Shown: positions 1-64,000 of the stretch, piece by piece
How positions within the stretch are numbered: position 1 is the stretch's first letter
Layout: every line of letters begins with the position of its first letter
DNA from: Hoeflea sp. IMCC20628
GTDB taxonomy: Bacteria; Pseudomonadota; Alphaproteobacteria; Rhizobiales; Rhizobiaceae
Reading direction: 5' to 3'
Assembly: GCF_001011155.1 (NCBI RefSeq)
Contig: NZ_CP011479.1
Location: 3,676,501 to 3,740,500 of the forward strand
Length of the DNA stretch: 64,000 nt
The notes under the pieces: generated by a model
Told to the model about the DNA's origin: nothing
What the model saw: the letters and a program-made list of their open reading frames with translations, nothing else
Databases searched by the model: none
Made by a program: the position numbers and the translations under genes

Positions 1-876
1 ATGCAAAAGATACTGAACATCTCCACCATTACACTGGACCCGGAGAAGCTGGATTTTCTCGGCAATCCGGCGAAGATCAAGACACCACTGGTTGAATCGG
101 TGTTTGGTCCGGGTATCGGCGAATCGATCATCAACTGGTCGGTGCCGTTGTCGATCCTGCTTGCCATCCCGGTGATGCTCGCGCTGGGCTTCATCATGGA
201 ACGCGGCCTGATCAAGCATTTCTACAAGCGTCCGCATGCCGACCAGATTCTCGTTACCTTCGGCCTGGCGATCGTGCTTCAGGAAATCATCAAATATTTC
301 TACGGCGCCAATCCGATCCCGACCCCTGCACCGGACATGTTCAGGGGATCGATCGATTTCGGCGTGCTGATCGGATATGCCGAGAACGCCATCATCTACC
401 CCGCCTGGCGGCTGGTGTATTTCATGTTCTCCGCGTTGATCATCGGCGCTGTCTTTGCCTTCCTGCAATTCACCACATTCGGACTGGTTGTCCGCGCAGG
501 CATGGCCGATCGCGAGACTGTCGGCCTGCTCGGCATCAACATCGACAAGCGCTTTACCATCATGTTCGGCATTGCTGCGGCCGTCGCCGGTCTTGCGGGC
601 GCCATGTATGCGCCGATCAACTCGCCCAATTATCACATGGGCATGGACTTCTTGGTGTTGTCCTTCGTGGTGGTTGTCGTCGGCGGCATGGGCTCTCTAC
701 CGGGCGCGGTGCTGGCCGGCTTCCTGCTTGGCGTTCTCGAGAGCTTTGCCTCGATGAACGAGGTCAAGTCAGTGATCCCCGGCATCGACCAAATCATCAT
801 TTATCTTGTTGCAATCATCATCCTTTTGACCCGCCCACGCGGTCTTATGGGTCGTAGAGGCGTGATGGAGGAATAA
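1..876 (+). CDS. livH: Branched-chain amino acid-type ABC transporter permease (LivH-like), 5' end outside the window
   Basis: Membrane permease of a Liv/HAAT-family ABC importer. The 291 residues seen contain several hydrophobic helices, the FGLAIVLQE segment, and the RAGMADRETVGLLGINI cytoplasmic loop typical of LivH, which contacts the ATPases. The first LivH helices with the FG-L-NFAHG region are absent, so the ATG at base 1 is probably internal and the gene starts upstream of the window. It is followed after 3 bases by the second permease and then two ATPase genes. No substrate-binding protein gene is visible; it is probably upstream. The transported compound cannot be told from sequence. 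Confidence 0.88.
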   Translation: MQKILNISTITLDPEKLDFLGNPAKIKTPLVESVFGPGIGESIINWSVPLSILLAIPVMLALGFIMERGLIKHFYKRPHADQILVTFGLAIVLQEIIKYFYGANPIPTPAPDMFRGSIDFGVLIGYAENAIIYPAWRLVYFMFSALIIGAVFAFLQFTTFGLVVRAGMADRETVGLLGINIDKRFTIMFGIAAAVAGLAGAMYAPINSPNYHMGMDFLVLSFVVVVVGGMGSLPGAVLAGFLLGVLESFASMNEVKSVIPGIDQIIIYLVAIIILLTRPRGLMGRRGVMEE

Positions 877-879
877 TCC

Positions 880-2091
880 ATGCTGGGACTGAGTAAGAAA
901 GATACAAGCTTTCTCGTCATCGTTATCTTCCTGACGCTGGCGACACCGATCCTGCTTCAACCGTTCCCCGAAGGATCGGCTCTGGCGCAGTTCAATGCCG
1001 GCTATCCGGACCTGATGCAGCGGTTTGCAATCTTTGGAATATTTGCGATCGGCTTCAACATCCTGTTCGGTCTGACCGGCTACCTCTCCTTCGGCCATGC
1101 GGCGTTTCTGGGTGTCGGGTCCTACTCGGTCGTCTGGATGTACAAGCTTCTGAGCTACAATGTGCTGCCGGGCCTGATCCTTGCGGTGATCACGTCGGCG
1201 TTGTTCGCGCTGTTGATCGGGTATGTTTCGCTGCGCCGGTCGGGCATCTATTTCTCGATCCTGACGCTGGCTTTCGCGCAAATGTCGTTCAACCTGGCCT
1301 ATTCGGTGCTGACGCCGCTGACCAATGGTGAAACCGGCCTGCAGGTCTACACCGATGATCCGCAGATCCTGATGGATGCAGCCAGCCCCAACAGCCCGCA
1401 CTTCTTCGGCATCCTGATGATAGAAAGCACAAAGCTCGAAATCGGCGGCTGGCAGTTCACCTTCAACAATGGCTACTATTTCTGCGCCATCATCGCGATC
1501 ATCGTGTTCTACCTGTCGATGCGGATCTTCCGGTCGCCCTTTGGCACCATGCTGCGGGCGATCAAGACCAACCAGACCCGGATGAACTACACCGGTCTCA
1601 ATCCACGGCCCTACACGCTGGCAGCATTCGTGATTTCCGGCATGTATGCCGGCCTGGCCGGCGGTCTGCTGGCCTCAATGGATCCGCTGGCGGGTGCCGA
1701 ACGCATGCAATGGACGGCATCGGGCGAAGTCGTGCTGATGACCATTCTCGGCGGCGCCGGTACGCTGATGGGGCCGGTTCTGGGCGCAGGCTTCATCAAG
1801 TATTTCGAGAACATCTTCTCGAAGATCAATGACAACATCCTGCACAGCTGGTTCTCGGCACTGCCCGACGGGCTCGAAGATTTTGTGGTTTTCGTTTTCC
1901 ATCCGTTTATCGGCAAGGGCTGGTCGCTGACACTGGGCCTGCTGTTCATGATGGTTGTCATCTTCCTGCCTGGCGGACTGATCGAGGGCGGAACCCGGAT
2001 CTGGAACATGGTCACCGGCAAAAACAAGAAACGCGCCGCCCCGGGCAAAGATAATGAGCATCACCCGAAGCCGACGGCACACGTCAACTGA
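880..2091 (+). CDS. livM: Branched-chain amino acid-type ABC transporter permease (LivM-like)
   Basis: Second membrane permease of the same Liv-type importer, 403 residues, longer than many LivM proteins (about 300-420). The family signature [20 protein letters not shown] lies near residues 63-82, followed by about eight more hydrophobic helices and the conserved loop with [17 protein letters not shown]. The last 25 or so residues are hydrophilic and lysine/histidine rich. The gene starts 3 bases after livH and is followed 18 bases later by the ATPase gene, so it is clearly one operon. Confidence 0.92.
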
Positions 2092-2109
2092 TCTGCGGAG
2101 ATATCAGAT

Positions 2110-2868
2110 ATGGGAATTCTCGAAGTCTCTAACGTCAACAAGCGCTTCGGCGGCCTTCAAGCACTCGGCAATGTCAATCTCGATATTGCCGAAGGCACCG
2201 TGCATGCGATCATCGGGCCGAACGGGGCCGGCAAGTCGACATTGCTGAATGTGCTGGTCGGAAAACTGATCCCCGACACCGGAACAGTCCTGTTCAACGG
2301 CGTCTCGGTGCTCGGCCGCAAGCCTTACGAGATCAACCAGATGGGGATATCGCGGGTTTTCCAGACGCCGGAGATCTTTGGCGACCTTACTGTTCTGGAA
2401 AACGTGCTGATCCCGTGTTTCGCCAAGCGCGACGGATCATTCCGGATGCATGCGCTGGAATCGATGGCGTCCGAAAGCGGCATCATCGAGAAGGCCGAAC
2501 AGATGCTTTCCGATGTCGACATGATCGACAAACGCGGCATGACGGCAAGTTCGCTGTCGCGCGGCGACAAGAGACGCCTGGAAATGGCCATGTGCCTGGT
2601 ACAGGAGCCGAAACTGCTGCTGCTCGACGAACCGACGGCAGGCATGGCGCGCGCAGACACCAACAACACGATCGACCTGCTCAACCAGATTCACGAAAAC
2701 CGTGACATCACCATGGTGATCATCGAGCACGACATGCATGTGGTGTTCTCGCTGGCCAAGCGGATCACGGTTCTGGCGCAGGGCACGCCGCTTGTCGAGG
2801 ACACCCCTGAAAACATCAAGGGGCATCCGAAAGTCAAAGAAGCCTATCTGGGAGAGGCCGCAGCATGA
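2110..2868 (+). CDS. livG: ABC transporter ATP-binding protein (LivG-like)
   Basis: Cytoplasmic ATPase of the importer, 252 residues. Walker A is at residues 36-44 (GPNGAGKST) and Walker B at 168-174 (LLLLDEP). The signature loop reads LSRGD at 149-153 instead of the usual LSGGQ, a variant seen in some HAAT-type ATPases. The Liv/BCAA subgroup is supported by the late IEHDMHVVFSLA switch region. A start at 2110 follows a purine-rich stretch (GCGGAGATATCAGAT). The stop overlaps the start of the next gene as ATGA, indicating translational coupling. Confidence 0.92.
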   Translation: MGILEVSNVNKRFGGLQALGNVNLDIAEGTVHAIIGPNGAGKSTLLNVLVGKLIPDTGTVLFNGVSVLGRKPYEINQMGISRVFQTPEIFGDLTVLENVLIPCFAKRDGSFRMHALESMASESGIIEKAEQMLSDVDMIDKRGMTASSLSRGDKRRLEMAMCLVQEPKLLLLDEPTAGMARADTNNTIDLLNQIHENRDITMVIIEHDMHVVFSLAKRITVLAQGTPLVEDTPENIKGHPKVKEAYLGEAAA

Positions 2869-3653
2869 GCCAGACCGAACTCGACAAGGGCAAGCCGAAA
2901 TACGAGCGCCCGGATTTCTCCAAGAACGCCAACCAGGCAGCGACAGCCCCGGCGTTTCTGTCCGTCCACGACATTCACGCCTATTACGGCGAGAGCTACA
3001 TCGTGCAGGGCGTCAGCTTCAATGTGCACGAAGGCGAGATTCTGGCGCTGCTCGGCCGCAATGGCGCAGGCAAGACCTCGACTCTGCGTGCCATCGCGCA
3101 GATCGGCTCGCCGGCAATGACAAGTGGCGAAGTCTGGCTCGACCACCAGCCACTGCACAGGATGAGCTCGCATGAAGCCTCCCGCGCGGGATTGTCTCTG
3201 GTTCCTGAAGACCGGAGGATCATTGCAGGGCTGACGGTTGAGGAAAACATCGAGCTTGCGCAGATCGCACCACCGATCGGCTGGTCGCTGGAGCGGATCT
3301 ATGAGCTGTTTCCGCGCCTGGGCGAGCGGCGCAAACAGGAAGGCATCACGCTTTCAGGTGGTGAGCAGCAGATGCTGGCCATCGGACGGGCTCTCGCGCG
3401 CGACATCAAGGTCCTGCTTCTCGACGAGCCCTATGAAGGCCTTGCTCCGGTCATCGTCGACGAGATCGAAAAGACGCTGAACATCATCAAGCAGCAGGGC
3501 ATCACCACGATCCTGGTCGAGCAGAACGCAGTGCGGGCATTGAAGCTGGCTGATCGGGCCGTGATCATGGAATCAGGCGAGGTTGTTTTCGACGGCACCG
3601 CAGAGGAAGTTCTCAACAACGAGCAACTGCGTCACGACTACCTGGCGATCTAA
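2865..3653 (+). CDS. livF: ABC transporter ATP-binding protein (LivF-like)
   Basis: Second ATPase of the importer, 262 residues. Compared with usual LivF proteins (about 235) it has a hydrophilic N-terminal extension of about 30 residues before the first beta strand. Walker A is at 64-72 (GRNGAGKTS); a canonical LSGGEQQ signature and the LLLDEPYEGLAP Walker B follow. The YEGLAP form instead of SLGLAP is a small family variation. Last gene of the operon; a strong hairpin follows 10 bases after the stop. Confidence 0.92.
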   Translation: MSQTELDKGKPKYERPDFSKNANQAATAPAFLSVHDIHAYYGESYIVQGVSFNVHEGEILALLGRNGAGKTSTLRAIAQIGSPAMTSGEVWLDHQPLHRMSSHEASRAGLSLVPEDRRIIAGLTVEENIELAQIAPPIGWSLERIYELFPRLGERRKQEGITLSGGEQQMLAIGRALARDIKVLLLDEPYEGLAPVIVDEIEKTLNIIKQQGITTILVEQNAVRALKLADRAVIMESGEVVFDGTAEEVLNNEQLRHDYLAI

Positions 3654-3663
3654 ACCAAGCACC

Positions 3664-3693
3664 GGAGCGGAAATTCCAACCGGTTTCCGCTCC
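3664..3693. terminator. Hairpin after the liv operon, possible terminator
   Basis: Perfect 10-bp inverted repeat GGAGCGGAAA / TTTCCGCTCC with a 10-base loop, between the convergent liv operon and the GST gene. There is no run of T after it on the plus strand, so its efficiency as an intrinsic terminator is uncertain. Confidence 0.5.
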
Positions 3694-3717
3694 TCTGCCG
3701 CTCGGCCAGCGGTTGGA

Positions 3718-4419
3718 TCACCGCTCTTGCGGGAATCTGACGGGGGCATCCCCTTCACCCCATTGCGGGTATTTTTCCATGATGCGCTCAAATCGTTCAG
3801 ACGCTAGAAACGCCTCGAGCCAGCGCTGCAATTCCGGCCACGGCTGGGCATCGAACCAGTCCTTGTCGATGAAGGCGAACTGACGGACGAATGGCAGAAT
3901 CGCAAAATCAGCCAGCGTCGGGTGACCAAACATCCATTGATCAATCAACCCATCGAGTTCGGACAGGAATGCGGCGGCCTTGCCGCGCTCCTCGACAGGA
4001 TCAAGCTCAGGGTAGCGTTGCGCATATTTGGTCCGGTCCAGCGCCTGCTTGAACGGGCCGTCGGCACGGGCAATCCAGTCAAACCCCACATCCGGCATGT
4101 TCAGCCAGCCTTCCGGATCATTCTGTTTGAGAGCCCAGATCATTACGTCGAGACTTTCGTCAATCACGGAATCTGTGGTGACGAGACAGGGGACAGTCGC
4201 GCTCGGCGAGGCCGCAAGAAATGCCGCAGGCTTGTCGCGCAGCACGACTTCACGCAGGTCAACTTGCAGACCAGCCGACGCGACGGCCAAACGTGCCCTC
4301 ATTGCGTAAGGGCACCGCCTGAATGAATAGAGAATGGGGTTGGACGTGTCGGGCAATTCAGTCGGTAAAGCCGGAGAGCGAGAGTGAAGGCTGGTCAATA
4401 TTTGTCCTCGTGTTTTCAT
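3718..4419 (-). CDS. Glutathione S-transferase family protein
   Basis: A 233-residue protein with an N-terminal thioredoxin-like GST domain starting near residue 27 (ILYSFRRCPYAMRARLAV) and an all-alpha C-terminal domain. The CPYA motif places a cysteine at the catalytic position, which points to an omega-type or dehydroascorbate-reductase/disulfide-type GST rather than a classical tyrosine enzyme. The ESLDVMIWAL segment matches the usual glutathione-binding E-S pair region. The first 26 residues are not part of the domain; a TTG at 4398 preceded by GAGGA is an alternative start. The substrate is unknown. Convergent with the liv operon. Confidence 0.85.
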   Translation of the reverse strand: MKTRGQILTSLHSRSPALPTELPDTSNPILYSFRRCPYAMRARLAVASAGLQVDLREVVLRDKPAAFLAASPSATVPCLVTTDSVIDESLDVMIWALKQNDPEGWLNMPDVGFDWIARADGPFKQALDRTKYAQRYPELDPVEERGKAAAFLSELDGLIDQWMFGHPTLADFAILPFVRQFAFIDKDWFDAQPWPELQRWLEAFLASERFERIMEKYPQWGEGDAPVRFPQER

Positions 4420-4532
4420 CTGCCCGCGCAGGCCTGGCAGCGATGATCCCTCTGCGAAACGTCCGATTGATATCGGTCAAGGTGACCGCTCGGCACAATG
4501 CTATTTTGTGGGTCACAGGATGAACCAATCTC

Positions 4533-6353
4533 ATGCGCAAAACCACCCATTCGAAAGCACCCAGAAAAACCGGCGGCCCGGCGCCGATGCCGGTCTCCAA
4601 GCCGCAACCATTGCCGGTGGAAAGTGAGCCCGCCCAGCATCCCTATGCGGACATTGACCAGGCCGTGCGCGGCGCGGTGGCGCAGGCGACCGGCGGGGTC
4701 TCGCCCTTTGCGCTGGTCGAGACCTGGACCGATTGGGCGCTGCACCTGTCGCGCTCGCCGGGACGGCAACTCGAACTTGCCGAACACGCCAGAGACAACG
4801 CACTGAAGCTGATGGATTTTTCCGCCAAGTCCGTCCCCAGCTCGCCACCAGAATCGCCATTCACGCCCAAGGTTTACGATCACCGGTTCACCGATCCCGG
4901 CTGGCAAGACATGCCGTTCAGCCTGTGGCAACAAGGTTTTCTGGCAACACAGGATTGGTGGGATCATGCGACCGAGGACCTTCGCGGATTGCGCAAGCAG
5001 GATTCCGACCGGACCCGGTTTCTGGTCCGTCAGTTACTCGACACGGTTTCGCCGTCGAATTTCCCCTGGCTCAATCCCGAGATCCTTAAAGAGACAGCAA
5101 CGACCGGCGGCCGCAATCTGGCCGAAGGTGCTGTGCATGCTGCGGATGACATGCTGCACACACTGAGCCAGGCGCACACTCCACCACCCGAAGGCTACCA
5201 GCTTGGCAAGGACCTGGCCTGTACGCCGGGCGAAGTGGTTTACCGCAACGACATTTTCGAACTGCTGCAATACACACCCCAAACCGGCAAGGTGCAGGCC
5301 GAGCCGGTGCTGATTGTGCCGGCCTGGATCATGAAATATTACATTCTTGATCTCTCGCCGCACAATTCGCTGATCAATTATCTGGTGGGACAGGGGTTCA
5401 CCGTCTTCGCGATCTCGTGGTGCAATCCGACCGCCGAACAGCGCGATTTGTCACTTGAAGACTATCGCAAGCGCGGCGTCATGGCAGCACTCGATGCTAT
5501 CAGCGCCATTGTGCCGGATCAGAAAATTCACGTTAACGGCTATTGTCTGGGTGGCACCATGATGGCCATCGCAGCGGCGACCATGGCCCGCGACGGCGAT
5601 GACCGGCTTGCCAGCATTACCCTGATGGCAGCGCAGGTGGATTTTACCGAAGCCGGCGAATTGCTGCTGTTCCTCGATGAAAGCCAGGTGGCGTTTCTGG
5701 AAGACATGATGTGGGCGCAAGGCTATCTCGACCGTCCGCAAATGGCCCGCGCCTTTGCCTCGATCCGGGCCGAAGACCTGATCTATACCCGCGCGGTGCA
5801 GCGCTACTTCCTCGGCAAGGACGACCTGCCGACCGATATCGGAGTCTGGAACGCGGACACAACGCGTATGCCGGCGCGGATGCATTCGGAATATCTCCGC
5901 AGTCTGTTCCTGGAAAACCGGCTGTCTGGCGGGCGTTTTTCGGTCGAGGGCAAGGTGATTGCGCTCAAGGATATTGCCGCGCCGTTATTCGTGATCGGCA
6001 CCGAAACAGACCACATCGCGCCTTGGAAATCGGTCTACAAGACCCGGCTCTTCACCGATGCCGACCTGACCTTCCTGCTGACCAAATCAGGCCATAATGG
6101 CGGCATCCTCTCCGAACCGGGTCATCCACGCCGGCACTACCGTGTCGGACACCGGGCAGAAGGCGCGCTTTATGTCGATCCTGACAGCTGGTTTGCACAA
6201 ACCGAACCAAAAGAAGGGTCCTGGTGGCCGGAATGGATCAACTGGCTGAACGGGAAAAGCAGTGGAATGACGACACCGCCGCCGATGGGTGCGCCGGCAA
6301 AAGGCTATCCGCCGCTTGAACCTGCGCCGGGGGCCTACATCCACCAAAGCTAG
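4533..6353 (+). CDS. phaC: Class I poly(R)-hydroxyalkanoic acid synthase
   Basis: Polymerises (R)-3-hydroxyacyl-CoA into polyhydroxyalkanoate at the surface of storage granules. The 606 residues fit class I synthases (about 560-620). A PhaC N-terminal domain (residues about 110-290) is followed by the alpha/beta-hydrolase domain. The lipase-like box GYCLGGT carries the nucleophile Cys338; the later GTETDHIAPW and KSGHNGG segments supply the catalytic Asp and His. A hydrophilic, proline-rich stretch of about 40 residues precedes the conserved part. No phaA or phaB gene is beside it. Monocistronic, followed by a good hairpin terminator. Confidence 0.95.
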   Translation: MRKTTHSKAPRKTGGPAPMPVSKPQPLPVESEPAQHPYADIDQAVRGAVAQATGGVSPFALVETWTDWALHLSRSPGRQLELAEHARDNALKLMDFSAKSVPSSPPESPFTPKVYDHRFTDPGWQDMPFSLWQQGFLATQDWWDHATEDLRGLRKQDSDRTRFLVRQLLDTVSPSNFPWLNPEILKETATTGGRNLAEGAVHAADDMLHTLSQAHTPPPEGYQLGKDLACTPGEVVYRNDIFELLQYTPQTGKVQAEPVLIVPAWIMKYYILDLSPHNSLINYLVGQGFTVFAISWCNPTAEQRDLSLEDYRKRGVMAALDAISAIVPDQKIHVNGYCLGGTMMAIAAATMARDGDDRLASITLMAAQVDFTEAGELLLFLDESQVAFLEDMMWAQGYLDRPQMARAFASIRAEDLIYTRAVQRYFLGKDDLPTDIGVWNADTTRMPARMHSEYLRSLFLENRLSGGRFSVEGKVIALKDIAAPLFVIGTETDHIAPWKSVYKTRLFTDADLTFLLTKSGHNGGILSEPGHPRRHYRVGHRAEGALYVDPDSWFAQTEPKEGSWWPEWINWLNGKSSGMTTPPPMGAPAKGYPPLEPAPGAYIHQS

Positions 6354-6550
6354 GTTTTCGCACGTTGCCGGCATACTTACAGCGCTGCGGCAATGAACCC
6401 TGTCCCACCCGATCACAGTGCAAACTGGTGGGCCGCCGCTCACTGCTTTCACCAAACCCGAGACCGACGGCCTTGAATTATCCGTAAGGGGCCCCACATT
6501 AAGACCAACGCTTCCCCTGACGCCGGATGTACGCGCAGGGTGAGGCATCT

Positions 6551-6574
6551 AGGCCGGTCATTGACCGGCCTTTT
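6551..6574. terminator. Rho-independent terminator downstream of phaC, in the 6354-6685 gap
   Basis: Stem AGGCCGGTC / GACCGGCCT with a 3-base loop followed by TTTT. It lies in the 332-base space between the convergent phaC and RND genes. Apart from this hairpin I see no gene or other feature in that gap. Confidence 0.75.
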
Positions 6575-6685
6575 CTATTTTGCCGGCAGTTTCTGCTGGT
6601 TACCCGACACAACACCAATGGCTGGCAACCGGTACTGCTCCCAGGATCGCGAGATCAGGGCCGTACCGGCTCGGCGATTTTGCAG

Positions 6686-9600
6686 TCAGGTTTCAGCGGG
6701 CGTCGTGATGTCTTCCTGCTTTGTCTTGCGGCGGCGGGTGACCAGAACGAAGAACAGCGGAACAAAGAGGATGCCGAGAATAGTCCCCGTGAGCGTTCCA
6801 CCGAGCACGCTGGTGCCGATGGCGTTGCGGCCGCCGGAACCCGCACCCGTGCTGATGACCAGAGGCAACACACCCAGCGAGAAGGCCATCGAGGTCATGA
6901 TGATCGGGCGGAAGCGCTGGCGCGCCGCCTCGCGGACCGCATCGAATAACGGTTCTCCGGCCTCGTAACGTTCACGCGCGAACTCCACGATCAAGATGGC
7001 ATTCTTGCCGGTCAATCCGACCACGGTGAGCAGTCCCACCTGGAAGAACACGCCGTTCTGGTAGCCCCCGAACAGGGTCCACAAAAGCGCCCCGAGGACA
7101 CCGACCGGCATGACAAGCATGACGGCGATCGGGATCGACCAGCTTTCATAAAGAGCTGCGAGGCAGAGAAATACGGCTGCAAGCGACAGCGCGTAGAGCA
7201 ACGGCGCCTGGTTGCCCGACTGGCGCTCTTCCAAGGACAGGCCTGTCCATGACACGCCGTAGCCCGGCAGTTGTTCGGCCAATCGTTCGATTTCGTCCAT
7301 GGCTTCGCCGGTGGTGACTCCCGGAGCCGGTGAGCCCTGGATCTGCATGGCGCTGACGGCATTGTAGCGATTGATGCCCTGCGGACCGAAAGTCCAGCTG
7401 CCTTCTGCGAAGTTGGCAAAAGGAACGAGCCCGCCGCTGGAATTGCTCACCTTCCATTTCGATAAATCGGATGGCAGCGCACGGGCATCGGCTTCGCCCT
7501 GTACGTAGACGCGCTTGATGCGATCACGGTCGATGAAATCATTGACATAGGTGCCGGCCCAGGCGACCTGCAGCAATTGTGCTACATCCGCGGCAGAGAC
7601 CCCCATCGCACCGGCTGCACGCCAGTCGATGTCGAGATGATACTGGGCGGCATCTTCAAGACCGGAGGGTCGAACCGAACCGATAAGCCCACTTTGCGTG
7701 GCCATTCCCAGCAGCTGGCCGCGGGCGGCAAGCAACTGGTCATGCGACTGGCCGTCACGGGCTTCGAGATAGAAGTCGAAGCCGCTCATGATGCCGAGTT
7801 CGGGAACCGACGGCGGAACGATCGGAAACACCATGGCGTCCTTGATGCCCATGAAGGCCGGGAAGGCGCGACCAGCGATCGCCTGGGCGCTTTGTCCGGG
7901 CAATTGCCGCTCCGACCAGTCCTTCAGGCGAATGAAGGCCAGTCCCATGTTCTGACCCTGGCCGGCAAAAGAGAACCCGACGACGCCGAACATGCTGTCG
8001 ACAGTGTCCTTCTCGTTCTCCATGAAGTGTTTTTCAACCTGTTGAAGAACTTTCTGGGTGCGCTCGGCGGTGGCGCCGGTCGGCGCCTGGATAAGCGCCA
8101 GGAGAATCCCCTGGTCTTCGTCAGGCAGGAAGCCGGTAGGTGTCTGGACGAAACTCCAGGCCATAAGTCCAACCAGCGCGAGATAGATGGCGCCGATGCG
8201 CAATGGTCGACGAATGATCCAGCCGACGGTGCTGCCGTAACCACTGCTGATGCCGTCAAAGATGCGGTTGAACCAGCCAGCCGGGCCTCGTTTGGCGTGG
8301 TTTGCGGCCTTGGAGGTCAACAGCGTAGCGCAGAGCGCAGGCGTCAGTGTCAGCGCCACAAGCACGGAGAGCCCCATGGCCGAAACGATGGTGATCGAGA
8401 ATTGTTGGTAAATAACGCCGGTCGAGCCGCCGAAAAACGCCATCGGCACGAACACGGCCGACAGCACCAGCGCAATGCCGATCAGGGCGCCGGTGATCTG
8501 GCCCATCGATTTGCGCGTGGCCTCAACCGGACTGAGCCCTTCTTCCTCCATGATGCGCTCGACATTTTCCACCACGACAATCGCGTCATCCACCAGAAGG
8601 CCGATGGCGAGCACCATGGCCAGCATGGTCAGCGTGTTGATGGAGAACCCGGCTGCAGCCAGGATGCCGAAAGTGCCGAGCAGTACCACTGGCACTGCAA
8701 GCGTCGGAATGAGGGTGGCGCGAAAATTCTGCAGGAACAGCAGCATGACAAAGAAGACGAGCACGATGGCTTCGACCAGCGTCTTGACCACTTCCTCGAT
8801 CGAGATTTCGACGAAGGGGGTGGTGTCATAGGGAATGACGTAGCTGACACCTTCGGGGAAGAAGGCCGAGGCCTCCTCGATCTTGGATTTCACCAGGTCC
8901 GCGGTTGAAAGTGCGTTTGCACCAGCTGCAAGACGGATGGCCATGCCGGTTGACGGACTGCCGTTGTAGCGGGCGATGGTCGAATAGTTCTCCGCGCCTA
9001 TTTCGACACGCGCCACGTCCTTGAGCAGCACCAGACCGCCATCGGTTGCTGCGCGGATGACGATTCCTTCAAAGTCTTCGGGTGTCGTCAGCAACGATTG
9101 CGCGGTGATCGTGGCGTTGAGTTGCTGGCCTTCAACCGTCGGCAAAGTTCCAAATGCGCCTGCCGAGATTTGCGCATTTTCAGTCGATACGGCGGCCACC
9201 ACATTACTGGGTGTGAGGCCATAGGCGGCAAGCTTGACCGGGTCGAGCCAGATGCGCATGGCGTATTTGGCACCGAACACCTGTACTTCGCCAACACCCT
9301 CGAGACGGCTGAACTCATCGACAAGGGTGGTGTTGAGATAGTCCGAAAGGTCGGTCTGGTCGAGCTTGCCGTCATCAGAGATGAGTCCGATAACCATGAG
9401 AAAGCTGGCAGACGATTTCTGGACAGTCACGCCCAGGCGCTGCACTGTTTCGGGCAGCAGCGAGGTGGCTTGCGATATCTTGTTCTGCACCTGCACCTGG
9501 GCAATGTCCGGATCGATGCCTGTTTCGAACGTCAAGGTAATTGAGGCCGTGCCGGCAGAGGTCGAGCTCGACGAGAAATAGCGGAGCCCGTCGAGGCCGG

Positions 9601-9808
9601 TCAGCCGCTGCTCGATGACCTGGGTCACCGTGTTGGCAATGGTTTGTGCTGATGCACCCGGATAGCTGGCCGAGATCGAGATCGTCGGCGGTGCGATCTG
9701 CGGATATTGCGATATCGGCAGGGTCATGATGGAAAGAACGCCCGCACCCATGATGATGATCGAAATCACCCATGCAAAGATCGGCCGGTCGATAAAGAAA
9801 CGTGCCAT
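6686..9808 (-). CDS. acrB: RND efflux transporter, inner-membrane pump (AcrB/MexB family, HAE1)
   Basis: Proton-driven drug/solvent efflux pump of 1040 residues, the standard HAE1 length. The protein begins MARFFIDRPIFAWVISIII, the classic start of this family; a longer open frame upstream (to 9925) is rejected because a GGAG ribosome site sits 7 bases before the ATG at 9808. TM4 has the proton-relay pair in GLLVDDAIVVVENVER. The two large periplasmic loops and 12 helices are present. It lies 16 bases after the adaptor gene in one operon. No outer-membrane channel gene is adjacent, so a TolC-type protein encoded elsewhere must complete the pump. Substrates unknown. Confidence 0.95.
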   Translation of the reverse strand: MARFFIDRPIFAWVISIIIMGAGVLSIMTLPISQYPQIAPPTISISASYPGASAQTIANTVTQVIEQRLTGLDGLRYFSSSSTSAGTASITLTFETGIDPDIAQVQVQNKISQATSLLPETVQRLGVTVQKSSASFLMVIGLISDDGKLDQTDLSDYLNTTLVDEFSRLEGVGEVQVFGAKYAMRIWLDPVKLAAYGLTPSNVVAAVSTENAQISAGAFGTLPTVEGQQLNATITAQSLLTTPEDFEGIVIRAATDGGLVLLKDVARVEIGAENYSTIARYNGSPSTGMAIRLAAGANALSTADLVKSKIEEASAFFPEGVSYVIPYDTTPFVEISIEEVVKTLVEAIVLVFFVMLLFLQNFRATLIPTLAVPVVLLGTFGILAAAGFSINTLTMLAMVLAIGLLVDDAIVVVENVERIMEEEGLSPVEATRKSMGQITGALIGIALVLSAVFVPMAFFGGSTGVIYQQFSITIVSAMGLSVLVALTLTPALCATLLTSKAANHAKRGPAGWFNRIFDGISSGYGSTVGWIIRRPLRIGAIYLALVGLMAWSFVQTPTGFLPDEDQGILLALIQAPTGATAERTQKVLQQVEKHFMENEKDTVDSMFGVVGFSFAGQGQNMGLAFIRLKDWSERQLPGQSAQAIAGRAFPAFMGIKDAMVFPIVPPSVPELGIMSGFDFYLEARDGQSHDQLLAARGQLLGMATQSGLIGSVRPSGLEDAAQYHLDIDWRAAGAMGVSAADVAQLLQVAWAGTYVNDFIDRDRIKRVYVQGEADARALPSDLSKWKVSNSSGGLVPFANFAEGSWTFGPQGINRYNAVSAMQIQGSPAPGVTTGEAMDEIERLAEQLPGYGVSWTGLSLEERQSGNQAPLLYALSLAAVFLCLAALYESWSIPIAVMLVMPVGVLGALLWTLFGGYQNGVFFQVGLLTVVGLTGKNAILIVEFARERYEAGEPLFDAVREAARQRFRPIIMTSMAFSLGVLPLVISTGAGSGGRNAIGTSVLGGTLTGTILGILFVPLFFVLVTRRRKTKQEDITTPAET

Positions 9809-9824
9809 GTCGGTCTCCGCGAGT

Positions 9825-10955
9825 TCAGTTCTTGGCCGGTTGTTCGGCACGTTCTTCGGGCGCGACGGGGGCGCCGACCGCAATCTTCTGCAGTCCTTCG
9901 ACGATGACCTTGTCGCCTGCCGCAAGGCCTTCCGTCACGATCCAGTCAGAACCGCGATCACTGACAATCGTCAGAGTACGCTGCTCGACAATATTGTCAG
10001 CGCCGATAACCATGGCTGTCGGATTGCCGCGACGGTCGCGCGAGACCCCCTCTTGCGGGACGAGAACTGCGTCATTGATGACGCCCTGCGGCATCTCGAC
10101 CTGAACATACATGCCAGGCAGCAGCATTTCGTCGGGGTTTGGGAATGTCAGACGCAGGGTTACGACCCCGGTCAATTCATCCACATGCGGTTCCGCTGCT
10201 GTGAGTTCACCAGTTTGGTCGTAGGCTGTGCGGTCAGCCAGTGTCAGCTCGACCTTGGTGTCGATATTTGCGCCAGCTGCCTTGGGACCCTTGCGCTTCC
10301 AGCGGATCAGGTCTGCAGCTGATTGGGCAACGTCGACATAGACGGGGTCGAGCTTGCGGATCACTGCCAGCGGACTGGTCTGTCCGGAAATGACGAGCGC
10401 GCCCTGGGTGGTAAGCGAAAGGCCAATGGCGCCCGAGATCTGGGCACGAATTGTGGTTCGATCCAGGTCGATATTCGCTGAAAGCAGTTGCGCCTTGGCG
10501 ACCTGCAAGCCGGCATCGGCTGTGTCCCGGGTGGTAAGGGACGTATCAAGCGCCTGCTCACTCGTAACATTGCTCTTGCGCAGGGTTTCCATGCGCTTGA
10601 GGTCGCGATTGGCCGAATCGAGACTGACCTGAGCCTGATTAACCGCGGCCTGCGCCGCAACGACCTGCGCCTTGTAGGTGGCTGGATCAATCCGGTAGAG
10701 GACGTCGCCCTCCTTCACTGCCGAACCTTCTTCAAAAAGCCGATCGACGATGATGCCGTTTACCTGCGGCCGTACTTCCGCAACACCGGAAGCGACAACG
10801 CGTCCCGGAAGTGTGGAAGTGACAGTAACGGTCTGCGCCTGCACCGTGACGACAGTGACAGGTGTGGGCGGACGCTCCTGCTGCTGCGCCGAGGCGGCGG
10901 ACGCCATCAAAGCCAAGAGCAGGAATGAAACGAGGGAGAAAGGCGCTAACCTCAT
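9825..10955 (-). CDS. acrA: RND efflux periplasmic adaptor (membrane fusion protein, AcrA/MexA family)
   Basis: Links the inner-membrane RND pump to an outer-membrane channel. The 376 residues start with a signal peptide (MRLAPFSLVSFLLLALMASAASA), then a beta-barrel/lipoyl half (EVRPQVNGIIVDRLFEEGSAV), an alpha-helical hairpin (about 95-150) and the matching lipoyl half. There is no lipobox cysteine, unlike AcrA of E. coli. ATG at 10955 is preferred over the TTG at 10958 because it has GGAG at a good distance. First gene of the operon, divergent from the TetR gene. Confidence 0.93.
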   Translation of the reverse strand: MRLAPFSLVSFLLLALMASAASAQQQERPPTPVTVVTVQAQTVTVTSTLPGRVVASGVAEVRPQVNGIIVDRLFEEGSAVKEGDVLYRIDPATYKAQVVAAQAAVNQAQVSLDSANRDLKRMETLRKSNVTSEQALDTSLTTRDTADAGLQVAKAQLLSANIDLDRTTIRAQISGAIGLSLTTQGALVISGQTSPLAVIRKLDPVYVDVAQSAADLIRWKRKGPKAAGANIDTKVELTLADRTAYDQTGELTAAEPHVDELTGVVTLRLTFPNPDEMLLPGMYVQVEMPQGVINDAVLVPQEGVSRDRRGNPTAMVIGADNIVEQRTLTIVSDRGSDWIVTEGLAAGDKVIVEGLQKIAVGAPVAPEERAEQPAKN

Positions 10956-11105
10956 CAAATAACTCCGTTAATAATGGAGTACCCGCTTGGCGAAGACGAC
11001 CGCAGCGGGTAATATGGAAACTAGGCGGTTTTATATTTTTTTTTTCGTAGGAAGCAAGCGCAACAGCAAGCACGAAAGTGTGACTGCGAACCCGGGAGAT
11101 TTGAC
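10956..11105. promoter_or_regulatory. Divergent control region between the RND operon and its TetR gene
   Basis: The 150-base space must hold both promoters. It contains the dyad ACTCC-N9-GGAGT at 10962-10980, overlapping the adaptor gene leader and ribosome site, and a run of T near 11030-11045. A TetR site here is expected from the arrangement, but which sequence it is cannot be decided from one copy. Confidence 0.45.
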
Positions 11106-11756
11106 TTGTTGCCAAAGTGCCGCAATTCCAACCGTGGCCCCGGTAGGCCGCGCCAGCTCGATTCGTCGGAACGTGAAGCAATGATAATCGACGCAGCCGA
11201 AAGGGTCATCGTGGCCCAAGGGCTCGCAGGCGCTTCGATGGCGGCGATTGCGCACGAGGCCGGCATGTCAAAGCGCACGCTTTACGAGGTGTTCGAGAGC
11301 CGTACCGCACTCTTCGCGTCTATCATCCGGCGCATGCACAACATGTTCACCCGGCCACTGACCAATGCTGAACTCGATCAACCACTCGGGCAGCGCCTGC
11401 GCCTGTTGTTGTCGCCGACCGGCAAAGAACTCGCCGATCTCCTGCCGCTGGCAATTCTCCGTGCTGTCATCGCGGAGGGCGAGAGGCAGCCGGATCTCGT
11501 GCATGAATTTCTACGGGAAGGACCTTATGCGCTCTACGCCATGATTCGCGTGGAGCTTGACCGCTCTGTTGGCCGTGGCGAGATCCGTATCAGCGACACA
11601 GAAGCCGCCGCACGTCTGTTGGCCGACATGGCGCATGAGAGCGTGCTCGAAAACCTCGTGATCGCTCAGCCGGCTCGCCGGCGACAGGAAGCGTCCGAGA
11701 GCCGGCTGGAACTCGCCATTCGCGTGTTTCTCGGTGGCATAGCGGAAACCGAATAA
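11106..11756 (+). CDS. TetR/AcrR-family transcriptional regulator of the RND operon
   Basis: A 216-residue DNA-binding repressor. The N-terminal TetR helix-turn-helix spans about residues 20-70, with the typical recognition segment GMSKRTLYEVFESRTALF. The C-terminal domain resembles the AefR/AcrR-like ligand-binding type. The start is TTG at 11106, supported by GGGAG 7 bases upstream; no ATG is available before the HTH. It is transcribed away from the efflux operon, the usual layout for a local repressor that is released by pump substrates. Confidence 0.85.
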   Translation: MLPKCRNSNRGPGRPRQLDSSEREAMIIDAAERVIVAQGLAGASMAAIAHEAGMSKRTLYEVFESRTALFASIIRRMHNMFTRPLTNAELDQPLGQRLRLLLSPTGKELADLLPLAILRAVIAEGERQPDLVHEFLREGPYALYAMIRVELDRSVGRGEIRISDTEAAARLLADMAHESVLENLVIAQPARRRQEASESRLELAIRVFLGGIAETE

Positions 11757-11894
11757 CCGGCGCCCCGGAGAGTGTCCTGAACTCGGAGTATCGGGCCCGG
11801 TCCATGCGCCGTGCGGGTTTTGGAAATAGTCACGCGTTGAAGCGCGATTCAAGCGGTTAAACAGCACCAAGCATTGGTTTCTCTGAGAGAAAAA

Positions 11895-11950
11895 TGGCGC
11901 CCGAAGGCAGATTGAACCACCCACACGCGGGTTTTCAATCCTGCTGTCTG
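11895..11950 (-). repeat. Decayed 3' part of tRNA-Phe; candidate distal attachment site of a 40-kb island
   Basis: From the CCA end through the anticodon loop this stretch matches the intact tRNA-Phe gene at 51932-52007 in 42 of 48 aligned columns (five substitutions and one missing base), including exact runs TTGAACCACC, ACACGCGG and TTTTCAATCC. The D arm and 5' acceptor half are missing. Orientation is the same as that of the intact gene. The 3' flank (GAGAGAAAA versus GAGAAAATA) is also similar. This is what integration of an element into the 3' end of tRNA-Phe would leave at the far end. It cannot make a functional tRNA. Confidence 0.75.
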
Positions 11951-12112
11951 GAAACCAAAGCAGGTTGACAAGGCCGGCTGAAACCCCAGTAAAAATGCCA
12001 CGCACGCATGAGGCCCCCGCTTGGGCTACGCCCTCAAGGCAGTCTCATGCGTGCGAATACCGTGGCCTGGTTTTACGCCACCCATTGGTCGGGTTTTGCT
12101 CCACCGTTGACA

Positions 12113-12132
12113 GGCCGCCGAAAACGGCGGCC
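12113..12132 (-). terminator. Hairpin just after the ABC importer operon
   Basis: Perfect 8-bp stem GGCCGCCG / CGGCGGCC with an AAAA loop, 10 bases past the stop of the substrate-binding protein gene. No T run follows on the minus strand; likely terminator or transcript-end protection. Confidence 0.55.
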
Positions 12133-12142
12133 CAGTCAGGTT

Positions 12143-13354
12143 CTATTTGAAATCTGAAGCGGGATAGAATTTTTCCGCCACCCAGGCGCCGTCTTCGGCG
12201 CGCAGGATCTGGTAAGACCCTGCAGGCGTACCACTCTTGTCCATCGTCAGCGGCCCGGAAGCGCCTTCGAAATCGATGTCGGTGCCTGCCGCCAGCATTT
12301 CCTTTGCCTCGGCAAAGGATGCAACCGGCGTACCGCCTTCACTCACATCCCGAATGACGGAATTGAGCGCCTCGCCGGTGCATCCTTCGGATGCCTCCAG
12401 AGAAAGGGCGGCCAGCATGACCATGTCATAGGAGTTCGCAGCGAAGGGTCCTGGTGCCTTGCCGCTCGATGCCTTCATGCGTTCTGCAAAGGCCTTGTAT
12501 GCAGGCAGCGAGTTATCCGGCTCGGCCAGTTCGACAAACGCCTTGCCATTGAGAATTCGCGGGTCGATCGCTTCAAAGACCTCAGGCACGGCGAGGTCTG
12601 CCGTGAGCAGCCATTCACCCTCAAATCCACCGACAGCGGCTTCCTTGAGGACGGTGATGCCCGATTCCTGACCACCCGCCAGATAGATCGCATCGGGATT
12701 GTGGGACAGGACTGAAATCAGCTCTGCCTGATAGGACGGCTGGCCCGGATTATAGACGACATAGTCGGTCAGCTCGATTCCTGCACCGGCCAGTGTCTCG
12801 CGCGCAACCTGTGCCGGCGAGATGGTGGATTCCTCGTTCTGGACAAGAAACGCCACCGACTTGTAACCGCGGTCGGTCAGCCACAGGCCCGAAGCAGCAC
12901 CATCACCAAGGTCCGAAGACACCGTGCGATAGACATAATCTCCGCCGATATCATTCAGCGTGATGGTTCCGGCATAGGGCGACATCACGACAGTCTTCTT
13001 GCGCTTTGCCAGATCGACCAGAGCAACCATTTCGCCGGACGTCGGTCCGAGGATGGCAACAGCCCCTTCGCTGTCGATCATGTTGGTGGCTTCGCGGATC
13101 GCGTGTTCCGGGCTGCCGCCAGTATCAGCGATCACCGTACGCAACATCCCGCAAGATGTGCCGCCGGCTTCATTGATTTCGGTGACGCCCAGCTTGATCG
13201 CATCCGCGACGATTTCGCCGAATTCGCCCAGTTCACCGGTCAGAGGCACGAGGATGCCGATGGTGGCGTCGGCTGCCGCGACAGATGGCATAGCTGCAGC
13301 AGCGACTGCGACGAGTGCGGTCATGCCGCAAAGTCTATTCTTCAAAAGTTTCAT
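12143..13354 (-). CDS. Liv-type ABC transporter substrate-binding protein, probably for picolinate uptake
   Basis: Periplasmic binding protein of 403 residues (type I fold, Leu/Ile/Val-binding family). Signal peptide at residues 1-27, then TIGILVPLTGELGEFG, the usual start of the mature protein. ATG 13354 is chosen over an upstream in-frame start because AAGGAGAA precedes it. It is the last gene of a five-gene importer operon (permeases, ATPases, binding protein) placed next to picolinate-degradation genes and sharing promoter motifs with them. I therefore infer that it binds picolinate or a related pyridine carboxylate; the family also includes aromatic-acid binders. The ligand is not shown by sequence. 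Confidence 0.85.
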   Translation of the reverse strand: MKLLKNRLCGMTALVAVAAAAMPSVAAADATIGILVPLTGELGEFGEIVADAIKLGVTEINEAGGTSCGMLRTVIADTGGSPEHAIREATNMIDSEGAVAILGPTSGEMVALVDLAKRKKTVVMSPYAGTITLNDIGGDYVYRTVSSDLGDGAASGLWLTDRGYKSVAFLVQNEESTISPAQVARETLAGAGIELTDYVVYNPGQPSYQAELISVLSHNPDAIYLAGGQESGITVLKEAAVGGFEGEWLLTADLAVPEVFEAIDPRILNGKAFVELAEPDNSLPAYKAFAERMKASSGKAPGPFAANSYDMVMLAALSLEASEGCTGEALNSVIRDVSEGGTPVASFAEAKEMLAAGTDIDFEGASGPLTMDKSGTPAGSYQILRAEDGAWVAEKFYPASDFK

Positions 13355-13403
13355 ATGGCTGTTCTCCTTGTTTATGTTGGACGGGCTTTGCCCGGTCGGC
13401 CCC

Positions 13404-14099
13404 CTACAGAAGCATCTCTTCGAGACGACCCGGTTGCAGCAGGTCGGCGCTCGGCAGGGTTTCACGGTTGCGCCCGGCATCAATCATCCAGGTGGTCCGC
13501 GATATGTTCAGTATTTTTTCAGGGTTCTGTTCCACGACCCAGATAACGCTCATGCCCTTGCGGGACAGTTCGCATACCCAGTCGACGATCCGGTCCACGA
13601 AGATCGGGGCCAGTCCGGCTGTCGGTTCGTCGAGGATTAGAAACTTCGGTGCACCAATCAGAGCATTCGCAATGGCCAATGTCTGGCGCTCGCCGCCGGA
13701 CAATGTCGAGGCCTGCTGATTTGCCCGATCCTTCAGGATCGGAAACCGATCATAGGTATCTTCAATCCGCGGGCCGGTACCGGTAAAATTCAGCGCCGAA
13801 GCCAAAAGATTGTCGCGCACAGTCAATTCGGCGAATGTGTTGCCTTCCTGCGGGACATAGGCGATGCCCGCCCGGGTGACCTCAAGCGCGGTGGAGCCGG
13901 TGATGGCCTTGCCATCGATAGCGATTTCGCCACTGCTTACTGGAAGACGCCCCGCAATTGTCTTCATCAGCGTGCTTTTACCGGCCCCGTTGGCCCCAAG
14001 CACACAGGTGATTTCACCCGACTCAGCACAAAAATCAATTCCGTGCAGAATGGTGACCTTGCCGTAGCCGCTGTGAACCGCTTTGACTTCAAGCTTCAT
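13404..14099 (-). CDS. ABC transporter ATP-binding protein (LivF-like), pic-associated importer
   Basis: ATPase of 231 residues with Walker A at 35-42 (GANGAGKS), an LSGGERQ signature and the LILDEPTAGLAPIFVD Walker B region typical of LivF. Starts 11 bases inside the end of the LivG-like gene. It ends 49 bases before the start of the binding-protein gene, the largest gap in the operon. Confidence 0.9.
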   Translation of the reverse strand: MKLEVKAVHSGYGKVTILHGIDFCAESGEITCVLGANGAGKSTLMKTIAGRLPVSSGEIAIDGKAITGSTALEVTRAGIAYVPQEGNTFAELTVRDNLLASALNFTGTGPRIEDTYDRFPILKDRANQQASTLSGGERQTLAIANALIGAPKFLILDEPTAGLAPIFVDRIVDWVCELSRKGMSVIWVVEQNPEKILNISRTTWMIDAGRNRETLPSADLLQPGRLEEMLL

Positions 14100-14862
14100 G
14101 TTCTGTCCCCAGATAGGCTGAAATAACTACAGGATCACGGCGGACCGCCTCGGGCTCGCCTTCCGCCAGAAGTCCGCCGTTTTGAAGCACGACAATGCGG
14201 TCTGCCAGATCGAACAGAAATGTCAGGTTGTGCTCAACCACGATCACGGTCGTTCCCGCTTGGTGCAAATCGCGAAGCAAGCTGGCGAGCTTGACCTGCA
14301 GCACAGGGTCGACGCCCGCTGTCGGCTCATCGAGCAGCAGAATGCGCGGGGCCCGATTCAATTGCCGTGCGACCTCCAGCATTCGCAGTTCACCACCCGA
14401 AAGATTGGCAACCAGATCATGGCGTCGATCGATCAGTCCGACCCGTTCAAGCGAAGCTTCGGCGCTTTCGCGCAATTCCGCGTCCCCACTGCGCCAACGG
14501 CCAAGAAGTGCAGCGATTGGGCCCTCATGCGGGTTGTGTGCACCCACCATGATATTGTCCAGGACACTGAGGGATGGAAACGCACGCGGTGTCTGGAATG
14601 TACGCCCCAGTCCCATGCCCGCAATATCCTGCGCCCGGCGCCCCGACAGATCGGTTCCGTTCAACAGGACTTTGCCCTCGGTCGGCGCCAAGACACCGGA
14701 AATCAGATTGAACGTTGTGGATTTTCCCGCCCCGTTCGGCCCGATCAATCCGAGGAAATCGCCACGTTGGACCGAAAAACTCAAGCCCTCGGCGCCACCG
14801 ACAGCACGCAGTCCACTGAATTGCTTGACGACCTTTTCTACGCTCAGGATTGTGTCGGTCAT
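14089..14862 (-). CDS. ABC transporter ATP-binding protein (LivG-like), pic-associated importer
   Basis: ATPase of 257 residues. Walker A at 41-49 (GPNGAGKST), LSGGELRMLEVAR signature, LLLDEPTAGVDP Walker B. The start at 14862 makes an ATGA overlap with the upstream permease stop; an in-frame ATG 10 codons earlier (14892) would lie inside the permease gene and is less likely. Liv-type subgroup by the VEHNLTFLFDLADRI segment. Confidence 0.9.
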   Translation of the reverse strand: MTDTILSVEKVVKQFSGLRAVGGAEGLSFSVQRGDFLGLIGPNGAGKSTTFNLISGVLAPTEGKVLLNGTDLSGRRAQDIAGMGLGRTFQTPRAFPSLSVLDNIMVGAHNPHEGPIAALLGRWRSGDAELRESAEASLERVGLIDRRHDLVANLSGGELRMLEVARQLNRAPRILLLDEPTAGVDPVLQVKLASLLRDLHQAGTTVIVVEHNLTFLFDLADRIVVLQNGGLLAEGEPEAVRRDPVVISAYLGTEHEA

Positions 14863-15782
14863 GCCTTCGCCCTCCGCGACAGTTTTTCCCAAGGCTGCCA
14901 GCGCAACACGATGATGAACAGGATGCCGGTTACGACCTCTTCGACCGATGCCGCGATCTGCGCGGCACGCACGGATTCGAACGGAATGGAGCCGACCGCC
15001 TCCTGGAAGAACACAAGAGCGAGTGTGCCGAGTATGGCGCCCAGGATCGTCTTCTCCCCGCCGAGCGCAAGTGCGATCCAGACAAAGAACGTAATCTCGG
15101 CCGTGAACAGCGCCGGCGACACAAGGGTCGTGGTCATGGCGTAGAGCGCACCGGCGAACCCGATCGGGATCGCCGAGATCACGAAGACCTGCAGCCGGAT
15201 CCGAGCACCGTCCTTGCCAATGGCTTGCGCCGCGATTTCATCGTCATGGATGGCATCAACAGTGCGACCGAACGGCGATTTCAGCAGCCGGTGAAAGAAG
15301 AATGCCGTCACCAGCATCAACGCCACAGCCGCCATTGCATAGGTCAGCATGTCGTTGAGTCCGATCAATGTGGGATCAGGACGTTCGACGTTGGACAGGC
15401 CGACACTTCCGTTGCCGATCCGACGCTCATTCAGGAGGAAGGAATGCAAGACTTCGGCAAAGGCGAAAGTCGTCAGCGCCAGATACTCGCCCCTCAGCCG
15501 CAGCGTCGGCCACCCTGTAACCAGAGCGAAGAGAAGCGACGCGACACCCGCTGCGAGAAAGCCCAGATACCAAGGCAATCCAAAGCCGAAGGCATATTGA
15601 TCAAGACCGCTTGGCGGCTCTTGCGTGAAGATGGCGTAGGCATAGGCTCCGGCCGCGAAATAGGCGACGGTTCCAAAATTGATCATGCCGCCGCGTGCAT
15701 ATTGAAGGTTCAGCGACAAGGTCAGGACCGAGAACATCGCGCCAAAGGTGAGTGTCGTCAGGATAAGAGAATAGAGGGTCAT
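14859..15782 (-). CDS. Liv-type ABC transporter permease (LivM-like), pic-associated importer
   Basis: Membrane permease of 307 residues with the LivM-type segment LNLQYARGGMINFGTVAYFAAGAYAYA near residues 25-50 (split here by wording only) and about eight to ten hydrophobic helices. Conserved cytoplasmic loop RTVDAIHDDEIAAQAIG. ATGA overlaps with both neighbours show tight translational coupling in the operon. Confidence 0.88.
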   Translation of the reverse strand: MTLYSLILTTLTFGAMFSVLTLSLNLQYARGGMINFGTVAYFAAGAYAYAIFTQEPPSGLDQYAFGFGLPWYLGFLAAGVASLLFALVTGWPTLRLRGEYLALTTFAFAEVLHSFLLNERRIGNGSVGLSNVERPDPTLIGLNDMLTYAMAAVALMLVTAFFFHRLLKSPFGRTVDAIHDDEIAAQAIGKDGARIRLQVFVISAIPIGFAGALYAMTTTLVSPALFTAEITFFVWIALALGGEKTILGAILGTLALVFFQEAVGSIPFESVRAAQIAASVEEVVTGILFIIVLRWQPWEKLSRRAKA

Positions 15783-16642
15783 CGGGATTTCTTTCCTGCT
15801 AGTCCTTCGGGACGGAACAGCAACACGAGGATCACCACTGCAAAGGCGATCAACGGCCGATAGCCGGCAGGTATCCAGAACACCGATAGATCCATCGCTA
15901 CACCTACGATCAGACCTGCAGCAATCACGGCGTAAAGCGACCCAAGCCCGGCAAGAATCGCCACTGCAAGGATCTGAAGGATTTGGTGGAATGCGATATC
16001 CGTCGACAGCGTCGCCACGATGGCCAGCATTGTGCCGGAGAGCCCGGCCAGACCGGACGAAATCATCCAGGTGATCCGCGAAGTGGATTTCACGTCAATC
16101 CCGCGCGAAGCCGCCAGTTCGGGATTGGCAGAGATTGCCCGGATGGCAAGCCCCATGGATGTCTTGTTCAGGAACAGAGCCAGTGATCCGGTGGCGACAG
16201 CGGCAAAAGCCACGACCAGCATCTGGTAATCGGTGATCCGAAGCCCCCAGAAACGGTAGCTGGTGGCGAGCGGGATATCGAGCGTTCGAATACCCGTGCC
16301 GACCAGCGCATCCACTGTCCCGCCGATCGCATAGGCGACACCGACAGAGGTGATGAGCAGGACCGATGGCCCCAGCTTGCGAATGGGATCGTAGACAATG
16401 CGGCCGATGGCAAGACCCACAAGGGCGGTGAAGACGATGCCTACAACTGCGGCAGGCACGATATGCCACCCGAGAAGATTGTTCAGTCCCCATACGGTAA
16501 AAGCAGAAACGCCGAGCAACTCGGCATGGGCGATGTTGAGAAAGCCCTCGACACGGCGGGTGAATGAGAACCCTATGGTCGCCAGTATGAGAAACGATCC
16601 GGTCACAATACCGGTGAGAAAAAATTGCAGGAAGAGCGTCAC
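15779..16642 (-). CDS. Liv-type ABC transporter permease (LivH-like), pic-associated importer
   Basis: Membrane permease of 287 residues, first gene of the importer operon. It has the LivH start pattern (GIVTGSFLILATIGFSFTRR then EGFLNIAHAELL) and the loop RAISANPELAASRGID. The start codon is GTG at 16642. The 279-base upstream region carries two motifs shared with other pic promoters. Confidence 0.88.
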   Translation of the reverse strand: MTLFLQFFLTGIVTGSFLILATIGFSFTRRVEGFLNIAHAELLGVSAFTVWGLNNLLGWHIVPAAVVGIVFTALVGLAIGRIVYDPIRKLGPSVLLITSVGVAYAIGGTVDALVGTGIRTLDIPLATSYRFWGLRITDYQMLVVAFAAVATGSLALFLNKTSMGLAIRAISANPELAASRGIDVKSTSRITWMISSGLAGLSGTMLAIVATLSTDIAFHQILQILAVAILAGLGSLYAVIAAGLIVGVAMDLSVFWIPAGYRPLIAFAVVILVLLFRPEGLAGKKSR

Positions 16643-16754
16643 GAAATCAGCCCCCTGCCAAGCGGGCGATCATTGCCCCGAGGCCTCACGCTGAGCGCGC
16701 AGTCCGTCATCTGCCATATGGGTATCATGCCGGTTCCGTTCCCCTAATTTTTTT

Positions 16755-16766
16755 TATACAGTATAC
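16755..16766. promoter_or_regulatory. Dyad TATACAGTATAC upstream of the importer operon; candidate PicR operator, copy 1
   Basis: Core ATAC-A-GTAT, followed by CCCC. The same sequence followed by TCCC stands before picC (26371-26382), and a variant ATAC-GAA-GTAT followed by CCCCC stands between picR and picA (17510-17524). It lies about 113 bases before the permease start. Three copies at three pic promoters argue for a shared regulator; assignment to the MarR protein is inference. Confidence 0.6.
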
Positions 16767-16793
16767 CCCTCTTTCCTCGAGGGCAAAGTTTTT

Positions 16794-16812
16794 TTAATCA
16801 GGATTTTAATTA
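16794..16812. promoter_or_regulatory. AT-rich dyad TTAAT-N10-ATTAA, copy 1
   Basis: This 19-base sequence matches the one before picG (29784-29802, opposite strand) in 17 positions. Both have TTAAT-N10-ATTA with the inner string ATTTTAATTA. Probable binding site of a second regulator, perhaps the TetR protein encoded at 29844-30575. Confidence 0.5.
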
Positions 16813-16824
16813 ATCGACAAATTA

Positions 16825-16853
16825 TTGATATAACACGGTTTATGCCGTATAAT
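16825..16853 (+). promoter_or_regulatory. Sigma70-like promoter pointing toward the 3' end of picR
   Basis: TTGATA and TATAAT separated by exactly 17 bases, one of the best matches to the housekeeping consensus in the window. The spacer contains the dyad ACGG-N6-CCGT. Transcription would begin near 16860 and run antisense into picR; no open frame on the plus strand follows that I would call a gene. Confidence 0.4.
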
Positions 16854-16921
16854 TGCGGCCCTACCAGCACTGAAAAGCAGGTTTCAGCCCCGTAAAGTCA
16901 GCACGCAGGGAGGCGGGCAGA

Positions 16922-17440
16922 TCAGGTCATCGGAGCTCGACTAGCCGAATTGTTCGCCTCGATCATCCGGCACAGCGCATCCATGAAAAACCTGCGCTCT
17001 TCAGGCTTGAGCGGGGCCATCATGCGGTCCTGCGCCGCCTCCATGGCCGGGCGCATTTCGCGCACCAGCGTTGCGCCTGCAGGAGTAATCGCGACCAGTT
17101 TCATGCGCCGGTCATCCGGCGATGCCGTGCGCATCACCAAATCCTGCCGGGCCAACCGCTTGATCACGTCGGCGCCACTGGTGCGGTCGACGCCGACCGC
17201 CTTGGACAATGACAACTGATCCATTGCGGTGTGTGCAGCGAGTACCGAGAGCATTGCGTATTGAACGGGAGTCAGTCCACTGTTGGCGAACTCCTCGGCA
17301 AACAGACCTACGTGGATCTGGTGCAAACGCCGCACCAGATAGCCCGGGCGGTTCCAGAGGTCATCAAGCCGCTTGTCATCGCCCTCCATTCCCGTACGCA
17401 GCAAAGCTGGTTCAGCCGTGTGATCAATCGGTTCAGCCAT
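16922..17440 (-). CDS. picR: MarR-family regulator, PicR-like
   Basis: A 172-residue winged-helix regulator. MarR fold: helices around LFAEEFANSGLTPVQYAML, recognition region LSLSKAVGVDRTSGADVIKRL, wing with DDRRMKLVAITPAG. The start at 17440 has GGGAGG 8 bases upstream; the open frame extends to 17788 but that part would overlap the divergent gene. It is transcribed away from the molybdenum hydroxylase operon. In the known pic cluster of Alcaligenes faecalis a MarR regulator PicR controls the genes, so the role is inferred from family plus position. Likely ligands are pathway compounds such as 6-hydroxypicolinate. Confidence 0.82.
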   Translation of the reverse strand: MAEPIDHTAEPALLRTGMEGDDKRLDDLWNRPGYLVRRLHQIHVGLFAEEFANSGLTPVQYAMLSVLAAHTAMDQLSLSKAVGVDRTSGADVIKRLARQDLVMRTASPDDRRMKLVAITPAGATLVREMRPAMEAAQDRMMAPLKPEERRFFMDALCRMIEANNSASRAPMT

Positions 17441-17509
17441 GATATCGACCTCCCATCCCAAAAGTTCATTCATCCCTGAGCTGCACTGTGCGTGTTGCCA
17501 GATCCCAAG

Positions 17510-17524
17510 ATACGAAGTATACCC
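17510..17524. promoter_or_regulatory. Dyad ATAC-GAA-GTAT followed by CCCC between picR and picA; candidate PicR operator, copy 2
   Basis: In the 160-base divergent region. Half sites ATAC and GTAT are the same as in copies 1 and 3 but the spacer is 3 bases instead of 1. Its position suits control of both directions, including autoregulation. Confidence 0.5.
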
Positions 17525-17600
17525 CCTATTGAGAAATATCAAGTTTCGGGAGCGGTCCGAAAACGCCCCCTCACATCTCCTGACACAAGAGGGCTGAAAG

Positions 17601-19952
17601 ATGAACACCGGCATCGGCGCACGCATTCCCCGTAAGGAAGACAGTCGGCACTTGCGCGGTGCAGCCCAGTTTGTAGGCGATATCAAGATGCACGGCAGCT
17701 GGGAGGCCGCATTCGTTCGCAGCCCCCTTGCCCATGCGCGAATTCGCTCCATCACCAAGCCGGCAGGGGCTGAAGGGCGTGTCTTCACGATCGACGACCT
17801 GACTGACCTGCTGCCAATCCGGGCAGAATCAAGCCTGCCCAGCTACAAGATTTCCGACCACCCGGCGCTCGCCCGGAACAAGGTTCGTTTTGTCGGTGAA
17901 TGCATCGCTGTCTGCATCGCTCCTACGCGTGCTGAGGCGGAAGATCTCGCCGAAGCGGTGACTGTCGACCTTGAACCGCTGCCCGTGCATGTCGACGTGG
18001 AATCGGCGCTGGCGCCGGATGCCGCGCGACTGCATGAAGAATGGTCCGACAACCTGTTTCTCAGCACCACCTTTGACAGCGACCTGTCGGATGCCCGCGC
18101 AAAAGCAACAGTGGTGATCGAGCGCGAATACGCGACCGCACGCCAGTGCATGGTGCCGATGGAAGGCAAGGGTACGCTGGCCTTTTGGGACGGCAAGACC
18201 GAACAGCTGGTGGTCTACACCTCGACCCAGGTCCCGCACCTTATCCGGACCGGCATCGCCCAATGCCTGCAGCTTGATCAGGGCGATGTGCGGGTTATCG
18301 CGCCCGATGTGGGCGGCGGTTTTGGCTACAAATGCGTGCTTCAGCCCGAAGAGCTGGTCGTGTCATGGCTCGCCCGGTCTACCGGACGCCCTATTCGCTG
18401 GACCGAGGACCGGCGCGAGCACCTGACTGCGGGTGCCAACACCCGAGAGCACAAATACAAGATCACCGCCTATGCCGATGACACTGGCAGATTGCTCGGA
18501 CTGGACGCAGACATTTGGGTCGATATCGGCGCCTATTCGGTCTGGCCCTTTACCGCCTGTCTCGAGGCGGCACAGGCCGGGGGCAATCTGCCCGGCCCCT
18601 ATGATATCGGCGCCTATTCCTGCCGCACCTACTCGGTTGCAACCAACAAGCCCGGATTCACTCCTTATCGCGGAGTCGCGCGACCGGGGGTCTGTTTCGC
18701 CATGGAACTGACAATTGACGCCATCGCCCGCGCTGTCGGCCGCGACCCTCTCGAGGTGCGCGAAATCAACCTCGTCCAGGGCAGCGCCATGCCCTACACC
18801 AACATCACCGGCAAATACTACGATACCGGCGACTACCCCGAGGCCGCACGTCAGGCTGCTGCAATGATCGACGCGGCCGGCTTCCGCAAACGCAAGGAGG
18901 CGGCGGCAAGGGAAGGCCGTTATCTGGGGATTGGATACTCGTCCTTTACCGAACAGTCGGCACACGGCACCAAGGTCTTTGCTTCCTGGGGACTGGCACT
19001 GGTTCCGGGCTATGAGCAGGCAATGGTAAAGCTCGCACCGACCGGGTCGGTGGAGGTCAGGTCGGGCAATCACTCCTTCGGCCAGGGGCTGGAAACCACC
19101 CTCGCCCAGGTTGCCAGCGAATGGCTGACGGTGGACATCAGTCAGATCAAGGTGACGATGGGCGACACCGGGACGACGCCCTATTCCACCGGGGCCTATG
19201 CTTCGCGCGGAATGGTGATGGCGGGCGGAGCGGTCTCCAAGGCCGCGGAAGAGCTTTCCCGCCGAATCCGCGCGATCGGATCGCACCTTTTGCAATGCAA
19301 GCCTGAGGAAACCGAACTGAAGGAAGGCGCGGTGTTCTGCGGTGCAGCCTCGGTGAGTTTGAAGCGGATTGCACAGGCCTGGTATTTGCGGCCCGACATG
19401 CTGGCCGACAATGTGAACACAATGGGCCTCGAGGTAACCGAGGGCTACAAGCCCGACATCGACACTGGTGTGTTTACCTACGCAACCCACGCCGCCGTGG
19501 TCGAAGTCGACATCGCCACAGGCAAGGTCGACATCAAGGACTATGTTATCTTCGAGGATTGCGGGCGTCGTGTGAACCCGCTGATTCTGGATGGACAATC
19601 CTACGGCGGTGCCGCGCAGGGTATCGGCACGGCCCTGTTCGAGGAGGTGATCTATGATGCCGCCGGACAGCCGCTGACATCAACACTGGCCGACTATATC
19701 CTGCCTGGCCCGGCCGAACTTCCGTCGTTTCGCCTTGGCCACTCCGAAACTCTTTCGCCCCATACCCGTCACGGCATCAAGGGTGTGGGCGAAGGCGCAG
19801 CCATTGCGCCCAGCGGCGCCATTGTGAACGCGATCAACGATGCACTTTCGCCGCTCGGGGCCGAACTGACGCGCATTCCCGCGACGCCGCACCGCATCCT
19901 CGAGGCGATCTTCAACGCTCAGGACGCAAGCGGAATGGAGGCCTCGAAATGA
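17601..19952 (+). CDS. Molybdopterin-binding large subunit of a xanthine-oxidase-family hydroxylase, PicA-like
   Basis: Catalytic subunit (783 residues) of a three-part molybdenum hydroxylase. Domain a/b of the aldehyde oxidase family is at about 1-120, the MoCo-binding part after that. Seen: VGGGFGYK (MoCo loop), PYRGVARPG where CO dehydrogenases have AYRGAGR, FGQGLETT, and GVGEGAAI with the catalytic glutamate at residue 731. The absence of the Cys-containing AYRCSFR loop excludes a CO dehydrogenase. First of three overlapping genes. By context it should 6-hydroxylate picolinate to 6-hydroxypicolinate with water as oxygen donor; nicotinate-type hydroxylation is the alternative. No molybdenum cofactor genes are adjacent. 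Confidence 0.88.
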   Translation: MNTGIGARIPRKEDSRHLRGAAQFVGDIKMHGSWEAAFVRSPLAHARIRSITKPAGAEGRVFTIDDLTDLLPIRAESSLPSYKISDHPALARNKVRFVGECIAVCIAPTRAEAEDLAEAVTVDLEPLPVHVDVESALAPDAARLHEEWSDNLFLSTTFDSDLSDARAKATVVIEREYATARQCMVPMEGKGTLAFWDGKTEQLVVYTSTQVPHLIRTGIAQCLQLDQGDVRVIAPDVGGGFGYKCVLQPEELVVSWLARSTGRPIRWTEDRREHLTAGANTREHKYKITAYADDTGRLLGLDADIWVDIGAYSVWPFTACLEAAQAGGNLPGPYDIGAYSCRTYSVATNKPGFTPYRGVARPGVCFAMELTIDAIARAVGRDPLEVREINLVQGSAMPYTNITGKYYDTGDYPEAARQAAAMIDAAGFRKRKEAAAREGRYLGIGYSSFTEQSAHGTKVFASWGLALVPGYEQAMVKLAPTGSVEVRSGNHSFGQGLETTLAQVASEWLTVDISQIKVTMGDTGTTPYSTGAYASRGMVMAGGAVSKAAEELSRRIRAIGSHLLQCKPEETELKEGAVFCGAASVSLKRIAQAWYLRPDMLADNVNTMGLEVTEGYKPDIDTGVFTYATHAAVVEVDIATGKVDIKDYVIFEDCGRRVNPLILDGQSYGGAAQGIGTALFEEVIYDAAGQPLTSTLADYILPGPAELPSFRLGHSETLSPHTRHGIKGVGEGAAIAPSGAIVNAINDALSPLGAELTRIPATPHRILEAIFNAQDASGMEASK

Positions 19953-20770
19953 AGCCAGCACCTTTCACCCATAATCTGCCCGGGACACTTGCCGCTGCCT
20001 CCAAGGCGCTCGGAGCCCATAACTCAAAGGTGATCGCAGGCGGCCAGTCGCTTGGCCCGATGATGAACCTGCGGCTGGCGCGGCCTTCTGCGCTGGTGGG
20101 GCTAACGCATCTTGACGAGTTGCGGTTCATCCGCAGGGACGGCGACACCATCATCATTGGCGCAGGAGTGACCCATGCGCGAATCGAAGATGGCGACAGC
20201 GATATCGAGCTGCCGCTGATGTTGCGCCACGTCGCGCGCAACATCGCTTATCGTGCAGTGCGCAACAAGGGCACGATCGGTGGATCTCTCGCTCATGCCG
20301 ATCCTGCTGCCGATTGGGTCACGGCGATGACCGCGATTGATGCGGTATTGGTGATCTCCAAGGCGGGCAGCAAACCACGCCGGGAACCCATGGCGGGCTT
20401 CATGCAGGGAGCCTATCGCACGAAACTGCAGCCAGGCGAGATTATCACCAGTGTGGAAATCCCCGCAGCCATGAGCGAAGCGCATTGGGCCTATGAAAAG
20501 ATCTGCCGCAAGGTCGGCGAGTTCGCCGATGCAATCGGTGCAGTGGTGATCCATCCCGGGCGAAAATACGCACGGGTGGTGGTCGGCGCGACGGAGGGTC
20601 CACCGATCCTGCTCAATGACATCGCGCGCGCGATCGCCAGCACCGCGAAGCGCCCCGCACTGGAGGACATCGATGCGGCACTCGCCGCCCATCTGCCCGG
20701 TGCGGACCGGGTCAAGCGCCAACTCCTGAAGACCGCGCTCTCGCGGGCCATCGCAAAGGTCATCCCATGA
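19949..20770 (+). CDS. FAD-binding medium subunit of the molybdenum hydroxylase (CoxM-like), PicA-like
   Basis: Electron-transfer subunit of 273 residues with a PCMH-type FAD domain. The two flavin motifs are visible: AGGQSLGP near residue 30 and TIGGSLAHADPAAD near 108-121. A CoxM C-terminal domain follows from about 175. ATGA overlaps at both ends with its partner genes mean the three subunits are made together. The electron acceptor is not evident. Confidence 0.9.
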   Translation: MKPAPFTHNLPGTLAAASKALGAHNSKVIAGGQSLGPMMNLRLARPSALVGLTHLDELRFIRRDGDTIIIGAGVTHARIEDGDSDIELPLMLRHVARNIAYRAVRNKGTIGGSLAHADPAADWVTAMTAIDAVLVISKAGSKPRREPMAGFMQGAYRTKLQPGEIITSVEIPAAMSEAHWAYEKICRKVGEFADAIGAVVIHPGRKYARVVVGATEGPPILLNDIARAIASTAKRPALEDIDAALAAHLPGADRVKRQLLKTALSRAIAKVIP

Positions 20771-21942
20771 ACGCTCCTGTCGCCTCCCCCATCGCCGCGC
20801 AGACCGTGACCCTTACCGTGAATGGTCGAAGCGAGACCGTGACCGTGGCGCCCCGTACACAGCTTGCCGACATCCTGCGGGATCATCTCGATCTCACAGC
20901 GACCCATCTGGGCTGTGAACAGGGTGTCTGCGGCGCCTGTACCGTGATGGTGGACGGCAAACCGACACGATCCTGCCTGATGTTCGCGGCATCGTGCGAG
21001 GGCGCCACGGTCGAAACCCTCGAGGGCTATGAGGGCGACGACCTGATGGACCGGCTTCGTGATGCCTTCAGGACCAACCATGCACTTCAGTGCGGCTTCT
21101 GCACACCCGGAATGCTGGCGACGGCGCGCGATCTCGTTGAACGCCTGGAAGAGCCGGACGAGTCGCGCATTCGCCACGAGCTATCGGGCAATCTGTGCCG
21201 TTGCACGGGCTATGTCGGGATCGTGGCTGCCATCGCGCAGGTGATCGAAGAGCGCAAGGCGCTCGGAATTGCGTCAACCGGGGCTGCGCGCAGCCCTCGC
21301 CCGGAGACTACGGGCTTCACCCCCTTTGATGCAGCCATCACCGACAAGCCTGTTACGGCGGCCGTCTCTTCTGGCACAGTGACTGTCGAGGATGGCTGGT
21401 CTGTCGTCAAGCGCGAGGTCACCCTGGTGCATTCACCCATGGCTGTCTGGAAACATTTTTCCGATCTCGGCGCTGTTGCTGCCTGCTTGCCGGGCGCGAG
21501 CCTTTCGAAATACGATGACAGCACATTTGCCGGACACGTCAGCGTCGCCTTTGGCCCTATCGCTGCAAAATTCGAGGGCGAAGGTACCTACGATACCAAT
21601 GATGAGAGCCAAACCGGCAGGGTGACTGGGCGCGGCAAGGACCGTGGCGGTCAGTCAGCTGTCGAGGGCGAACTCAGCTATACAATTCGGCCCGCCTCTC
21701 AGGGACCGCAAGCCTCGATCGTGGATGTGAGCTTCCGTTTTCGAATCCAGGGGATGCTGGGCCAGTTCAACAGGCCTGAACTGGTCAACGGTTTCGTCGA
21801 CTACATCCTGGGCGAGTTCGTCGCCAACTGTGATTCCGTTCTGTCTGGCGGCGAAGTCCGCGAGAGCAAGGGGATCAGCGCCTTTGCAATGATCCGCGCG
21901 GTCGTTGGCAGCAAATTGAAGTCGCTTTTTGGCAGGAACTGA
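20767..21942 (+). CDS. [2Fe-2S] small subunit fused to a CoxG/SRPBCC domain, PicA-like
   Basis: 391 residues, more than twice the length of a normal iron-sulfur subunit (about 160). Residues 10-170 hold both clusters: Cys50, 55, 58 and 70 for the ferredoxin-type cluster, Cys109, 112, 144 and 146 (CGFC...CRC) for the second. After a linker of about 40 residues (to about 208) comes a CoxG-like SRPBCC domain (about 210-355: [20 protein letters not shown], then FEGEGTYD), of the kind that in CO dehydrogenase clusters is a separate protein involved in membrane anchoring or maturation. The last 20 residues look amphipathic. A clear terminator follows. Confidence 0.9.
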
Positions 21943-21955
21943 GCATCCAATATAA

Positions 21956-21989
21956 AAAGAGCCCGGACACATTCACGTCCGGGCTCTTT
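21956..21989. terminator. Bidirectional terminator between the picA and picB operons
   Basis: Perfect 13-bp stem AAAGAGCCCGGAC / GTCCGGGCTCTTT with an 8-base loop, A-rich before and T-rich after, so it can stop both converging transcripts. Confidence 0.9.
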
Positions 21990-22010
21990 GTTCTATCTGG
22001 TCTTCGCCTA

Positions 22011-22568
22011 TCAGACCGGCAACACCAGTGCGTTATGCACCAGAAGCGTATCGTAAATCGCGACCCTTGATTTCAGCAGCAATCTGCCATCTTCCTGCGG
22101 TTCAAAGACATCCTGCATCCGCCCTGCCTGATGCAGTCGACCCTCGGGCCATTCAGCCAGAACCTCGATCAAGATATAATTGGCCTCGGCCTTGATCGTC
22201 CCGTCCTCGCCAATTTCGATGATGCGGGTGTTGGTCATGTAATGACGCAGGTAGCGCGGGCCAAACATCGAGGTCTTGGCGATCGCCATCGCCCGGTCCT
22301 TCATCATGTTCTTGCCTTCGCAATACACCAGGCCCACCGGCAATCCGTAATCGTAATTTTCGCGGCTGACGATGTTGTAGAAGCCATCTTCGGTAAAGAA
22401 CTCCGGCCAATCCTCGAGATCGCCATCGTCGAGTACCGCGCAATAGATCGAGTTGAAAGCTTCTACTGCGTGTTTCGCTTCGCGGAACGCGGGATCGGCT
22501 GCACGGATGAGCGCGCCTTTCACATCCTTCAGCCCCTTGTCGAGCGTCGGTCTCAGTTCCCGGGTCAT
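22011..22568 (-). CDS. Aromatic-ring hydroxylating oxygenase beta subunit, PicB-like
   Basis: Structural small subunit (185 residues, usual for the family) with an NTF2-like cone fold: helical start (FREAKHAVEAFNSIYCAVLDDGDLEDWPEFFTEDGFY, seen at about 30-65), then sheet strands with MFGPRYLRHYMTNTRI. It forms an alpha3beta3 oxygenase with the Rieske alpha part encoded just upstream, with which it shares an ATGA overlap. Last gene of the picC-picB operon. Confidence 0.88.
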   Translation of the reverse strand: MTRELRPTLDKGLKDVKGALIRAADPAFREAKHAVEAFNSIYCAVLDDGDLEDWPEFFTEDGFYNIVSRENYDYGLPVGLVYCEGKNMMKDRAMAIAKTSMFGPRYLRHYMTNTRIIEIGEDGTIKAEANYILIEVLAEWPEGRLHQAGRMQDVFEPQEDGRLLLKSRVAIYDTLLVHNALVLPV

Positions 22569-25378
22569 AGGCCCATCTCCTCACGCCAATGCTGATAGAG
22601 AGCACGGATGGCCGCCTCGGAAATCAGCGTTTCAGATGTCCCGGCAGGCACGTCGGGATCAAGCTCCACCATGTGTTGCGAAGGTGTCGAATTGAGCATC
22701 CCGTCCTGCACGAACTTGATCGCTTCGTTGTCCTCTATCCCGAGAAAGCCGGCCGGGCCCATCAGATTGCCCTGGCGCAGACGGTGGCGGGTCATCTCAT
22801 CGTCGTCGTCCTCATAACCGAACATCGTCCAGATCATCGTGAACTCGTCCGGGCCGTTTGGTACAATCTGGCGAACGCCGAGCGTGTTCATCTCGCGCTG
22901 AACGATCAGGTTGGGCCAGACCACCTGCATGGTCACGGACCAGGGACTGTCGAATTCCGGGACATAATCCATCAGGCGTGTATCGGCGAGAGTCATACCG
23001 TCGCGATAGGCACGCATTTCCTTCTTGTTCTCATCGGAGACAACGTTGTCGCTTTTCGCTGAAGCCATGGTCGAATGGCGTCCCTTGGGATCGCAAATCA
23101 TCGCAGACTTGTTACCCGCTACAAGCAGTCCGAAGGTGACCAGAAAGGTGTGCAGCAACGTGGCGTGATAAGGATCCTTGAGATTTTCGGGATAAAGCTT
23201 CCAGTTGCCCATGATGGTGTGGCGGTAGTGGCCCAGGAGCTTGAGTTTCCGTCCCGAAAAAACGGCATCGTAGTCCTTCAGCATGTCCTCGCCGAGATAG
23301 TCTTCGATGCTCTCCACGTCGTTCGAATAGGAAGCGAAGATGACGCCCCCTCGCCGCGCGACGTTCAGCTTGCGGAGCCCGTGATCGGCGGGATTGAAAT
23401 CGGCGGGCATTCCGCCTGCGCCGTTGGCGCCACGCCGGAAGGGCACGCCGGCGAGGTTGCCTTTAAGGTCGTAGCTCCACTCGTGATAGGGACAAACGAA
23501 TTCGGTGGCATTGCCTCGAAGCTCCCGGCAAAATTCGGCAGCGCGGTGCGAGCAGCGATTTTCGAAGACATGCACCTCGCCGTCCTCGTCGCGCGACACA
23601 ACCACCGGCGTGGGGCCGACATATGAGCGAATGAAATCACCGGAGTTCATCACTTCGCAGTCGAGCCCGACGTAATTCCAGGTTTTTCCATGGAAAATCC
23701 GTTCGACTTCGCGGTCGTAGATTTCCTTGTTGGTGTAGACCCAGTCGGGCACGCGGACGAGGCCCTCGGTTGGCCAGACGAACCGGCTTTCGATAGGTTG
23801 GTGTTTCATGTCATCTTCCTCGTTATCGCTTGCAACCGACCCCTCGGTCGCAAGCGGCTGTCCATTGGCCATCAGCGCCTTGGCCGCACGAAGCGCAGAC
23901 GGGTCGCCGAAGTCGATCACACAATTGACACGGCCGATTTTGTCCTGCGCCATGAAGACAGGGGCCTTGTCGCCGTCACGGCGGATCACCGGCATATCGG
24001 CACTGACCTGACCGAAGATCTGGACTGTGGTGCCAAACAGATCAGACCAGAACCATGGCGCATCTTCTGCTGCCGGGCTGAGCTTGGCGATATGACGCCC
24101 GGCACGATCGGCACTGAGGCGGGCGTTCTGCCAGCTTTCCATGCGAAGCGCAGGACCACCGGGACGGTCCTGACGCACGGCGACATCGCCGACCGCATAG
24201 ACACCCGAAAGGTTTGTGCGGCTGGCCATATCGACAAGGATACCGCCACGTTCCGCCGTCTTGATTCCGGCCGCCTCGGCCAGATCGTCATTGGGGATCG
24301 CACCAATGCCTGCGATGATACAGTCAGCCTCGATCATGCGTCCGTCGCTCAGACCGACGCCTTCGTCACTGACGTGAGTAATGTTGGCCTCCAGCTCGAT
24401 CTCGACTCCGTTTTTACGGGCGATATCGGCGAGGTAATCAGCTGGTTCAGCAGGGAGAAGTCGTGTCATGAGGCGGGACTGCGCCTCGATCACGGTGACC
24501 TTCGCGCCGAGCTTGCGCGCCGCCGAGGCCAGTTCCAGCCCGATGAATCCGCCACCAATGATGGCAACATTCTTTGCCTTGCGCAGAGCCGCACCCAGCC
24601 GTTCTGCATCGGTCGAATCACGCAGATAATGCATATGCGTCGTGTCCGAGCCGCTGCACTTGAGTTCGCGTGGTCGAGCACCGGTCGCAAGGATCAAGAT
24701 GTCGTAGGAAAGGCTTTCGCCGTTTTGAAGAGTGATCATCTTCTCGGCAGATTTGATTGAAACGACGGTGGCGCCGAGCTTCAGATCGAGTTGCAGCTCT
24801 TCGGCCTGACCAGTCTCGAAAACATGGGCATCCTGAAGCGTCGTTTCGCCCAGGAGCAATCCCTTGGACAGGGGTGGCCTCTCATAGGGCGGATGCGCCT
24901 CCGCACCGACGATGACAATCCGCCCGCCAAAGCCGTGCTTGCGCGCCGCGATTGCGGTTTCTGCGCCGGCCTGGCCTGCGCCAATGATGACCATGGTCCG
25001 GTCATCCGAGCCAATGACGCTGGTGACGGCTGGCGTGGCGTCGGGCTTGGTACCGGGAGTGTTCACGTCGACCCAGACGTAACCGTCTTCCTGCTTTACC
25101 GCATAGGTGGCCAGGTCCTTGGTCACCGGTGCGCAAAGCGCCTTGCCCGAACGTATGTCGAACAGGCCTTGATGCAACGGGCACTCGATGCAGCCGTTCT
25201 CGACGTGACCATCGGTCAGATAGGCGAAGGCATGGGTGCAGATGTTGCCAGTGGCGTAAATCTCGCCATCGACTGCCCAGAGCGCAATCCGCAGCCCATC
25301 GGCCTCAGTGGACACGGAACCTTCATCCAGAACCTGGGAGGCTTTTACGGTCTTGAACCAATCCATCTCAATTGCCAT
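22565..25378 (-). CDS. Rieske ferredoxin - ferredoxin reductase - Rieske oxygenase alpha subunit in one open frame, PicB-like
   Basis: One uninterrupted frame of 937 residues holding three proteins that are normally separate. Residues 1-105: Rieske ferredoxin (Cys47, His49, Cys66, His69). About 128-505: FAD/NAD(P)H ferredoxin reductase (GAGQAG at 133-138, then GGGFIGLE for the nucleotide). 524-937: oxygenase alpha subunit, with its own Rieske ligands (Cys86, His88, Cys106, His109 counted from its Met) and the mononuclear-iron segment DPYHATLLH. The junction reads SDNEEDD-MKHQ. An AGGAAG ribosome-site-like string precedes that Met (23809), so a separate alpha subunit may also be made by internal initiation. 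Start 25378 overlaps the end of picC; 25366 is an alternative. Expected reaction: 3-hydroxylation of 6-hydroxypicolinate, for which the known PicB has four components. Confidence 0.88.
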   Translation of the reverse strand: MAIEMDWFKTVKASQVLDEGSVSTEADGLRIALWAVDGEIYATGNICTHAFAYLTDGHVENGCIECPLHQGLFDIRSGKALCAPVTKDLATYAVKQEDGYVWVDVNTPGTKPDATPAVTSVIGSDDRTMVIIGAGQAGAETAIAARKHGFGGRIVIVGAEAHPPYERPPLSKGLLLGETTLQDAHVFETGQAEELQLDLKLGATVVSIKSAEKMITLQNGESLSYDILILATGARPRELKCSGSDTTHMHYLRDSTDAERLGAALRKAKNVAIIGGGFIGLELASAARKLGAKVTVIEAQSRLMTRLLPAEPADYLADIARKNGVEIELEANITHVSDEGVGLSDGRMIEADCIIAGIGAIPNDDLAEAAGIKTAERGGILVDMASRTNLSGVYAVGDVAVRQDRPGGPALRMESWQNARLSADRAGRHIAKLSPAAEDAPWFWSDLFGTTVQIFGQVSADMPVIRRDGDKAPVFMAQDKIGRVNCVIDFGDPSALRAAKALMANGQPLATEGSVASDNEEDDMKHQPIESRFVWPTEGLVRVPDWVYTNKEIYDREVERIFHGKTWNYVGLDCEVMNSGDFIRSYVGPTPVVVSRDEDGEVHVFENRCSHRAAEFCRELRGNATEFVCPYHEWSYDLKGNLAGVPFRRGANGAGGMPADFNPADHGLRKLNVARRGGVIFASYSNDVESIEDYLGEDMLKDYDAVFSGRKLKLLGHYRHTIMGNWKLYPENLKDPYHATLLHTFLVTFGLLVAGNKSAMICDPKGRHSTMASAKSDNVVSDENKKEMRAYRDGMTLADTRLMDYVPEFDSPWSVTMQVVWPNLIVQREMNTLGVRQIVPNGPDEFTMIWTMFGYEDDDDEMTRHRLRQGNLMGPAGFLGIEDNEAIKFVQDGMLNSTPSQHMVELDPDVPAGTSETLISEAAIRALYQHWREEMGL

Positions 25379-26348
25379 CCTTTTCCGCCAGTGTAGGCAA
25401 TCCAAAGAGCCGGGCAGCGTTGTCATGACAGACTTTCGCGCGTGCAACCTCCGACAGCGGTGCGCTTTCGATGAACTCAACGGCCAGATCGGTGTCCTCA
25501 TAGGGATAGTCGATGGAGAACATGACCGCGTCTTCACCCATCTCGCCGATCGCGCCCATCAATGAGGGATGCGAACAGACACCGGATGTGGTGATCAGAA
25601 TATTGGATCCGAAATAGGCCGACGGTGCACGCTCAAGCGAGACGCCCATGGGATAGGCCTGAAACCGGCTGTCGTACCGCCAGCGCAGGAAAGGCAGGGC
25701 CTCGCCCATGTGGCCAAGCACCAGCTTGACCTTCGGAAAGCGGTCGAACACGCCGCCAAAGAGAATGCGGAGCGCATGAGAACCAGTCTCGACACCCCAA
25801 CCCCAGGTCGCGCCCTGAAGTACCGGCATGCCGCCCAGGACATGCGGCGTGGCATAGGCATTGGAAGGGTGCAGATAAAACGGCACGCCCAGACGCTCTA
25901 CCTCTGACCAGAATGGATCATACTCAACGCCTTCATAGTAAGTGCCGTGCGTATGGCTGTTGACGAGACAACCTTGCAGACCAAGCTCGCCGACAGCGCG
26001 GTTGAGTTCGCGTGCGGCTGCGTCGGGATCATGCATCGGCAACGTGGCGAGGCCGCCGAGCCGGGCCGGGTTTTTCGATATCTTCCCGGCGAGAAAATCG
26101 TTGGCCCCCTTGGCCGCGTCCACGGCATCTTCCGGCGCTTCGCCTTGTGCCCCAGGCCCGGTGAGCGAAATGATGGAGCGAGTGATGCCGCCGCGATCCA
26201 TGGTTTCGAGCCGCTCGCCGTCAAAATCACCGAGTCGCCGGGTCAGGATTTCTGCTTGGTCGCGGGGGATGAGTTTAAGGAAGGCTGCCGAGTGCTTCTC
26301 GAAGCCGGGAGCCATGAAATGCTCTTCGAAAGTGATCTTGGGTGTCAT
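25368..26348 (-). CDS. picC: Amidohydrolase-family decarboxylase, PicC-like (3,6-dihydroxypicolinate decarboxylase)
   Basis: 326 residues of the amidohydrolase_2 family of non-oxidative decarboxylases (gamma-resorcylate, 5-carboxyvanillate and ACMSD relatives). Seen: TFEEHF at the N-terminus (metal site), NSHTHG, FYLHPSNA, LGHMGE and FSIDYPYED near the C-terminus, which carry the His and Asp metal and catalytic residues of the barrel. Start 26348 has GGGAG 6 bases before it. In the pic pathway such an enzyme removes the carboxyl of 3,6-dihydroxypicolinate to give 2,5-dihydroxypyridine. First gene of the picC-picB operon, with the shared dyad 23 bases upstream. Confidence 0.87.
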   Translation of the reverse strand: MTPKITFEEHFMAPGFEKHSAAFLKLIPRDQAEILTRRLGDFDGERLETMDRGGITRSIISLTGPGAQGEAPEDAVDAAKGANDFLAGKISKNPARLGGLATLPMHDPDAAARELNRAVGELGLQGCLVNSHTHGTYYEGVEYDPFWSEVERLGVPFYLHPSNAYATPHVLGGMPVLQGATWGWGVETGSHALRILFGGVFDRFPKVKLVLGHMGEALPFLRWRYDSRFQAYPMGVSLERAPSAYFGSNILITTSGVCSHPSLMGAIGEMGEDAVMFSIDYPYEDTDLAVEFIESAPLSEVARAKVCHDNAARLFGLPTLAEKDGN

Positions 26349-26370
26349 CGGCATCTCCCACAAAATTATT

Positions 26371-26382
26371 TATACAGTATAC
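26371..26382. promoter_or_regulatory. Dyad TATACAGTATAC before picC; candidate PicR operator, copy 3
   Basis: Identical over 12 bases to the copy before the importer operon and followed by TCCC. It lies 22 bases before the picC start, where bound protein would block transcription or initiation. Confidence 0.6.
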
Positions 26383-26504
26383 TCCCTTTTATCTTTAGCA
26401 CAACCGCCTGGAGTATGGAAACGGTGTGTTGCGACCGGAAGGAAAATCGTCTTCACTCCGATTCTTCAATCAAATACAATAGGTTACAGCATTGCCGGGA
26501 ACGG

Positions 26505-27125
26505 TCAGATACTCTCCAGATAGGCAAGGCCTTCGATGGAATCGATGACGTCGCCATATTTCTGACCTATATCGTAGAGGGCTGCGTCGTGTGGTGGCTG
26601 CGCACGGTCTGCGCAAGCGTCCGCGATGACGAGGACATTGAATCCGCTTTGAACAGCGTCGACTGCGGAAGCCCGTACGCAGCCCGACGTCGTGGCCCCG
26701 GTCAGGATCACAGTATCAACCCCGGCGCCTGACAGGTGAGCGGCAAGATTGGTCCCGAAGAACGCCGAGGCTCCCTTTTTGACCACAACAGCATCATCGG
26801 CCGTCCGGTCCAACCTGTCGTCGATCTCGACAAGCCGACTGCCTTCTTCAAGAGCTTTCATGCCCGTCGCCTTCTTCAACCATGGCAGAACATCCTGCTC
26901 GGCCTTGTTGAAGGCGATGACGGTGAAGATCACCGGCACGCGCTTCTTGCGTGCCGATGCGATCAAACGATTGGTCGCCGCGATCTGATCGGTTGCTTCG
27001 GAGGCCGTGGGATAGATGAGATCGGTGAAGCCGAAGCTGAAATCGACCACAACCAGCGCCGGCTTCGGCCCGCGGGGGACGCGCGCACCGAAGCCCGCGT
27101 CCAGATAGGTTTTTTCCTGGCTCAT
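26505..27125 (-). CDS. picF: Isochorismatase-family cysteine hydrolase, PicF/NicF-like maleamate amidase
   Basis: 206 residues with the three catalytic residues of the cysteine hydrolase fold: Asp28 (VVVDFSFGF), Lys117 (VVKKGASAFFGTNL) and Cys149 (GATTSGCVRASA). The closest functional relatives are N-carbamoylsarcosine amidases and maleamate amidohydrolases. Placed last in a four-gene operon with 2,5-dihydroxypyridine dioxygenase, deformylase and maleate isomerase, so hydrolysis of maleamate to maleate and ammonia is the expected step. Confidence 0.87.
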   Translation of the reverse strand: MSQEKTYLDAGFGARVPRGPKPALVVVDFSFGFTDLIYPTASEATDQIAATNRLIASARKKRVPVIFTVIAFNKAEQDVLPWLKKATGMKALEEGSRLVEIDDRLDRTADDAVVVKKGASAFFGTNLAAHLSGAGVDTVILTGATTSGCVRASAVDAVQSGFNVLVIADACADRAQPPHDAALYDIGQKYGDVIDSIEGLAYLESI

Positions 27126-27149
27126 TGATTGATGCCCCCGACAAACATC

Positions 27150-28181
27150 TCAGCCACGCTCCATCTGCATTTCCTTGATGACGAGATCGCCGTCGATCAC
27201 GATCGCCTCATCGTCAAGGAACAGCGAACAATTGCGCATCGGGATATCGAGATGACAGGCGGTGTCGTTCGGGCCGCCAAGCTCGTTGTTCGGGCCTGTC
27301 GAGAACATGACATTTCCATAGAAGCTGCGCGGCTCCATGCCCATGCCACCGGGGAATTCGCCCGGCACCATGCGATGCCACTTGGCGTTCGGGTTCATAC
27401 CCCAACCGACATGGCTCATTCCGTTGCCGCGTTCGTCGTTGAAACTGTCCATGTAGGATTTGACCAGTTCGCAATCGAGGCCGCCGCGTATGTCGGTGAC
27501 GAAGCCCTTTTCGATGGTGTAGATGATCGGGTCGCGGACATAGATATTCTGCGGCAGCAGAATGTCGCCCGGAGCCACGACGATCTGACCGTCGACGCCG
27601 TCATCATCGCCGCCCGTGAACACGAACCCGGATGGCCAGTGGTCCCAGCGGCCCGGTTCGTCGGTGCAGGCGTATTCGGCGACCGTCGGATAGGTGTTGA
27701 GCTTGTAGGTCACATCGGTCCCGTGCTTCGATGTGATCCGCATGACCTTGGCCTTCGCCAGATATTCGGCGCCGATCTCGACTTTCTCGCGCAACTCCTT
27801 GCTGGGCAACATCCGAGCCAGCAGTTCCGGCGGCTCGACCGCGGTCAGGATGCGGGTGCCGGCGCCCTGAATGGCGAACTGTTCGGGTGAGAACAGAAGG
27901 AATATGCAGTCAATCAACATGTCGCAGGCCTTGAGCGCCTCGACGGCATCAGGCATGGCAGCGAGGCCGGTGACACCGACGTTCCAGCCACCCATTGCCG
28001 ACGGCGCGGGCAACCGCATGTGATACATCGAAGCGCCAAGCCGCGCGCCGGCGGCCATGAAGGCGTCAGCATAATCGAGCCGCTCGTTGCCCTGGGTGAG
28101 TACGATGAGCTTTTCGCCCTCGTGGACGCCTGACATCTTCAACTGATGAAGGCAGATCTCTGTGAAGCTAGCCTGATCCAT
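27150..28181 (-). CDS. picD: 2,5-dihydroxypyridine 5,6-dioxygenase (NicX/PicD-like)
   Basis: 343 residues, the length of NicX. The protein shows the conserved stretches of this iron(II) ring-cleaving family, for example GTRILTAVEPPELLARMLPS, DEPGRWDHWPSGF, MSHVGWGMNPNAKW and CHLDIPMRNC; the fold is related to M29 aminopeptidases, and the metal ligands are expected among the Glu/His/Asp in the C-terminal half. It opens 2,5-dihydroxypyridine to N-formylmaleamate. The ATG follows directly on the TAG of the deformylase gene. Confidence 0.92.
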   Translation of the reverse strand: MDQASFTEICLHQLKMSGVHEGEKLIVLTQGNERLDYADAFMAAGARLGASMYHMRLPAPSAMGGWNVGVTGLAAMPDAVEALKACDMLIDCIFLLFSPEQFAIQGAGTRILTAVEPPELLARMLPSKELREKVEIGAEYLAKAKVMRITSKHGTDVTYKLNTYPTVAEYACTDEPGRWDHWPSGFVFTGGDDDGVDGQIVVAPGDILLPQNIYVRDPIIYTIEKGFVTDIRGGLDCELVKSYMDSFNDERGNGMSHVGWGMNPNAKWHRMVPGEFPGGMGMEPRSFYGNVMFSTGPNNELGGPNDTACHLDIPMRNCSLFLDDEAIVIDGDLVIKEMQMERG

Positions 28182-28991
28182 CTACAGTGTTCCTTCATGA
28201 TTGGTTCGGTCGAGTTCGAAATCCATTACCGCGTCCAAGAACCCCTCGAGATTGTCCCAAGGGATCATGTGGCCCGCACCTTCGACCGTGCGCGTTTCAA
28301 TATGTGGGGCGAGGTTACGAATTTCGGCCTCGTCGTCGTCGCTGATGACAGGCCCTCCCCCCGCCACGACGAGCCGCATCGGCAGGGTCAGGTGCGGCAG
28401 ATCGACGTGTATGTCGTCGGTGTGAAAACCATCAAAGGCGATCTTGATGGCATCAGGCTGGCAGGTGTGAAGCCACTCAGCCCGCAACGCCACCTGCTCG
28501 TCCGTCCAGGTCGGGCAGAATTCACGCATATCCTGCGCTGAACATCCCTTGATCGCGATTGCAATCGAGTCGCGGTACCACGCCCATTTGGACGGATACT
28601 CACGGCGCCCCGGCCCGCTAACCGGCGGGTCCGCCAGAATCAGGCCACCGAGGCCCGAGGAATCCTTGCGCGCGGCACGAATTGCTGTGCGCGCGCCCAT
28701 TGAATGACCGAGGATGACGGGTTTACTCAGATCTGCAGCCGCGATCACTGCCAGTGCGTCATCAGCCATCGCATCCAGCGAATAGTCCAAATCACCCGCC
28801 TGGCTCAGACCTCGCCCCCGCACGTCAAGGACATGCACATCAAACCGCTCGGCCAGACGTTCTGCGACGAACCCCCAAGTGACAGCAGGGCTGGTGATCC
28901 CGGGGATCAAGAGCATCTGAGGTCCCGGTCCAGGATACCGGATCAAGTGCTGGCGAATGCCGTTGGCGTGCACGTTGTATCCATATGACAT
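28182..28991 (-). CDS. picE: N-formylmaleamate deformylase (NicD/PicE-like alpha/beta hydrolase)
   Basis: 269-residue alpha/beta hydrolase. Nucleophile elbow GHSMGA with Ser97, oxyanion segment PGITSPAVTWGFVAERL, catalytic His in GAGHMIPWD. These stretches, along with DPPVSGPGRREYPSKW and RAEWLHTC, match what I know of NicD from Pseudomonas putida. It releases formate from N-formylmaleamate. Start 28991 chosen because of GGAG before it; the open frame runs 14 codons further upstream. Confidence 0.92.
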   Translation of the reverse strand: MSYGYNVHANGIRQHLIRYPGPGPQMLLIPGITSPAVTWGFVAERLAERFDVHVLDVRGRGLSQAGDLDYSLDAMADDALAVIAAADLSKPVILGHSMGARTAIRAARKDSSGLGGLILADPPVSGPGRREYPSKWAWYRDSIAIAIKGCSAQDMREFCPTWTDEQVALRAEWLHTCQPDAIKIAFDGFHTDDIHVDLPHLTLPMRLVVAGGGPVISDDDEAEIRNLAPHIETRTVEGAGHMIPWDNLEGFLDAVMDFELDRTNHEGTL

Positions 28992-29001
28992 GATGTCTCC
29001 T

Positions 29002-29751
29002 TCAGTATTTTCCCGACAGCAGCGCGCCGCCACCGGGAACCAGCGTGTCGAGGTCGAGAGCCTTCAGCATCGCCCAAGTGGTCGCGATGGCTGCGGTGAC
29101 GACCGGTTTGCCGGTCACTGCCTCGGCCATAGGCACGGCGCGCAGCGATGGCATCTGAACACAGGCGGAGAGCACCACGACGTCCACGTCGGAAGTGTCC
29201 ATCCCAGCCACGATGCCGGGAAGGTTCATCGGATCATGCGCGGCGACGGCGAGATTGTCCTGGATTTCCAGCGCTTTCCAGACCTTGACCTCAATCCCTT
29301 CAGCCCGGATGTACTCGACAACCATCTCGGTCAGCGGCTTCATATAGGGGGCGACAAGTGCAATCCGCTTCGCGCCCATTGCATGCAGCCCATCGACCAG
29401 CGCACCGGCCGATGTGATCACGGGCGCCGCCGCGTCATTGCTCTTGGTCACGCCACTTAACCGTTCGGCGGATTTGCGGTGATAGCCGTGGCCCATGGAC
29501 ATGATCGCCACCAGACAGGCGTAGCCGAGAACGTCGACGCGCGCATCGCTCAGCTCAAGCGCGCAACGGTCGCTGTCGGCATCCATCGCTTTCAGTTCTT
29601 CGCTGGTGACCTTCTTCATTCGCATGCGCGATGAATGAAAGGTGAAGCGTTCGGGATGGACCTGGCCGCGCGAAGTCAGCAGCGCCGGAATCTCGGTCTC
29701 CATGGTAACGTTGGAACTTGGGACAATCTGGCCCACACGAAAGGTTTTCAT
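29002..29751 (-). CDS. picG: Maleate cis-trans isomerase (NicE/PicG-like)
   Basis: 249 residues of the Asp/Glu racemase superfamily. The two catalytic cysteines are Cys79 (YACLVAIMSMG) and Cys197 (SACVQMPS), and the N-terminus reads VGQIVPSSNVTMETEIP, as in maleate isomerases. It converts maleate to fumarate, which enters the TCA cycle. Start 29751 is supported by GGAG 9 bases upstream; the ATG at 29784 lacks a ribosome site. First gene of the picGEDF operon. Confidence 0.9.
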   Translation of the reverse strand: MKTFRVGQIVPSSNVTMETEIPALLTSRGQVHPERFTFHSSRMRMKKVTSEELKAMDADSDRCALELSDARVDVLGYACLVAIMSMGHGYHRKSAERLSGVTKSNDAAAPVITSAGALVDGLHAMGAKRIALVAPYMKPLTEMVVEYIRAEGIEVKVWKALEIQDNLAVAAHDPMNLPGIVAGMDTSDVDVVVLSACVQMPSLRAVPMAEAVTGKPVVTAAIATTWAMLKALDLDTLVPGGGALLSGKY

Positions 29752-29783
29752 CACGAATCTCCGCTTTTTGTCGCGAACATCCA

Positions 29784-29802
29784 TAATTAAAATTTTGATT
29801 AA
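29784..29802. promoter_or_regulatory. AT-rich dyad TTAAT-N10-ATTA before picG, copy 2
   Basis: Read on the minus strand it is TTAATCA-AA-ATTTTAATTA, 17 of 19 identical with 16794-16812 before the importer operon. It sits 33 bases before the picG start, in the short gap to the TetR gene. Confidence 0.5.
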
Positions 29803-29843
29803 TTACAAGTCGGGGTTTAACCCGCAGTAACGATCTGCATCCG

Positions 29844-30575
29844 CTATCGCGTCGAGTTGCCGATGGGAGCCTGCATGCCCGCGCTCAGAAACAGCACCAA
29901 ATTGTCCATCATCTCTGCCTTGCCGACCTCCGAAACACGGTTGTCGCTCAAATCATCAACACGCCCCAGATCATTCAGCATGAAGAGATAGGTTCCGATC
30001 ATGAACGCCATGCGCAGGCTGACGGTCCGCTCTCGCAGATGTGGAAGCGCCAGGCAGAAAGCCTGAAGATAGCGCTTCGTCGAGCGGTCGTAGACCTCGC
30101 GTCGCAGCCGGATCGATTGTTCTTCCGGTTCGGCATGCAACCTTCCCTGCAGTTTGACGAAGGCTTCACCGCTCGGACCGCTATATTTCATGTCCCACTG
30201 AGGCTTGAGATAGGCCGTTACCAGCTCGGTGACATTAGGTTGCTCTTCGCGCGCCAACAATGCGTCGAGCAGTTTCTCACGCTGTTCCGTAATCATGAAG
30301 CCGTGGCGTCTGAACACTTGGTCGAACAGCTGCTGCTTGGATTGGAAATAGTAATTAACGAGAGCCTGATTGACCTCACAGAGTTCGGCAATATCGCGCA
30401 GCCGCGCACCGGCAAAGCCGTTCTCGGCAAAGACAATCTCTGCGCTGTCAAGGATTGCGACACGCATGTCCTTGTCATCTGAAGGGCGGCCTGGTTTCCG
30501 TCTACCCGCTTTTTTGCGCGGCCCGCCGGCTTCAGGATGGCCAGATTCGCTGGCCGGAGGGGAATGATCTGTCAT
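29844..30575 (-). CDS. TetR-family regulator at the edge of the pic locus
   Basis: 243 residues. A basic, proline-rich N-terminal tail of about 35 residues (KKAGRRKPGRPS) precedes the TetR helix-turn-helix (LDSAEIVFAENGFAGARLRDIAE, then NQALVNYYFQSKQQLF). The C-terminal ligand domain resembles the RutR/NicS-like group. It is transcribed in the same direction as picGEDF and ends before that operon's promoter. A TetR repressor (NicS) controls nicotinate genes in Pseudomonas, so a role in pic control is plausible but not shown. Confidence 0.85.
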   Translation of the reverse strand: MTDHSPPASESGHPEAGGPRKKAGRRKPGRPSDDKDMRVAILDSAEIVFAENGFAGARLRDIAELCEVNQALVNYYFQSKQQLFDQVFRRHGFMITEQREKLLDALLAREEQPNVTELVTAYLKPQWDMKYSGPSGEAFVKLQGRLHAEPEEQSIRLRREVYDRSTKRYLQAFCLALPHLRERTVSLRMAFMIGTYLFMLNDLGRVDDLSDNRVSEVGKAEMMDNLVLFLSAGMQAPIGNSTR

Positions 30576-30871
30576 AATACCGACTATGGATGCTCAAGGA
30601 CTGGAATGTCCAGTTATCACGTAAACCGCCTCCAACTGCAGGTGCTGCCAAGCTGGCGCAGTTCGGGCTATGTCATCGTCACTTATCAGAGGTAACGGAC
30701 GACAATCTTTGGTGGATCTCCGCTGCGCTAACCAACGCGCCTGCTGCAGAAGCTGAAGAAGATCGCGAGATGCCACCGTTCGCACGCGCTTCGGCTCACA
30801 ATCCACATCAGTTGGTCAGGTTGGTACAGGGCGACCACAGAATCGATTACGCGCTGCGTGATACCATAAGG
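30576..30871. other. Intergenic stretch between the TetR gene and an IS3 element
   Basis: About 296 bases with no credible gene. The short plus-strand frame at 30590-30940 runs into the insertion element and has no family features. It should contain the TetR promoter near 30580-30620. Confidence 0.4.
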
Positions 30872-30944
30872 TGTCCGTCGTCAGATAAAATGGGACATCA
30901 GAGCGGCTTGAGTATTGGAGGCTCTGGTTCGTTTGTGTGACTGA

Positions 30945-31925
30945 TTATGCCGCTTGTTTTTGATGGTGCAAGCGACGTTGGCGGATTGTCAGCTTCTTGA
31001 TCTCTTTCCTTTCTCTCAAGATGGCTTTGTCGCGCCCAAAGTAGACGTCGGCGGGTGTGACGTTCTTCAAGCTCTCGTGGTAGCGCCTGTTGTTATAGTA
31101 GTCGACGAAGGCCTCGATCTGGCGTTCAAGATCGCCTGGCAGATAGTAATTTTCCAGCAGGACCCGGTTCTTCATCGTCTGATGCCATCGCTCGATCTTT
31201 CCCTGGGTTTGCGGGTGGAACGGGGCTCCACGAACGTGATCCATCTTCTTGTCCTCCAGCCATTCAGCCAAATCGCCAGAGATGTAACATGACCCGTTAT
31301 CGCTGAGCAGGCGCGGTTTGTGGCGCACGACGGCCTGGTCGCAGCCCGATGCCTGAAGCGCCAGTTCAATGGTGTCTGTCACGTCCTCGGCCCGCATGTT
31401 TGTGCAAAGCTTCCAGGCGATGATGTAGCGGCTGTAATCGTCCAGGATCGTGCTGAGGTAATACCAGCCCCACCCGATGATCTTGAAGTAGGTGAAGTCG
31501 GTCTGCCACATCTCATTGATGGCGATAGTTTTGTCTTTGAACTCATTGGCTGCCTTGATCACCACATAGGCCGGTGCGGTGATTAAATCGGCTTCCTTCA
31601 GGATACGATAAGCCGATGATTCAGAGACAAAATACCGCTTCTCATCAGTGTATTTGACTGCCAGCTCCCGGGTCGTCAGCGCCTCGTGTTCCAGCGCGAA
31701 CTCAATCAGGTCATCACGCCGGTCTTGGGGGATACGGTTCCAGACCGACTTCGGCCGTGGAGACCGATCATCCAAGGCAACAACCCCACCGTCGAGGTAA
31801 AGATCATACCATCTGTAAAAAGTGGTGCGCGGTATGCCCAGCATATCGAGGGTCTGCTTGGTTGGCAGGTGCGATCCTTCGACCGTGCGAATGATCTCAA
31901 GCTTCTCGGTCGCAGGGTATCTCAT
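30945..31925 (-). CDS. IS3-family transposase OrfB (DDE integrase domain)
   Basis: 326 residues with the catalytic triad Asp (QTDFTYF), Asp (SDNGSCY) and Glu (QGKIERWHQ) of the rve domain, preceded by a second helix-turn-helix (PRTTFYRWYDLYLDGG). The ATG at 31925 overlaps the orfA stop as ATGA; the open frame extends back to 31997 as needed for the frameshifted fusion protein. Confidence 0.9.
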   Translation of the reverse strand: MRYPATEKLEIIRTVEGSHLPTKQTLDMLGIPRTTFYRWYDLYLDGGVVALDDRSPRPKSVWNRIPQDRRDDLIEFALEHEALTTRELAVKYTDEKRYFVSESSAYRILKEADLITAPAYVVIKAANEFKDKTIAINEMWQTDFTYFKIIGWGWYYLSTILDDYSRYIIAWKLCTNMRAEDVTDTIELALQASGCDQAVVRHKPRLLSDNGSCYISGDLAEWLEDKKMDHVRGAPFHPQTQGKIERWHQTMKNRVLLENYYLPGDLERQIEAFVDYYNNRRYHESLKNVTPADVYFGRDKAILRERKEIKKLTIRQRRLHHQKQAA

Positions 31926-32296
31926 GCCTCGTCCTCCCCAGCACCTGTCATGCTTTTTTTGAGCAGGCGGTTCTCCAGGGTCAGATCGGCGACGCATTCC
32001 TTCAACGCCAAGGCTTCAGAGCGAAGGTCCTTTACTTCCGGCGACGTCGCTTGCCGTGCTGTGTCACCCGAGAGCCGGCGCTTGCCTGCTTCCAGGAACT
32101 CCTTCGACCAGCTGTAATACAGGCTTTCGGCGATACCTTCGCGGCGGCACAGCACCGAGATGCTTTCCTCTCCACGCAAACCCGCCAAAACGATACGGAT
32201 TTTTTCCTCCGCTGAATAGGTCTGGCGGGTCTTGCGGCGGATGTTCTTGACCAGCTTGTCAGCTGCGTTCTTCGATGTTTCAGGCTTCTGTCTCAT
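31922..32296 (-). CDS. IS3-family transposase OrfA
   Basis: 124 residues with a helix-turn-helix (YSAEEKIRIVLAGLRGEESISVLCRREGI) and a C-terminal leucine-rich coiled coil (ALKECVADLTLENRLLKK). Start 32296 has GGGAG upstream. A run of seven A (31954-31960, minus strand A7GC) lies in the overlap with orfB; slipping back one base there joins KK to HDRCWGGRG and then to OrfB, so an OrfAB fusion by -1 frameshifting is expected. Confidence 0.88.
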   Translation of the reverse strand: MRQKPETSKNAADKLVKNIRRKTRQTYSAEEKIRIVLAGLRGEESISVLCRREGIAESLYYSWSKEFLEAGKRRLSGDTARQATSPEVKDLRSEALALKECVADLTLENRLLKKSMTGAGEDEA

Positions 32297-32381
32297 CTCG
32301 ATCTCCCAATCGGTAAGATGAACCAGAAATCCTCCGTTGTTCAAATCCTCAAATCTGTCCCACGGGCGCTGACGTCAGACA

Positions 32382-32685
32382 GGCACAGCGATTAATGGCT
32401 GCTTCCTGCCCCAAACGAGCCGGACGGGAATGCGCCCAAACCGGCCACTGGGGCCAGCTTCACCGCTCCTCAAAGCAGACATTGCAAAAGATATCACCAG
32501 AGGTATCAGTTCCTTAGGTTTGAGCCGCTCGTCTTATAGCTCTATCCTGACCAGAAAGGGCGGCATATGGCGAGTGAGGTCTGGCTCAGAGGAAGCCCAT
32601 GGCGACTGCGATCCTTTTTTTCGCAGTCTTGATAAACGCAGGCCAGCGATTATGAGCATCGTGCAATTAGCGGATGAGCGCGCAT
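32382..32685. other. Intergenic stretch after the IS3 element
   Basis: 304 bases without a recognisable gene, RNA or repeat. The small frames here have no family features. Confidence 0.4.
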
Positions 32686-33117
32686 TCATTTCGAAAGTTC
32701 CATCAGTTTCTTGTCAAACCCGGATGCGGCAATGCTTTTCTCGCCGCATGCAATTGCCTTGTCCGACATATCCGCCTTTTTGAATTCTGTTGCTGCTTTG
32801 GTATTCTTCAGGATGATCCCGTCGCCATTCTCATTCAGCGCCTGAATGTATGCTTGAATGGTCTCGTCAGAGAGAATTTGAAAAGCCGCCGTGACGGTGC
32901 AGTCGCACCGCTGTTTCGTCGCATCAAAATTGTAAGGGTCAAGTTGCTTTAGCTGGGGCGCGGTGAGGTAATTCAGGGTGTCCTTCTCGCTCTTTTTCCA
33001 CTTTGTGTTTTGATAACCGATACAGGCTGCGTATAAATCGCCCCTGTTGACGGTCTCGGCTTTGGCGGCAGACGTCGCAACCAGACATAGAAACAATGCA
33101 GATAAAGTGGTTTTCAT
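32686..33117 (-). CDS. Small exported protein of unknown function
   Basis: 143 residues with a clear signal peptide (MKTTLSALFLCLVATSAAKAE; start 33117, cleavage after AKA). The mature part is lysine rich and has three cysteines (YAACIGYQN, RCDCTVT, IACGEK); helices with SDETIQAYIQALNENGDG. I do not recognise the family. The periplasm is the likely location. It stands alone between the IS3 element and the oxidase operon. Confidence 0.6.
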   Translation of the reverse strand: MKTTLSALFLCLVATSAAKAETVNRGDLYAACIGYQNTKWKKSEKDTLNYLTAPQLKQLDPYNFDATKQRCDCTVTAAFQILSDETIQAYIQALNENGDGIILKNTKAATEFKKADMSDKAIACGEKSIAASGFDKKLMELSK

Positions 33118-33581
33118 TCTGAAATAGGTCCTTTGTTTATCGACTTGATAAACCCTGCTTTTGGAAGGCAGGGCAAGCCACTCAATTGTCTGACTGTATA
33201 TATCCCAGCGTCTATCAAGCAAATGGAGTGATTGGATAGGAGAGAGGGGGTGACCGCCCCTGTCAAATCGGGTTTACTCGGCTGTACAATCTTGCAAACT
33301 TGGAATAATCGCCGGGCAGTGTCTCATATTCATCCATTGCCAATGCGGCAAGGATCACCCATACCAAGACGAATCCCCGTATAATGCCTGTATTTTCAAT
33401 TGGCTATGGCGCGGGTTTCGGCACGCCCGGGCAATTGGGCCCGATTTGGCAACGCCGCATGCAAACTTGGAAGAAGCTGCCGGATCCCCGCTTAGGCGGA
33501 ACGCAAATATCGACTTCTCTACGACGGCAAATTTTCCGTTGAGAATGGCACCTGCGTAAAGAACGAAAAGGTTACGAAGCA
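33118..33581. other. Divergent region before the cyo operon
   Basis: 464 bases without a gene; it must hold the promoter of cyoABCD (plus) and of the small exported protein (minus). No clear operator was seen. Confidence 0.4.
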
Positions 33582-34559
33582 GTGAGAGCGATAATACTCC
33601 AATTTGTTTTTTCAGCACGGCACCGCTTGGTTTCTGGTTGCCTGGCGCTTCTTCTGCTGGCTGGATGCAGCGATCACCGGAACAGTTTCCTCGATCCGGG
33701 CGGGCCGATTGCCGCCGCGCAGCGTACACACATGCTCGAAGTCGTGGCCTGGACAATGATTGCGATCCTGCCGGTCTTCATTCTGGTGCCATTGATGTTC
33801 TGGCGTTACCGATATCGCAACAAGAAGGCGCGCTATACGCCGGACTGGGAGTTCTCCGGCTGGCTCGACCTGGTCATGTGGGGAGGGCCGTTTGTGATCG
33901 TCGCCGTGTTGTCGACCCAGCTTTGGAAAAGCACACACGCGCTTGATCCTTACAAACCCATCGCATCTGCTGAAGCACCGGTAAATGTGCAGGTGGTGGG
34001 GCTCGACTGGAAATGGCTGTTCATCTACCCCGATCTTGGCATCGCCACGGTCAACGAACTGGCTTTCCCTGTCGGCGCGTCGGTGGCGATGGACCTGACC
34101 ACGGATACGGTGATGCAGTCCCTGATGATCCCGGCGCTGGCGGGGCAGATTTATGCCATGCCCGGCATGCGAACCAAGCTGCATATCATGGCGGATGAAA
34201 CCGGCCGTTTCGAGGGTGAGAACACGCAGTTCAACGGCACGGGCTTTACCAAGCAGAAATTCGAGGCGCTTGCGATGACCTCCGCGGACTTTGCCGTCTG
34301 GGTGGCGAAGGTGAAGGCCAATGGCGTCAAGCTGGACGCGGCAATCTATGACCGTCTGGCCGCAGCGTCGACGGGCGCCCAGGCGCATGACACGCTCGGC
34401 TCGGCGGAGATGCCGGACGGCGTGCTCTATTTCGGTGAGGTCGAACCGGCGTTCTTTGCCACGGTGCTTGATAGGTATACCCAAGGCACTGCCGTACCTT
34501 CCGCCTTACAGCCCGGCGCCCCGGGATATAATCCGGCAGCAGCAGGAGCGGACCAATGA
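33582..34559 (+). CDS. cyoA: Cytochrome o ubiquinol oxidase subunit II
   Basis: 325 residues. Lipoprotein signal (LALLLLAGC, cysteine at about 27), two transmembrane helices (about 50-70 and 95-112) and a periplasmic cupredoxin-like domain that has no CuA cysteines, as expected for a quinol oxidase: DWKWLFIYPD, AMPGMRTKLH. The start is GTG with AAGG 10 bases upstream. First gene of cyoABCD; ATGA overlap with cyoB. No heme O synthase gene (cyoE) follows. Confidence 0.93.
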   Translation: MRAIILQFVFSARHRLVSGCLALLLLAGCSDHRNSFLDPGGPIAAAQRTHMLEVVAWTMIAILPVFILVPLMFWRYRYRNKKARYTPDWEFSGWLDLVMWGGPFVIVAVLSTQLWKSTHALDPYKPIASAEAPVNVQVVGLDWKWLFIYPDLGIATVNELAFPVGASVAMDLTTDTVMQSLMIPALAGQIYAMPGMRTKLHIMADETGRFEGENTQFNGTGFTKQKFEALAMTSADFAVWVAKVKANGVKLDAAIYDRLAAASTGAQAHDTLGSAEMPDGVLYFGEVEPAFFATVLDRYTQGTAVPSALQPGAPGYNPAAAGADQ

Positions 34560-36664
34560 CCCCCGATCAGCCCGTACACTGGCTTTTGGGCCGACTTGGC
34601 GTTTCTTCATTGCCGATTTTGCCGGCCCTTGAAAATCCAACGGTCAGCGAAATGGTCGGCGCAGGCGCGGCGATGGTTGTCATCATCGGCGCGATTGCGG
34701 TGATTGCGCTCATCACCTGGCTTGGTGCCTGGCGCGCGCTGTGGCGTGACTGGCTGACCAGCGTCGATCACAAGCGCATCGGCATTATGTATATTGTTCT
34801 GGCGCTGGTGATGCTGGCGCGCGGGGTGCTTGAGGGTGCGGTGATGCGAACCCAGCAGGCGTTCGGATTGAATGGCGGCTTCCTTACGCCGGAACACTTC
34901 TCCGAATTGTTCAGCACCCACGGCACGATCATGATCTTTTTCGTGGCCATGCCGCTGATCGTCGGTCTCGCCAACTACATCATGCCGCTGCAGATCGGTG
35001 CGCGTGACATGTCGTTCCCGGTTATGAACCAGATCTCTCTGGGGCTGACGGCGACTGGCGCGGCTCTGGTGATGATCAGTCTTCTTCTCGGGCAGTTTTC
35101 GACCGGCGGCTGGTCCGCATATCCCCCCTATACAGGCTATGATTTCAATCCTGGTCCGGGGCCGGATTACTGGATCTGGTCGGTTGCTCTCGCCGGAATT
35201 GGGACCACGCTGTCGGGGATCAACTTCGCGGTCACGATTTTTAAGGAACGTGCGCCGGGAATGAGCATGTTCCGGATGCCGCTGTTTACCTGGACGATAC
35301 TTTGTGCGGCGATCATCATGATTTATGCATTGCCGCCGCTGACCGTGGCTGCGCTAATGCTGGCTGCAGACCGCTACCTTGATTTCCACTTCTTCACCAA
35401 TGACCTTGGTGGAAACATGATGAACTACGTCAACCTGTTCTGGTTGTTTGGTCATCCGGAGGTCTACCTGCTGGTGATCCCCGCCTATGGCGTGTTTTCC
35501 GAGACCATCTCGACGTTTTCAGGCAAGCGGCTCTACGGCTACAATTCGCTGGTCTATGCAACGATGGCAATTGCCGTGTTGAGCTTCACAGTCTGGCTGC
35601 ATCACTTCTTCACCATGGGGCAAAGCGCAAATGTGAACATCGTCTTTGGCATTGCGTCCATGTTCATTGCGGTGCCGACCGGCGTCAAGATCTATGACTG
35701 GATGGCGACCATTTTCCGTGGTCGTATCCGGATGACTGTGCCGATGATCTATGCTCTCGGTTTTTTCTACCTGTTCGTGATTGGAGGACTGACGGGCGTC
35801 ATGCTTGCCAATCCGACGATCAGTTTTCAGGTCCACAACACCCTGTTCCTCGTGGCTCATTTCCACAACGTCATCATTCCTGGCGTCGTTTTTGGTCTGA
35901 TGTCGGGATATCATTACTGGTTCCCAAAAGCTTTCGGGTTTCGCCTGCATGAAGGATGGGGTCGGGCGACTGCCTTGTTCTGGATTTTCGGCTTCTCCTT
36001 CACGTTTTTCCCGCTCTATGCCCTGGGGTTTATGGGAATGCCGCGCCGTTCGGCGAGTTTCACCGACCCGGCCTTTACGCCGCTGATGCTTGTTGCACTG
36101 TTCGGGGCAGTGTTGATCGTGTCGGCCCTCGGATCGCTGCTGATCCAGCTCCGGGTCAGCGTCCGGGAAAAGCAAAGCCTGGCGGTGCCGTTGGGCGATC
36201 CGTGGAACGGCCGCACTCTGGAATGGGCGACCGCATCGCCGCCGCCGCATTACAATTTTGCCGTCCTGCCGCAAGTCGAGGACCGGGACGATTTCGCCGA
36301 TGCCAAAGCCAAGGGGCGTGCCTATCAGGAGCCTGATGCCTACGAAGACATCGAGATGCCGAACAACACTTCACTTGGCATGATTGTCTGTGTCGCATCG
36401 ACGCTTCTGGGGCTGGCGCTGGTGTTCTACATCTGGTGGCTGGCAATCCTTGCCACGGGGGTTATCGTCGTCGCTTTCCTCGCCCGCACATTTGTCTTGT
36501 CGACCACCCATGTCATCCCTGCGGACAAAATAGCGGCCGAGCATCGGGCCTGGCTTGCGCAGGTTCACGCCGCAGCGCCGATCACGCGCGACGCGGAGAC
36601 AAGCAGTGCAAATCGAGGGCTAGCCAGGCTTGAACCACCGACATTCGTGGGAGCCGGACAATGA
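34556..36664 (+). CDS. cyoB: Cytochrome o ubiquinol oxidase subunit I
   Basis: 702 residues, the length of CyoB (about 660). Catalytic subunit with heme b, heme o3 and CuB: VDHKRIGIMYI at the start of helix I, FSTHGTIMIFFVAMP (heme ligand His), WLFGHPEVYLLVIPAYG (CuB His and cross-linked Tyr), HHFFTMG (CuB His pair), and LVAHFHNVIIPG (heme His pair). Reduces oxygen with quinol electrons and pumps protons. ATGA overlaps with both neighbours. Confidence 0.97.
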   Translation: MTPDQPVHWLLGRLGVSSLPILPALENPTVSEMVGAGAAMVVIIGAIAVIALITWLGAWRALWRDWLTSVDHKRIGIMYIVLALVMLARGVLEGAVMRTQQAFGLNGGFLTPEHFSELFSTHGTIMIFFVAMPLIVGLANYIMPLQIGARDMSFPVMNQISLGLTATGAALVMISLLLGQFSTGGWSAYPPYTGYDFNPGPGPDYWIWSVALAGIGTTLSGINFAVTIFKERAPGMSMFRMPLFTWTILCAAIIMIYALPPLTVAALMLAADRYLDFHFFTNDLGGNMMNYVNLFWLFGHPEVYLLVIPAYGVFSETISTFSGKRLYGYNSLVYATMAIAVLSFTVWLHHFFTMGQSANVNIVFGIASMFIAVPTGVKIYDWMATIFRGRIRMTVPMIYALGFFYLFVIGGLTGVMLANPTISFQVHNTLFLVAHFHNVIIPGVVFGLMSGYHYWFPKAFGFRLHEGWGRATALFWIFGFSFTFFPLYALGFMGMPRRSASFTDPAFTPLMLVALFGAVLIVSALGSLLIQLRVSVREKQSLAVPLGDPWNGRTLEWATASPPPHYNFAVLPQVEDRDDFADAKAKGRAYQEPDAYEDIEMPNNTSLGMIVCVASTLLGLALVFYIWWLAILATGVIVVAFLARTFVLSTTHVIPADKIAAEHRAWLAQVHAAAPITRDAETSSANRGLARLEPPTFVGAGQ

Positions 36665-37290
36665 AAACGCCAGTCCTTCACCCTGGTCTTAACCTCGGGC
36701 CGCGTCACGGCGAAGCGCACGAACGTGCAGAAAAACTGGCCTTCGGCTTTTGGGTCTTTCTGATGAGCGATCTCATCATCTTTGGCCTTATGTTCGCGAC
36801 CTACGTTACAATGGCCAACCCGATGGGGATGGCTGGTGGTCCGGGACCAAAAGAAGCCTATGACCTGACCAGTATTTTCATTCAAACGATGGTCTTGCTC
36901 ACCAGCAGCCTGACATTTGGCATGGCGTCACTGGCGATGCGATTTGAGCGAGGAAAGGCGGCGATTACTGTTTGGCTTTCCGTCACGCTCCTGCTTGGTA
37001 TCGGATTCTTGTCGCTTGAAGTGCGGGATTTCGCGCACATGATCGATATCGGTGCCGTGCCATCGCGCAGCGGATTTCTGTCTGCGTTCTGGGGGCTGGT
37101 GCCGCTTCATGGTGCGCATGTCGCCATCGGATGCCTCTGGATCATGATCATGCTGATTCAGATGCGCGTCTTCGGGCTGGTCCCGCTAGTCAAGACACGG
37201 ATTTTGCGTCTCGGCCTGTTCTGGCACTTTCTTGACCTGATCTGGATCGGGATTTTTACAATCGTCTATCTGGGAGCGCAGGCGTCATGA
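36661..37290 (+). CDS. cyoC: Cytochrome o ubiquinol oxidase subunit III
   Basis: 209 residues, five transmembrane helices, family features AEKLAFGFWVFLMSDLIIFGLMFATY (described here as helix I) and the late HFLDLIWIGIFTIVYL. Non-catalytic membrane subunit that stabilises subunit I. Coupled to cyoB and cyoD by overlapping start and stop codons. Confidence 0.95.
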   Translation: MKTPVLHPGLNLGPRHGEAHERAEKLAFGFWVFLMSDLIIFGLMFATYVTMANPMGMAGGPGPKEAYDLTSIFIQTMVLLTSSLTFGMASLAMRFERGKAAITVWLSVTLLLGIGFLSLEVRDFAHMIDIGAVPSRSGFLSAFWGLVPLHGAHVAIGCLWIMIMLIQMRVFGLVPLVKTRILRLGLFWHFLDLIWIGIFTIVYLGAQAS

Positions 37291-37592
37291 GTGAACCGAG
37301 CTATCAACAGGAAGTGCGCGGCTATCTGACCGGCTTCGGACTGGCGCTTGTGCTGACGCTTGTGCCGTTTGCCCTGGTCGTGAAGGGCGAGCTTTCCGCT
37401 CTTGCAACCCTCATCGTTCTGGGAGGCTGTGGTCTCGCGCAATTTGTGGTGCAACTGCGGTTCTTTCTGCATATCGATTTGCGCCGTCAGAAGCGCGAGG
37501 ATTTGCAGCTGATTTTGTTTTCCGTACTGCTTCTCGTGATCATGGCGGGCGGTACGATCTGGATTATCGGCAATCTTGGCATGCGGATGTAG
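37287..37592 (+). CDS. cyoD: Cytochrome o ubiquinol oxidase subunit IV
   Basis: 101 residues with three transmembrane helices (about 12-32, 39-60, 74-95) and the conserved QFVVQLRFFLHID segment. Assembly factor/subunit of the bo3-type oxidase. Last gene of the operon. Confidence 0.93.
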   Translation: MSEPSYQQEVRGYLTGFGLALVLTLVPFALVVKGELSALATLIVLGGCGLAQFVVQLRFFLHIDLRRQKREDLQLILFSVLLLVIMAGGTIWIIGNLGMRM

Positions 37593-37621
37593 GTCGTGCT
37601 CCAGGCTGGGCACCCCTGCTT

Positions 37622-38254
37622 TCAGGCGAGCCCCGGAAGAACAGCCTTCGTCCCGACCATGATCATCTCCACAGCGATCGCCAACAGGATCATGCCCATA
37701 AGACGCGACATGATCACCCGCATCGTGTCGCTGAGGGCTTTGCCGAAAAAGGCCGCAAAAAAGAAGACGACAAACAGCATTGCCAGAATGCCGCCGACGA
37801 TCCCGCCGATGGCGATCAGGTCTTCAAATCCCTTGGCGTGTCCAGTGTAGATGATCAGCGTTGCGATGGTTCCCGGACCGACAATCATTGGAAACGTAAT
37901 GGGATAGAAGGCAAGCCCGGACAGTTCCTGCATGTGGTCCTGCTCTTTTTCAGTGCCATGATGCGAGGAAACGCTATTACCGTTCAACATCGTCCAGGCG
38001 ATATGTGCCAGCACCACGCCACCGGCGATGCGAAACTGATCGACACTAATGCCGAAAAAATCAATGATCTGTTGGCCTGCGAAAAGAATTACCACGCACA
38101 TGGCGGCAGAGAAAAGTGCAACTTTCGCAGCCAGCTCGCGCTGTTGAGTTACCGTAAAACCTGCCGTGAGCGCCAGAAACATCGGCAGGTTTACAAAAGG
38201 ATTCATGATTGCAAAGAATGCCCCAAAGGCTTTCGTCAGTTCAGCGTAGTCCAT
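37622..38254 (-). CDS. marC: MarC-family integral membrane protein
   Basis: 210 residues, six predicted membrane helices. The family start FGAFFAIMNPFVNLPMFLALT and the middle SGLAFYPITFPMIVGPGTIATLI are clear. The start 38254 has GAGGAG upstream; the open frame continues further but without a ribosome site. Function of MarC proteins is unsettled; despite the name there is no good evidence for antibiotic transport. Convergent with cyoD. Confidence 0.88.
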   Translation of the reverse strand: MDYAELTKAFGAFFAIMNPFVNLPMFLALTAGFTVTQQRELAAKVALFSAAMCVVILFAGQQIIDFFGISVDQFRIAGGVVLAHIAWTMLNGNSVSSHHGTEKEQDHMQELSGLAFYPITFPMIVGPGTIATLIIYTGHAKGFEDLIAIGGIVGGILAMLFVVFFFAAFFGKALSDTMRVIMSRLMGMILLAIAVEMIMVGTKAVLPGLA

Positions 38255-38707
38255 GTAGGCTCCTCGCCTTATAATTCTTTCGGCCTTGGCTTGTCCTTCC
38301 CATGAGGCGCTCTCAGGTGAAATCGGCAGAGTGGTACCGATCGCGCAATGAGCAGCGGAATCCGGTATAGCCTCTAGGTCATACCAGATCGTTAGCAAAC
38401 CACTTTGCTTCTGGGCTCGGCTGCAAACTGGCCGGTTTCCGGTTTGCAAGGCGGTTACACCCAGCGAGCCCCCAACGCCGGTTTACTCAACAAATCGATC
38501 CCTCCCTGATCCTGGCTATGATCAGCAAATTGGCTCAACCATCCTCACACGCTCGACCCACGTACATTCCGGATCGTGTCCGGAGGAGGCAAAGTATACC
38601 GCCCCGATCCCCAACGTTTATGAGAAAGCCGTATTATTGAAGGGATCAGGATGTTAGGTTCTTGAAATTATTCGAACATATGATGATTCCAGATCAAGGT
38701 ATTTCCT
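38255..38707. other. Divergent region between marC and the glucose dehydrogenase gene
   Basis: 453 bases; no gene recognised. Promoters for both directions are expected. No strong hairpin or operator was picked out by eye. Confidence 0.35.
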
Positions 38708-41344
38708 ATGACATCCGAGCAGATGAAACCACACTGGGCCTTGCGTGCTCTGGGTGCCGTTGCGCTTTTGGCTGGCCTCTATTTGCTGGTGGGCGGCGCC
38801 TATCTGATGTCTCTGGGGGGCTCCTGGTATTACGTCATTGCCGGTTTGGGGCTTGTGGCCAGTGGCGCTCTGATCTTTTTGGGCAGGATTCTGGGCGTCG
38901 TCATCTACCTCGCCACCTTTATCTTCACGGTCTGCTGGACCTATTACGACACCGGCTTGAATTTCTGGGGCTGGGTCCCCCGGACCGCAGCGCCGCTGGT
39001 GATTGCCATTGCCGTTCTGCTGTCGGTGCCGCTGTTCCGAGGCCGGACGGTCACGCCGCTGCGATCACGCCTGTCGGTGACCGGTGGTCTGGCGCTGATT
39101 GCGGTCTTTGCCGTATTTTTTGCGCAGATGCTCGAACCGCATGGCATCGTTCGAAATGATATTTCCATAACCCCCGGCAAAGAGACCGAAACCACCGCGG
39201 AAATGGGTGGCGAGTGGCGCGAATGGGGCAGAACCGGCGAAGGCGTCAGATATTCGCCGCTTGACCAGATCACCAAGGATAATGTCGGCGATCTCGAAGT
39301 TGTCTGGACGGCTCATCACGGGCAAATTCCAGACGCCGCTCTGGCGAACGAGGACCAGAACACCCCGCTTTATGTTGATGGGACGCTGTTTCACTGTGCG
39401 TATAATAATGTGGTCACCGCATTCGACGGGACGACGGGCAAAGAAAAATGGGTCTTCAATCCCCATGCGTCTGCGCCGTTGTGGTTGCGGTGCCGCTCGA
39501 TCGCGTATGTCGATCCGGCTGTTGTTAGCGGCACTGCGGGCAACGCAAAAGTCGGGGGCACCTCTGGCACCGCAAACCGGAAGACTGCCGGATCAAGCTT
39601 CGCGCCTGACGTGAAGATCCTGACCGAGGGGGCGACTGATGGCTCAAACACTAAGGAGATTGATGCCAATCTGGCTGCAAATGCCGGCGACACTGTTGCC
39701 GAGCAATCAATCGAGGCAGGCAAGCGCGACAACGGAGAAGAAGAAACCGCCGACGCGAATGCCAGCACCACCAATGCCGCGGTTGCGGACTCCAATGAAA
39801 CTGCCGATGTCGGCGAAGATTGCGGCCCACGCATTGTTGTGGCCACGGTTGATGGCCGCTTGATGAGCATTCGCGCCAGCGACGGCAAATTGTGCACAAG
39901 CTTTGGTGAGGACGGCGTTGTCGATCTGCACGAGGGTATGGGCAGTTATTTCGCCGGCGAATACATGCCAACGACGGGCGCTATCCTTGCCGGCAACAAG
40001 ATTATTATCGGTGGCTGGGTGATGGACAACCGCGCCGTAGGTGAAGCCCCGGGTGTTGTGCGCGCTTATAATGCCATCACGGGCGCTCTGGAATGGGCCT
40101 GGGATTCAGGCAACTCAAAGATCGATACATACCCGCCAAGGGGCGAGAGCTACACACGCGGCACGCCAAATGTCTGGGCGCCGATGTCCTATGATCTCGA
40201 GCTCAACATGGTCTACCTGCCCACCGGCAATGCAACACCGGATTATTGGGGTGGTGAGCGTAGCGATAGCGATAACAAGTATTCTTCGTCAGTTGTTGCG
40301 CTCAATCTGGATACCGGCAAAGACGTCTGGCACTTCCAGACAACGCACCATGATCTTTGGGATTATGACCTGGCATCGCAACCGGCGCTGGTCGACTTCC
40401 CCAAAGATGACGGAACCACAATTCCTGCAGTTGTGCAGCTGACAAAGCGTGGCGAAATCTTCGTGCTTGACCGGCGTGACGGGACGCCGCTGACCAAGGT
40501 GACAGAACAGCCTGTTCCGCAGGGAAGCGCCCGAGGCGAGTATTATTCGCCAACACAGCCGTTCTCGACCGGGATGCCGTCGATCGGGTCGGACGATTCC
40601 GTTCTCAGTGAAAACAAGTCCTGGGGCATGACGCCGTTTGATCATCTTTACTGCCGCATCCGGACCATGAAGACCCGTTGGGACGGGCTGATGACGCCAC
40701 CTTCCACCGATGTCTATTACGAATTTCCCGGCAATGGCGGCGGCTTCAACTGGGGCAGCGCATCCTTCGACCAATCGCGAAACCTGCTGGTTTTGAACAA
40801 CATGATCTGGCCGAACCGGACCCATCTGATTGAGACGGACACCACCGGCGGCAAGGATTTGAGCGGCGGTAGCGAGGGTGGCCCGATGGCCGGCACGCCC
40901 TATCAGGTCTTCATTGGCTACAATATCCTGGAATTCTTCGCGACCCCGTGCTTCGAGCCGCCCTTTGGCACCGTGACGGCCATCGATCTGGCGACGCAGA
41001 AGATCAAATGGCAGATCCCCATGGGAACGACCGAAGACACCGGCCCCTTCGGACTGAGGACCTACATGCCGATCAACACCGGCATGCCTACGCTGGGCGG
41101 GTTGTTGACCACCAAACCGGGGCTCAGCTTCTTTGCCGGCACGCAGGACTATTATCTGCGCGCCATCGACACCGAGACGGGTGATATTGTCTGGAAAAGC
41201 CGCCTGCCTGTCGGCAGCCAATCAGTTCCGATCACCTACACCGACGAGAACAATCGGCAAATAATCGTTGTTCAGGCCGCCGGCGCGCGCCACAGCCCCA
41301 ATCGTGGCGATTACCTGATCGCGTATGCGTTGAAAGAGAAATAG
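38708..41344 (+). CDS. gcd: Membrane-bound PQQ-dependent glucose dehydrogenase with a long insertion
   Basis: Oxidises glucose (aldoses) to gluconolactone in the periplasm and passes electrons to ubiquinone. 878 residues against about 796 in E. coli Gcd. Five N-terminal membrane helices (to about 145), then the eight-bladed PQQ propeller: EWGRTGEGVRYSPLDQIT, LWLRCRSIAY, PTGNATPDYWGGER, HHDLWDYDLASQPAL, VQAAGARHS. Between residues about 273 and 371 lies a low-complexity Ala/Thr/Asn/Glu-rich insertion, where E. coli has a short linker. The adjacent quinol oxidase operon could take up the electrons. PQQ synthesis genes are not in the window. Confidence 0.92.
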   Translation: MTSEQMKPHWALRALGAVALLAGLYLLVGGAYLMSLGGSWYYVIAGLGLVASGALIFLGRILGVVIYLATFIFTVCWTYYDTGLNFWGWVPRTAAPLVIAIAVLLSVPLFRGRTVTPLRSRLSVTGGLALIAVFAVFFAQMLEPHGIVRNDISITPGKETETTAEMGGEWREWGRTGEGVRYSPLDQITKDNVGDLEVVWTAHHGQIPDAALANEDQNTPLYVDGTLFHCAYNNVVTAFDGTTGKEKWVFNPHASAPLWLRCRSIAYVDPAVVSGTAGNAKVGGTSGTANRKTAGSSFAPDVKILTEGATDGSNTKEIDANLAANAGDTVAEQSIEAGKRDNGEEETADANASTTNAAVADSNETADVGEDCGPRIVVATVDGRLMSIRASDGKLCTSFGEDGVVDLHEGMGSYFAGEYMPTTGAILAGNKIIIGGWVMDNRAVGEAPGVVRAYNAITGALEWAWDSGNSKIDTYPPRGESYTRGTPNVWAPMSYDLELNMVYLPTGNATPDYWGGERSDSDNKYSSSVVALNLDTGKDVWHFQTTHHDLWDYDLASQPALVDFPKDDGTTIPAVVQLTKRGEIFVLDRRDGTPLTKVTEQPVPQGSARGEYYSPTQPFSTGMPSIGSDDSVLSENKSWGMTPFDHLYCRIRTMKTRWDGLMTPPSTDVYYEFPGNGGGFNWGSASFDQSRNLLVLNNMIWPNRTHLIETDTTGGKDLSGGSEGGPMAGTPYQVFIGYNILEFFATPCFEPPFGTVTAIDLATQKIKWQIPMGTTEDTGPFGLRTYMPINTGMPTLGGLLTTKPGLSFFAGTQDYYLRAIDTETGDIVWKSRLPVGSQSVPITYTDENNRQIIVVQAAGARHSPNRGDYLIAYALKEK

Positions 41345-41578
41345 GGGCGCTCTGGACCTTTTGCACTGCTGAGGAGCTGACGGAAATCTGCCGTGCCCAT
41401 GTGTACAGTCGGCATCGCCCTCTGGGGCGGCATAAACTCCAAACCAGTCATCAGTCGCCTCGGTCACTGACTGCGTACAATCTGCTGAAGCCCCACACCT
41501 AAGGTATCCGTCTTTATCAAGCTGTTTTGATGTCCAGTTTCGATTCTGTTTGATGAGGGTGTTGGCCAGTTTGATCAG

Positions 41579-42109
41579 CTTCCTCACATACACATGATCG
41601 TACCAGGCGGCGGCATTGCCACTGATGGGTCGCGCTGGATATCGTCACGTCCAGTGTTCCTCCTGCCGGTGCGTGTGCTCGGCAAGCTGTTCCGCCGCCT
41701 GTTCCTCACGAAGCTGCTCCAGCTCCACGGCGCCGACGGCTCGCTTTCTTCGGATCGGCCGCACATCTCACTGATCGCCGGGCATTATTGCGGCATCTGT
41801 CGCCGGTCCGCAAGAAACGCTGGGTCGTCTACGCCAAGCCGCCCTTCGCGGGGCCGGAAGCCGTGCTTGCCTATCTGTCGCGCAATACCCACCGGGGGGC
41901 CATCTCGAACAGTCGTCTCATCTCTTTCGACAAGACCGGCGTCACCTTCCGCTACAAGGACTACCGCCGCGACGGCTCCGACCGGCAACAGATCATGACG
42001 TTTGCCACCGGTGAGTTCATCCACCGCTTTCTGCTACATGTCCTGCCGCGCGGCTTCCACCGCATCTGGCATTACGGGCTGCTCGCCGGCAGCTCCCGAA
42101 GACTGGAGT
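41579..42109 (+). pseudogene. IS91-family transposase fragment, frameshifted and cut by an IS3 element
   Basis: Starts in one frame with PHIHMIVPGGG and DGSRWISSRPVFLLPVRVLGKLFRRLFL (from 41579), then continues in another frame from about 41800 with KKRWVVYAKPPFAGPEAVL, YLSRNTHRGAISNSRLISFD and the end FLLHVLPRGFHRIWHYGLLAG. These are the middle and late parts of an IS91-type (Y2, rolling-circle) transposase. The N-terminal part is missing, a frameshift splits the rest, and at 42110 the IS3 element begins. Non-functional relic. Confidence 0.85.
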
Positions 42110-42169
42110 TGCCCCCTGAAAGTGGTCCACCAACTGGGATAGATTATCCCTCAAATTGGAGGATCAGCG

Positions 42170-42448
42170 ATGGCTGGAAAACGAGAGAAGCCGGAAGAAA
42201 TTGTATCGAAGCTTCGGCAGGTTGAAGTTCTGCAAGGGCAAGGTGCGACGATTGCTGACGCGGTGCGCCAGATCGGCGTGACACAGCAGACGTTTTATCG
42301 ATGGCGGAAGCTCTATGGCGGGATGCAGCGATCTCAACTCACTCGGCTGAAAGAGCTGGAGAAGGAGAACCAGCGGCTTCGGCGGGCGGTGTCTGACCTG
42401 ACACTGGACAAACTCATCCTGACCGAGGCGGCAAAGGGAAACTTCTAA
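42170..42448 (+). CDS. IS3-family transposase OrfA
   Basis: 92 residues with the helix-turn-helix VSKLRQVEVLQGQGATIADAVRQIG (read as about residues 10-34) followed by QTFYRWRKLYGG and a leucine-rich coiled coil. GGAGG ribosome site before the ATG. The reading frame of OrfB opens one base back before the orfA stop: near GGCAAAGGGAAAC the -1 frame gives KGKLLSPSRRR, joining directly to OrfB. Confidence 0.9.
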   Translation: MAGKREKPEEIVSKLRQVEVLQGQGATIADAVRQIGVTQQTFYRWRKLYGGMQRSQLTRLKELEKENQRLRRAVSDLTLDKLILTEAAKGNF

Positions 42449-42480
42449 GCCCTTCGCGTCGTCGCAAGTGCATCGACCAT

Positions 42481-43296
42481 GTGCGGCGGGAGCTTGGCGT
42501 ATCGGAACGCCGCGCCTGCCGTACGCTCGGACAACACCGATCCACACAGCGCAAGGTGCCACAGGGCCGGGCAGATGAAGAACGGCTGACCGATGATATC
42601 ATCGAACTGGCCGACAAGTATGGGCGCTATGGGTATCGCATGGTCACCGGTCTGCTGAACAACGCGGGCTGGCAGGTAAACCATAAGCGGGTTGAGCGCA
42701 TCTGGCGGCGTGAAGGGCTGAAAGTGCCACAAAAGCAGAAGAAAAAGGGGCGGCTTTGGCTGAACGACGGATCATGTGTGCGTCTCAGACCGGAACGGCC
42801 AAACCACGTCTGGTCCTACGACTTCGTCCAGGATCGAACCGCTGACGGCCGCGTCTATCGGACGCTGAATATCATCGACGAATACACCAGGGAGGCACTC
42901 ATGATCCGCGTGGACCGCAAGCTCAACTCAACGGACGTGCTGGATGCTCTGACAGACCTATTCATCCTGCGCGGCCCGCCGGAATACATTCGGTCGGACA
43001 ATGGGCCGGAATTTATCGCCCAGAAAGTGCGGGATTGGATTGCAGCTGTCGGAGCCAAGACGGCCTACATAGAGCCAGGCTCACCATGGGAGAACGGATA
43101 CTGCGAAAGCTTCAACGCCCGGTTCCGCGACGAGCTGCTGAACGGCGAAATCTTCTACAGCCTAAGGGAGGCGCAAATCCTGATCGAGCAATGGCGTATC
43201 CACTACAACACCGTCAGGCCGCATAGCGCTCTGGGGTGCCGCCCGCCCGCGCCGGAAAGCATTGTCCCGATGGACCAGACGCCCATGATGCACTAA
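42481..43296 (+). CDS. IS3-family transposase OrfB (DDE integrase domain)
   Basis: 271 residues from a GTG; translation as an OrfAB frameshift product is more likely, starting upstream. HTH_21 region RRELGVSERRACRTLGQHRS, rve domain with Asp (SYDFVQD), Asp (RSDNGPEF) and Glu (WENGYCESFNARFRDELL, the E of ENGYCES). The end VRPHSALGCRPPAPE is typical for the IS3 group found in rhizobia and relatives. Confidence 0.93.
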   Translation: MRRELGVSERRACRTLGQHRSTQRKVPQGRADEERLTDDIIELADKYGRYGYRMVTGLLNNAGWQVNHKRVERIWRREGLKVPQKQKKKGRLWLNDGSCVRLRPERPNHVWSYDFVQDRTADGRVYRTLNIIDEYTREALMIRVDRKLNSTDVLDALTDLFILRGPPEYIRSDNGPEFIAQKVRDWIAAVGAKTAYIEPGSPWENGYCESFNARFRDELLNGEIFYSLREAQILIEQWRIHYNTVRPHSALGCRPPAPESIVPMDQTPMMH

Positions 43297-43392
43297 CAAT
43301 CAAACCGGACCACCTGATGGGGGCACGTCACGTCTGCTTTCCTGACTTCGTTCCCACAAGCTGCCTGACAAGTCACGGCCCCATAACGGGCA

Positions 43393-43941
43393 TCACGCAT
43401 TTTCATTCAGGATCCGATAAACCTGCATCCGCGAACAACCAATATCACGGGCTATGGCAGACGGCTTTTCGCCACCGCCTGCCAACCGCAGTACTTCATC
43501 TCGATCAATTCGCTGTTTGCCACCCTTGTACCGGCCAAGCGATTTGGCGCGCTCGATCCCTTCGCGCTGGCGCTCCTTGATGAACCGCCGCTCCATCTGA
43601 GCAACCATCCCCAGCACCGTCATAACGATCTGGCCCATATCACCCTTGGTCGAAACATATGGATCCAGCACAGTCACAAAGGCCTGCTTCTGCTCGCACT
43701 CATGTATGATGTTCAACACGTCACGGGTATCGCGGCCAAGGCGATCAAGCCGCGTGACGATCAGTTCGTCCTGTGGGCGCAGGAAGCTGAGGATGGTTGC
43801 CAGCTCATCCCGTTCATCGCGGCTCTTGCCAGATGCCTTCTCTGAGCGAATGAGGCTGCATCCCTCGGCCGTCAATCGTTCTGTCTGTATGTGCAGGTCT
43901 TGGTCAGCTGTGCTGACGCGTGCGTATCCGATGCGTGCCAT
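43393..43941 (-). CDS. Serine recombinase (resolvase/invertase family)
   Basis: 182 residues. Catalytic Ser10 in ARVSTADQD, then DRLGRDTRDVLNIIHEC and the E helix MVAQMERRFIKERQREGIERAK; a C-terminal helix-turn-helix (KPSAIARDIGCSRMQVYRIL). This is the Tn3-type TnpR size and layout. No Tn3 transposase gene is near, so it is probably a leftover of a transposon. It acts at a res site, normally just upstream of the gene (43942-44060 here). Confidence 0.92.
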   Translation of the reverse strand: MARIGYARVSTADQDLHIQTERLTAEGCSLIRSEKASGKSRDERDELATILSFLRPQDELIVTRLDRLGRDTRDVLNIIHECEQKQAFVTVLDPYVSTKGDMGQIVMTVLGMVAQMERRFIKERQREGIERAKSLGRYKGGKQRIDRDEVLRLAGGGEKPSAIARDIGCSRMQVYRILNENA

Positions 43942-44271
43942 GTGTAACTCCAGCTTCTAGACCGGAGTCTACGGTGTCACAAATAGACCAAGTCAAGGCT
44001 GTTGTTACGGGTTTCCGGCGCTTTCGATACGTAACGCCAGCGTATACTTTGATGTAACATTCCAATTGAAAGCGAAAAGTGCAGAAAACAGAATTTCATT
44101 CAACGGCGGCTGAAGGCTAGACTTTGACGGCAGGTGCAAAAATGGAGCTTCCGGCCCTGAGCCGACCTTCGCCTTACAAGAGCACGCTGCGATGCAACTT
44201 TTCGATAGCTGCCCCCCCGCTTATTCAGCGACAGTGCGAAGGTCCAAATGTCGGCTTTTGGTTTGAATTCG
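43942..44271. other. Intergenic stretch upstream of the resolvase gene
   Basis: 330 bases with no credible gene. The part next to the resolvase has several short dyads around GTAAC/GTTAC strings and would be the place for a res site, but I cannot define subsites by eye. Confidence 0.35.
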
Positions 44272-44901
44272 TCACACATCGTCGGCGAACAGTGCGTCAA
44301 GGTAAGGGGCGCTTTCTGGTCTATTCATAATTCCAAATCTGGAAAGATGCGGCAGGCCAACAAAGATTCCGCTGTTGAATCGGCCTTTGCATGCCGTGAT
44401 ACTTCCCCAGCCAACTTCGGTTTTACGAACATCTCGAACTTGCAGCAGGCGGCAAACGCTATCGATAGCGAGCGACCCCATAGTCACGACTAGGGACGGT
44501 TTTGCATCGCGTAAGACCGACAACCATAGATCCTCACCAAACTTTAACGCAGACCGTGGCCTTTTCAGACTGTTCCAATCGGGCGATCGGAACGGGACCA
44601 AATTGCCTGATAGAACATTCTCTGGCTTTTCACCTAACCGATCAAAGAGAGACAAAATCTGCTTTTGCAACTTACTTTCTCCAGGAGGATTGTCCGCCCA
44701 ACTTTCGTCTCGGTAGGCACTGCCTTCCTTCATTGCAAATTTGCCATGGCTGGAATCCTCTTTAGAACCGCCCGGATTTAGTCCGATAAATGCAACACGC
44801 GCTTCCTGAAGGGTTTGGACAGGGCTACTCAAAAACCGCCAGCCCATCGTATTCCCGGACTCTTCATATGCCCGACTAATTCGCGCCTCGATATCGTGCA
44901 T
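44272..44901 (-). CDS. Uracil-DNA glycosylase-superfamily-like protein
   Basis: 209 residues. The segment VAFIGLNPGGSKED (about residues 35-48) has the GLNPG motif of the uracil-DNA glycosylase superfamily, and LPHLSRFG near the C-terminus is in the place of the HPS loop. Between them are LSGNLVPFRSP and PSLVVTMGSLAID, which suit the central strands. There are no four cysteines for an iron-sulfur cluster, so it is not a family 4/5 enzyme. Whether it removes uracil or another base, or has lost activity, is unknown. It stands alone in the island and is more AT-rich than the chromosome genes. Confidence 0.65.
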   Translation of the reverse strand: MHDIEARISRAYEESGNTMGWRFLSSPVQTLQEARVAFIGLNPGGSKEDSSHGKFAMKEGSAYRDESWADNPPGESKLQKQILSLFDRLGEKPENVLSGNLVPFRSPDWNSLKRPRSALKFGEDLWLSVLRDAKPSLVVTMGSLAIDSVCRLLQVRDVRKTEVGWGSITACKGRFNSGIFVGLPHLSRFGIMNRPESAPYLDALFADDV

Positions 44902-45595
44902 CGAATTTTTCCCAACATGGTTTCACTCTAAGGGATCTTTATGCGTTGAAAACGCCTGATACAACCGACGCCTTAGCAGCTTCGGTCCGGAACGTTTCGG
45001 GTCGGTCTGTTCCGGTGGCCTGATTTGTTTAATATAGCTCGTAGTTGCCTGCTGCGGTGCAGATAACATTCTGCCGTCGTAATCGCCGGAATGTCCGCTC
45101 CGTGTAGAATCGTCGCTCTGTTTCGCAATTGCGGCGAAAAGACACTTCCTACCCGAAGCTTCCTAACCTTCATTGGCACTTTCGGCCCTTTGCTGACCTC
45201 GGTCCCTTTGTCAAATGCTGCACCGCAGCTACCGCATTGCTGCCATTGGTCAAGCGCCGTGACAACCGATGTAATCCGCCATCAATTGGTTACGGCGTGT
45301 CGCACGCAGACGCCGAGCTATGCCCAAATCCGTGGCCAGTACGCGAAACCCCACCCAAATTGCTTCAAATCCAGGGAAGATAGGCCGTATGCCGCGCCAA
45401 ACCGAAAGAAATTAACAAAAAGGGAGCCGCCTATGCCACTGTCTCGCTAAGAAGCGCCCCATCTGGGGATGTCGGGAAAAGGAGCCTCACATCAATCGAC
45501 ACAAATAGGCCTAAAGTTTTGCCATCAATTGCTCGTTCAGCGCATCTGCTCAATACTGAAACTTGCAGCCCCCAAACCCCCGAAAGACCCTCGTC
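44902..45595. other. Long intergenic stretch with a decayed repeat
   Basis: 694 bases without a gene I can support. The frames at 45091-45450 and 45129-45383 have no family features or ribosome sites. At about 45070-45165 there is a stretch related to 50510-50605 (shared ATGTCCGCT, TGCGGCGAA and CACTTCC with CCC-AAG), see the repeat entry. Confidence 0.4.
45070..45165. repeat. Decayed dispersed repeat, copy 1
   Basis: Aligned by eye with 50510-50605 in the same orientation: common blocks CCGTCG, ATGTCCGCT, CTCTG, TGCGGCGAA and ACACTTCC. Non-coding as far as I can see; origin unknown. Confidence 0.4.
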
Positions 45596-45943
45596 ATGAC
45601 GAAACTCATCCAAGCAAGCATTGCTGCTATTATTTCGCTAAGCTTTTCCAATGCAGCTATGGCCGCGTGCTCTGATCCGTTGGGTCCAAAGGTTGACTGG
45701 AGTGGATGTGACAAGAACCACGCGTACCTGACCAGCGCGGACCTGACCGGCGCGGACCTGACCGGCGCAAACCTGTACGCCGCGAACCTGTACAACGCGG
45801 ACTTGGGCGGCGCGGACCTAAGAAGAGCGGACCTGACCTACGCGAACCTGATGGACGCGTACCTGTACGGCGCGGACATGACCGACGCGATTTGGACGGA
45901 CGGACGGCTCTGTGCAGCTAATTCCATTGGTGTCTGCAAGTAG
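45596..45943 (+). CDS. Exported pentapeptide-repeat protein 1
   Basis: 115 residues. Signal peptide (about 1-23, ending SNAAMAA), a short region with two cysteines (ACSDP, SGCDK), about ten tandem pentapeptides of the A(D/N)Lxx type (right-handed beta helix), and the end WTDGRLCAANSIGVC. The start 45596 is chosen because the signal peptide begins there. The same end pattern occurs in the proteins at 46177 and 47658. Role unknown; periplasmic location is likely. The repeats are encoded by near-identical 15-base units. Confidence 0.8.
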   Translation: MTKLIQASIAAIISLSFSNAAMAACSDPLGPKVDWSGCDKNHAYLTSADLTGADLTGANLYAANLYNADLGGADLRRADLTYANLMDAYLYGADMTDAIWTDGRLCAANSIGVCK

Positions 45944-46176
45944 AGCTTTCGGCAATACCTTGGCGAAATCGTTGTTGCACTGAAGCTAAGCGACTTTCGT
46001 TAGTCAAAAAATGATTGCCTTCGGAGCCGCTGTAACAAGTGAAAGACGGGGCGTGGTGCTTGGTAAACATGGCTGAGATGTTCTGGCACCGTGACCGTCC
46101 GGCGGACCCGCACTGGCGACAAGTTGTGTTATCGGCAGCATCCAGTATCAATAACAGCTAAATTTGGAGTTCTACT

Positions 46177-46596
46177 ATGAGAATACGTTCATTTCTGGTT
46201 TTCGTGGCGCTGTTCGCAACTGCGTCACCTTCAATGGCTTGGGATCAAGTCGACATCGATCGATTGAACAACCGTGAAGGTTGCCCGGATTGCGATTTGG
46301 CCGGCGCAAACCTGAGTGGGATGGATCTCTCCAGTCAGGATTTGAGCGGTGCGAACCTCTCCAATGCAGACATGACAGGAGTAGGGCTTTACAACAGCAA
46401 TTTCAGTGGTGCCAACCTCTTCAACGCAAACTTGAGATCCGCGAATCTGACCGGCACAAATTTTTCAGGCGCCGATCTGACAGGTGCCATTTTTACGGGT
46501 GTGCATGAATTGAATATCGAGAACCTCAACCTGACCAACGCCAAAATGTGCAGCACGACCTGGATCGACGGTACTGTCGACAACACCAATTGTTAG
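46177..46596 (+). CDS. Exported pentapeptide-repeat protein 2
   Basis: 139 residues with a signal peptide (MRIRSFLVFVALFATASPSMA), a CPDC pair just before the repeat region, about twelve pentapeptides (DLSGANLSNADMTG type), and an end CSTTWIDGTVDNTNC that resembles the end of the neighbouring repeat proteins. GGAG ribosome site 10 bases before the ATG. Probably a periplasmic beta-helix stapled by disulfides at both ends; no enzyme motif is seen. Confidence 0.85.
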   Translation: MRIRSFLVFVALFATASPSMAWDQVDIDRLNNREGCPDCDLAGANLSGMDLSSQDLSGANLSNADMTGVGLYNSNFSGANLFNANLRSANLTGTNFSGADLTGAIFTGVHELNIENLNLTNAKMCSTTWIDGTVDNTNC

Positions 46597-46895
46597 CTCG
46601 CCGGCGGCGGCCGCCATCGCCCACGCGGTCCAGGAGTTTGACCACATGAAACCCATTTATGCGGATCGTGGCATCTTATGTGACCTCCTCTAAGCCTCTC
46701 TATGGTGGGTTCCACTAGTAGGAAAAAGTTCTCATCGGAAGAGGGGTAAAGGGAAAAATCTGAGGGAACCAACGGTTGGGTATTAGCAAATATAAATCCA
46801 ACATAACGACCGGGACCTAGGCTCAGGCGGTGGGAAGTCAGTACAACAAAGACATCCAGCAGCAAGATTTAATTAATTAGTAAAATAGGTATACA
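46597..46895. other. Intergenic stretch
   Basis: 299 bases; no gene or clear structure seen. The part before 46896 is AT-rich and should hold a promoter. Confidence 0.35.
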
Positions 46896-47174
46896 ATGAA
46901 GAGTTCCATAAAATGCAGCCCGATGATGCTAATATCATCGGCGTGCCTGTTTGTGTTAGTTGGCGGATCGGGAGTTCAGTCGAGGTCGGACGAACCACAA
47001 GGCGATAATGAAAACAAAAGGATAAATGACAAAATCGAAAGTATTGAAAAAGCCAAAAAGATGCAGAAATATACAATATGCGTTGAGGGTTGTAGATATG
47101 TAGATTCAAGTGCTGAATACATTAGTGATGCAGAGGACGAATTAACCCTGGCTATTTGTCGGGCAAAATGCTGA
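46896..47174 (+). CDS. Small exported cysteine-containing protein, unknown function
   Basis: 92 residues. N-terminal hydrophobic segment (MLISSACLFVLVGGSG) serves as signal peptide or anchor; a highly charged lysine/glutamate middle follows; the end has CVEGCRYV and CRAKC, a Cx3C pair set that suggests two disulfides (helical hairpin). Codon use is AT-rich, unlike the chromosome genes. No strong ribosome site. I do not recognise the family. Confidence 0.5.
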   Translation: MKSSIKCSPMMLISSACLFVLVGGSGVQSRSDEPQGDNENKRINDKIESIEKAKKMQKYTICVEGCRYVDSSAEYISDAEDELTLAICRAKC

Positions 47175-47226
47175 CTGAAAGCGCCCGTTATGCGAATTCT
47201 CTCTAGAGAGGTGAAGGATTTGCCAG

Positions 47227-47530
47227 TTACGCTGCTTGAGAAGCGTAACTCCAGTGCAGCAATTCGTCGATACGAGTGATCTTATGATCGGCGATACGGC
47301 CAAGGACCCAGGTGAGCCATGCCTGTGGATCGCCACGCCAGAGAAACACCATGTTGGCGTTTAGCCCATGTCGCCTCGCGACCTCCGCGACCGACGCACC
47401 CGGCTCCATCGTCTCGGTCACGACCCGACGCTTGAAGGCTGTCGTATAACTCCGCCGCTTGCGTTTGGAAAGCGCCGCTGACCCTGCCCTGCCATGAGTT
47501 GGTTGCGGGAGCTAATGTCCATTCGCGATT
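47227..47530 (-). pseudogene. IS66 remnant: start of tnpA joined in frame to the end of tnpC
   Basis: One frame on the minus strand first reads [21 protein letters not shown] and [18 protein letters not shown], the N-terminal half of an IS66 TnpA, then at about 47334 continues with [20 protein letters not shown], the C-terminal end of the IS66 TnpC transposase. The middle of TnpA, all of TnpB and most of TnpC are gone, so a single internal deletion fused both ends of an IS66 element. Confidence 0.8.
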
Positions 47531-47657
47531 AGGACGTTTCCGCTTCATGGTGAGCGTGCCTTGTCTGATTTGCTATCTGCGGGGGTTTGTGCGCAGTGTG
47601 CGCCATCGGCTTTTGAAAAGATGTCGACTACGACCAACATTAAATAGGGAGAAGTCG

Positions 47658-48128
47658 ATGAAATATTTGAATTTTATTGCTGCAGTTATTGTTTCGCTCG
47701 GGACCACGTCCAGTGCTGTTATGGCCTGTGGTTTTCCGGTCGTGGACGCTAATGATTTTCATGAATGCGATTGGAGCGGTAAGGTACTGAAGTCGCGGGA
47801 CCTGTCGGGAACGAACCTGTCCGGAGCAAACCTCTCCAACTCGGACCTACGAGATGCGAACCTGTCCGGGGCCAATCTCTCCGGGGCCAAACTAGGGGAT
47901 GCAGACTTGGAAAGCGCAAACCTGTCCGGGGCGAAGCTGAATGGGGCGACCCTGGAAGGGGCGACGCTGGATGGGGCGACCCTGGAAGGGGCAAACCTGA
48001 CCGAGGCGAACCTCTACGGGGCAAGTCTGCAACAGGTGCGGATGGCCGGGGCAAACCTGTCCCGGGCTGTATGGATGGATGGCTCGGTGTGCGCTGATGT
48101 GTCCATCGGCGAGTGCACGCCGCGATAA
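47658..48128 (+). CDS. Exported pentapeptide-repeat protein 3
   Basis: 156 residues with signal peptide (to about VMA), two cysteines ahead of the repeats (ACGFP, HECDW), about 17 pentapeptides (DLSGTNLSGANLS, then GATLEGATLDGATLEGANL) and the end WMDGSVCADVSIGEC. GGGAGAAG ribosome site. The DNA of the second half consists of almost identical 15- and 30-base units. An IS66 element inserted 15 bases after the stop codon. Confidence 0.87.
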   Translation: MKYLNFIAAVIVSLGTTSSAVMACGFPVVDANDFHECDWSGKVLKSRDLSGTNLSGANLSNSDLRDANLSGANLSGAKLGDADLESANLSGAKLNGATLEGATLDGATLEGANLTEANLYGASLQQVRMAGANLSRAVWMDGSVCADVSIGECTPR

Positions 48129-48135
48129 TCCGGCA

Positions 48136-48143
48136 GCCGGTGT
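48136..48143. repeat. 8-bp target site duplication, left copy
   Basis: GCCGGTGT, identical to 49519-49526 on the other side of the IS66 element. Confidence 0.9.
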
Positions 48144-49518
48144 GTAATTACCCACCCCCTTGCCATGCACCACAATGTCTGAATCCATGATGATATGGAT
48201 CGGACTGATTTGCAGCAGCTGAGCAAGGACGAATTGATCGAGATGGTGCTTCGGCTCCAACGGCCTGCCAAGGATTCTCGGACGTCTTCCAAGCCGCCCT
48301 CTACGGACAAGAAAGAGAAACGCGTCAACTCACGACCGGGTGGAGCCAAGCCCGGGCATGAACCCCACAATAGGGTGCTGGCGGATTTTGCCGACATGTT
48401 TCGCGATCATGAACCGACCGCCTGCAAGAGATGCGGCCATGCGTTTTCCGGTGATGATACGATGGTGCTGGCCGGGGCCTATGACGAGATCGATATTCCT
48501 GCGATCCGTCCTCATGTCACCCGGCATCGGCGTTTTTCCTGTCATTGCCCGCAATGCGGCACGACGACAAAAGCCACCGCACCTGCCGTGGCAACCGCAA
48601 CGCCGTTCGGGCCAGGCATTCACGCGCTGGCGATCTACCTCAAGAGTTTCCATGCATTGTCTTACGAACGCCTGAGCGGTGTGTTCATGGATATCTTCGG
48701 CCTCCATGCGAGCGAGGGCGCGATCATGAACATGTTTGCCCGCTCCCGTCCGAGCTTCCAGGCCACAGCACAGGCCGCCAAGGCCAGCCTTCGAGCCGCC
48801 CGCGTTGTCGCCAGCGACGAAACCGGTGTGCGTATTGAGGGCACAAATGCCCAACACTGGGTTTTTCATTGCAAGGATGCCGTTGTCCACCAGCCCGATT
48901 ACTCCCGTGCAGCACGGGTCGTTCACGAGACCATGGGCGGCCATGTCCCCGAGGTATGGATATCTGATCGGTATTCAGCCCAGCAATCTCACGGCCATCG
49001 ACATCAAACCTGCCTTGCACATTTGGCGCGTGATACAGCCTTTGCGCTGGAACATGGCGAGGATGATCTCCCTCTTCGCTTCCAGCTTTGGTTTGGCCGT
49101 GTGTTTGATTTCGCCAGAGCCATAAGCACATTCGCTGCGTCTACCGTCGCAAGCAAGAAGCGCAAATTCGATAAACAGCTTGCCGGGCTTCTATGCGCCC
49201 CGACTTCATGCGACCTGGCCCAAAAGCTCCAGGCCAAGATCGGGCGGGCCCGCGATCAGCTGCTGACGTTTTGCGACTATCCCGGAGAAGTCGATGTCAC
49301 CAACAACACATCTGAGCGAAAGCTCCGTCCATGGGTCATTCAGCGAAAGGTGACAAACGGATATCGCGCCATGTGGGCCGCCCAAGCCGAAGCGAACATA
49401 CGCACGACAGTCGATACCGCACGCCTCAAAGGCGCAAACCCCTTCCAGGTCATCGCATCCGTCCTGGCATAGGCCGGTAGAAGAACCGGAAATCACGAAT
49501 TCAGGGGTGGGTAATTAC
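48144..49518 (+). mobile_element. IS66-family insertion sequence, complete (tnpC-only type)
   Basis: 1375 bases with a perfect 15-base terminal inverted repeat GTAATTACCCACCCC and an 8-base target duplication GCCGGTGT, the length known for IS66. It has only the TnpC-type transposase gene, as in the ISBst12 subgroup, and no tnpA or tnpB. Intact ends, duplication and gene suggest recent activity. Confidence 0.93.
48195..49472 (+). CDS. IS66-family transposase (TnpC type)
   Basis: 425 residues. N-terminal coiled coil (LQQLSKDELIEMVLRL) and a SKPPSTDKKEK box, zinc-binding domain (CKRCGHAF, CHCPQCG), then the DDE domain: SDETGVRIEG (first Asp), SDRYSAQQ (second Asp), and NNTSERKLRP with the catalytic Glu. 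Full length for the type, with no internal stop. Confidence 0.93.
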   Translation: MDRTDLQQLSKDELIEMVLRLQRPAKDSRTSSKPPSTDKKEKRVNSRPGGAKPGHEPHNRVLADFADMFRDHEPTACKRCGHAFSGDDTMVLAGAYDEIDIPAIRPHVTRHRRFSCHCPQCGTTTKATAPAVATATPFGPGIHALAIYLKSFHALSYERLSGVFMDIFGLHASEGAIMNMFARSRPSFQATAQAAKASLRAARVVASDETGVRIEGTNAQHWVFHCKDAVVHQPDYSRAARVVHETMGGHVPEVWISDRYSAQQSHGHRHQTCLAHLARDTAFALEHGEDDLPLRFQLWFGRVFDFARAISTFAASTVASKKRKFDKQLAGLLCAPTSCDLAQKLQAKIGRARDQLLTFCDYPGEVDVTNNTSERKLRPWVIQRKVTNGYRAMWAAQAEANIRTTVDTARLKGANPFQVIASVLA

Positions 49519-49526
49519 GCCGGTGT
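49519..49526. repeat. 8-bp target site duplication, right copy
   Basis: GCCGGTGT, directly after the right inverted repeat. Confidence 0.9.
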
Positions 49527-49668
49527 CATTGGGGAAGCCTGTGACCTGAACCAGAATCCGTTTTTCGCTCTGAAATGTACCTATTCGACGTTACTGGGAA
49601 TCTGAAGTTGTGCGGAAATATATATTCTCACGTGTAAATATTTTTATACCAATCATGAGGTATACGAC

Positions 49669-50151
49669 ATGTTTTCCACAATTCATAATTCTCCGACGGT
49701 TCTAAAACACTTGCCAATCGCTGGGCTTCCCGCATTTATGGCCGCGTTTGCCATCGCGATGGTTGCAGGTTCTGCGTCAGCTTATGCCCATTGCGAGCGG
49801 CATGTTTATAATAATTCGCAGTATGTTTGGCGTATGCAGATTCAAAATCAGCCGAGCAATAACTTGGTAGATTATACTCTCCAGCCGGGCGAGAGCAAAG
49901 GATATTGGATCATCACCGATGGGACCTCGCGTGTGGTCAAACTGACGTCCCGCCAGGGTGGCGACTATGAAAGGTCCTGGGTTGCCTCCTCAGGGGGCCA
50001 TAGGTGTTACTTTAACCACGATATGACGGAGTTTAATGCTGAAGGTAGAGGTTTACATAAGCCACAGGCCTCAGAAAATAATTTAAACCCCCTCAGCTGG
50101 AACGAGCCAGCGGATGGCGACGTTACTATTTGTGCGTACGGGTTATGTTAA
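49669..50151 (+). CDS. Exported protein of unknown function
   Basis: 160 residues with a long signal peptide (core AFMAAFAIAMVAGSASAYA, cleavage near 43), a mature part of about 117 residues rich in aromatic residues and predicted beta strands (YVWRMQIQNQ, YTLQPGESKGYWIITDG, RSWVASSGGHRCYFNHD), and four cysteines in the mature chain, including the C-terminal one. GAGG ribosome site. I recognise no family. AT-rich codon use like the neighbouring island genes. Confidence 0.6.
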   Translation: MFSTIHNSPTVLKHLPIAGLPAFMAAFAIAMVAGSASAYAHCERHVYNNSQYVWRMQIQNQPSNNLVDYTLQPGESKGYWIITDGTSRVVKLTSRQGGDYERSWVASSGGHRCYFNHDMTEFNAEGRGLHKPQASENNLNPLSWNEPADGDVTICAYGLC

Positions 50152-50315
50152 ACGGCATCCCCATTTGGATCGCCTTCTGACACAGCAAGATCATCCAAGG
50201 TGGAACGCCAAGTCCTTTTCGACTTTGGTTCGCTCTGACTGTGGCACAATTGGCGCGTGAGGCCGCCAAATCGATCGTCTTGGCGGCCGGAGTCGTGATT
50301 TGGCCATGCGCCGTC

Positions 50316-50365
50316 AGTTACGCTGCTCGAGCAGCGTAACGCCAGGGAGAAGTCCGTCGAACTGG
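50316..50365 (-). pseudogene. IS66 tnpC C-terminal fragment
   Basis: On the minus strand one frame ends SPWRYAARAA and stop, like the TnpC end HWSYASQAA of the remnant at 47227; the DNA GTTACGCTGCT-GAG-AGCGTAAC is almost the same in both. Only the last 15 or so codons remain. Confidence 0.6.
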
Positions 50366-50509
50366 TGATCATTCGAAGCCACTCACGCAGATCGCTGGCC
50401 CACCAAGGTCTGGTTTGGTTCATCACACGCTTGCCATAAAGCCGATATGCTTTTCCTTTCTTCAGGTCTGCAAAGGATTCGGAGCGAGTCATGCGGCCAC
50501 GCGACATCA

Positions 50510-50605
50510 CAGAGTGAATTTCCGTCGCACGGATGTCCGCTTTCGCAAACTGACATAACCTCTGCGCAGCTGCGGCGAATTCACACTTCCCGCCCAAAGT
50601 GATCG
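50510..50605. repeat. Decayed dispersed repeat, copy 2
   Basis: Related to 45070-45165 in the same orientation (see there). Confidence 0.4.
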
Positions 50606-50718
50606 CAGCTTGCGTTGCGGTGGAGACCGAATTTAGCTCGACGCCAAAAGTAGCCCGACGCATTCCAACCGGTGATGCCCACTTGCGTGTTCGCCAAATG
50701 TTCCTATTCTGCGCACCC

Positions 50719-51081
50719 ATGCCAGAGCAGTATCGCAAGTTCCATAGACATCCCGCAAAGCCGATTCGAACGCTGCAGGACGCCGCCGATGATGCTCAGA
50801 TAATTGTTGTTCGCTGTGGCCTCTGCAGACGTCTGATCAATTACCTTGCGACCGATCTTGTCCAGGTGCTCAATCCATCTCGGCCCGTCGATGCGCCACC
50901 CTTTGCCTGCTCTAAGTGCGGCACCGGCGATTACATGAGCGTCCGAGTGAAGACAGCTTCCATGGCAGAATATGGGCACCTCACCGTCAGGCGGCTCTTG
51001 GGCATCCGAAGCGTCTCCGAATGGGGAAACCGCCAACTGGGTGACGAACTGAAAGGCGACAAGGGGAGCAATCGACGGTAA
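50719..51081 (+). CDS. Conserved hypothetical protein with a zinc-ribbon-like pattern
   Basis: 120 residues. CGLCRRLINYLATDLVQVL and later FACSKCGTGDYMSVRV give two CxxC pairs about 40 residues apart, suggesting one zinc ribbon. Similar small proteins are frequent in rhizobia, with no known role to me. The start at 50719 is chosen as the last Met before the conserved part; no ribosome site is evident. Convergent with the SRAP gene. Confidence 0.55.
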   Translation: MPEQYRKFHRHPAKPIRTLQDAADDAQIIVVRCGLCRRLINYLATDLVQVLNPSRPVDAPPFACSKCGTGDYMSVRVKTASMAEYGHLTVRRLLGIRSVSEWGNRQLGDELKGDKGSNRR

Positions 51082-51085
51082 CGCG

Positions 51086-51730
51086 TCAGGGAGCTTCAAC
51101 GAGTAGGAGCTGATCGTCCGACAGCGGTCGCTGGAGCGCCTTTGCTTCGTCCCATGGCGCTGATAGCCATGTGTCGACCTCCTCACGCGTAGTGAGGATT
51201 ACAGGCATCGCCTTCTTGTGGATCGGCTCGACGACGCTATTGGGCTGCGTCGTCAAGAAAGCATAGAGATCCGTCTCGATCTCACCCTCTTTCAATTTGC
51301 GGACGCTGGTCCAGCGGGTCCAGATGCCCGCGAAGAAGAATAGCGGACGGTCTTCGCTCACCGCAAACCATGCATTCGGCGTGCGCTCCCCTTCCTGTTT
51401 GTTTGCAGGATCTGGTTCCGCGAAATCGGTTGCAGGAACCACGCAACGGTTCTCGACCCCGAGCCAGCGCTGCCAGTGAGGCGATGACGCATTGCGCACG
51501 TTGGTGACACCTTTGTCCGTCTTTTTGCCTTCAAGAAACTTCGACGGTGTAGGCATACCCCAGCGCGCTTTTGCGATTTCGCGCTTGTGGTCCTTGTTCA
51601 TCCGGACAATCGGGGCCTCATAGTCGGGGTACACCTTCCCCGGCTCAAGATTGCCTGCATGGTTCACTACCGCGCTGGTGAACTCGATGATCGCCTGCGG
51701 CCCGATGGTGATATTGTAGAGGTTGCACAT
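51086..51730 (-). CDS. SOS response-associated peptidase-family protein (SRAP; YedK/HMCES)
   Basis: 214 residues. The second residue is Cys (MCNLYN), which after removal of Met forms a thiazolidine crosslink with abasic sites in single-stranded DNA in this family. Also seen: [35 protein letters not shown] (with conserved Glu), [10 protein letters not shown], and HKKAMPVIL with the conserved His. The start 51730 is fixed by the need for Cys2. It is placed at the tRNA end of the island; SRAP genes are often carried by mobile elements and plasmids. The chromosome may have another copy. Confidence 0.92.
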
Positions 51731-51840
51731 CAGCGGATCTCCTTCGCGGCCAGCCAAGCTCAAATGCGAAAAATGCGCAAGCAATGTCTGACAGCGACCT
51801 CAGCTGCGCCGCAGAGTCCTTCATCTGACAAACAATCCGA

Positions 51841-51860
51841 TTGCTACTTATTTGCTACTT
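51841..51860. repeat. Direct repeat of TTGCTACTT near the tRNA-Phe end of the island
   Basis: Two copies (51841-51849 and 51852-51860) with an 11-base period, 72 bases from the tRNA 3' end and inside the presumed island. Such helical-turn-spaced repeats can be arm-type integrase sites; this is inference. Confidence 0.35.
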
Positions 51861-51931
51861 GAAGAAAATATGAGCCTTAGGGGCTCGACACCTAAAACTA
51901 CACCAAACTATTGAACTCATTGAGAAAATAG

Positions 51932-52007
51932 TGGTGCCCGGAGGCGGATTTGAACCACCGACACGCGGATTTTCAATCCGCTGCTCTACCAACTGAGCTA
52001 TCCGGGC
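51932..52007 (-). tRNA. tRNA-Phe (anticodon GAA), with encoded CCA
   Basis: 76 nucleotides including CCA. Acceptor GCCCGGA pairs with TCCGGGC, D loop with AGTTGGTA, anticodon stem and loop with GAA (GATTGAAAATC), variable loop, T arm with TTCAAATC. All four arms pair well. Its 3' part is duplicated in decayed form at 11895-11950. A tRNA-Phe gene is also the integration site of the symbiosis island in Mesorhizobium. Confidence 0.97.
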
Positions 52008-52160
52008 ATCTGGTTCCTGTGCCCGAAGACCGGGGACCAGAAGCTTGCCGACGAAGGGTTTTTCCAACGTCGAAAGCGAGCGCGTTATACCATCTTGAAA
52101 GGCACTGTCCAGCACCCTTTTTCGGCTTTTTTGCAGTGATGGCAAAATCATTTACTTGCA

Positions 52161-52361
52161 TCAGCCGCGGTCGTCGAAATCCTCGTCCTGATTGTCCTCT
52201 TCTTCGGTGACCGGAATGGCATAGCCACCCACCAGCCAGCGATTGAGATCGACCGCACGGCAGCGATCGGAACAGAAAGGATAGTTCTCGCGCGTCGATG
52301 GCCGTCCGCATTCCGGGCACGGCTGGGCCTTTCGCAACGGGGTCACTTTGCCATCAGTCAT
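52161..52361 (-). CDS. yacG: DNA gyrase inhibitor YacG, zinc-binding
   Basis: 66 residues with the four zinc cysteines CPECG and CSDRCRAVDLNRWL typical of YacG, then an acidic tail. It binds the gyrase B subunit and inhibits supercoiling in E. coli. It lies 3 bases after the maf gene stop, in the same operon, and is the last gene before tRNA-Phe. Confidence 0.93.
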   Translation of the reverse strand: MTDGKVTPLRKAQPCPECGRPSTRENYPFCSDRCRAVDLNRWLVGGYAIPVTEEEDNQDEDFDDRG

Positions 52362-52364
52362 GGT

Positions 52365-52985
52365 TCAGCCTTCAAGCCATTTGAAATGAACGTCATAGCC
52401 TTCGCCGGTCAGCAGCGCCGTGGTCTCATAGAGCGGCAGGCCGACCACATTGGTGTAGGAGCCGACCAGCTTGACCACGAAGGTGCCTGCCAGTCCCTGG
52501 ATGGCATAGCCGCCAGCCTTGCCGCGCCACTGGCCCGAGGCCAGATAGCTTTCGATCTCGATCTTGGAGAGACGCTTGAAGCGCACACGGGTTTCGACGA
52601 TCTTCTGGCGGATGGTGCGATCGGGCGTCACCAGGCAAATGCCGGTGAAGACACGGTGATTGCGGCCCGACAGCAGATAGAGCGCGTTGGACGCCTCATC
52701 GATCTGCTCGGCCTTGGGCAGAATCCGGCGGCCAACGGCGACAACCGTGTCGGCGGCCAGGATGTAGGCGCCAGTCCAGGCGGGATCAAGCCGCGTCTCG
52801 GCAAGAGCTGCTTCCGCCTTCTCGCGCGAAAGCCGCCGCGCCAGCGAACGCGGGTGTTCGGACCGCTGCGGGGCCTCGTCGAGATCCATCGGCATCAGCC
52901 TGTCGGGGGCGATGCCTGCCTGGTCAAGCAGTTCAACCCGGCGCGGCGAACCGGATGCGAGGATGAGTTTTTGCGATCGTGCCAT
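52365..52985 (-). CDS. maf: Maf-family nucleotide pyrophosphatase
   Basis: 206 residues. N-terminal [18 protein letters not shown], central [13 protein letters not shown] with the catalytic Asp, and [11 protein letters not shown], all typical of Maf/YhdE house-cleaning pyrophosphatases (dTTP/UTP or modified nucleotides). Between infA and yacG as in other rhizobia. Confidence 0.95.
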
Positions 52986-53007
52986 GGTCTGGCCTCACAC
53001 CTGTCGC

Positions 53008-53226
53008 CTATTTGAAGCGATAGGTGATGCGGCCTTTCGTCAGGTCGTAAGGCGTCATCTCGACCAGCACCTTGTCGCCAGCCAGCACACGAATACGGTT
53101 CTTGCGCATCCGGCCTGCGGTGTGAGCAATGATCTCGTGCTCGTTTTCGAGCTTTACCCGGAAAGTTGCGTTCGGCAGCAGTTCAGTGACCACGCCCGGG
53201 AATTCTAGAATTTCTTCTTTCGCCAT
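53008..53226 (-). CDS. infA: Translation initiation factor IF-1
   Basis: 72 residues, the exact usual size, OB fold: [20 protein letters not shown], then [20 protein letters not shown] and [21 protein letters not shown]. Binds the A site of the 30S subunit during initiation. Essential core gene. Confidence 0.98.
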
Positions 53227-53327
53227 TCAGTGTCTGTCTTTCTTGTAGTAAAGGCGGCGCAGCATGCGCGGGCCTCAAATTTGGGCGGAACCTACACAAT
53301 GACGAGCGGTTTGTGAACCAAATTGAT

Positions 53328-53822
53328 TCAACCGCCCGCAGGCCCGCGTGACCAGCCCTTGCCGGAGGTGATACGCAGTTTCAGCATGTCGCGAACCTCG
53401 CGATAGGCATCGAGAATGCGTTCCCGGGTTCCTGTTGCCACTGTCGGGTCGGGCGTCGGCCAGTAGATCACCTCGACGGCATTGCCGCGGGTCATTTCCA
53501 GCGCCCGGTGATGGGCCTCGGGCGCCAGGGTGACGATGACGTCGAAATAGTCATCCTCGAGCTCATCTAGTGTTTGCGGCTGCCGCGCGCCAAGGTCAAG
53601 CCCGATTTCGCCCAGAACCGTATCGACAAAGGGATCGCGTTCGCCCGGGCGGACCCCGGCAGAGGCGACATAGGTGCCCGCCGGCAACACCGACCGGGCG
53701 ATGACTTCGGCCATTGGCGAGCGGATGGCGTTCATGCCACAGACAAACAGCACCGCGCCGAGTCCTGTTTTGGACCCCGAATCGGGCGGCGTCTTGACGG
53801 GATCGATGCCGGTGTCCGCCAT
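53328..53822 (-). CDS. Low-molecular-weight protein tyrosine phosphatase-like protein
   Basis: 164 residues. The CX5R phosphate loop is VLFVCGMNAIRSPMAE, and a late DPTVATGTRERILDAYREVRD carries the general acid Asp-Pro. The order between UPF0262 and infA is conserved in rhizobia. Arsenate reductase activity is possible for this fold, but no ars genes are near. Confidence 0.88.
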   Translation of the reverse strand: MADTGIDPVKTPPDSGSKTGLGAVLFVCGMNAIRSPMAEVIARSVLPAGTYVASAGVRPGERDPFVDTVLGEIGLDLGARQPQTLDELEDDYFDVIVTLAPEAHHRALEMTRGNAVEVIYWPTPDPTVATGTRERILDAYREVRDMLKLRITSGKGWSRGPAGG

Positions 53823-53830
53823 CGCGGTCT

Positions 53831-54307
53831 CTATCCGCGCCAGTGCAGCACGCAGACGAGCGTGAACAGACGCCTGGCAGTATCGAAATCCATGCCGATC
53901 TTGCCGTCCAGCCGGTCCATGAGGGTCTGCGAGCCTTCATTGTGAATGCCGCGCCGTCCCATGTCGATCGCCTCGATCTGAGACGGTGTCGATGAGCGAA
54001 TCGCCTCGTAATAGCTCTCGCAGATCATGAAATAGTCTTTGACGATGCGACGGAACGGCGTGAGCGAGAGAATATGGGTGGCCACAGGCTCATCGGACCG
54101 GGTGGAAATGGAGAACACAAGCTTAGAATCAACCAGCGAGAGCTTCAGCTTGTAGGGTCCGCCCGCATGGCCGACGGGCGCGAAGCTGTTTTCCTCGATC
54201 AGGTCAAAAATGGCGACGGCACGCTCATGCTCGACATCCGGCGTGGCGCGGCCGATGGTTTCATCGAGCACAACATCGCAGAGCCGTTGAGTGTCCGCCT
54301 CTGTCAT
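53831..54307 (-). CDS. UPF0262 family protein
   Basis: 158 residues of a family of unknown function restricted largely to alphaproteobacteria. Typical parts: [52 protein letters not shown] and [18 protein letters not shown]. Overlaps the hisD stop as ATGA. Confidence 0.92.
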
Positions 54308-55620
54308 TCCTGCCCAAGCCCCCCGTCGCGGCTGTTCATCCTGATCGACACCGAGCGGGCATGGGCATCAAGCCCCTCCGCCCGTGCCAAGGTTATGGCA
54401 GCAGGACCGAGCGACTGCAACTGCTCTGCGCCCAGCCTGAGAATCGAGGTGCGCTTGACGTAATCAAGCACCGAAAGGCCGGAGGAGAACCGCGCCGAGC
54501 GCGCTGTTGGCAGAACGTGATTGGAGCCGCCGACATAATCGCCGATCACTTCGGGCGTATGGCGGCCGATGAAGATGGCGCCGGCATTGCGGATCCGGCC
54601 AGCAAGCGCCTCGGCGTCATCGGTGGCGATTTCCAGATGCTCGGCGGCAATCCGGTCGGCAAGCGGAACCGCCACATCCCAATCCGGCACCAGAATGACA
54701 GCGCCGAAATCGGCCCAGCTCTTGCGCGCCGTTTCGGCACGGCTGAGCATCGGGATCTGGCGTTCAACCGCCTCGATCACCGCTTCGCCGAAGCCCGCGT
54801 CACGGGTCATCAGAATCGATTGCGCGCCGACATCATGCTCGGCCTGGGCCAGAAGATCGGCGGCGATCCAGTCGGGATTGTTGTCGGGATCGGCCATCAC
54901 CAGCACTTCCGACGGGCCGGCGATCATGTCGATGCCGACGGTACCAAAAACCTGGCGCTTGGCGGCTGCGACCCAGGCATTGCCGGGCCCCATGATCTTG
55001 GCCACCGGGCGGATAGTCTCGGTGCCATAGGCGAGTGCGGCAATCGCCTGGGCGCCGCCGATGCGGTAGATCTCGGTAACGCCGGCGATCCGAGCTGCAG
55101 CCAGCACCACCGGGTTTAGCACGCCGTCGCGCGCCGGAACCACCATGACGATGCGTTCGACGCCTGCCACCTTGGCCGGCACCGCGTTCATCAGCACTGA
55201 ACTGGGGTAACTTGCAGTGCCACCGGGCACATAGAGCCCGACGGCCTCGATGGCAGTCCAGCGCGAACCAAGCTCGACGCCAGCGGCATCGACATAGCGG
55301 TCGTCTTTGGGCATCTGCCGCTGGTGGTGGCTGAAAATACGGGCGTGGGCGAATTCAAGTGCTGCTATGATGTCGGGATCGGTGGCCTGATAGCCCGCCT
55401 CAATGTCGGCCGCACTGACGGCGAGACCAAGCTTGCGGGTGTCGATGCCGTCAAACCGCTGGCTGAAATCGTGCAGGGCCTCGTCGCCGCGTGCGCGGAC
55501 TTCACTGACAATGGCGCACACATCCGCCTCGACGTCTGCCGAAACCTCGCGCTTGGTTGTCAGGAAGGCAGCGAAACGGCTCTCGAAATCCGGCTGCCGG
55601 TAATCAAGCCTCAATACCAA
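54304..55620 (-). CDS. hisD: Histidinol dehydrogenase
   Basis: 438 residues. Zinc- and NAD-dependent enzyme for the last two steps of histidine synthesis (L-histidinol to L-histidine). Seen: [41 protein letters not shown], and the catalytic Glu-His in AAEHLEIAT. The start is TTG, either 55620 or 55614; no ATG lies close. Not in a histidine operon here, as is common in alphaproteobacteria. Confidence 0.96.
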
Positions 55621-55755
55621 TACCCTGTCCCCATTTCATGCGTTGTCTCTTGCACAATCCGCGTCACACCAATCCGGATCCGGGTGGCATGCATTGGATC
55701 CTTGTCTTTACATGTCGTTACCGAAAAACCGCCGCACAGTCTTGCGCGGCATGCA

Positions 55756-56193
55756 TCAGTCGCCGAGCGGATGGCGCGGCTTGAACTTTGTTTCCCAGCC
55801 ACCGCCAATATCGGCAAACTGGGCTTCAACACAATCGACTTCCAGGCGGATCACCGCGCCGCCGGACAACACCAGTTCGATCGCGCCTGCGGGCGCTTCA
55901 TCGCCTGGAACAAATGTTACCGCCAGCAGCGCATGCACGGTGTCGGCATCCTTGAGATTGATGCCGCGCGATTTGACCGCCTGAACCTGTTTGATCGCAA
56001 GCACCGCACGGCGGCGTTCAAAAGTCTTGCGGTCTTTTCCCTCTTCCCAGACAAACCGGTTTGCCTCCAGAGTGAAGGTCTGCTCCTTCCCCAGAAACGC
56101 AGTATCTCCGGTTTTGAAAACAGCATCTTGCAGATAGGCGGAAATCACAGCCAGGTCTGCGTCGTCAAGCGCGATCAGTTTCAGACTGTCCAT
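55756..56193 (-). CDS. DUF2948 family protein
   Basis: 145 residues, a conserved alphaproteobacterial protein found between murA and hisD: LKLIALDDADLAVISAYLQDAV at the start, WEEGKDRKTFERRRAVLAI in the middle, LSGGAVIRLEVDCVEAQFADIG late. Function unknown. Confidence 0.9.
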   Translation of the reverse strand: MDSLKLIALDDADLAVISAYLQDAVFKTGDTAFLGKEQTFTLEANRFVWEEGKDRKTFERRRAVLAIKQVQAVKSRGINLKDADTVHALLAVTFVPGDEAPAGAIELVLSGGAVIRLEVDCVEAQFADIGGGWETKFKPRHPLGD

Positions 56194-56319
56194 GGAATCC
56201 TCGATATATTTTCATTTACGGCGCGACCCGCCGCACGGTGTGTGCTGCACTGCAAGGTAGGTACGCGCAGTGGAAAGCGCAATGAGCAGAAGGTTGCGGT
56301 TTCGGCGGCTAGCAAGGCT

Positions 56320-57609
56320 TTATTCGCTGACACGCTCGACCACAGCCCCGCAGTTGGTGAGCTTTTCTTCGAGCCGTTCAAATCCGCGATCGAGATGGTA
56401 GACCCGGTTGACGATGGTTTCGCCTTCCGCAGCCAGACCGGCGATGACCAGCGACACCGAAGCGCGCAAATCAGTCGCCATCACCGGCGCTCCCCGCAAG
56501 GTCGGCACACCGGTGACCGTCGCTGTCTGACCGGAAAGCGATATGTTGGCGCCGAGGCGAGCCAGTTCCTGCACATGCATGAAGCGGTTTTCGAAGATCG
56601 TTTCGGTGATATGGGACACGCCGTTGGCGCGGCTCATCAAGGCCATGAATTGCGCCTGAAGGTCGGTCGGAAAGCCGGGAAACGGATCAGTCGTCACATC
56701 GACCGGCAAAATGTCGCCGCCATTGCGGCGAACCCGAATGCCGCCCTCTTCCTGGATGATCCCGGTTCCGGTCCGGCGCAGCGCCAAAAGGGCGTTTTCC
56801 AGCAATGATGAAGAGGTGTTTTCGAGCAGGACATCGCCACCGGTCATGGCCACGGCCATGGCGTAGGTGCCGGTTTCGATGCGATCGGGCAGAACCCGGT
56901 GGCGCGCACCCGACAGCGAGGTGACGCCGTCGATTGTAATGGTCGAGGTGCCCGCGCCGGAAATCTTTGCGCCCATGGCAATCAGGCAATTGGCAAGATC
57001 GACGACTTCGGGTTCGCGCGCGGCGTTCTCGATCACCGTCTGGCCCTTGGCCAGCGTCGCCGCCATCAGCATCACATGGGTGGCGCCAACCGAAACCTTC
57101 GGGAACACGTAGCGGCCGCCGATCAGGCCCTTGGGGGCGCGGGCATCGACATAGCCGTTCTCGATGTTGATCTCGGCGCCGAGATGGCGAAGACCGTCGA
57201 TGAACAGGTCGACCGGCCGTGTGCCGATGGCGCAGCCACCCGGCAGCGAGACCTTGGCCACGCCCATGCGGGCCAGCAACGGCCCGATGACCCAGAAACT
57301 GGCGCGCATCTTCGAGACAAGCTCATAGGGCGCGGTGGTGTCGACGATGGTGCGGGCGGTGAAATGCACCGTGCGGGCGTAGGCCGTGTCCTGCCGCTCG
57401 CGGCGCCCGACGACGGCAATATCGACACCGTGATTGCCGAGAATGCGCTGCAGCTGCTCGACATCGGCCAGATGCGGCAGATTCTCCAGCGTCAGCGTGT
57501 CATCGGTAAGCAGCGAAGCTATCATCAGCGGCAGCGCTGCGTTTTTCGCGCCGGAAATCGGAATGACGCCATTGAGCGGGTTTCCGCCAACGATCCTGAT
57601 GCGATCCAT
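56320..57609 (-). CDS. murA: UDP-N-acetylglucosamine 1-carboxyvinyltransferase
   Basis: 429 residues. First committed step of peptidoglycan synthesis, transfer of enolpyruvate from PEP. Catalytic Lys-Asn in [12 protein letters not shown], active Cys in [15 protein letters not shown] (so fosfomycin-sensitive type), [18 protein letters not shown] and [18 protein letters not shown]. Standard length. Confidence 0.97.
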
Positions 57610-57726
57610 GCTGTCCTCTTGGGGTTTCAGACCACGCCTTTGATGCGGCGGCGGCTTGCTTCTAAATATCTGCGGCGGTGTTTAAACCATCCGGGAGAAT
57701 GCGGCAACATGAGGACAGGATTGCCG

Positions 57727-57933
57727 TCAATCGGAATCGTCGCTGTCCACTGCACCAGTTTTGGAGGCTGCAGGCAGGCCCTCGGCCTCGTCTGCCCGGC
57801 CCTCGCGGCGGGCCCGCGTCTGGGCCTTGCGGCGTTGCAGATTGGCGCGCAGTTGCTCGGCGCTTCGCTCGGCGCGTTTGGCGGCCTGGCGCTCAGCCTC
57901 GGTGATCCGGTCTTGGGGAGATTTCTGGGTCAT
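57727..57933 (-). CDS. Small basic conserved hypothetical protein
   Basis: 68 residues, mostly a charged helix (TEAERQAAKRAERSAEQLRANLQRRKAQ) followed by RARREGRADEAEGLPA, a pattern I know from short proteins next to murA in Rhizobiaceae. Start 57933 chosen; the longer frame to 58038 has no conserved part. Function unknown. Confidence 0.6.
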   Translation of the reverse strand: MTQKSPQDRITEAERQAAKRAERSAEQLRANLQRRKAQTRARREGRADEAEGLPAASKTGAVDSDDSD

Positions 57934-58319
57934 GTCAAAGCTTCGATAGCCTAAAACTCTCTCGAGGTGAAGATGCAGCTGTCCGGTTGGGGCCTGCCCT
58001 TTATCAAGGCATACGGATATGGCCGCGATGGCACGCATGTAAATTGGACCATGTCATGCGGCTTGAACGTCAGTCTCTCGAGCAACCGTATTTCATCAGC
58101 CAAAGCGCGGTTTTTCAGCATGCTCAGCCAACCCTGCGCAGGCAATGTCGAAGTTGCCACAACATTCGCCCGTTTGGGCTTGCGCTCCTGTCCAAGCTGT
58201 GGCAATAGCGGGCCGCTTCAGTCGTTTACAGCCTCTCGATATTTGAGCGAGAGTACATGGACAGCAACTGACGGAGACAATCCTCCGATCTGGTCGCCAC
58301 TCCGGCACTGAAGCAAAGG
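57934..58319. other. Intergenic stretch before tRNA-Thr
   Basis: 386 bases with no supported gene. The 114-residue frame at 57967-58311 lacks family features. It should contain promoters for tRNA-Thr (plus) and the small protein gene (minus). Confidence 0.4.
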
Positions 58320-58394
<75 letters not shown>

Positions 58395-58460
58395 GTTTCA
58401 AGCATTAGAAATCAATAACTTGTTGGTTTTGAAAGGCTAATCCTTCTCACTGTTCCATCA

Positions 58461-58473
58461 CACTGTTACAGTG
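58461..58473. promoter_or_regulatory. Dyad CACTGT-T-ACAGTG at the integrase start
   Basis: Perfect 13-base palindrome that ends against the GGAGC ribosome site of the integrase gene; a half site CACTGTT also occurs at 58448-58454. Position suits a repressor of integrase expression. Confidence 0.45.
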
Positions 58474-58478
58474 GAGCA

Positions 58479-60176
58479 ATGGAATCGATGCCTGGACATC
58501 CCCGCCTCTTTCGTCGTGGAGCGACCTTCTATCATCGCGCCGCTATCCCTGCTGACATCAAGGCGACCTACCCCAAAACCGAAGAAACCTTCTCGCTCAA
58601 GACGAAGGATTACCGGGAGGCCGTGCGGAGGGTTCGGATACAAGCTGCAAGGATTGATCGCCTATTTGAAGCTCATCGACAGGAGCTGAAACGCGAGGCA
58701 GAACCAGCACTTGCCGAGCTTACTCCAGCGCAAATCGAATATATTGGCGAGGTTTATTATGCCCATATCCTTGACGAAGACGAGGAGATAAGGCTGTCGG
58801 GTTTCGAAGGAAGCTCATTTGAAGAACGTGCTGAGCTAACCGACACGCTTGACGGCGTAAACCGCGAGTATCTGGCTCGCGGTATTCAAGACGAGTTTTT
58901 CTCTGACGAAGCAGCCGAAATCCTGACATGGACTAACGTGAATCTGAAGCTCGCCCCTGATTCTCCAAGCTGGCCGCGGCTCATTCGTGAGCTCCAATCA
59001 GCCAGAATAAAAGCAACCGATGCGATACGTGCCCGGAACAAGGGAGACGTCGTTAAGACACCTGTCGTCAAATCTGACACTCAAATTTCCAGCGTTGATA
59101 CTCCACTATTGTCCGAGACGATAACCCGCTGGGTGGAAGAGAAAAGGCGGACTTCATGGGAACAGAAGACAGCAGACGCGTACCGGATATGGGCGGACCG
59201 TTTTGTGACCTTGGCGGGTGACAAAGCACTTGAAGCATACGGCAAGGCTGACGCGCGAACCTTCAAAGAAGCCTTGGTGGCTCTTCCCGCAAACTGGTCC
59301 AATCATCCCGACTTGAAAAACATGCAGTTTGATAAAGCTGCAAAGAAGGCCAGCGCCCTTGGGCTGCCCCCCATGTCGGTTTCCAACGTCAACAAGATCA
59401 TCGGGTTTGTCGGAGCCTTCTGGAATTGGGCGAAGGCGCATTACGATGGAGTCACCGGCAACCCGTTTGATGGCATGAAGCTGAAGAAGAGTGGTAAGGC
59501 CCGAGATGAGCGCCACCCGTTCACCCCGGATGAACTCAAGTCTATTTTTAACGCACCTCTCTATACTGGCTGCCGAAGCGCCAGAGCGTGGCGAACCCCC
59601 GGTGACTTCATTCCTAGGAACTCCGGCCTCTACTGGGTTCCCCTGATTGCGCTGTTTACGGGAGCAAGATCGGGCGAGATCATTCAGCTCTACACATCTG
59701 ACGTTGTCGAAAAAGATGGCATACTTCGCTTTGAATTGACCGACGACGGGGATGATCAACGGCTCAAGACTTCGACATCGCACCGGTTCATTCCCGTTCA
59801 TCGCACCTTAAAAGAACTGGGACTACCTGAGTTCGTTCAGAAACGCCGAAACGAAGGCCAGCTTCGGCTCTTCCCTGAGATGTCCAAGGGGTCAGACGGT
59901 TACTATTCGTCCCCGTATTCACGCCAGTTCCGCCGCTTGCTGGAAAGCGTTGGCGCCAAACACGCCAAAAATGCGTTTCACAGCTTCCGTCACAGCTTCG
60001 AGGATGCCTGTCGCAACAATGGGATCTCTTCTGAGATCATGAATGCCCTGCAGGGTCATTCCGAGCGTGGCATGGGGGATAGGTACGGAAGCGGCTTCCA
60101 CTTGAAACGCCTTGCCGAAGCGATTGAGAAGCTCGATTATGAAGGCTTGGATCTGTCACATCTGAAACCCGACTAG
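58479..60176 (+). CDS. Tyrosine recombinase (phage-type integrase) of the tRNA-Thr element
   Basis: 565 residues. N-terminal DUF6538-like part (LFRRGATFYHRAAIPADIK), a long middle with SAM-like core-binding domain (about 205-330), and the catalytic domain with Arg in LFTGARSGEI, Lys strand region RLKTSTSHRFIPVH, HSFRHSF (His-x-x-Arg), GHSERGMGDRYG with the second His and the likely nucleophile Tyr. Integrates or excises the island at the 3' end of tRNA-Thr. Appears intact. Confidence 0.93.
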   Translation: MESMPGHPRLFRRGATFYHRAAIPADIKATYPKTEETFSLKTKDYREAVRRVRIQAARIDRLFEAHRQELKREAEPALAELTPAQIEYIGEVYYAHILDEDEEIRLSGFEGSSFEERAELTDTLDGVNREYLARGIQDEFFSDEAAEILTWTNVNLKLAPDSPSWPRLIRELQSARIKATDAIRARNKGDVVKTPVVKSDTQISSVDTPLLSETITRWVEEKRRTSWEQKTADAYRIWADRFVTLAGDKALEAYGKADARTFKEALVALPANWSNHPDLKNMQFDKAAKKASALGLPPMSVSNVNKIIGFVGAFWNWAKAHYDGVTGNPFDGMKLKKSGKARDERHPFTPDELKSIFNAPLYTGCRSARAWRTPGDFIPRNSGLYWVPLIALFTGARSGEIIQLYTSDVVEKDGILRFELTDDGDDQRLKTSTSHRFIPVHRTLKELGLPEFVQKRRNEGQLRLFPEMSKGSDGYYSSPYSRQFRRLLESVGAKHAKNAFHSFRHSFEDACRNNGISSEIMNALQGHSERGMGDRYGSGFHLKRLAEAIEKLDYEGLDLSHLKPD

Positions 60177-60248
60177 CGTCCGGTTGTATGTTCAGCGTGT
60201 ATGCCTTAGCAATTGTAGAGATATTTCATTTTATGATTTGGCAGCGTC

Positions 60249-63200
60249 ATGCGCTCTACGAATTTTGACCATCTCAAACCTCTCAGCAGCGAGTTGCATC
60301 GCCTTGGCGTTTTGGCAGAGCGGTTCTTCGCAGAGGACGCCAACACATCGCTGATCAAGAGTCGGCAGTTCTCGGAATATATGGTCAAGGAGATCGCGGC
60401 GATCACCGGCAGCTATGACCCGGCGAAACGCGAAGGGACTAACGATCTCCTGCGCCGATTGTCTGCCGAGCAGGTTCTCCCCCGTGAGGTTGTGGATGTA
60501 TTCCACGCTGTTCGCAAGAAAGGCAACGAAGCAACTCACGACTTCACCGGAACGCCATCGGATGCCCTCGCTGCACTGAAGTTCTGCCGGACCCTTGGCG
60601 TCTGGTATCGCCGGACCTATGGGCGTGACCCCAATTTCAAACCCGGCCCCTTCGTTCCACCGAAAGCTCCGGATCAGGTCGATGAAACGACCCGAGTGGA
60701 ACTCGAAGCTTTGCGCACAGATGTGCGTGAAAAAGAGGCGCAGTTGTCTGCTGCTCAAGCCTCCGCCGAAGAACAAGCCACGGCCCGAGAAGCAGCTGAA
60801 GAACTTGCGCGGCAGTCAGTTGAGGAAAGCGCCATCTGGGAGCAGTCAGCTCTTGAGCTGGAAGCCAACCAGGCCGAGCTTGCCAAGAAGCTTGCCGAAC
60901 TTCAGAAACAGGCTCAGTCGGAACCCGAACAACAGAAGCTTGAGTTCAAACAGGCAGCCAGAGATGCCGCCAGCCGGTTGGAACTGGACGAAGCTGATAC
61001 GCGGCTTCTGATCGATGTCCAACTGATGGATATGGGCTGGGAAGCTGACACCAAGGAGCTTCTGCATTCCAAGGGCACTCGTCCCGAGATCGGGCGCAAC
61101 CTGGCAATCGCGGAATGGCCGACCGAAACCGGCCCGGTCGACTACGCGCTGTTTATCGGGCTGACTTGCGTTGGCGTTATTGAAGCAAAACGGGAGTCGG
61201 TGGATGTCCCATCAACCCTGATACAGGCTGAGCGCTATGCTCAGTCCATCCGGTTGACCGACGAAGAGGCCCACCCTGATGCCTCGTGGAAGCACGGGCT
61301 GGATGATCCGTACCGGGTTCCGTTTGTCTTCGCCACCAATGGCCGACCCTTCGTCCGTCAGTGGAAAACCAAGTCCGGCATCTGGTATCGCGATGTGCGG
61401 CGCTCAACCAACCAAGCGCTGGCTCTGCTGCAATGGTTCTCACCCAAGGATCTTCTGGACAAGCTGGAAACAGATGTCGACGCGGCGGCGCAGGGTCTTG
61501 CGGAAGAAAGCTTCGGCAGGGGTAAATTGCGGCCCTACCAGGAAGACGCGGTTGAAGCCATTGAGACCGCAATCGAGGCCGGGCAGCGGGACGTTCTGAT
61601 CTCGATGGCCACCGGCACCGGCAAGACCCGGACCAGCATTGCGCTGATGTACCGGTTGCTCAAGCACAAGCGCTTCAGACGCATCCTCTTTCTGGTGGAC
61701 CGCAAGGCGCTGGGCAAACAAACCGAGGACGCGCTGGACACTACGGAGCTGGAAGGGCTTTTGAACTTCGCCCAGATCTACAAGGTCGCCGGGCTTGGTC
61801 AGAAGATGCCGGAGCCCGAGGATCAGGTACAGGTCGCAACGGTGCAGTCGCTCATCGCGCGGATCCTTAATGAACCCGATGTCTCCAAGCGGCCCACGCC
61901 AGGCACTTTTGATTGCATCATCGTAGATGAGGCGCACCGGGGTTACACGCTGGATGCGGAACTCAGGGAAACCGACATCGGCTTTCGAAACCTGGATGAT
62001 TACCAATCAGCCTACCGGCAAATCCTCGACTACTTCGATGCAGTCAAGGTCGCGCTGACGGCAACCCCTGCCCTACACACGCGGGAGATCTTCGGTCACC
62101 CGGTGTATCACTACGGCTATCGTCAGGCCGTCGTCGAAGGCTATCTCAATGATCACCTGCCGCCCCGGCGCATCACCACGGCGCTGGCGGAAGCCGGGAT
62201 CCACTTCGAGGGCGGTGAGGAAGTCGAGATTGCCGACCGCAAGACCGGTCAGATTGATCTCTTCGCGCTGCCGGACGATGTCGAGCTCGATTATGATCTC
62301 GCGGCCTTCAATAAGAAGGTCTATTCAGAGGCCTTCAATCAGGTGGTCTGTCGGGCATTGGCCACCGAGATCCCACCGGACAGTCCGGGCAAGACACTGA
62401 TTTTTGCTGCGCGGGATACCCATGCGGATGATGTGGTTCGGCTTCTGAACGAGGAACTCCGGGACGAATACGGCGCTAACGCCATCCCGCACAACATGGT
62501 GATGAAGATCACTGGTAGCGTAGACAACAATCAGGACTGGATACTGAAATTCAAGAATGATCCCTATCCCAAATATGTAGTGACGGTCGATTTGCTCACC
62601 ACCGGTGTGGATGTGCCCTCGATCTGCAATCTGGTTTTCCTGCGCCGGATCAAAAGCCGCATTCTTTATGACCAGATGATCGGACGAGCCACCCGCCTGT
62701 GCCCGGAGATCGGCAAGGAGTACTTCCGGATCTTCGACGCTGTCGATCTCTACGCCGAACTGCAGGAGATGTCGGACATGCGTCCGGTAGTGGTCAAACC
62801 AAACATCTCGCTTGGGCAACTGGTGGCAGACCTCACCCAGGCCGTGGACACTGACGACAAGGACTGGGTTGCCGGTCAGGTGGTGGTTCGGATGCGCAGC
62901 CTTGCCAGAAACATGGACGAGGAAACCCGCGAGAGTTTCGAACGGCACACCGGGCACACACCGGAAGCTGTCATCCAGTCCCTTGCCACCAAGTCCGGAG
63001 CCGAACTCGAAGCATGGATGACGGAGCATCCGCGTTCTGTCGAATTGCTCGAACGCAAGCCGGTCGCGGTGAAGAGGCCGGGGGATGGCGTGGTCATCTC
63101 CAACCATGAAGACGAACTTCTCCGGATCGAGGAGATCTTCGGCAAGAACACCACGCCCGAGGATTATATCGAGGGCTTTGAGCGCTATGTGCGTGATAAC

Positions 63201-63662
63201 ATGAACTCGGTCCCGGCCCTCATCGCTGTCACCCAGCGCCCCCGCGAGTTGACCCGCAAGGAGCTGTCGGAACTTGCGGGCTTGCTGGACGAGAAAAACT
63301 TCTCCGAATCCATGCTCCGGGCAGCCTATGGCAAGGCGCGGAATGCAGACATCGCGGCCCACATCATCGGCTTTGTCCGTCAGGCTGCTCTTGGTGATCC
63401 TCTGGTGCCCTATGCGACGCGGGTGGAGGACGCGATCCGGAAGATCGAGAGCTCGAGAGCCTGGACAAAGAAACAGAAGGACTGGCTCCGGCGGATTGGC
63501 AGGGCGCTGAAGGATAAGCCTGTGGCTGATCCCTCGCTGCTGGACCAGGGTGTCTTCGCCGACAAGGGTGGCTTTGTCCGCATCGCAGAAGAGTTTGACG
63601 GCGAGCTGGATGCGGTGCTCATGCAATTCAACGAAGCCATCTGGGGAACGCCAGCCGCTTGA
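60249..63662 (+). CDS. hsdR: Type I restriction enzyme, R subunit
   Basis: 1137 residues. N-terminal DUF4145-like region (about 1-130), a coiled coil (about 150-245), the endonuclease domain with the PD-ExK type motif at VIEAKRE (Glu312, Lys314), then the SF2 helicase/translocase: Walker A ATGTGKT (about 453-459), DEAH (560-563), motif III VALTATPA, and motif VI QMIGRATR. A C-terminal domain binds the methylase. Cuts unmodified DNA after ATP-driven translocation. The DUF4145 and coiled-coil front is common in one HsdR subgroup. Followed 63 bases later by hsdM. Confidence 0.95.
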   Translation: MRSTNFDHLKPLSSELHRLGVLAERFFAEDANTSLIKSRQFSEYMVKEIAAITGSYDPAKREGTNDLLRRLSAEQVLPREVVDVFHAVRKKGNEATHDFTGTPSDALAALKFCRTLGVWYRRTYGRDPNFKPGPFVPPKAPDQVDETTRVELEALRTDVREKEAQLSAAQASAEEQATAREAAEELARQSVEESAIWEQSALELEANQAELAKKLAELQKQAQSEPEQQKLEFKQAARDAASRLELDEADTRLLIDVQLMDMGWEADTKELLHSKGTRPEIGRNLAIAEWPTETGPVDYALFIGLTCVGVIEAKRESVDVPSTLIQAERYAQSIRLTDEEAHPDASWKHGLDDPYRVPFVFATNGRPFVRQWKTKSGIWYRDVRRSTNQALALLQWFSPKDLLDKLETDVDAAAQGLAEESFGRGKLRPYQEDAVEAIETAIEAGQRDVLISMATGTGKTRTSIALMYRLLKHKRFRRILFLVDRKALGKQTEDALDTTELEGLLNFAQIYKVAGLGQKMPEPEDQVQVATVQSLIARILNEPDVSKRPTPGTFDCIIVDEAHRGYTLDAELRETDIGFRNLDDYQSAYRQILDYFDAVKVALTATPALHTREIFGHPVYHYGYRQAVVEGYLNDHLPPRRITTALAEAGIHFEGGEEVEIADRKTGQIDLFALPDDVELDYDLAAFNKKVYSEAFNQVVCRALATEIPPDSPGKTLIFAARDTHADDVVRLLNEELRDEYGANAIPHNMVMKITGSVDNNQDWILKFKNDPYPKYVVTVDLLTTGVDVPSICNLVFLRRIKSRILYDQMIGRATRLCPEIGKEYFRIFDAVDLYAELQEMSDMRPVVVKPNISLGQLVADLTQAVDTDDKDWVAGQVVVRMRSLARNMDEETRESFERHTGHTPEAVIQSLATKSGAELEAWMTEHPRSVELLERKPVAVKRPGDGVVISNHEDELLRIEEIFGKNTTPEDYIEGFERYVRDNMNSVPALIAVTQRPRELTRKELSELAGLLDEKNFSESMLRAAYGKARNADIAAHIIGFVRQAALGDPLVPYATRVEDAIRKIESSRAWTKKQKDWLRRIGRALKDKPVADPSLLDQGVFADKGGFVRIAEEFDGELDAVLMQFNEAIWGTPAA

Positions 63663-63725
63663 GCAATTCAGGTGGAATCAGGCTAGACACACAACACACG
63701 TACTCGATCAGGAAATGACCCGCTC

Positions 63726-64000
63726 ATGAATGCCAATGCCATCGTCCAGAAACTCTGGCGTCTCTGCACCGTTCTGCGCAAGGACGGCATCACCTATCAA
63801 CAATATGTCACCGAACTGACCTATCTGCTGTTCCTCAAGATGATGGCGGAGCGGAACCGCGAGGAAGGCAACATTCCCCCGGAGTACCGCTGGGCGGCGC
63901 TGGTCAAGGCCGAGCCGCTGCACAAGCTCAAGCTCTACCGCAATGCGCTGACAGCGCTGGGAGATCCCGAGGGTTCCCTTCCGCGCATGGTTCAGGCGAT
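63726..64000 (+). CDS. hsdM: Type I restriction-modification system M subunit, 3' end outside the window
   Basis: Only the first 91 codons are present. They match the HsdM N-terminal domain (NANAIVQKLWRLCTVLRKDG, TYQQYVTELTYLLFLKMMAE, NIPPEYRW). The methylase catalytic part with NPPF must lie beyond the window, and hsdS is expected there as well. Order R-M is less usual than R-M-S or M-S-R but known. Confidence 0.9.
   Translation, partial: MNANAIVQKLWRLCTVLRKDGITYQQYVTELTYLLFLKMMAERNREEGNIPPEYRWAALVKAEPLHKLKLYRNALTALGDPEGSLPRMVQA

Follow-up and report, generated by a model that had tools for sequence, protein, structure and literature searches.

The 40-kb interval between an intact tRNA-Phe gene and a displaced piece of its 3' part in Hoeflea sp. 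IMCC20628 probably arose by insertion of an element at this tRNA gene, which left the displaced fragment and was followed by mosaic growth, likely with more than one insertion. We regard it as a genomic island of a familiar type, assembled stepwise. An element carrying its own tRNA-Phe 3' part would have recombined with the tRNA-Phe gene of the chromosome, with the crossover in the anticodon stem-loop, presumably by the action of a tyrosine integrase whose gene may since have been lost, leaving the island fixed. The picolinate-type cluster (12.1-30.6 kb) might have been brought by the island or collected later, and IS elements accumulated in the interval, which also has a 9.2-kb cyo/PQQ-dehydrogenase block in common with contig C3 of this genome. 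Features are listed in Table 1, with positions referring to the window, the whole stretch of 64,000 nucleotides that was analyzed.

Table 1. Features of the window in and around the tRNA-Phe island
Feature	Position	Strand	Basis
ABC transporter, GST, phaC; conserved distal flank	1..6353		Contiguous in G010
RND efflux pair and TetR/AcrR regulator just outside the scar; elsewhere in relatives	6686..11756		Family scans and relatives' contexts
Outer flank of the scar, weakly like the flank on the island side of the intact tRNA; perhaps an earlier element's arm	11857..11894	-	Flank z-scores
Displaced tRNA-Phe 3' fragment (tRNA positions 29-76), distal att scar	11895..11941	-	42/48 identity; score 68 vs next best 28
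Probable element arm adjoining the fragment; its part from 11955 onwards lies in a dispersed repeat (11955-12119)	11942..11986	-	Matches G012 fragment arm, z 9.8
Branched-chain/urea-type ABC transporter (SBP, LivF, G, M, H-like)	12143..16642	-	NCBIfam
MarR-type regulator	16922-17788	-	NCBIfam
Three-subunit molybdenum hydroxylase (PicA-like)	17601..21942	+	NCBIfam
Rieske oxygenase: small-subunit-like gene and 990-aa ORF	22011..25537	-	NCBIfam, PDB, tblastn
Decarboxylase (PicC-like), maleamate amidohydrolase-like, 2,5-dihydroxypyridine dioxygenase, deformylase-like hydrolase, maleate isomerase-like protein, TetR regulator	25368..30575	-	NCBIfam, PDB
IS481/IS3-type transposase genes	30945..32344	-	NCBIfam for 30945-31997; 31922-32344 by position
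cyo quinol oxidase, MarC, PQQ-dependent dehydrogenase block	32405..41580	+	Near-identical to C3:94391-103648, same genome
Transposase remnants, serine resolvase, pentapeptide-repeat genes, IS66	41594..49472		Pfam; IS91 annotation on similar plasmid stretch
SRAP-family gene, tRNA-proximal end	51086..51784	-	Pfam
Intact tRNA-Phe (GAA), integration target, proximal island end	51932..52007	-	ARAGORN and Rfam

The original prediction of a minus-strand tRNA-Phe gene with a same-orientation fragment, restricted to the 3' half and matching at 42 of 48 positions, was borne out by ARAGORN, Rfam (51935-52007), and alignment, in which the 42/48 identity was reproduced over a 48-column core. It had extended the fragment to 11950, of which nucleotides 11942-11950 proved not to be tRNA-derived: the 45 nt upstream of the core score z -1.1 against the tRNA 5' half. 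In local alignment with tRNA-Phe the fragment scored 68 (61 in an overlapping tile), and the next best tile of the window lies far below. Its score with tRNA-Phe in the comparison among tRNA-like loci was 64, against 13-26 with six other loci, namely five matches to tRNA-Phe in the genome and tRNA-Thr. A BLAST search of the genome with tRNA-Phe as query did not list the fragment; the longest exact run common to both, 10 nt, is probably shorter than the search word size. On one side the fragment is followed by the acrR stop codon (11756), on the other by the substrate-binding protein gene at 12143. It is spanned by a 164-aa reverse-strand ORF (11511-12005), which looks spurious.

The probable 45-nt arm on the inner side of the fragment resembles its counterpart at the tRNA-Phe fragment of the same-genus genome G012, and the 13 nt closest to the core, which lie outside the dispersed repeat, match it as well (z 4.4; 2/2000 shuffles). 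Two observations on this arm count against the insertion reading. The arm also matches the dispersed repeat (z 6.6-9.5), to which the G012 arm shows no match (z 1.5-2.3), and the exact arm pattern was found only once, in G005, in a draw of 394 family genomes that did not include G012, a carrier of the pattern. The island suggests that an old island without an integrase may be recognizable by the non-tRNA arm beside its tRNA fragment. That the insertion occurred at the 3' end of tRNA-Phe and is old, as originally proposed, is supported by the fragment identity, the arm match, and the lack of the cargo pyridine dioxygenase gene in all 17 same-genus relatives.

The tRNA-Phe gene is a recurrent integration target. 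In G017, a perfect 56-bp fragment is separated from it by 18 kb that include a tyrosine integrase and a phage terminase, and this prophage-like element offers a working example at the same tRNA gene. Further fragments occur in G005, where 58 bp are found at a distance of about 52 kb, and in G012, whose own integrase was not detected in the short contig ends examined. Among the ORFs nearest to tRNA-Phe, scanned in 11 of the 17 relatives, a tyrosine integrase was present only in G017, and G001 has a serine recombinase. Foreign DNA also fills the space between tRNA-Phe and phaC in G010 (62 kb) and G011 (28 kb), where the intervals read held no fragment scoring at least 44; therefore, insertion at this site need not leave a fragment. 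We do not claim as proven empty attB sites the arrangements in G007, in which the end of phaC lies about 100 nt after tRNA-Phe, or in G003 and G015, in which a GST gene follows directly.

By its sequence, the 40-kb interval is a mosaic and not one unit. The 9.2-kb block is a near-copy of its C3 counterpart, which it matches in two pieces that are 94.4% and 97.4% identical at the DNA level, and none of the 18 records that it matched in a plasmid collection covers 80% of it. As originally noted, no integrase is left: none of the 16 PF00589 places in the genome falls in C1:3688395-3728432, the island. Relaxase and type IV secretion genes were likewise absent from the 35 interval ORFs scanned (cut-offs E 1e-8 for NCBIfam and 1e-3 or 1e-4 for Pfam). 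The heavy IS debris, the block shared with C3, and the missing integrase would all fit an island formed exclusively by IS-mediated and homologous exchanges, with the fragment stemming from an unrelated element deleted since, as would the repeat that ends beside the scar and the gain of DNA without a surviving fragment in G010 and G011. We nevertheless consider this rather unlikely in view of the tRNA-proximal end. Only G011 matches the window directly 3' of tRNA-Phe for more than about 35 nt, and there the start of the SRAP gene also adjoins the same tRNA gene in the alignment, suggesting that element DNA still abuts tRNA-Phe. The best 10 of 158 matches of the SRAP-tRNA stretch in a phage collection comprise three at 68%, two covering the SRAP side, with tRNA-Phe making up the rest.

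Core-type genes had been noted on both sides of the island. This holds for the yacG/Maf side, Maf adjoining tRNA-Phe in all 17 relatives, but not for 6.4-11.9 kb, from the scar to phaC, which, judged by its gene context in relatives, is an addition and not ancestral flank. Thus, more than one insertion between tRNA-Phe and phaC is likely. An acrR ortholog (at least 66% identity) is present in 12 of the 17 same-genus genomes, on another contig than tRNA-Phe or hundreds of kilobases away; tRNA-Phe is absent from all 13 acrR-RND contexts read (one genome has two copies), although several of these genomes are drafts, in which the two loci might still be distant neighbors across contig ends. Neighbors of the acrR-RND unit are common to G003, G004, G005, G012 (one of two copies), and G014 with 56-98% identity, whereas in the window and the eight other contexts no neighbor exceeds 36% identity with any other context. 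An initial view from six of the 12 relatives that the context is never shared was weakened, since the other six include shared neighbors.

A single 40-kb island, inserted in one event between acrR and yacG with acrR-RND as ancestral flank, would explain why the fragment and the tRNA gene delimit precisely 11895-52007. These bounds stand, but the interior is mosaic, the acrR side has been added as well, and such an event appears improbable given the dispersed locations of acrR-RND described above. The regulator, moreover, is 82% and 81% identical to those of G017 and G016 but 76% to that of G010, the genome that is closest to the window at the tRNA-yacG stretch. The conserved flank starts only at phaC and continues leftwards beyond the window in a block collinear with the region downstream of tRNA-Phe in relatives. 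In G003, G006, G007, G012, G014, and G015, parts of 1-6353 are found on the downstream side of tRNA-Phe or of its fragment. The predicted empty site, joining acrR through one tRNA-Phe to yacG, was not found in the 17 same-genus genomes: with 11740-12142 as query against the genus set of 18 genomes, own included, matches outside the window were copies of the repeat (about 11970-12124), the G005 fragment, and some further short stretches, and in no case was this flank linked to tRNA-Phe. The lack of such a site also weighs against the insertion reading itself. In the GC profile proposed as a check of both borders, a step is seen at 51.9 kb (0.550 to 0.611) and none at 11.9 kb (0.597 vs 0.592). 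The shortness of the fragment (47 nt), its divergence, and its absence from the BLAST results might suggest that it is a duplicate tRNA-Phe gene in decay, or matches by chance, within ordinary variable chromosome; this is highly improbable given the tile scores, the comparison with tRNA-like loci, the upstream 45 nt resembling the G012 arm and not the tRNA 5' half, and the same class of 3' fragment in other genomes.

With element insertion followed by mosaic growth as the preferred reading, the origin of the outer addition may be considered. The flank just outside the scar weakly resembles the island-side flank of the intact tRNA (z 5.2) and that of G011 (4.7), compared with at most 1.7 for 19 others. 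This likeness over about 40 nt hints at possible tandem accretion at tRNA-Phe, although some flank pairs without reason for kinship reach 5.4 and 4.9 in the same comparison, and extension to 100 nt gave a local score of 16, which is not significant (p 0.13). That the outer insertion, too, came from a related element using this tRNA gene is a weaker inference, for which we consider the chances even. It is tempting to speculate, though we think it unlikely, that throughout this genus the 3' side of tRNA-Phe works as a growing array, capturing unrelated DNA time after time and in many cases keeping no tRNA fragment. The scar would then divide two related elements, of which the outer has shrunk to the 5-kb acrR-RND unit, which would have moved as an intact three-gene block to many sites in the genus without a recognized transposase.

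The island resembles those collected by Islander, which catalogs genomic islands at tRNA genes and applies an integrase filter (PMC4383910). Common to both are a restored tRNA gene with a downstream same-orientation 3' fragment, a crossover in the anticodon region, a length (here 40 kb) within 2-200 kb, and a fragment outside conserved coding domains. In contrast, the interval holds no tyrosine integrase gene and would be rejected by the filter, and its fragment is damaged. The phe-tRNA gene of Mesorhizobium receives ICEMlSymR7A and, in strain R88B, the tandem ICEMladhR88B, and tandem accretion is reported there (PMC4334104). Target gene, adaptive cargo, and sequential acquisition at one phe-tRNA are shared with these islands; the Hoeflea island is much smaller, carries catabolic instead of symbiotic cargo, and has neither an integrase nor, among the 35 ORFs scanned, transfer genes. 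A tandem array in which each element has its own fragment and integrase is not seen, the window containing one fragment and the interval no integrase. Symbiosis islands of Mesorhizobium are the best-known occupants of the tRNA-Phe integration site, to which a catabolic island from a different genus is now added, and the mosaic interior with its displaced outer flank indicates that a tRNA/fragment pair need not equal one transferred unit.

The cargo genes probably serve the breakdown of a pyridine acid. We infer that 12.1-30.6 kb is a picolinate-type catabolic cluster with a pyridine carboxylate as putative substrate, which would be taken up and converted via 2,5-dihydroxypyridine and maleamate to fumarate. 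The 2,5-dihydroxypyridine 5,6-dioxygenase matches 7cn3 (E 3.5e-94, residues 3-338 of 343) and is 84-92% identical to proteins in other genera. Molybdenum hydroxylase, Rieske components, and decarboxylase were recognized at the level of families that would suit PicA, PicB1-B4, and PicC; lower-pathway names were deduced from family and gene order, and the Rieske small-subunit label from position and matches in L124 and L130. The pic cluster of Alcaligenes faecalis and Bordetella bronchiseptica likewise combines a molybdenum dehydrogenase, a multicomponent oxygenase, a decarboxylase, a 2,5-dihydroxypyridine dioxygenase, and a lower pathway (PMC10142695). A limited search of the open-access literature found no description of a natural fused three-component Rieske oxygenase. 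Compared with that pic cluster, ferredoxin, ferredoxin reductase, and oxygenase alpha are fused here in a single ORF of 990 aa.

The displaced tRNA-Phe sequence at 11.9 kb starts within the anticodon stem (tRNA position 29), reaches the CCA end, and is identical to the intact gene in 42 of 48 aligned columns, with a longest common exact run of 10 nt. Among 200-base tiles scored on both strands of the whole window, this remnant was the best non-self match of tRNA-Phe (score 68, overlapping tile 61; next best 28), and its alignment score was 64 with tRNA-Phe versus 13 to 26 with six other loci (five genome matches to tRNA-Phe, and tRNA-Thr). An own-genome search with tRNA-Phe returned five other places (75 to 81% identical), the remnant not among them. 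Tile scores and alignment bear out the original observation of a 3' part of the gene in the same orientation, and its reading as a putative att scar is better supported than could be shown then.

The same 3' portion is displaced in three same-genus relatives: G017 (56 bp, 100%, 18 kb from the tRNA), G005 (58 bp, 97%, ~52 kb), and G012 (67 bp, 91%, on a contig other than that of tRNA-Phe). In G017 a tyrosine integrase gene (PF00589, E 1.7e-9) is the first ORF past tRNA-Phe, and a phage terminase comes next, which marks tRNA-Phe as an integration target in the genus. No fragment scoring at least 44 was found in the tRNA-Phe-to-phaC intervals of relatives G010 (62 kb) and G011 (28 kb). We consider it likely that an element inserted in integrase fashion at the tRNA-Phe 3' end and that this region took up DNA more than once; the interior is mosaic.

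Features of the window and their coordinates
Feature	Position	Strand or orientation	Remark
ABC transporter, GST, phaC	127-6374		distal flank
Partial tRNA-Phe copy (remnant)	11895-11941	same as tRNA-Phe	
Dispersed repeat	about 12119 to 11955		overlaps inner arm
Catabolic cluster	12.1-30.6 kb		
Palindromic TTTATACAGTATAC sites	16753-16766, 26369-26382		identical; upstream of two minus-strand catabolic gene runs
Rieske fusion ORF	22565-25537		990 aa
Copy of C3 sequence	32405-41580		C3:94391-103648
Three adjacent pentapeptide-repeat genes	45563-48128		IS-rich stretch
tRNA-Phe(GAA)	51932-52007	minus	
tRNA-Thr with adjoining tyrosine integrase (DUF6538 type)	58320-60176 and beyond		region C1:3734820-3770189
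Sole PF00589 gene of the window	58479-60176		adjoins tRNA-Thr
Type I restriction R-subunit-like protein	60249-63662		beside tRNA-Thr integrase

Assembly by IS-mediated and homologous exchange only, with the fragment left by an unrelated element, is an alternative that we regard as rather unlikely. Part of the interior is a copy, in two pieces (94.4% and 97.4%), of a segment of another contig of the same genome, C3, where IS240-type transposase ORFs lie less than 300 nt from one end and across the other. The rest, up to 51 kb, holds transposase remnants, a serine resolvase, pentapeptide-repeat genes (three of them adjacent), and IS66. For the PQQ-dependent dehydrogenase, no relative above 44% identity was found in the 17 same-genus genomes. 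The composition analysis covered GC, which has a step at 51.9 kb and none at 11.9 kb, and GC3 gene by gene.

The sequence beside the fragment bears on its origin. The 45 nt upstream of it are unlike the tRNA-Phe 5' half (z -1.1). They match the arm beside the fragment in G012 (z 9.8; 0/2000 shuffles), weakly that of G005 (z 2.2, p 0.057), and not that of G017 (z 1.0). A dispersed repeat, present in several same-genus genomes, overlaps this stretch, which slightly lowers our confidence in integrase-type insertion: the 45 nt also match repeat copies (z 6.6 to 9.5). The G012 arm does not resemble these copies (z 1.5 to 2.3), and the 13 nt adjoining the core, outside the repeat, still match G012 (z 4.4; 2/2000 shuffles). 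The arm argument for a putative att scar stands, on less sequence than at first seemed, and a chance match or a decayed duplicate tRNA-Phe is a very improbable source of the remnant. The repeat itself is short, has a palindromic core, ends beside the scar, and has copies (75 to 82%) in those genomes and on contig C2; it is possibly a MITE or REP-like element.

A single 40-kb island between acrR and yacG appears improbable. The predicted empty site joining these genes through one tRNA-Phe found no support: of 17 same-genus relatives, 12 carry an acrR orthologue (at least 66% identity), which lies hundreds of kb from tRNA-Phe on one contig in three (G001, G010, G017) and on another contig in the other nine. 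All 12 genomes were covered, giving 13 contexts because G012 carries the gene twice; none placed acrR beside tRNA-Phe, the best tRNA-Phe score being 35, versus 152 for the gene itself and at least 96 for clear fragments. The RND-acrR unit (6686-11756 in the window) is ~5.05 kb long with nearly constant boundaries in 12 of the 13, matching ~6.7 to 11.75 kb of the window; the G005 copy is cut short by a contig end. Its neighbours are shared among five contexts (G003, G004, G005, G014, and one G012 copy); in nine of 14 contexts (the window and eight others) none exceeds 36% identity with any other context. A bolder reading, in which the tRNA-Phe 3' side is an accreting array and the outer element is reduced to this unit, itself moved intact into many places, is unlikely and lost weight with the shared neighbours. 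A tRNA-Val gene lies ~1 kb from acrR in G017 (L150:6841-6915).

The left flank also speaks against a single island. The segment from the ABC transporter to phaC is found in one piece in G010, where it lies 62 kb beyond tRNA-Phe. G003, G006, G014, and G015 have the transporter, a GST, or both downstream of tRNA-Phe, as G012 does downstream of the fragment, with the GST inverted in some, and in G007 phaC comes within ~100 nt after tRNA-Phe. Pieces of the 20 kb that adjoin the window on its left are collinear with tRNA-Phe downstream regions of eight relatives (G003, G006, G009, G010, G011, G014, G015, G016). The chromosome thus resumes at ~6.4 kb, and the claim of core-type genes outside the island does not hold for 6.4-11.9 kb, itself an addition. 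Four other same-genus genomes (loci L156, L159, L160, L161) have phaC at a distance of 0.1-5 kb from tRNA-Leu(CAA); an integrase lies ~4 kb from the tRNA-Leu/phaC locus of G014.

Tandem insertion of related elements at tRNA-Phe has about even chances. Over the first 40 nt past the CCA end, the scar flank resembles that of intact tRNA-Phe (z 5.2) and of G011 (z 4.7), values that are not independent because the two tRNA flanks are alike (z 10.2); the other 19 flanks gave z of at most 1.7. Pairs without obvious relation reach z 5.4 (G006-G016) and 4.9 (G002-G012) in the same all-against-all list. The score over an anchored 38 nt was reached in 0/2000 shuffles, and the local score over 100 nt was not significant (p 0.13). 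If the likeness is real, the outer flank of the scar would be what remains of the arm of a related element that inserted earlier. In Mesorhizobium, the R88B genome paper reports that elements were acquired one after another, in tandem, at phe-tRNA (PMC4334104). The 307 nt proximal to tRNA-Phe, including the SRAP gene start, are common to the window and G011 at the same tRNA; this layer is possibly older than the divergence of the two species.

A PF00589 profile search of the own genome (E up to 1) gave 16 places, none between scar and tRNA-Phe, in agreement with the earlier view that no integrase is left. The island is thus probably fixed, with mobility through an integrase supplied in trans a lesser possibility.

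The catabolic cluster comprises an ABC transporter, a molybdenum hydroxylase, and a Rieske system. It also encodes a decarboxylase of the amidohydrolase type, which matches gamma-resorcylate decarboxylase (E 3.8e-69), and enzymes consistent with a route from 2,5-dihydroxypyridine to fumarate, with a dioxygenase matching the solved 2,5-dihydroxypyridine 5,6-dioxygenase (7cn3, E 3.5e-94). The layout of the cluster fits the pic pathway described in PMC10142695. The dioxygenase gene was found in none of the 17 same-genus genomes and is 84-92% identical in other genera among the matches listed (80 loci kept of at least 565 confirmed). Near it in those 80 loci, within flanks of up to 10 kb, some shorter, were NicD-like (75), NicE-like (70), NicF-like (46), and Rieske (2) genes at cut-offs of 45% identity (50% for Rieske). 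Rieske ferredoxin, ferredoxin reductase, and oxygenase alpha form a single ORF, as in Paracoccus luteus (L124, 64%) and Bradyrhizobium acaciae (L130, 50%). The two TTTATACAGTATAC sites (0.03 expected with up to 2 mismatches) are possibly operators of a cluster regulator.

Right of the island, the tRNA-Thr 3' end and flank recur in two stretches outside the window, at ~C1:3748105 (46 columns) and ~C1:3770133 (57 nt, perfect), while C1:3749429 holds another integrase; this region probably consists of two islands in tandem, each with an integrase.
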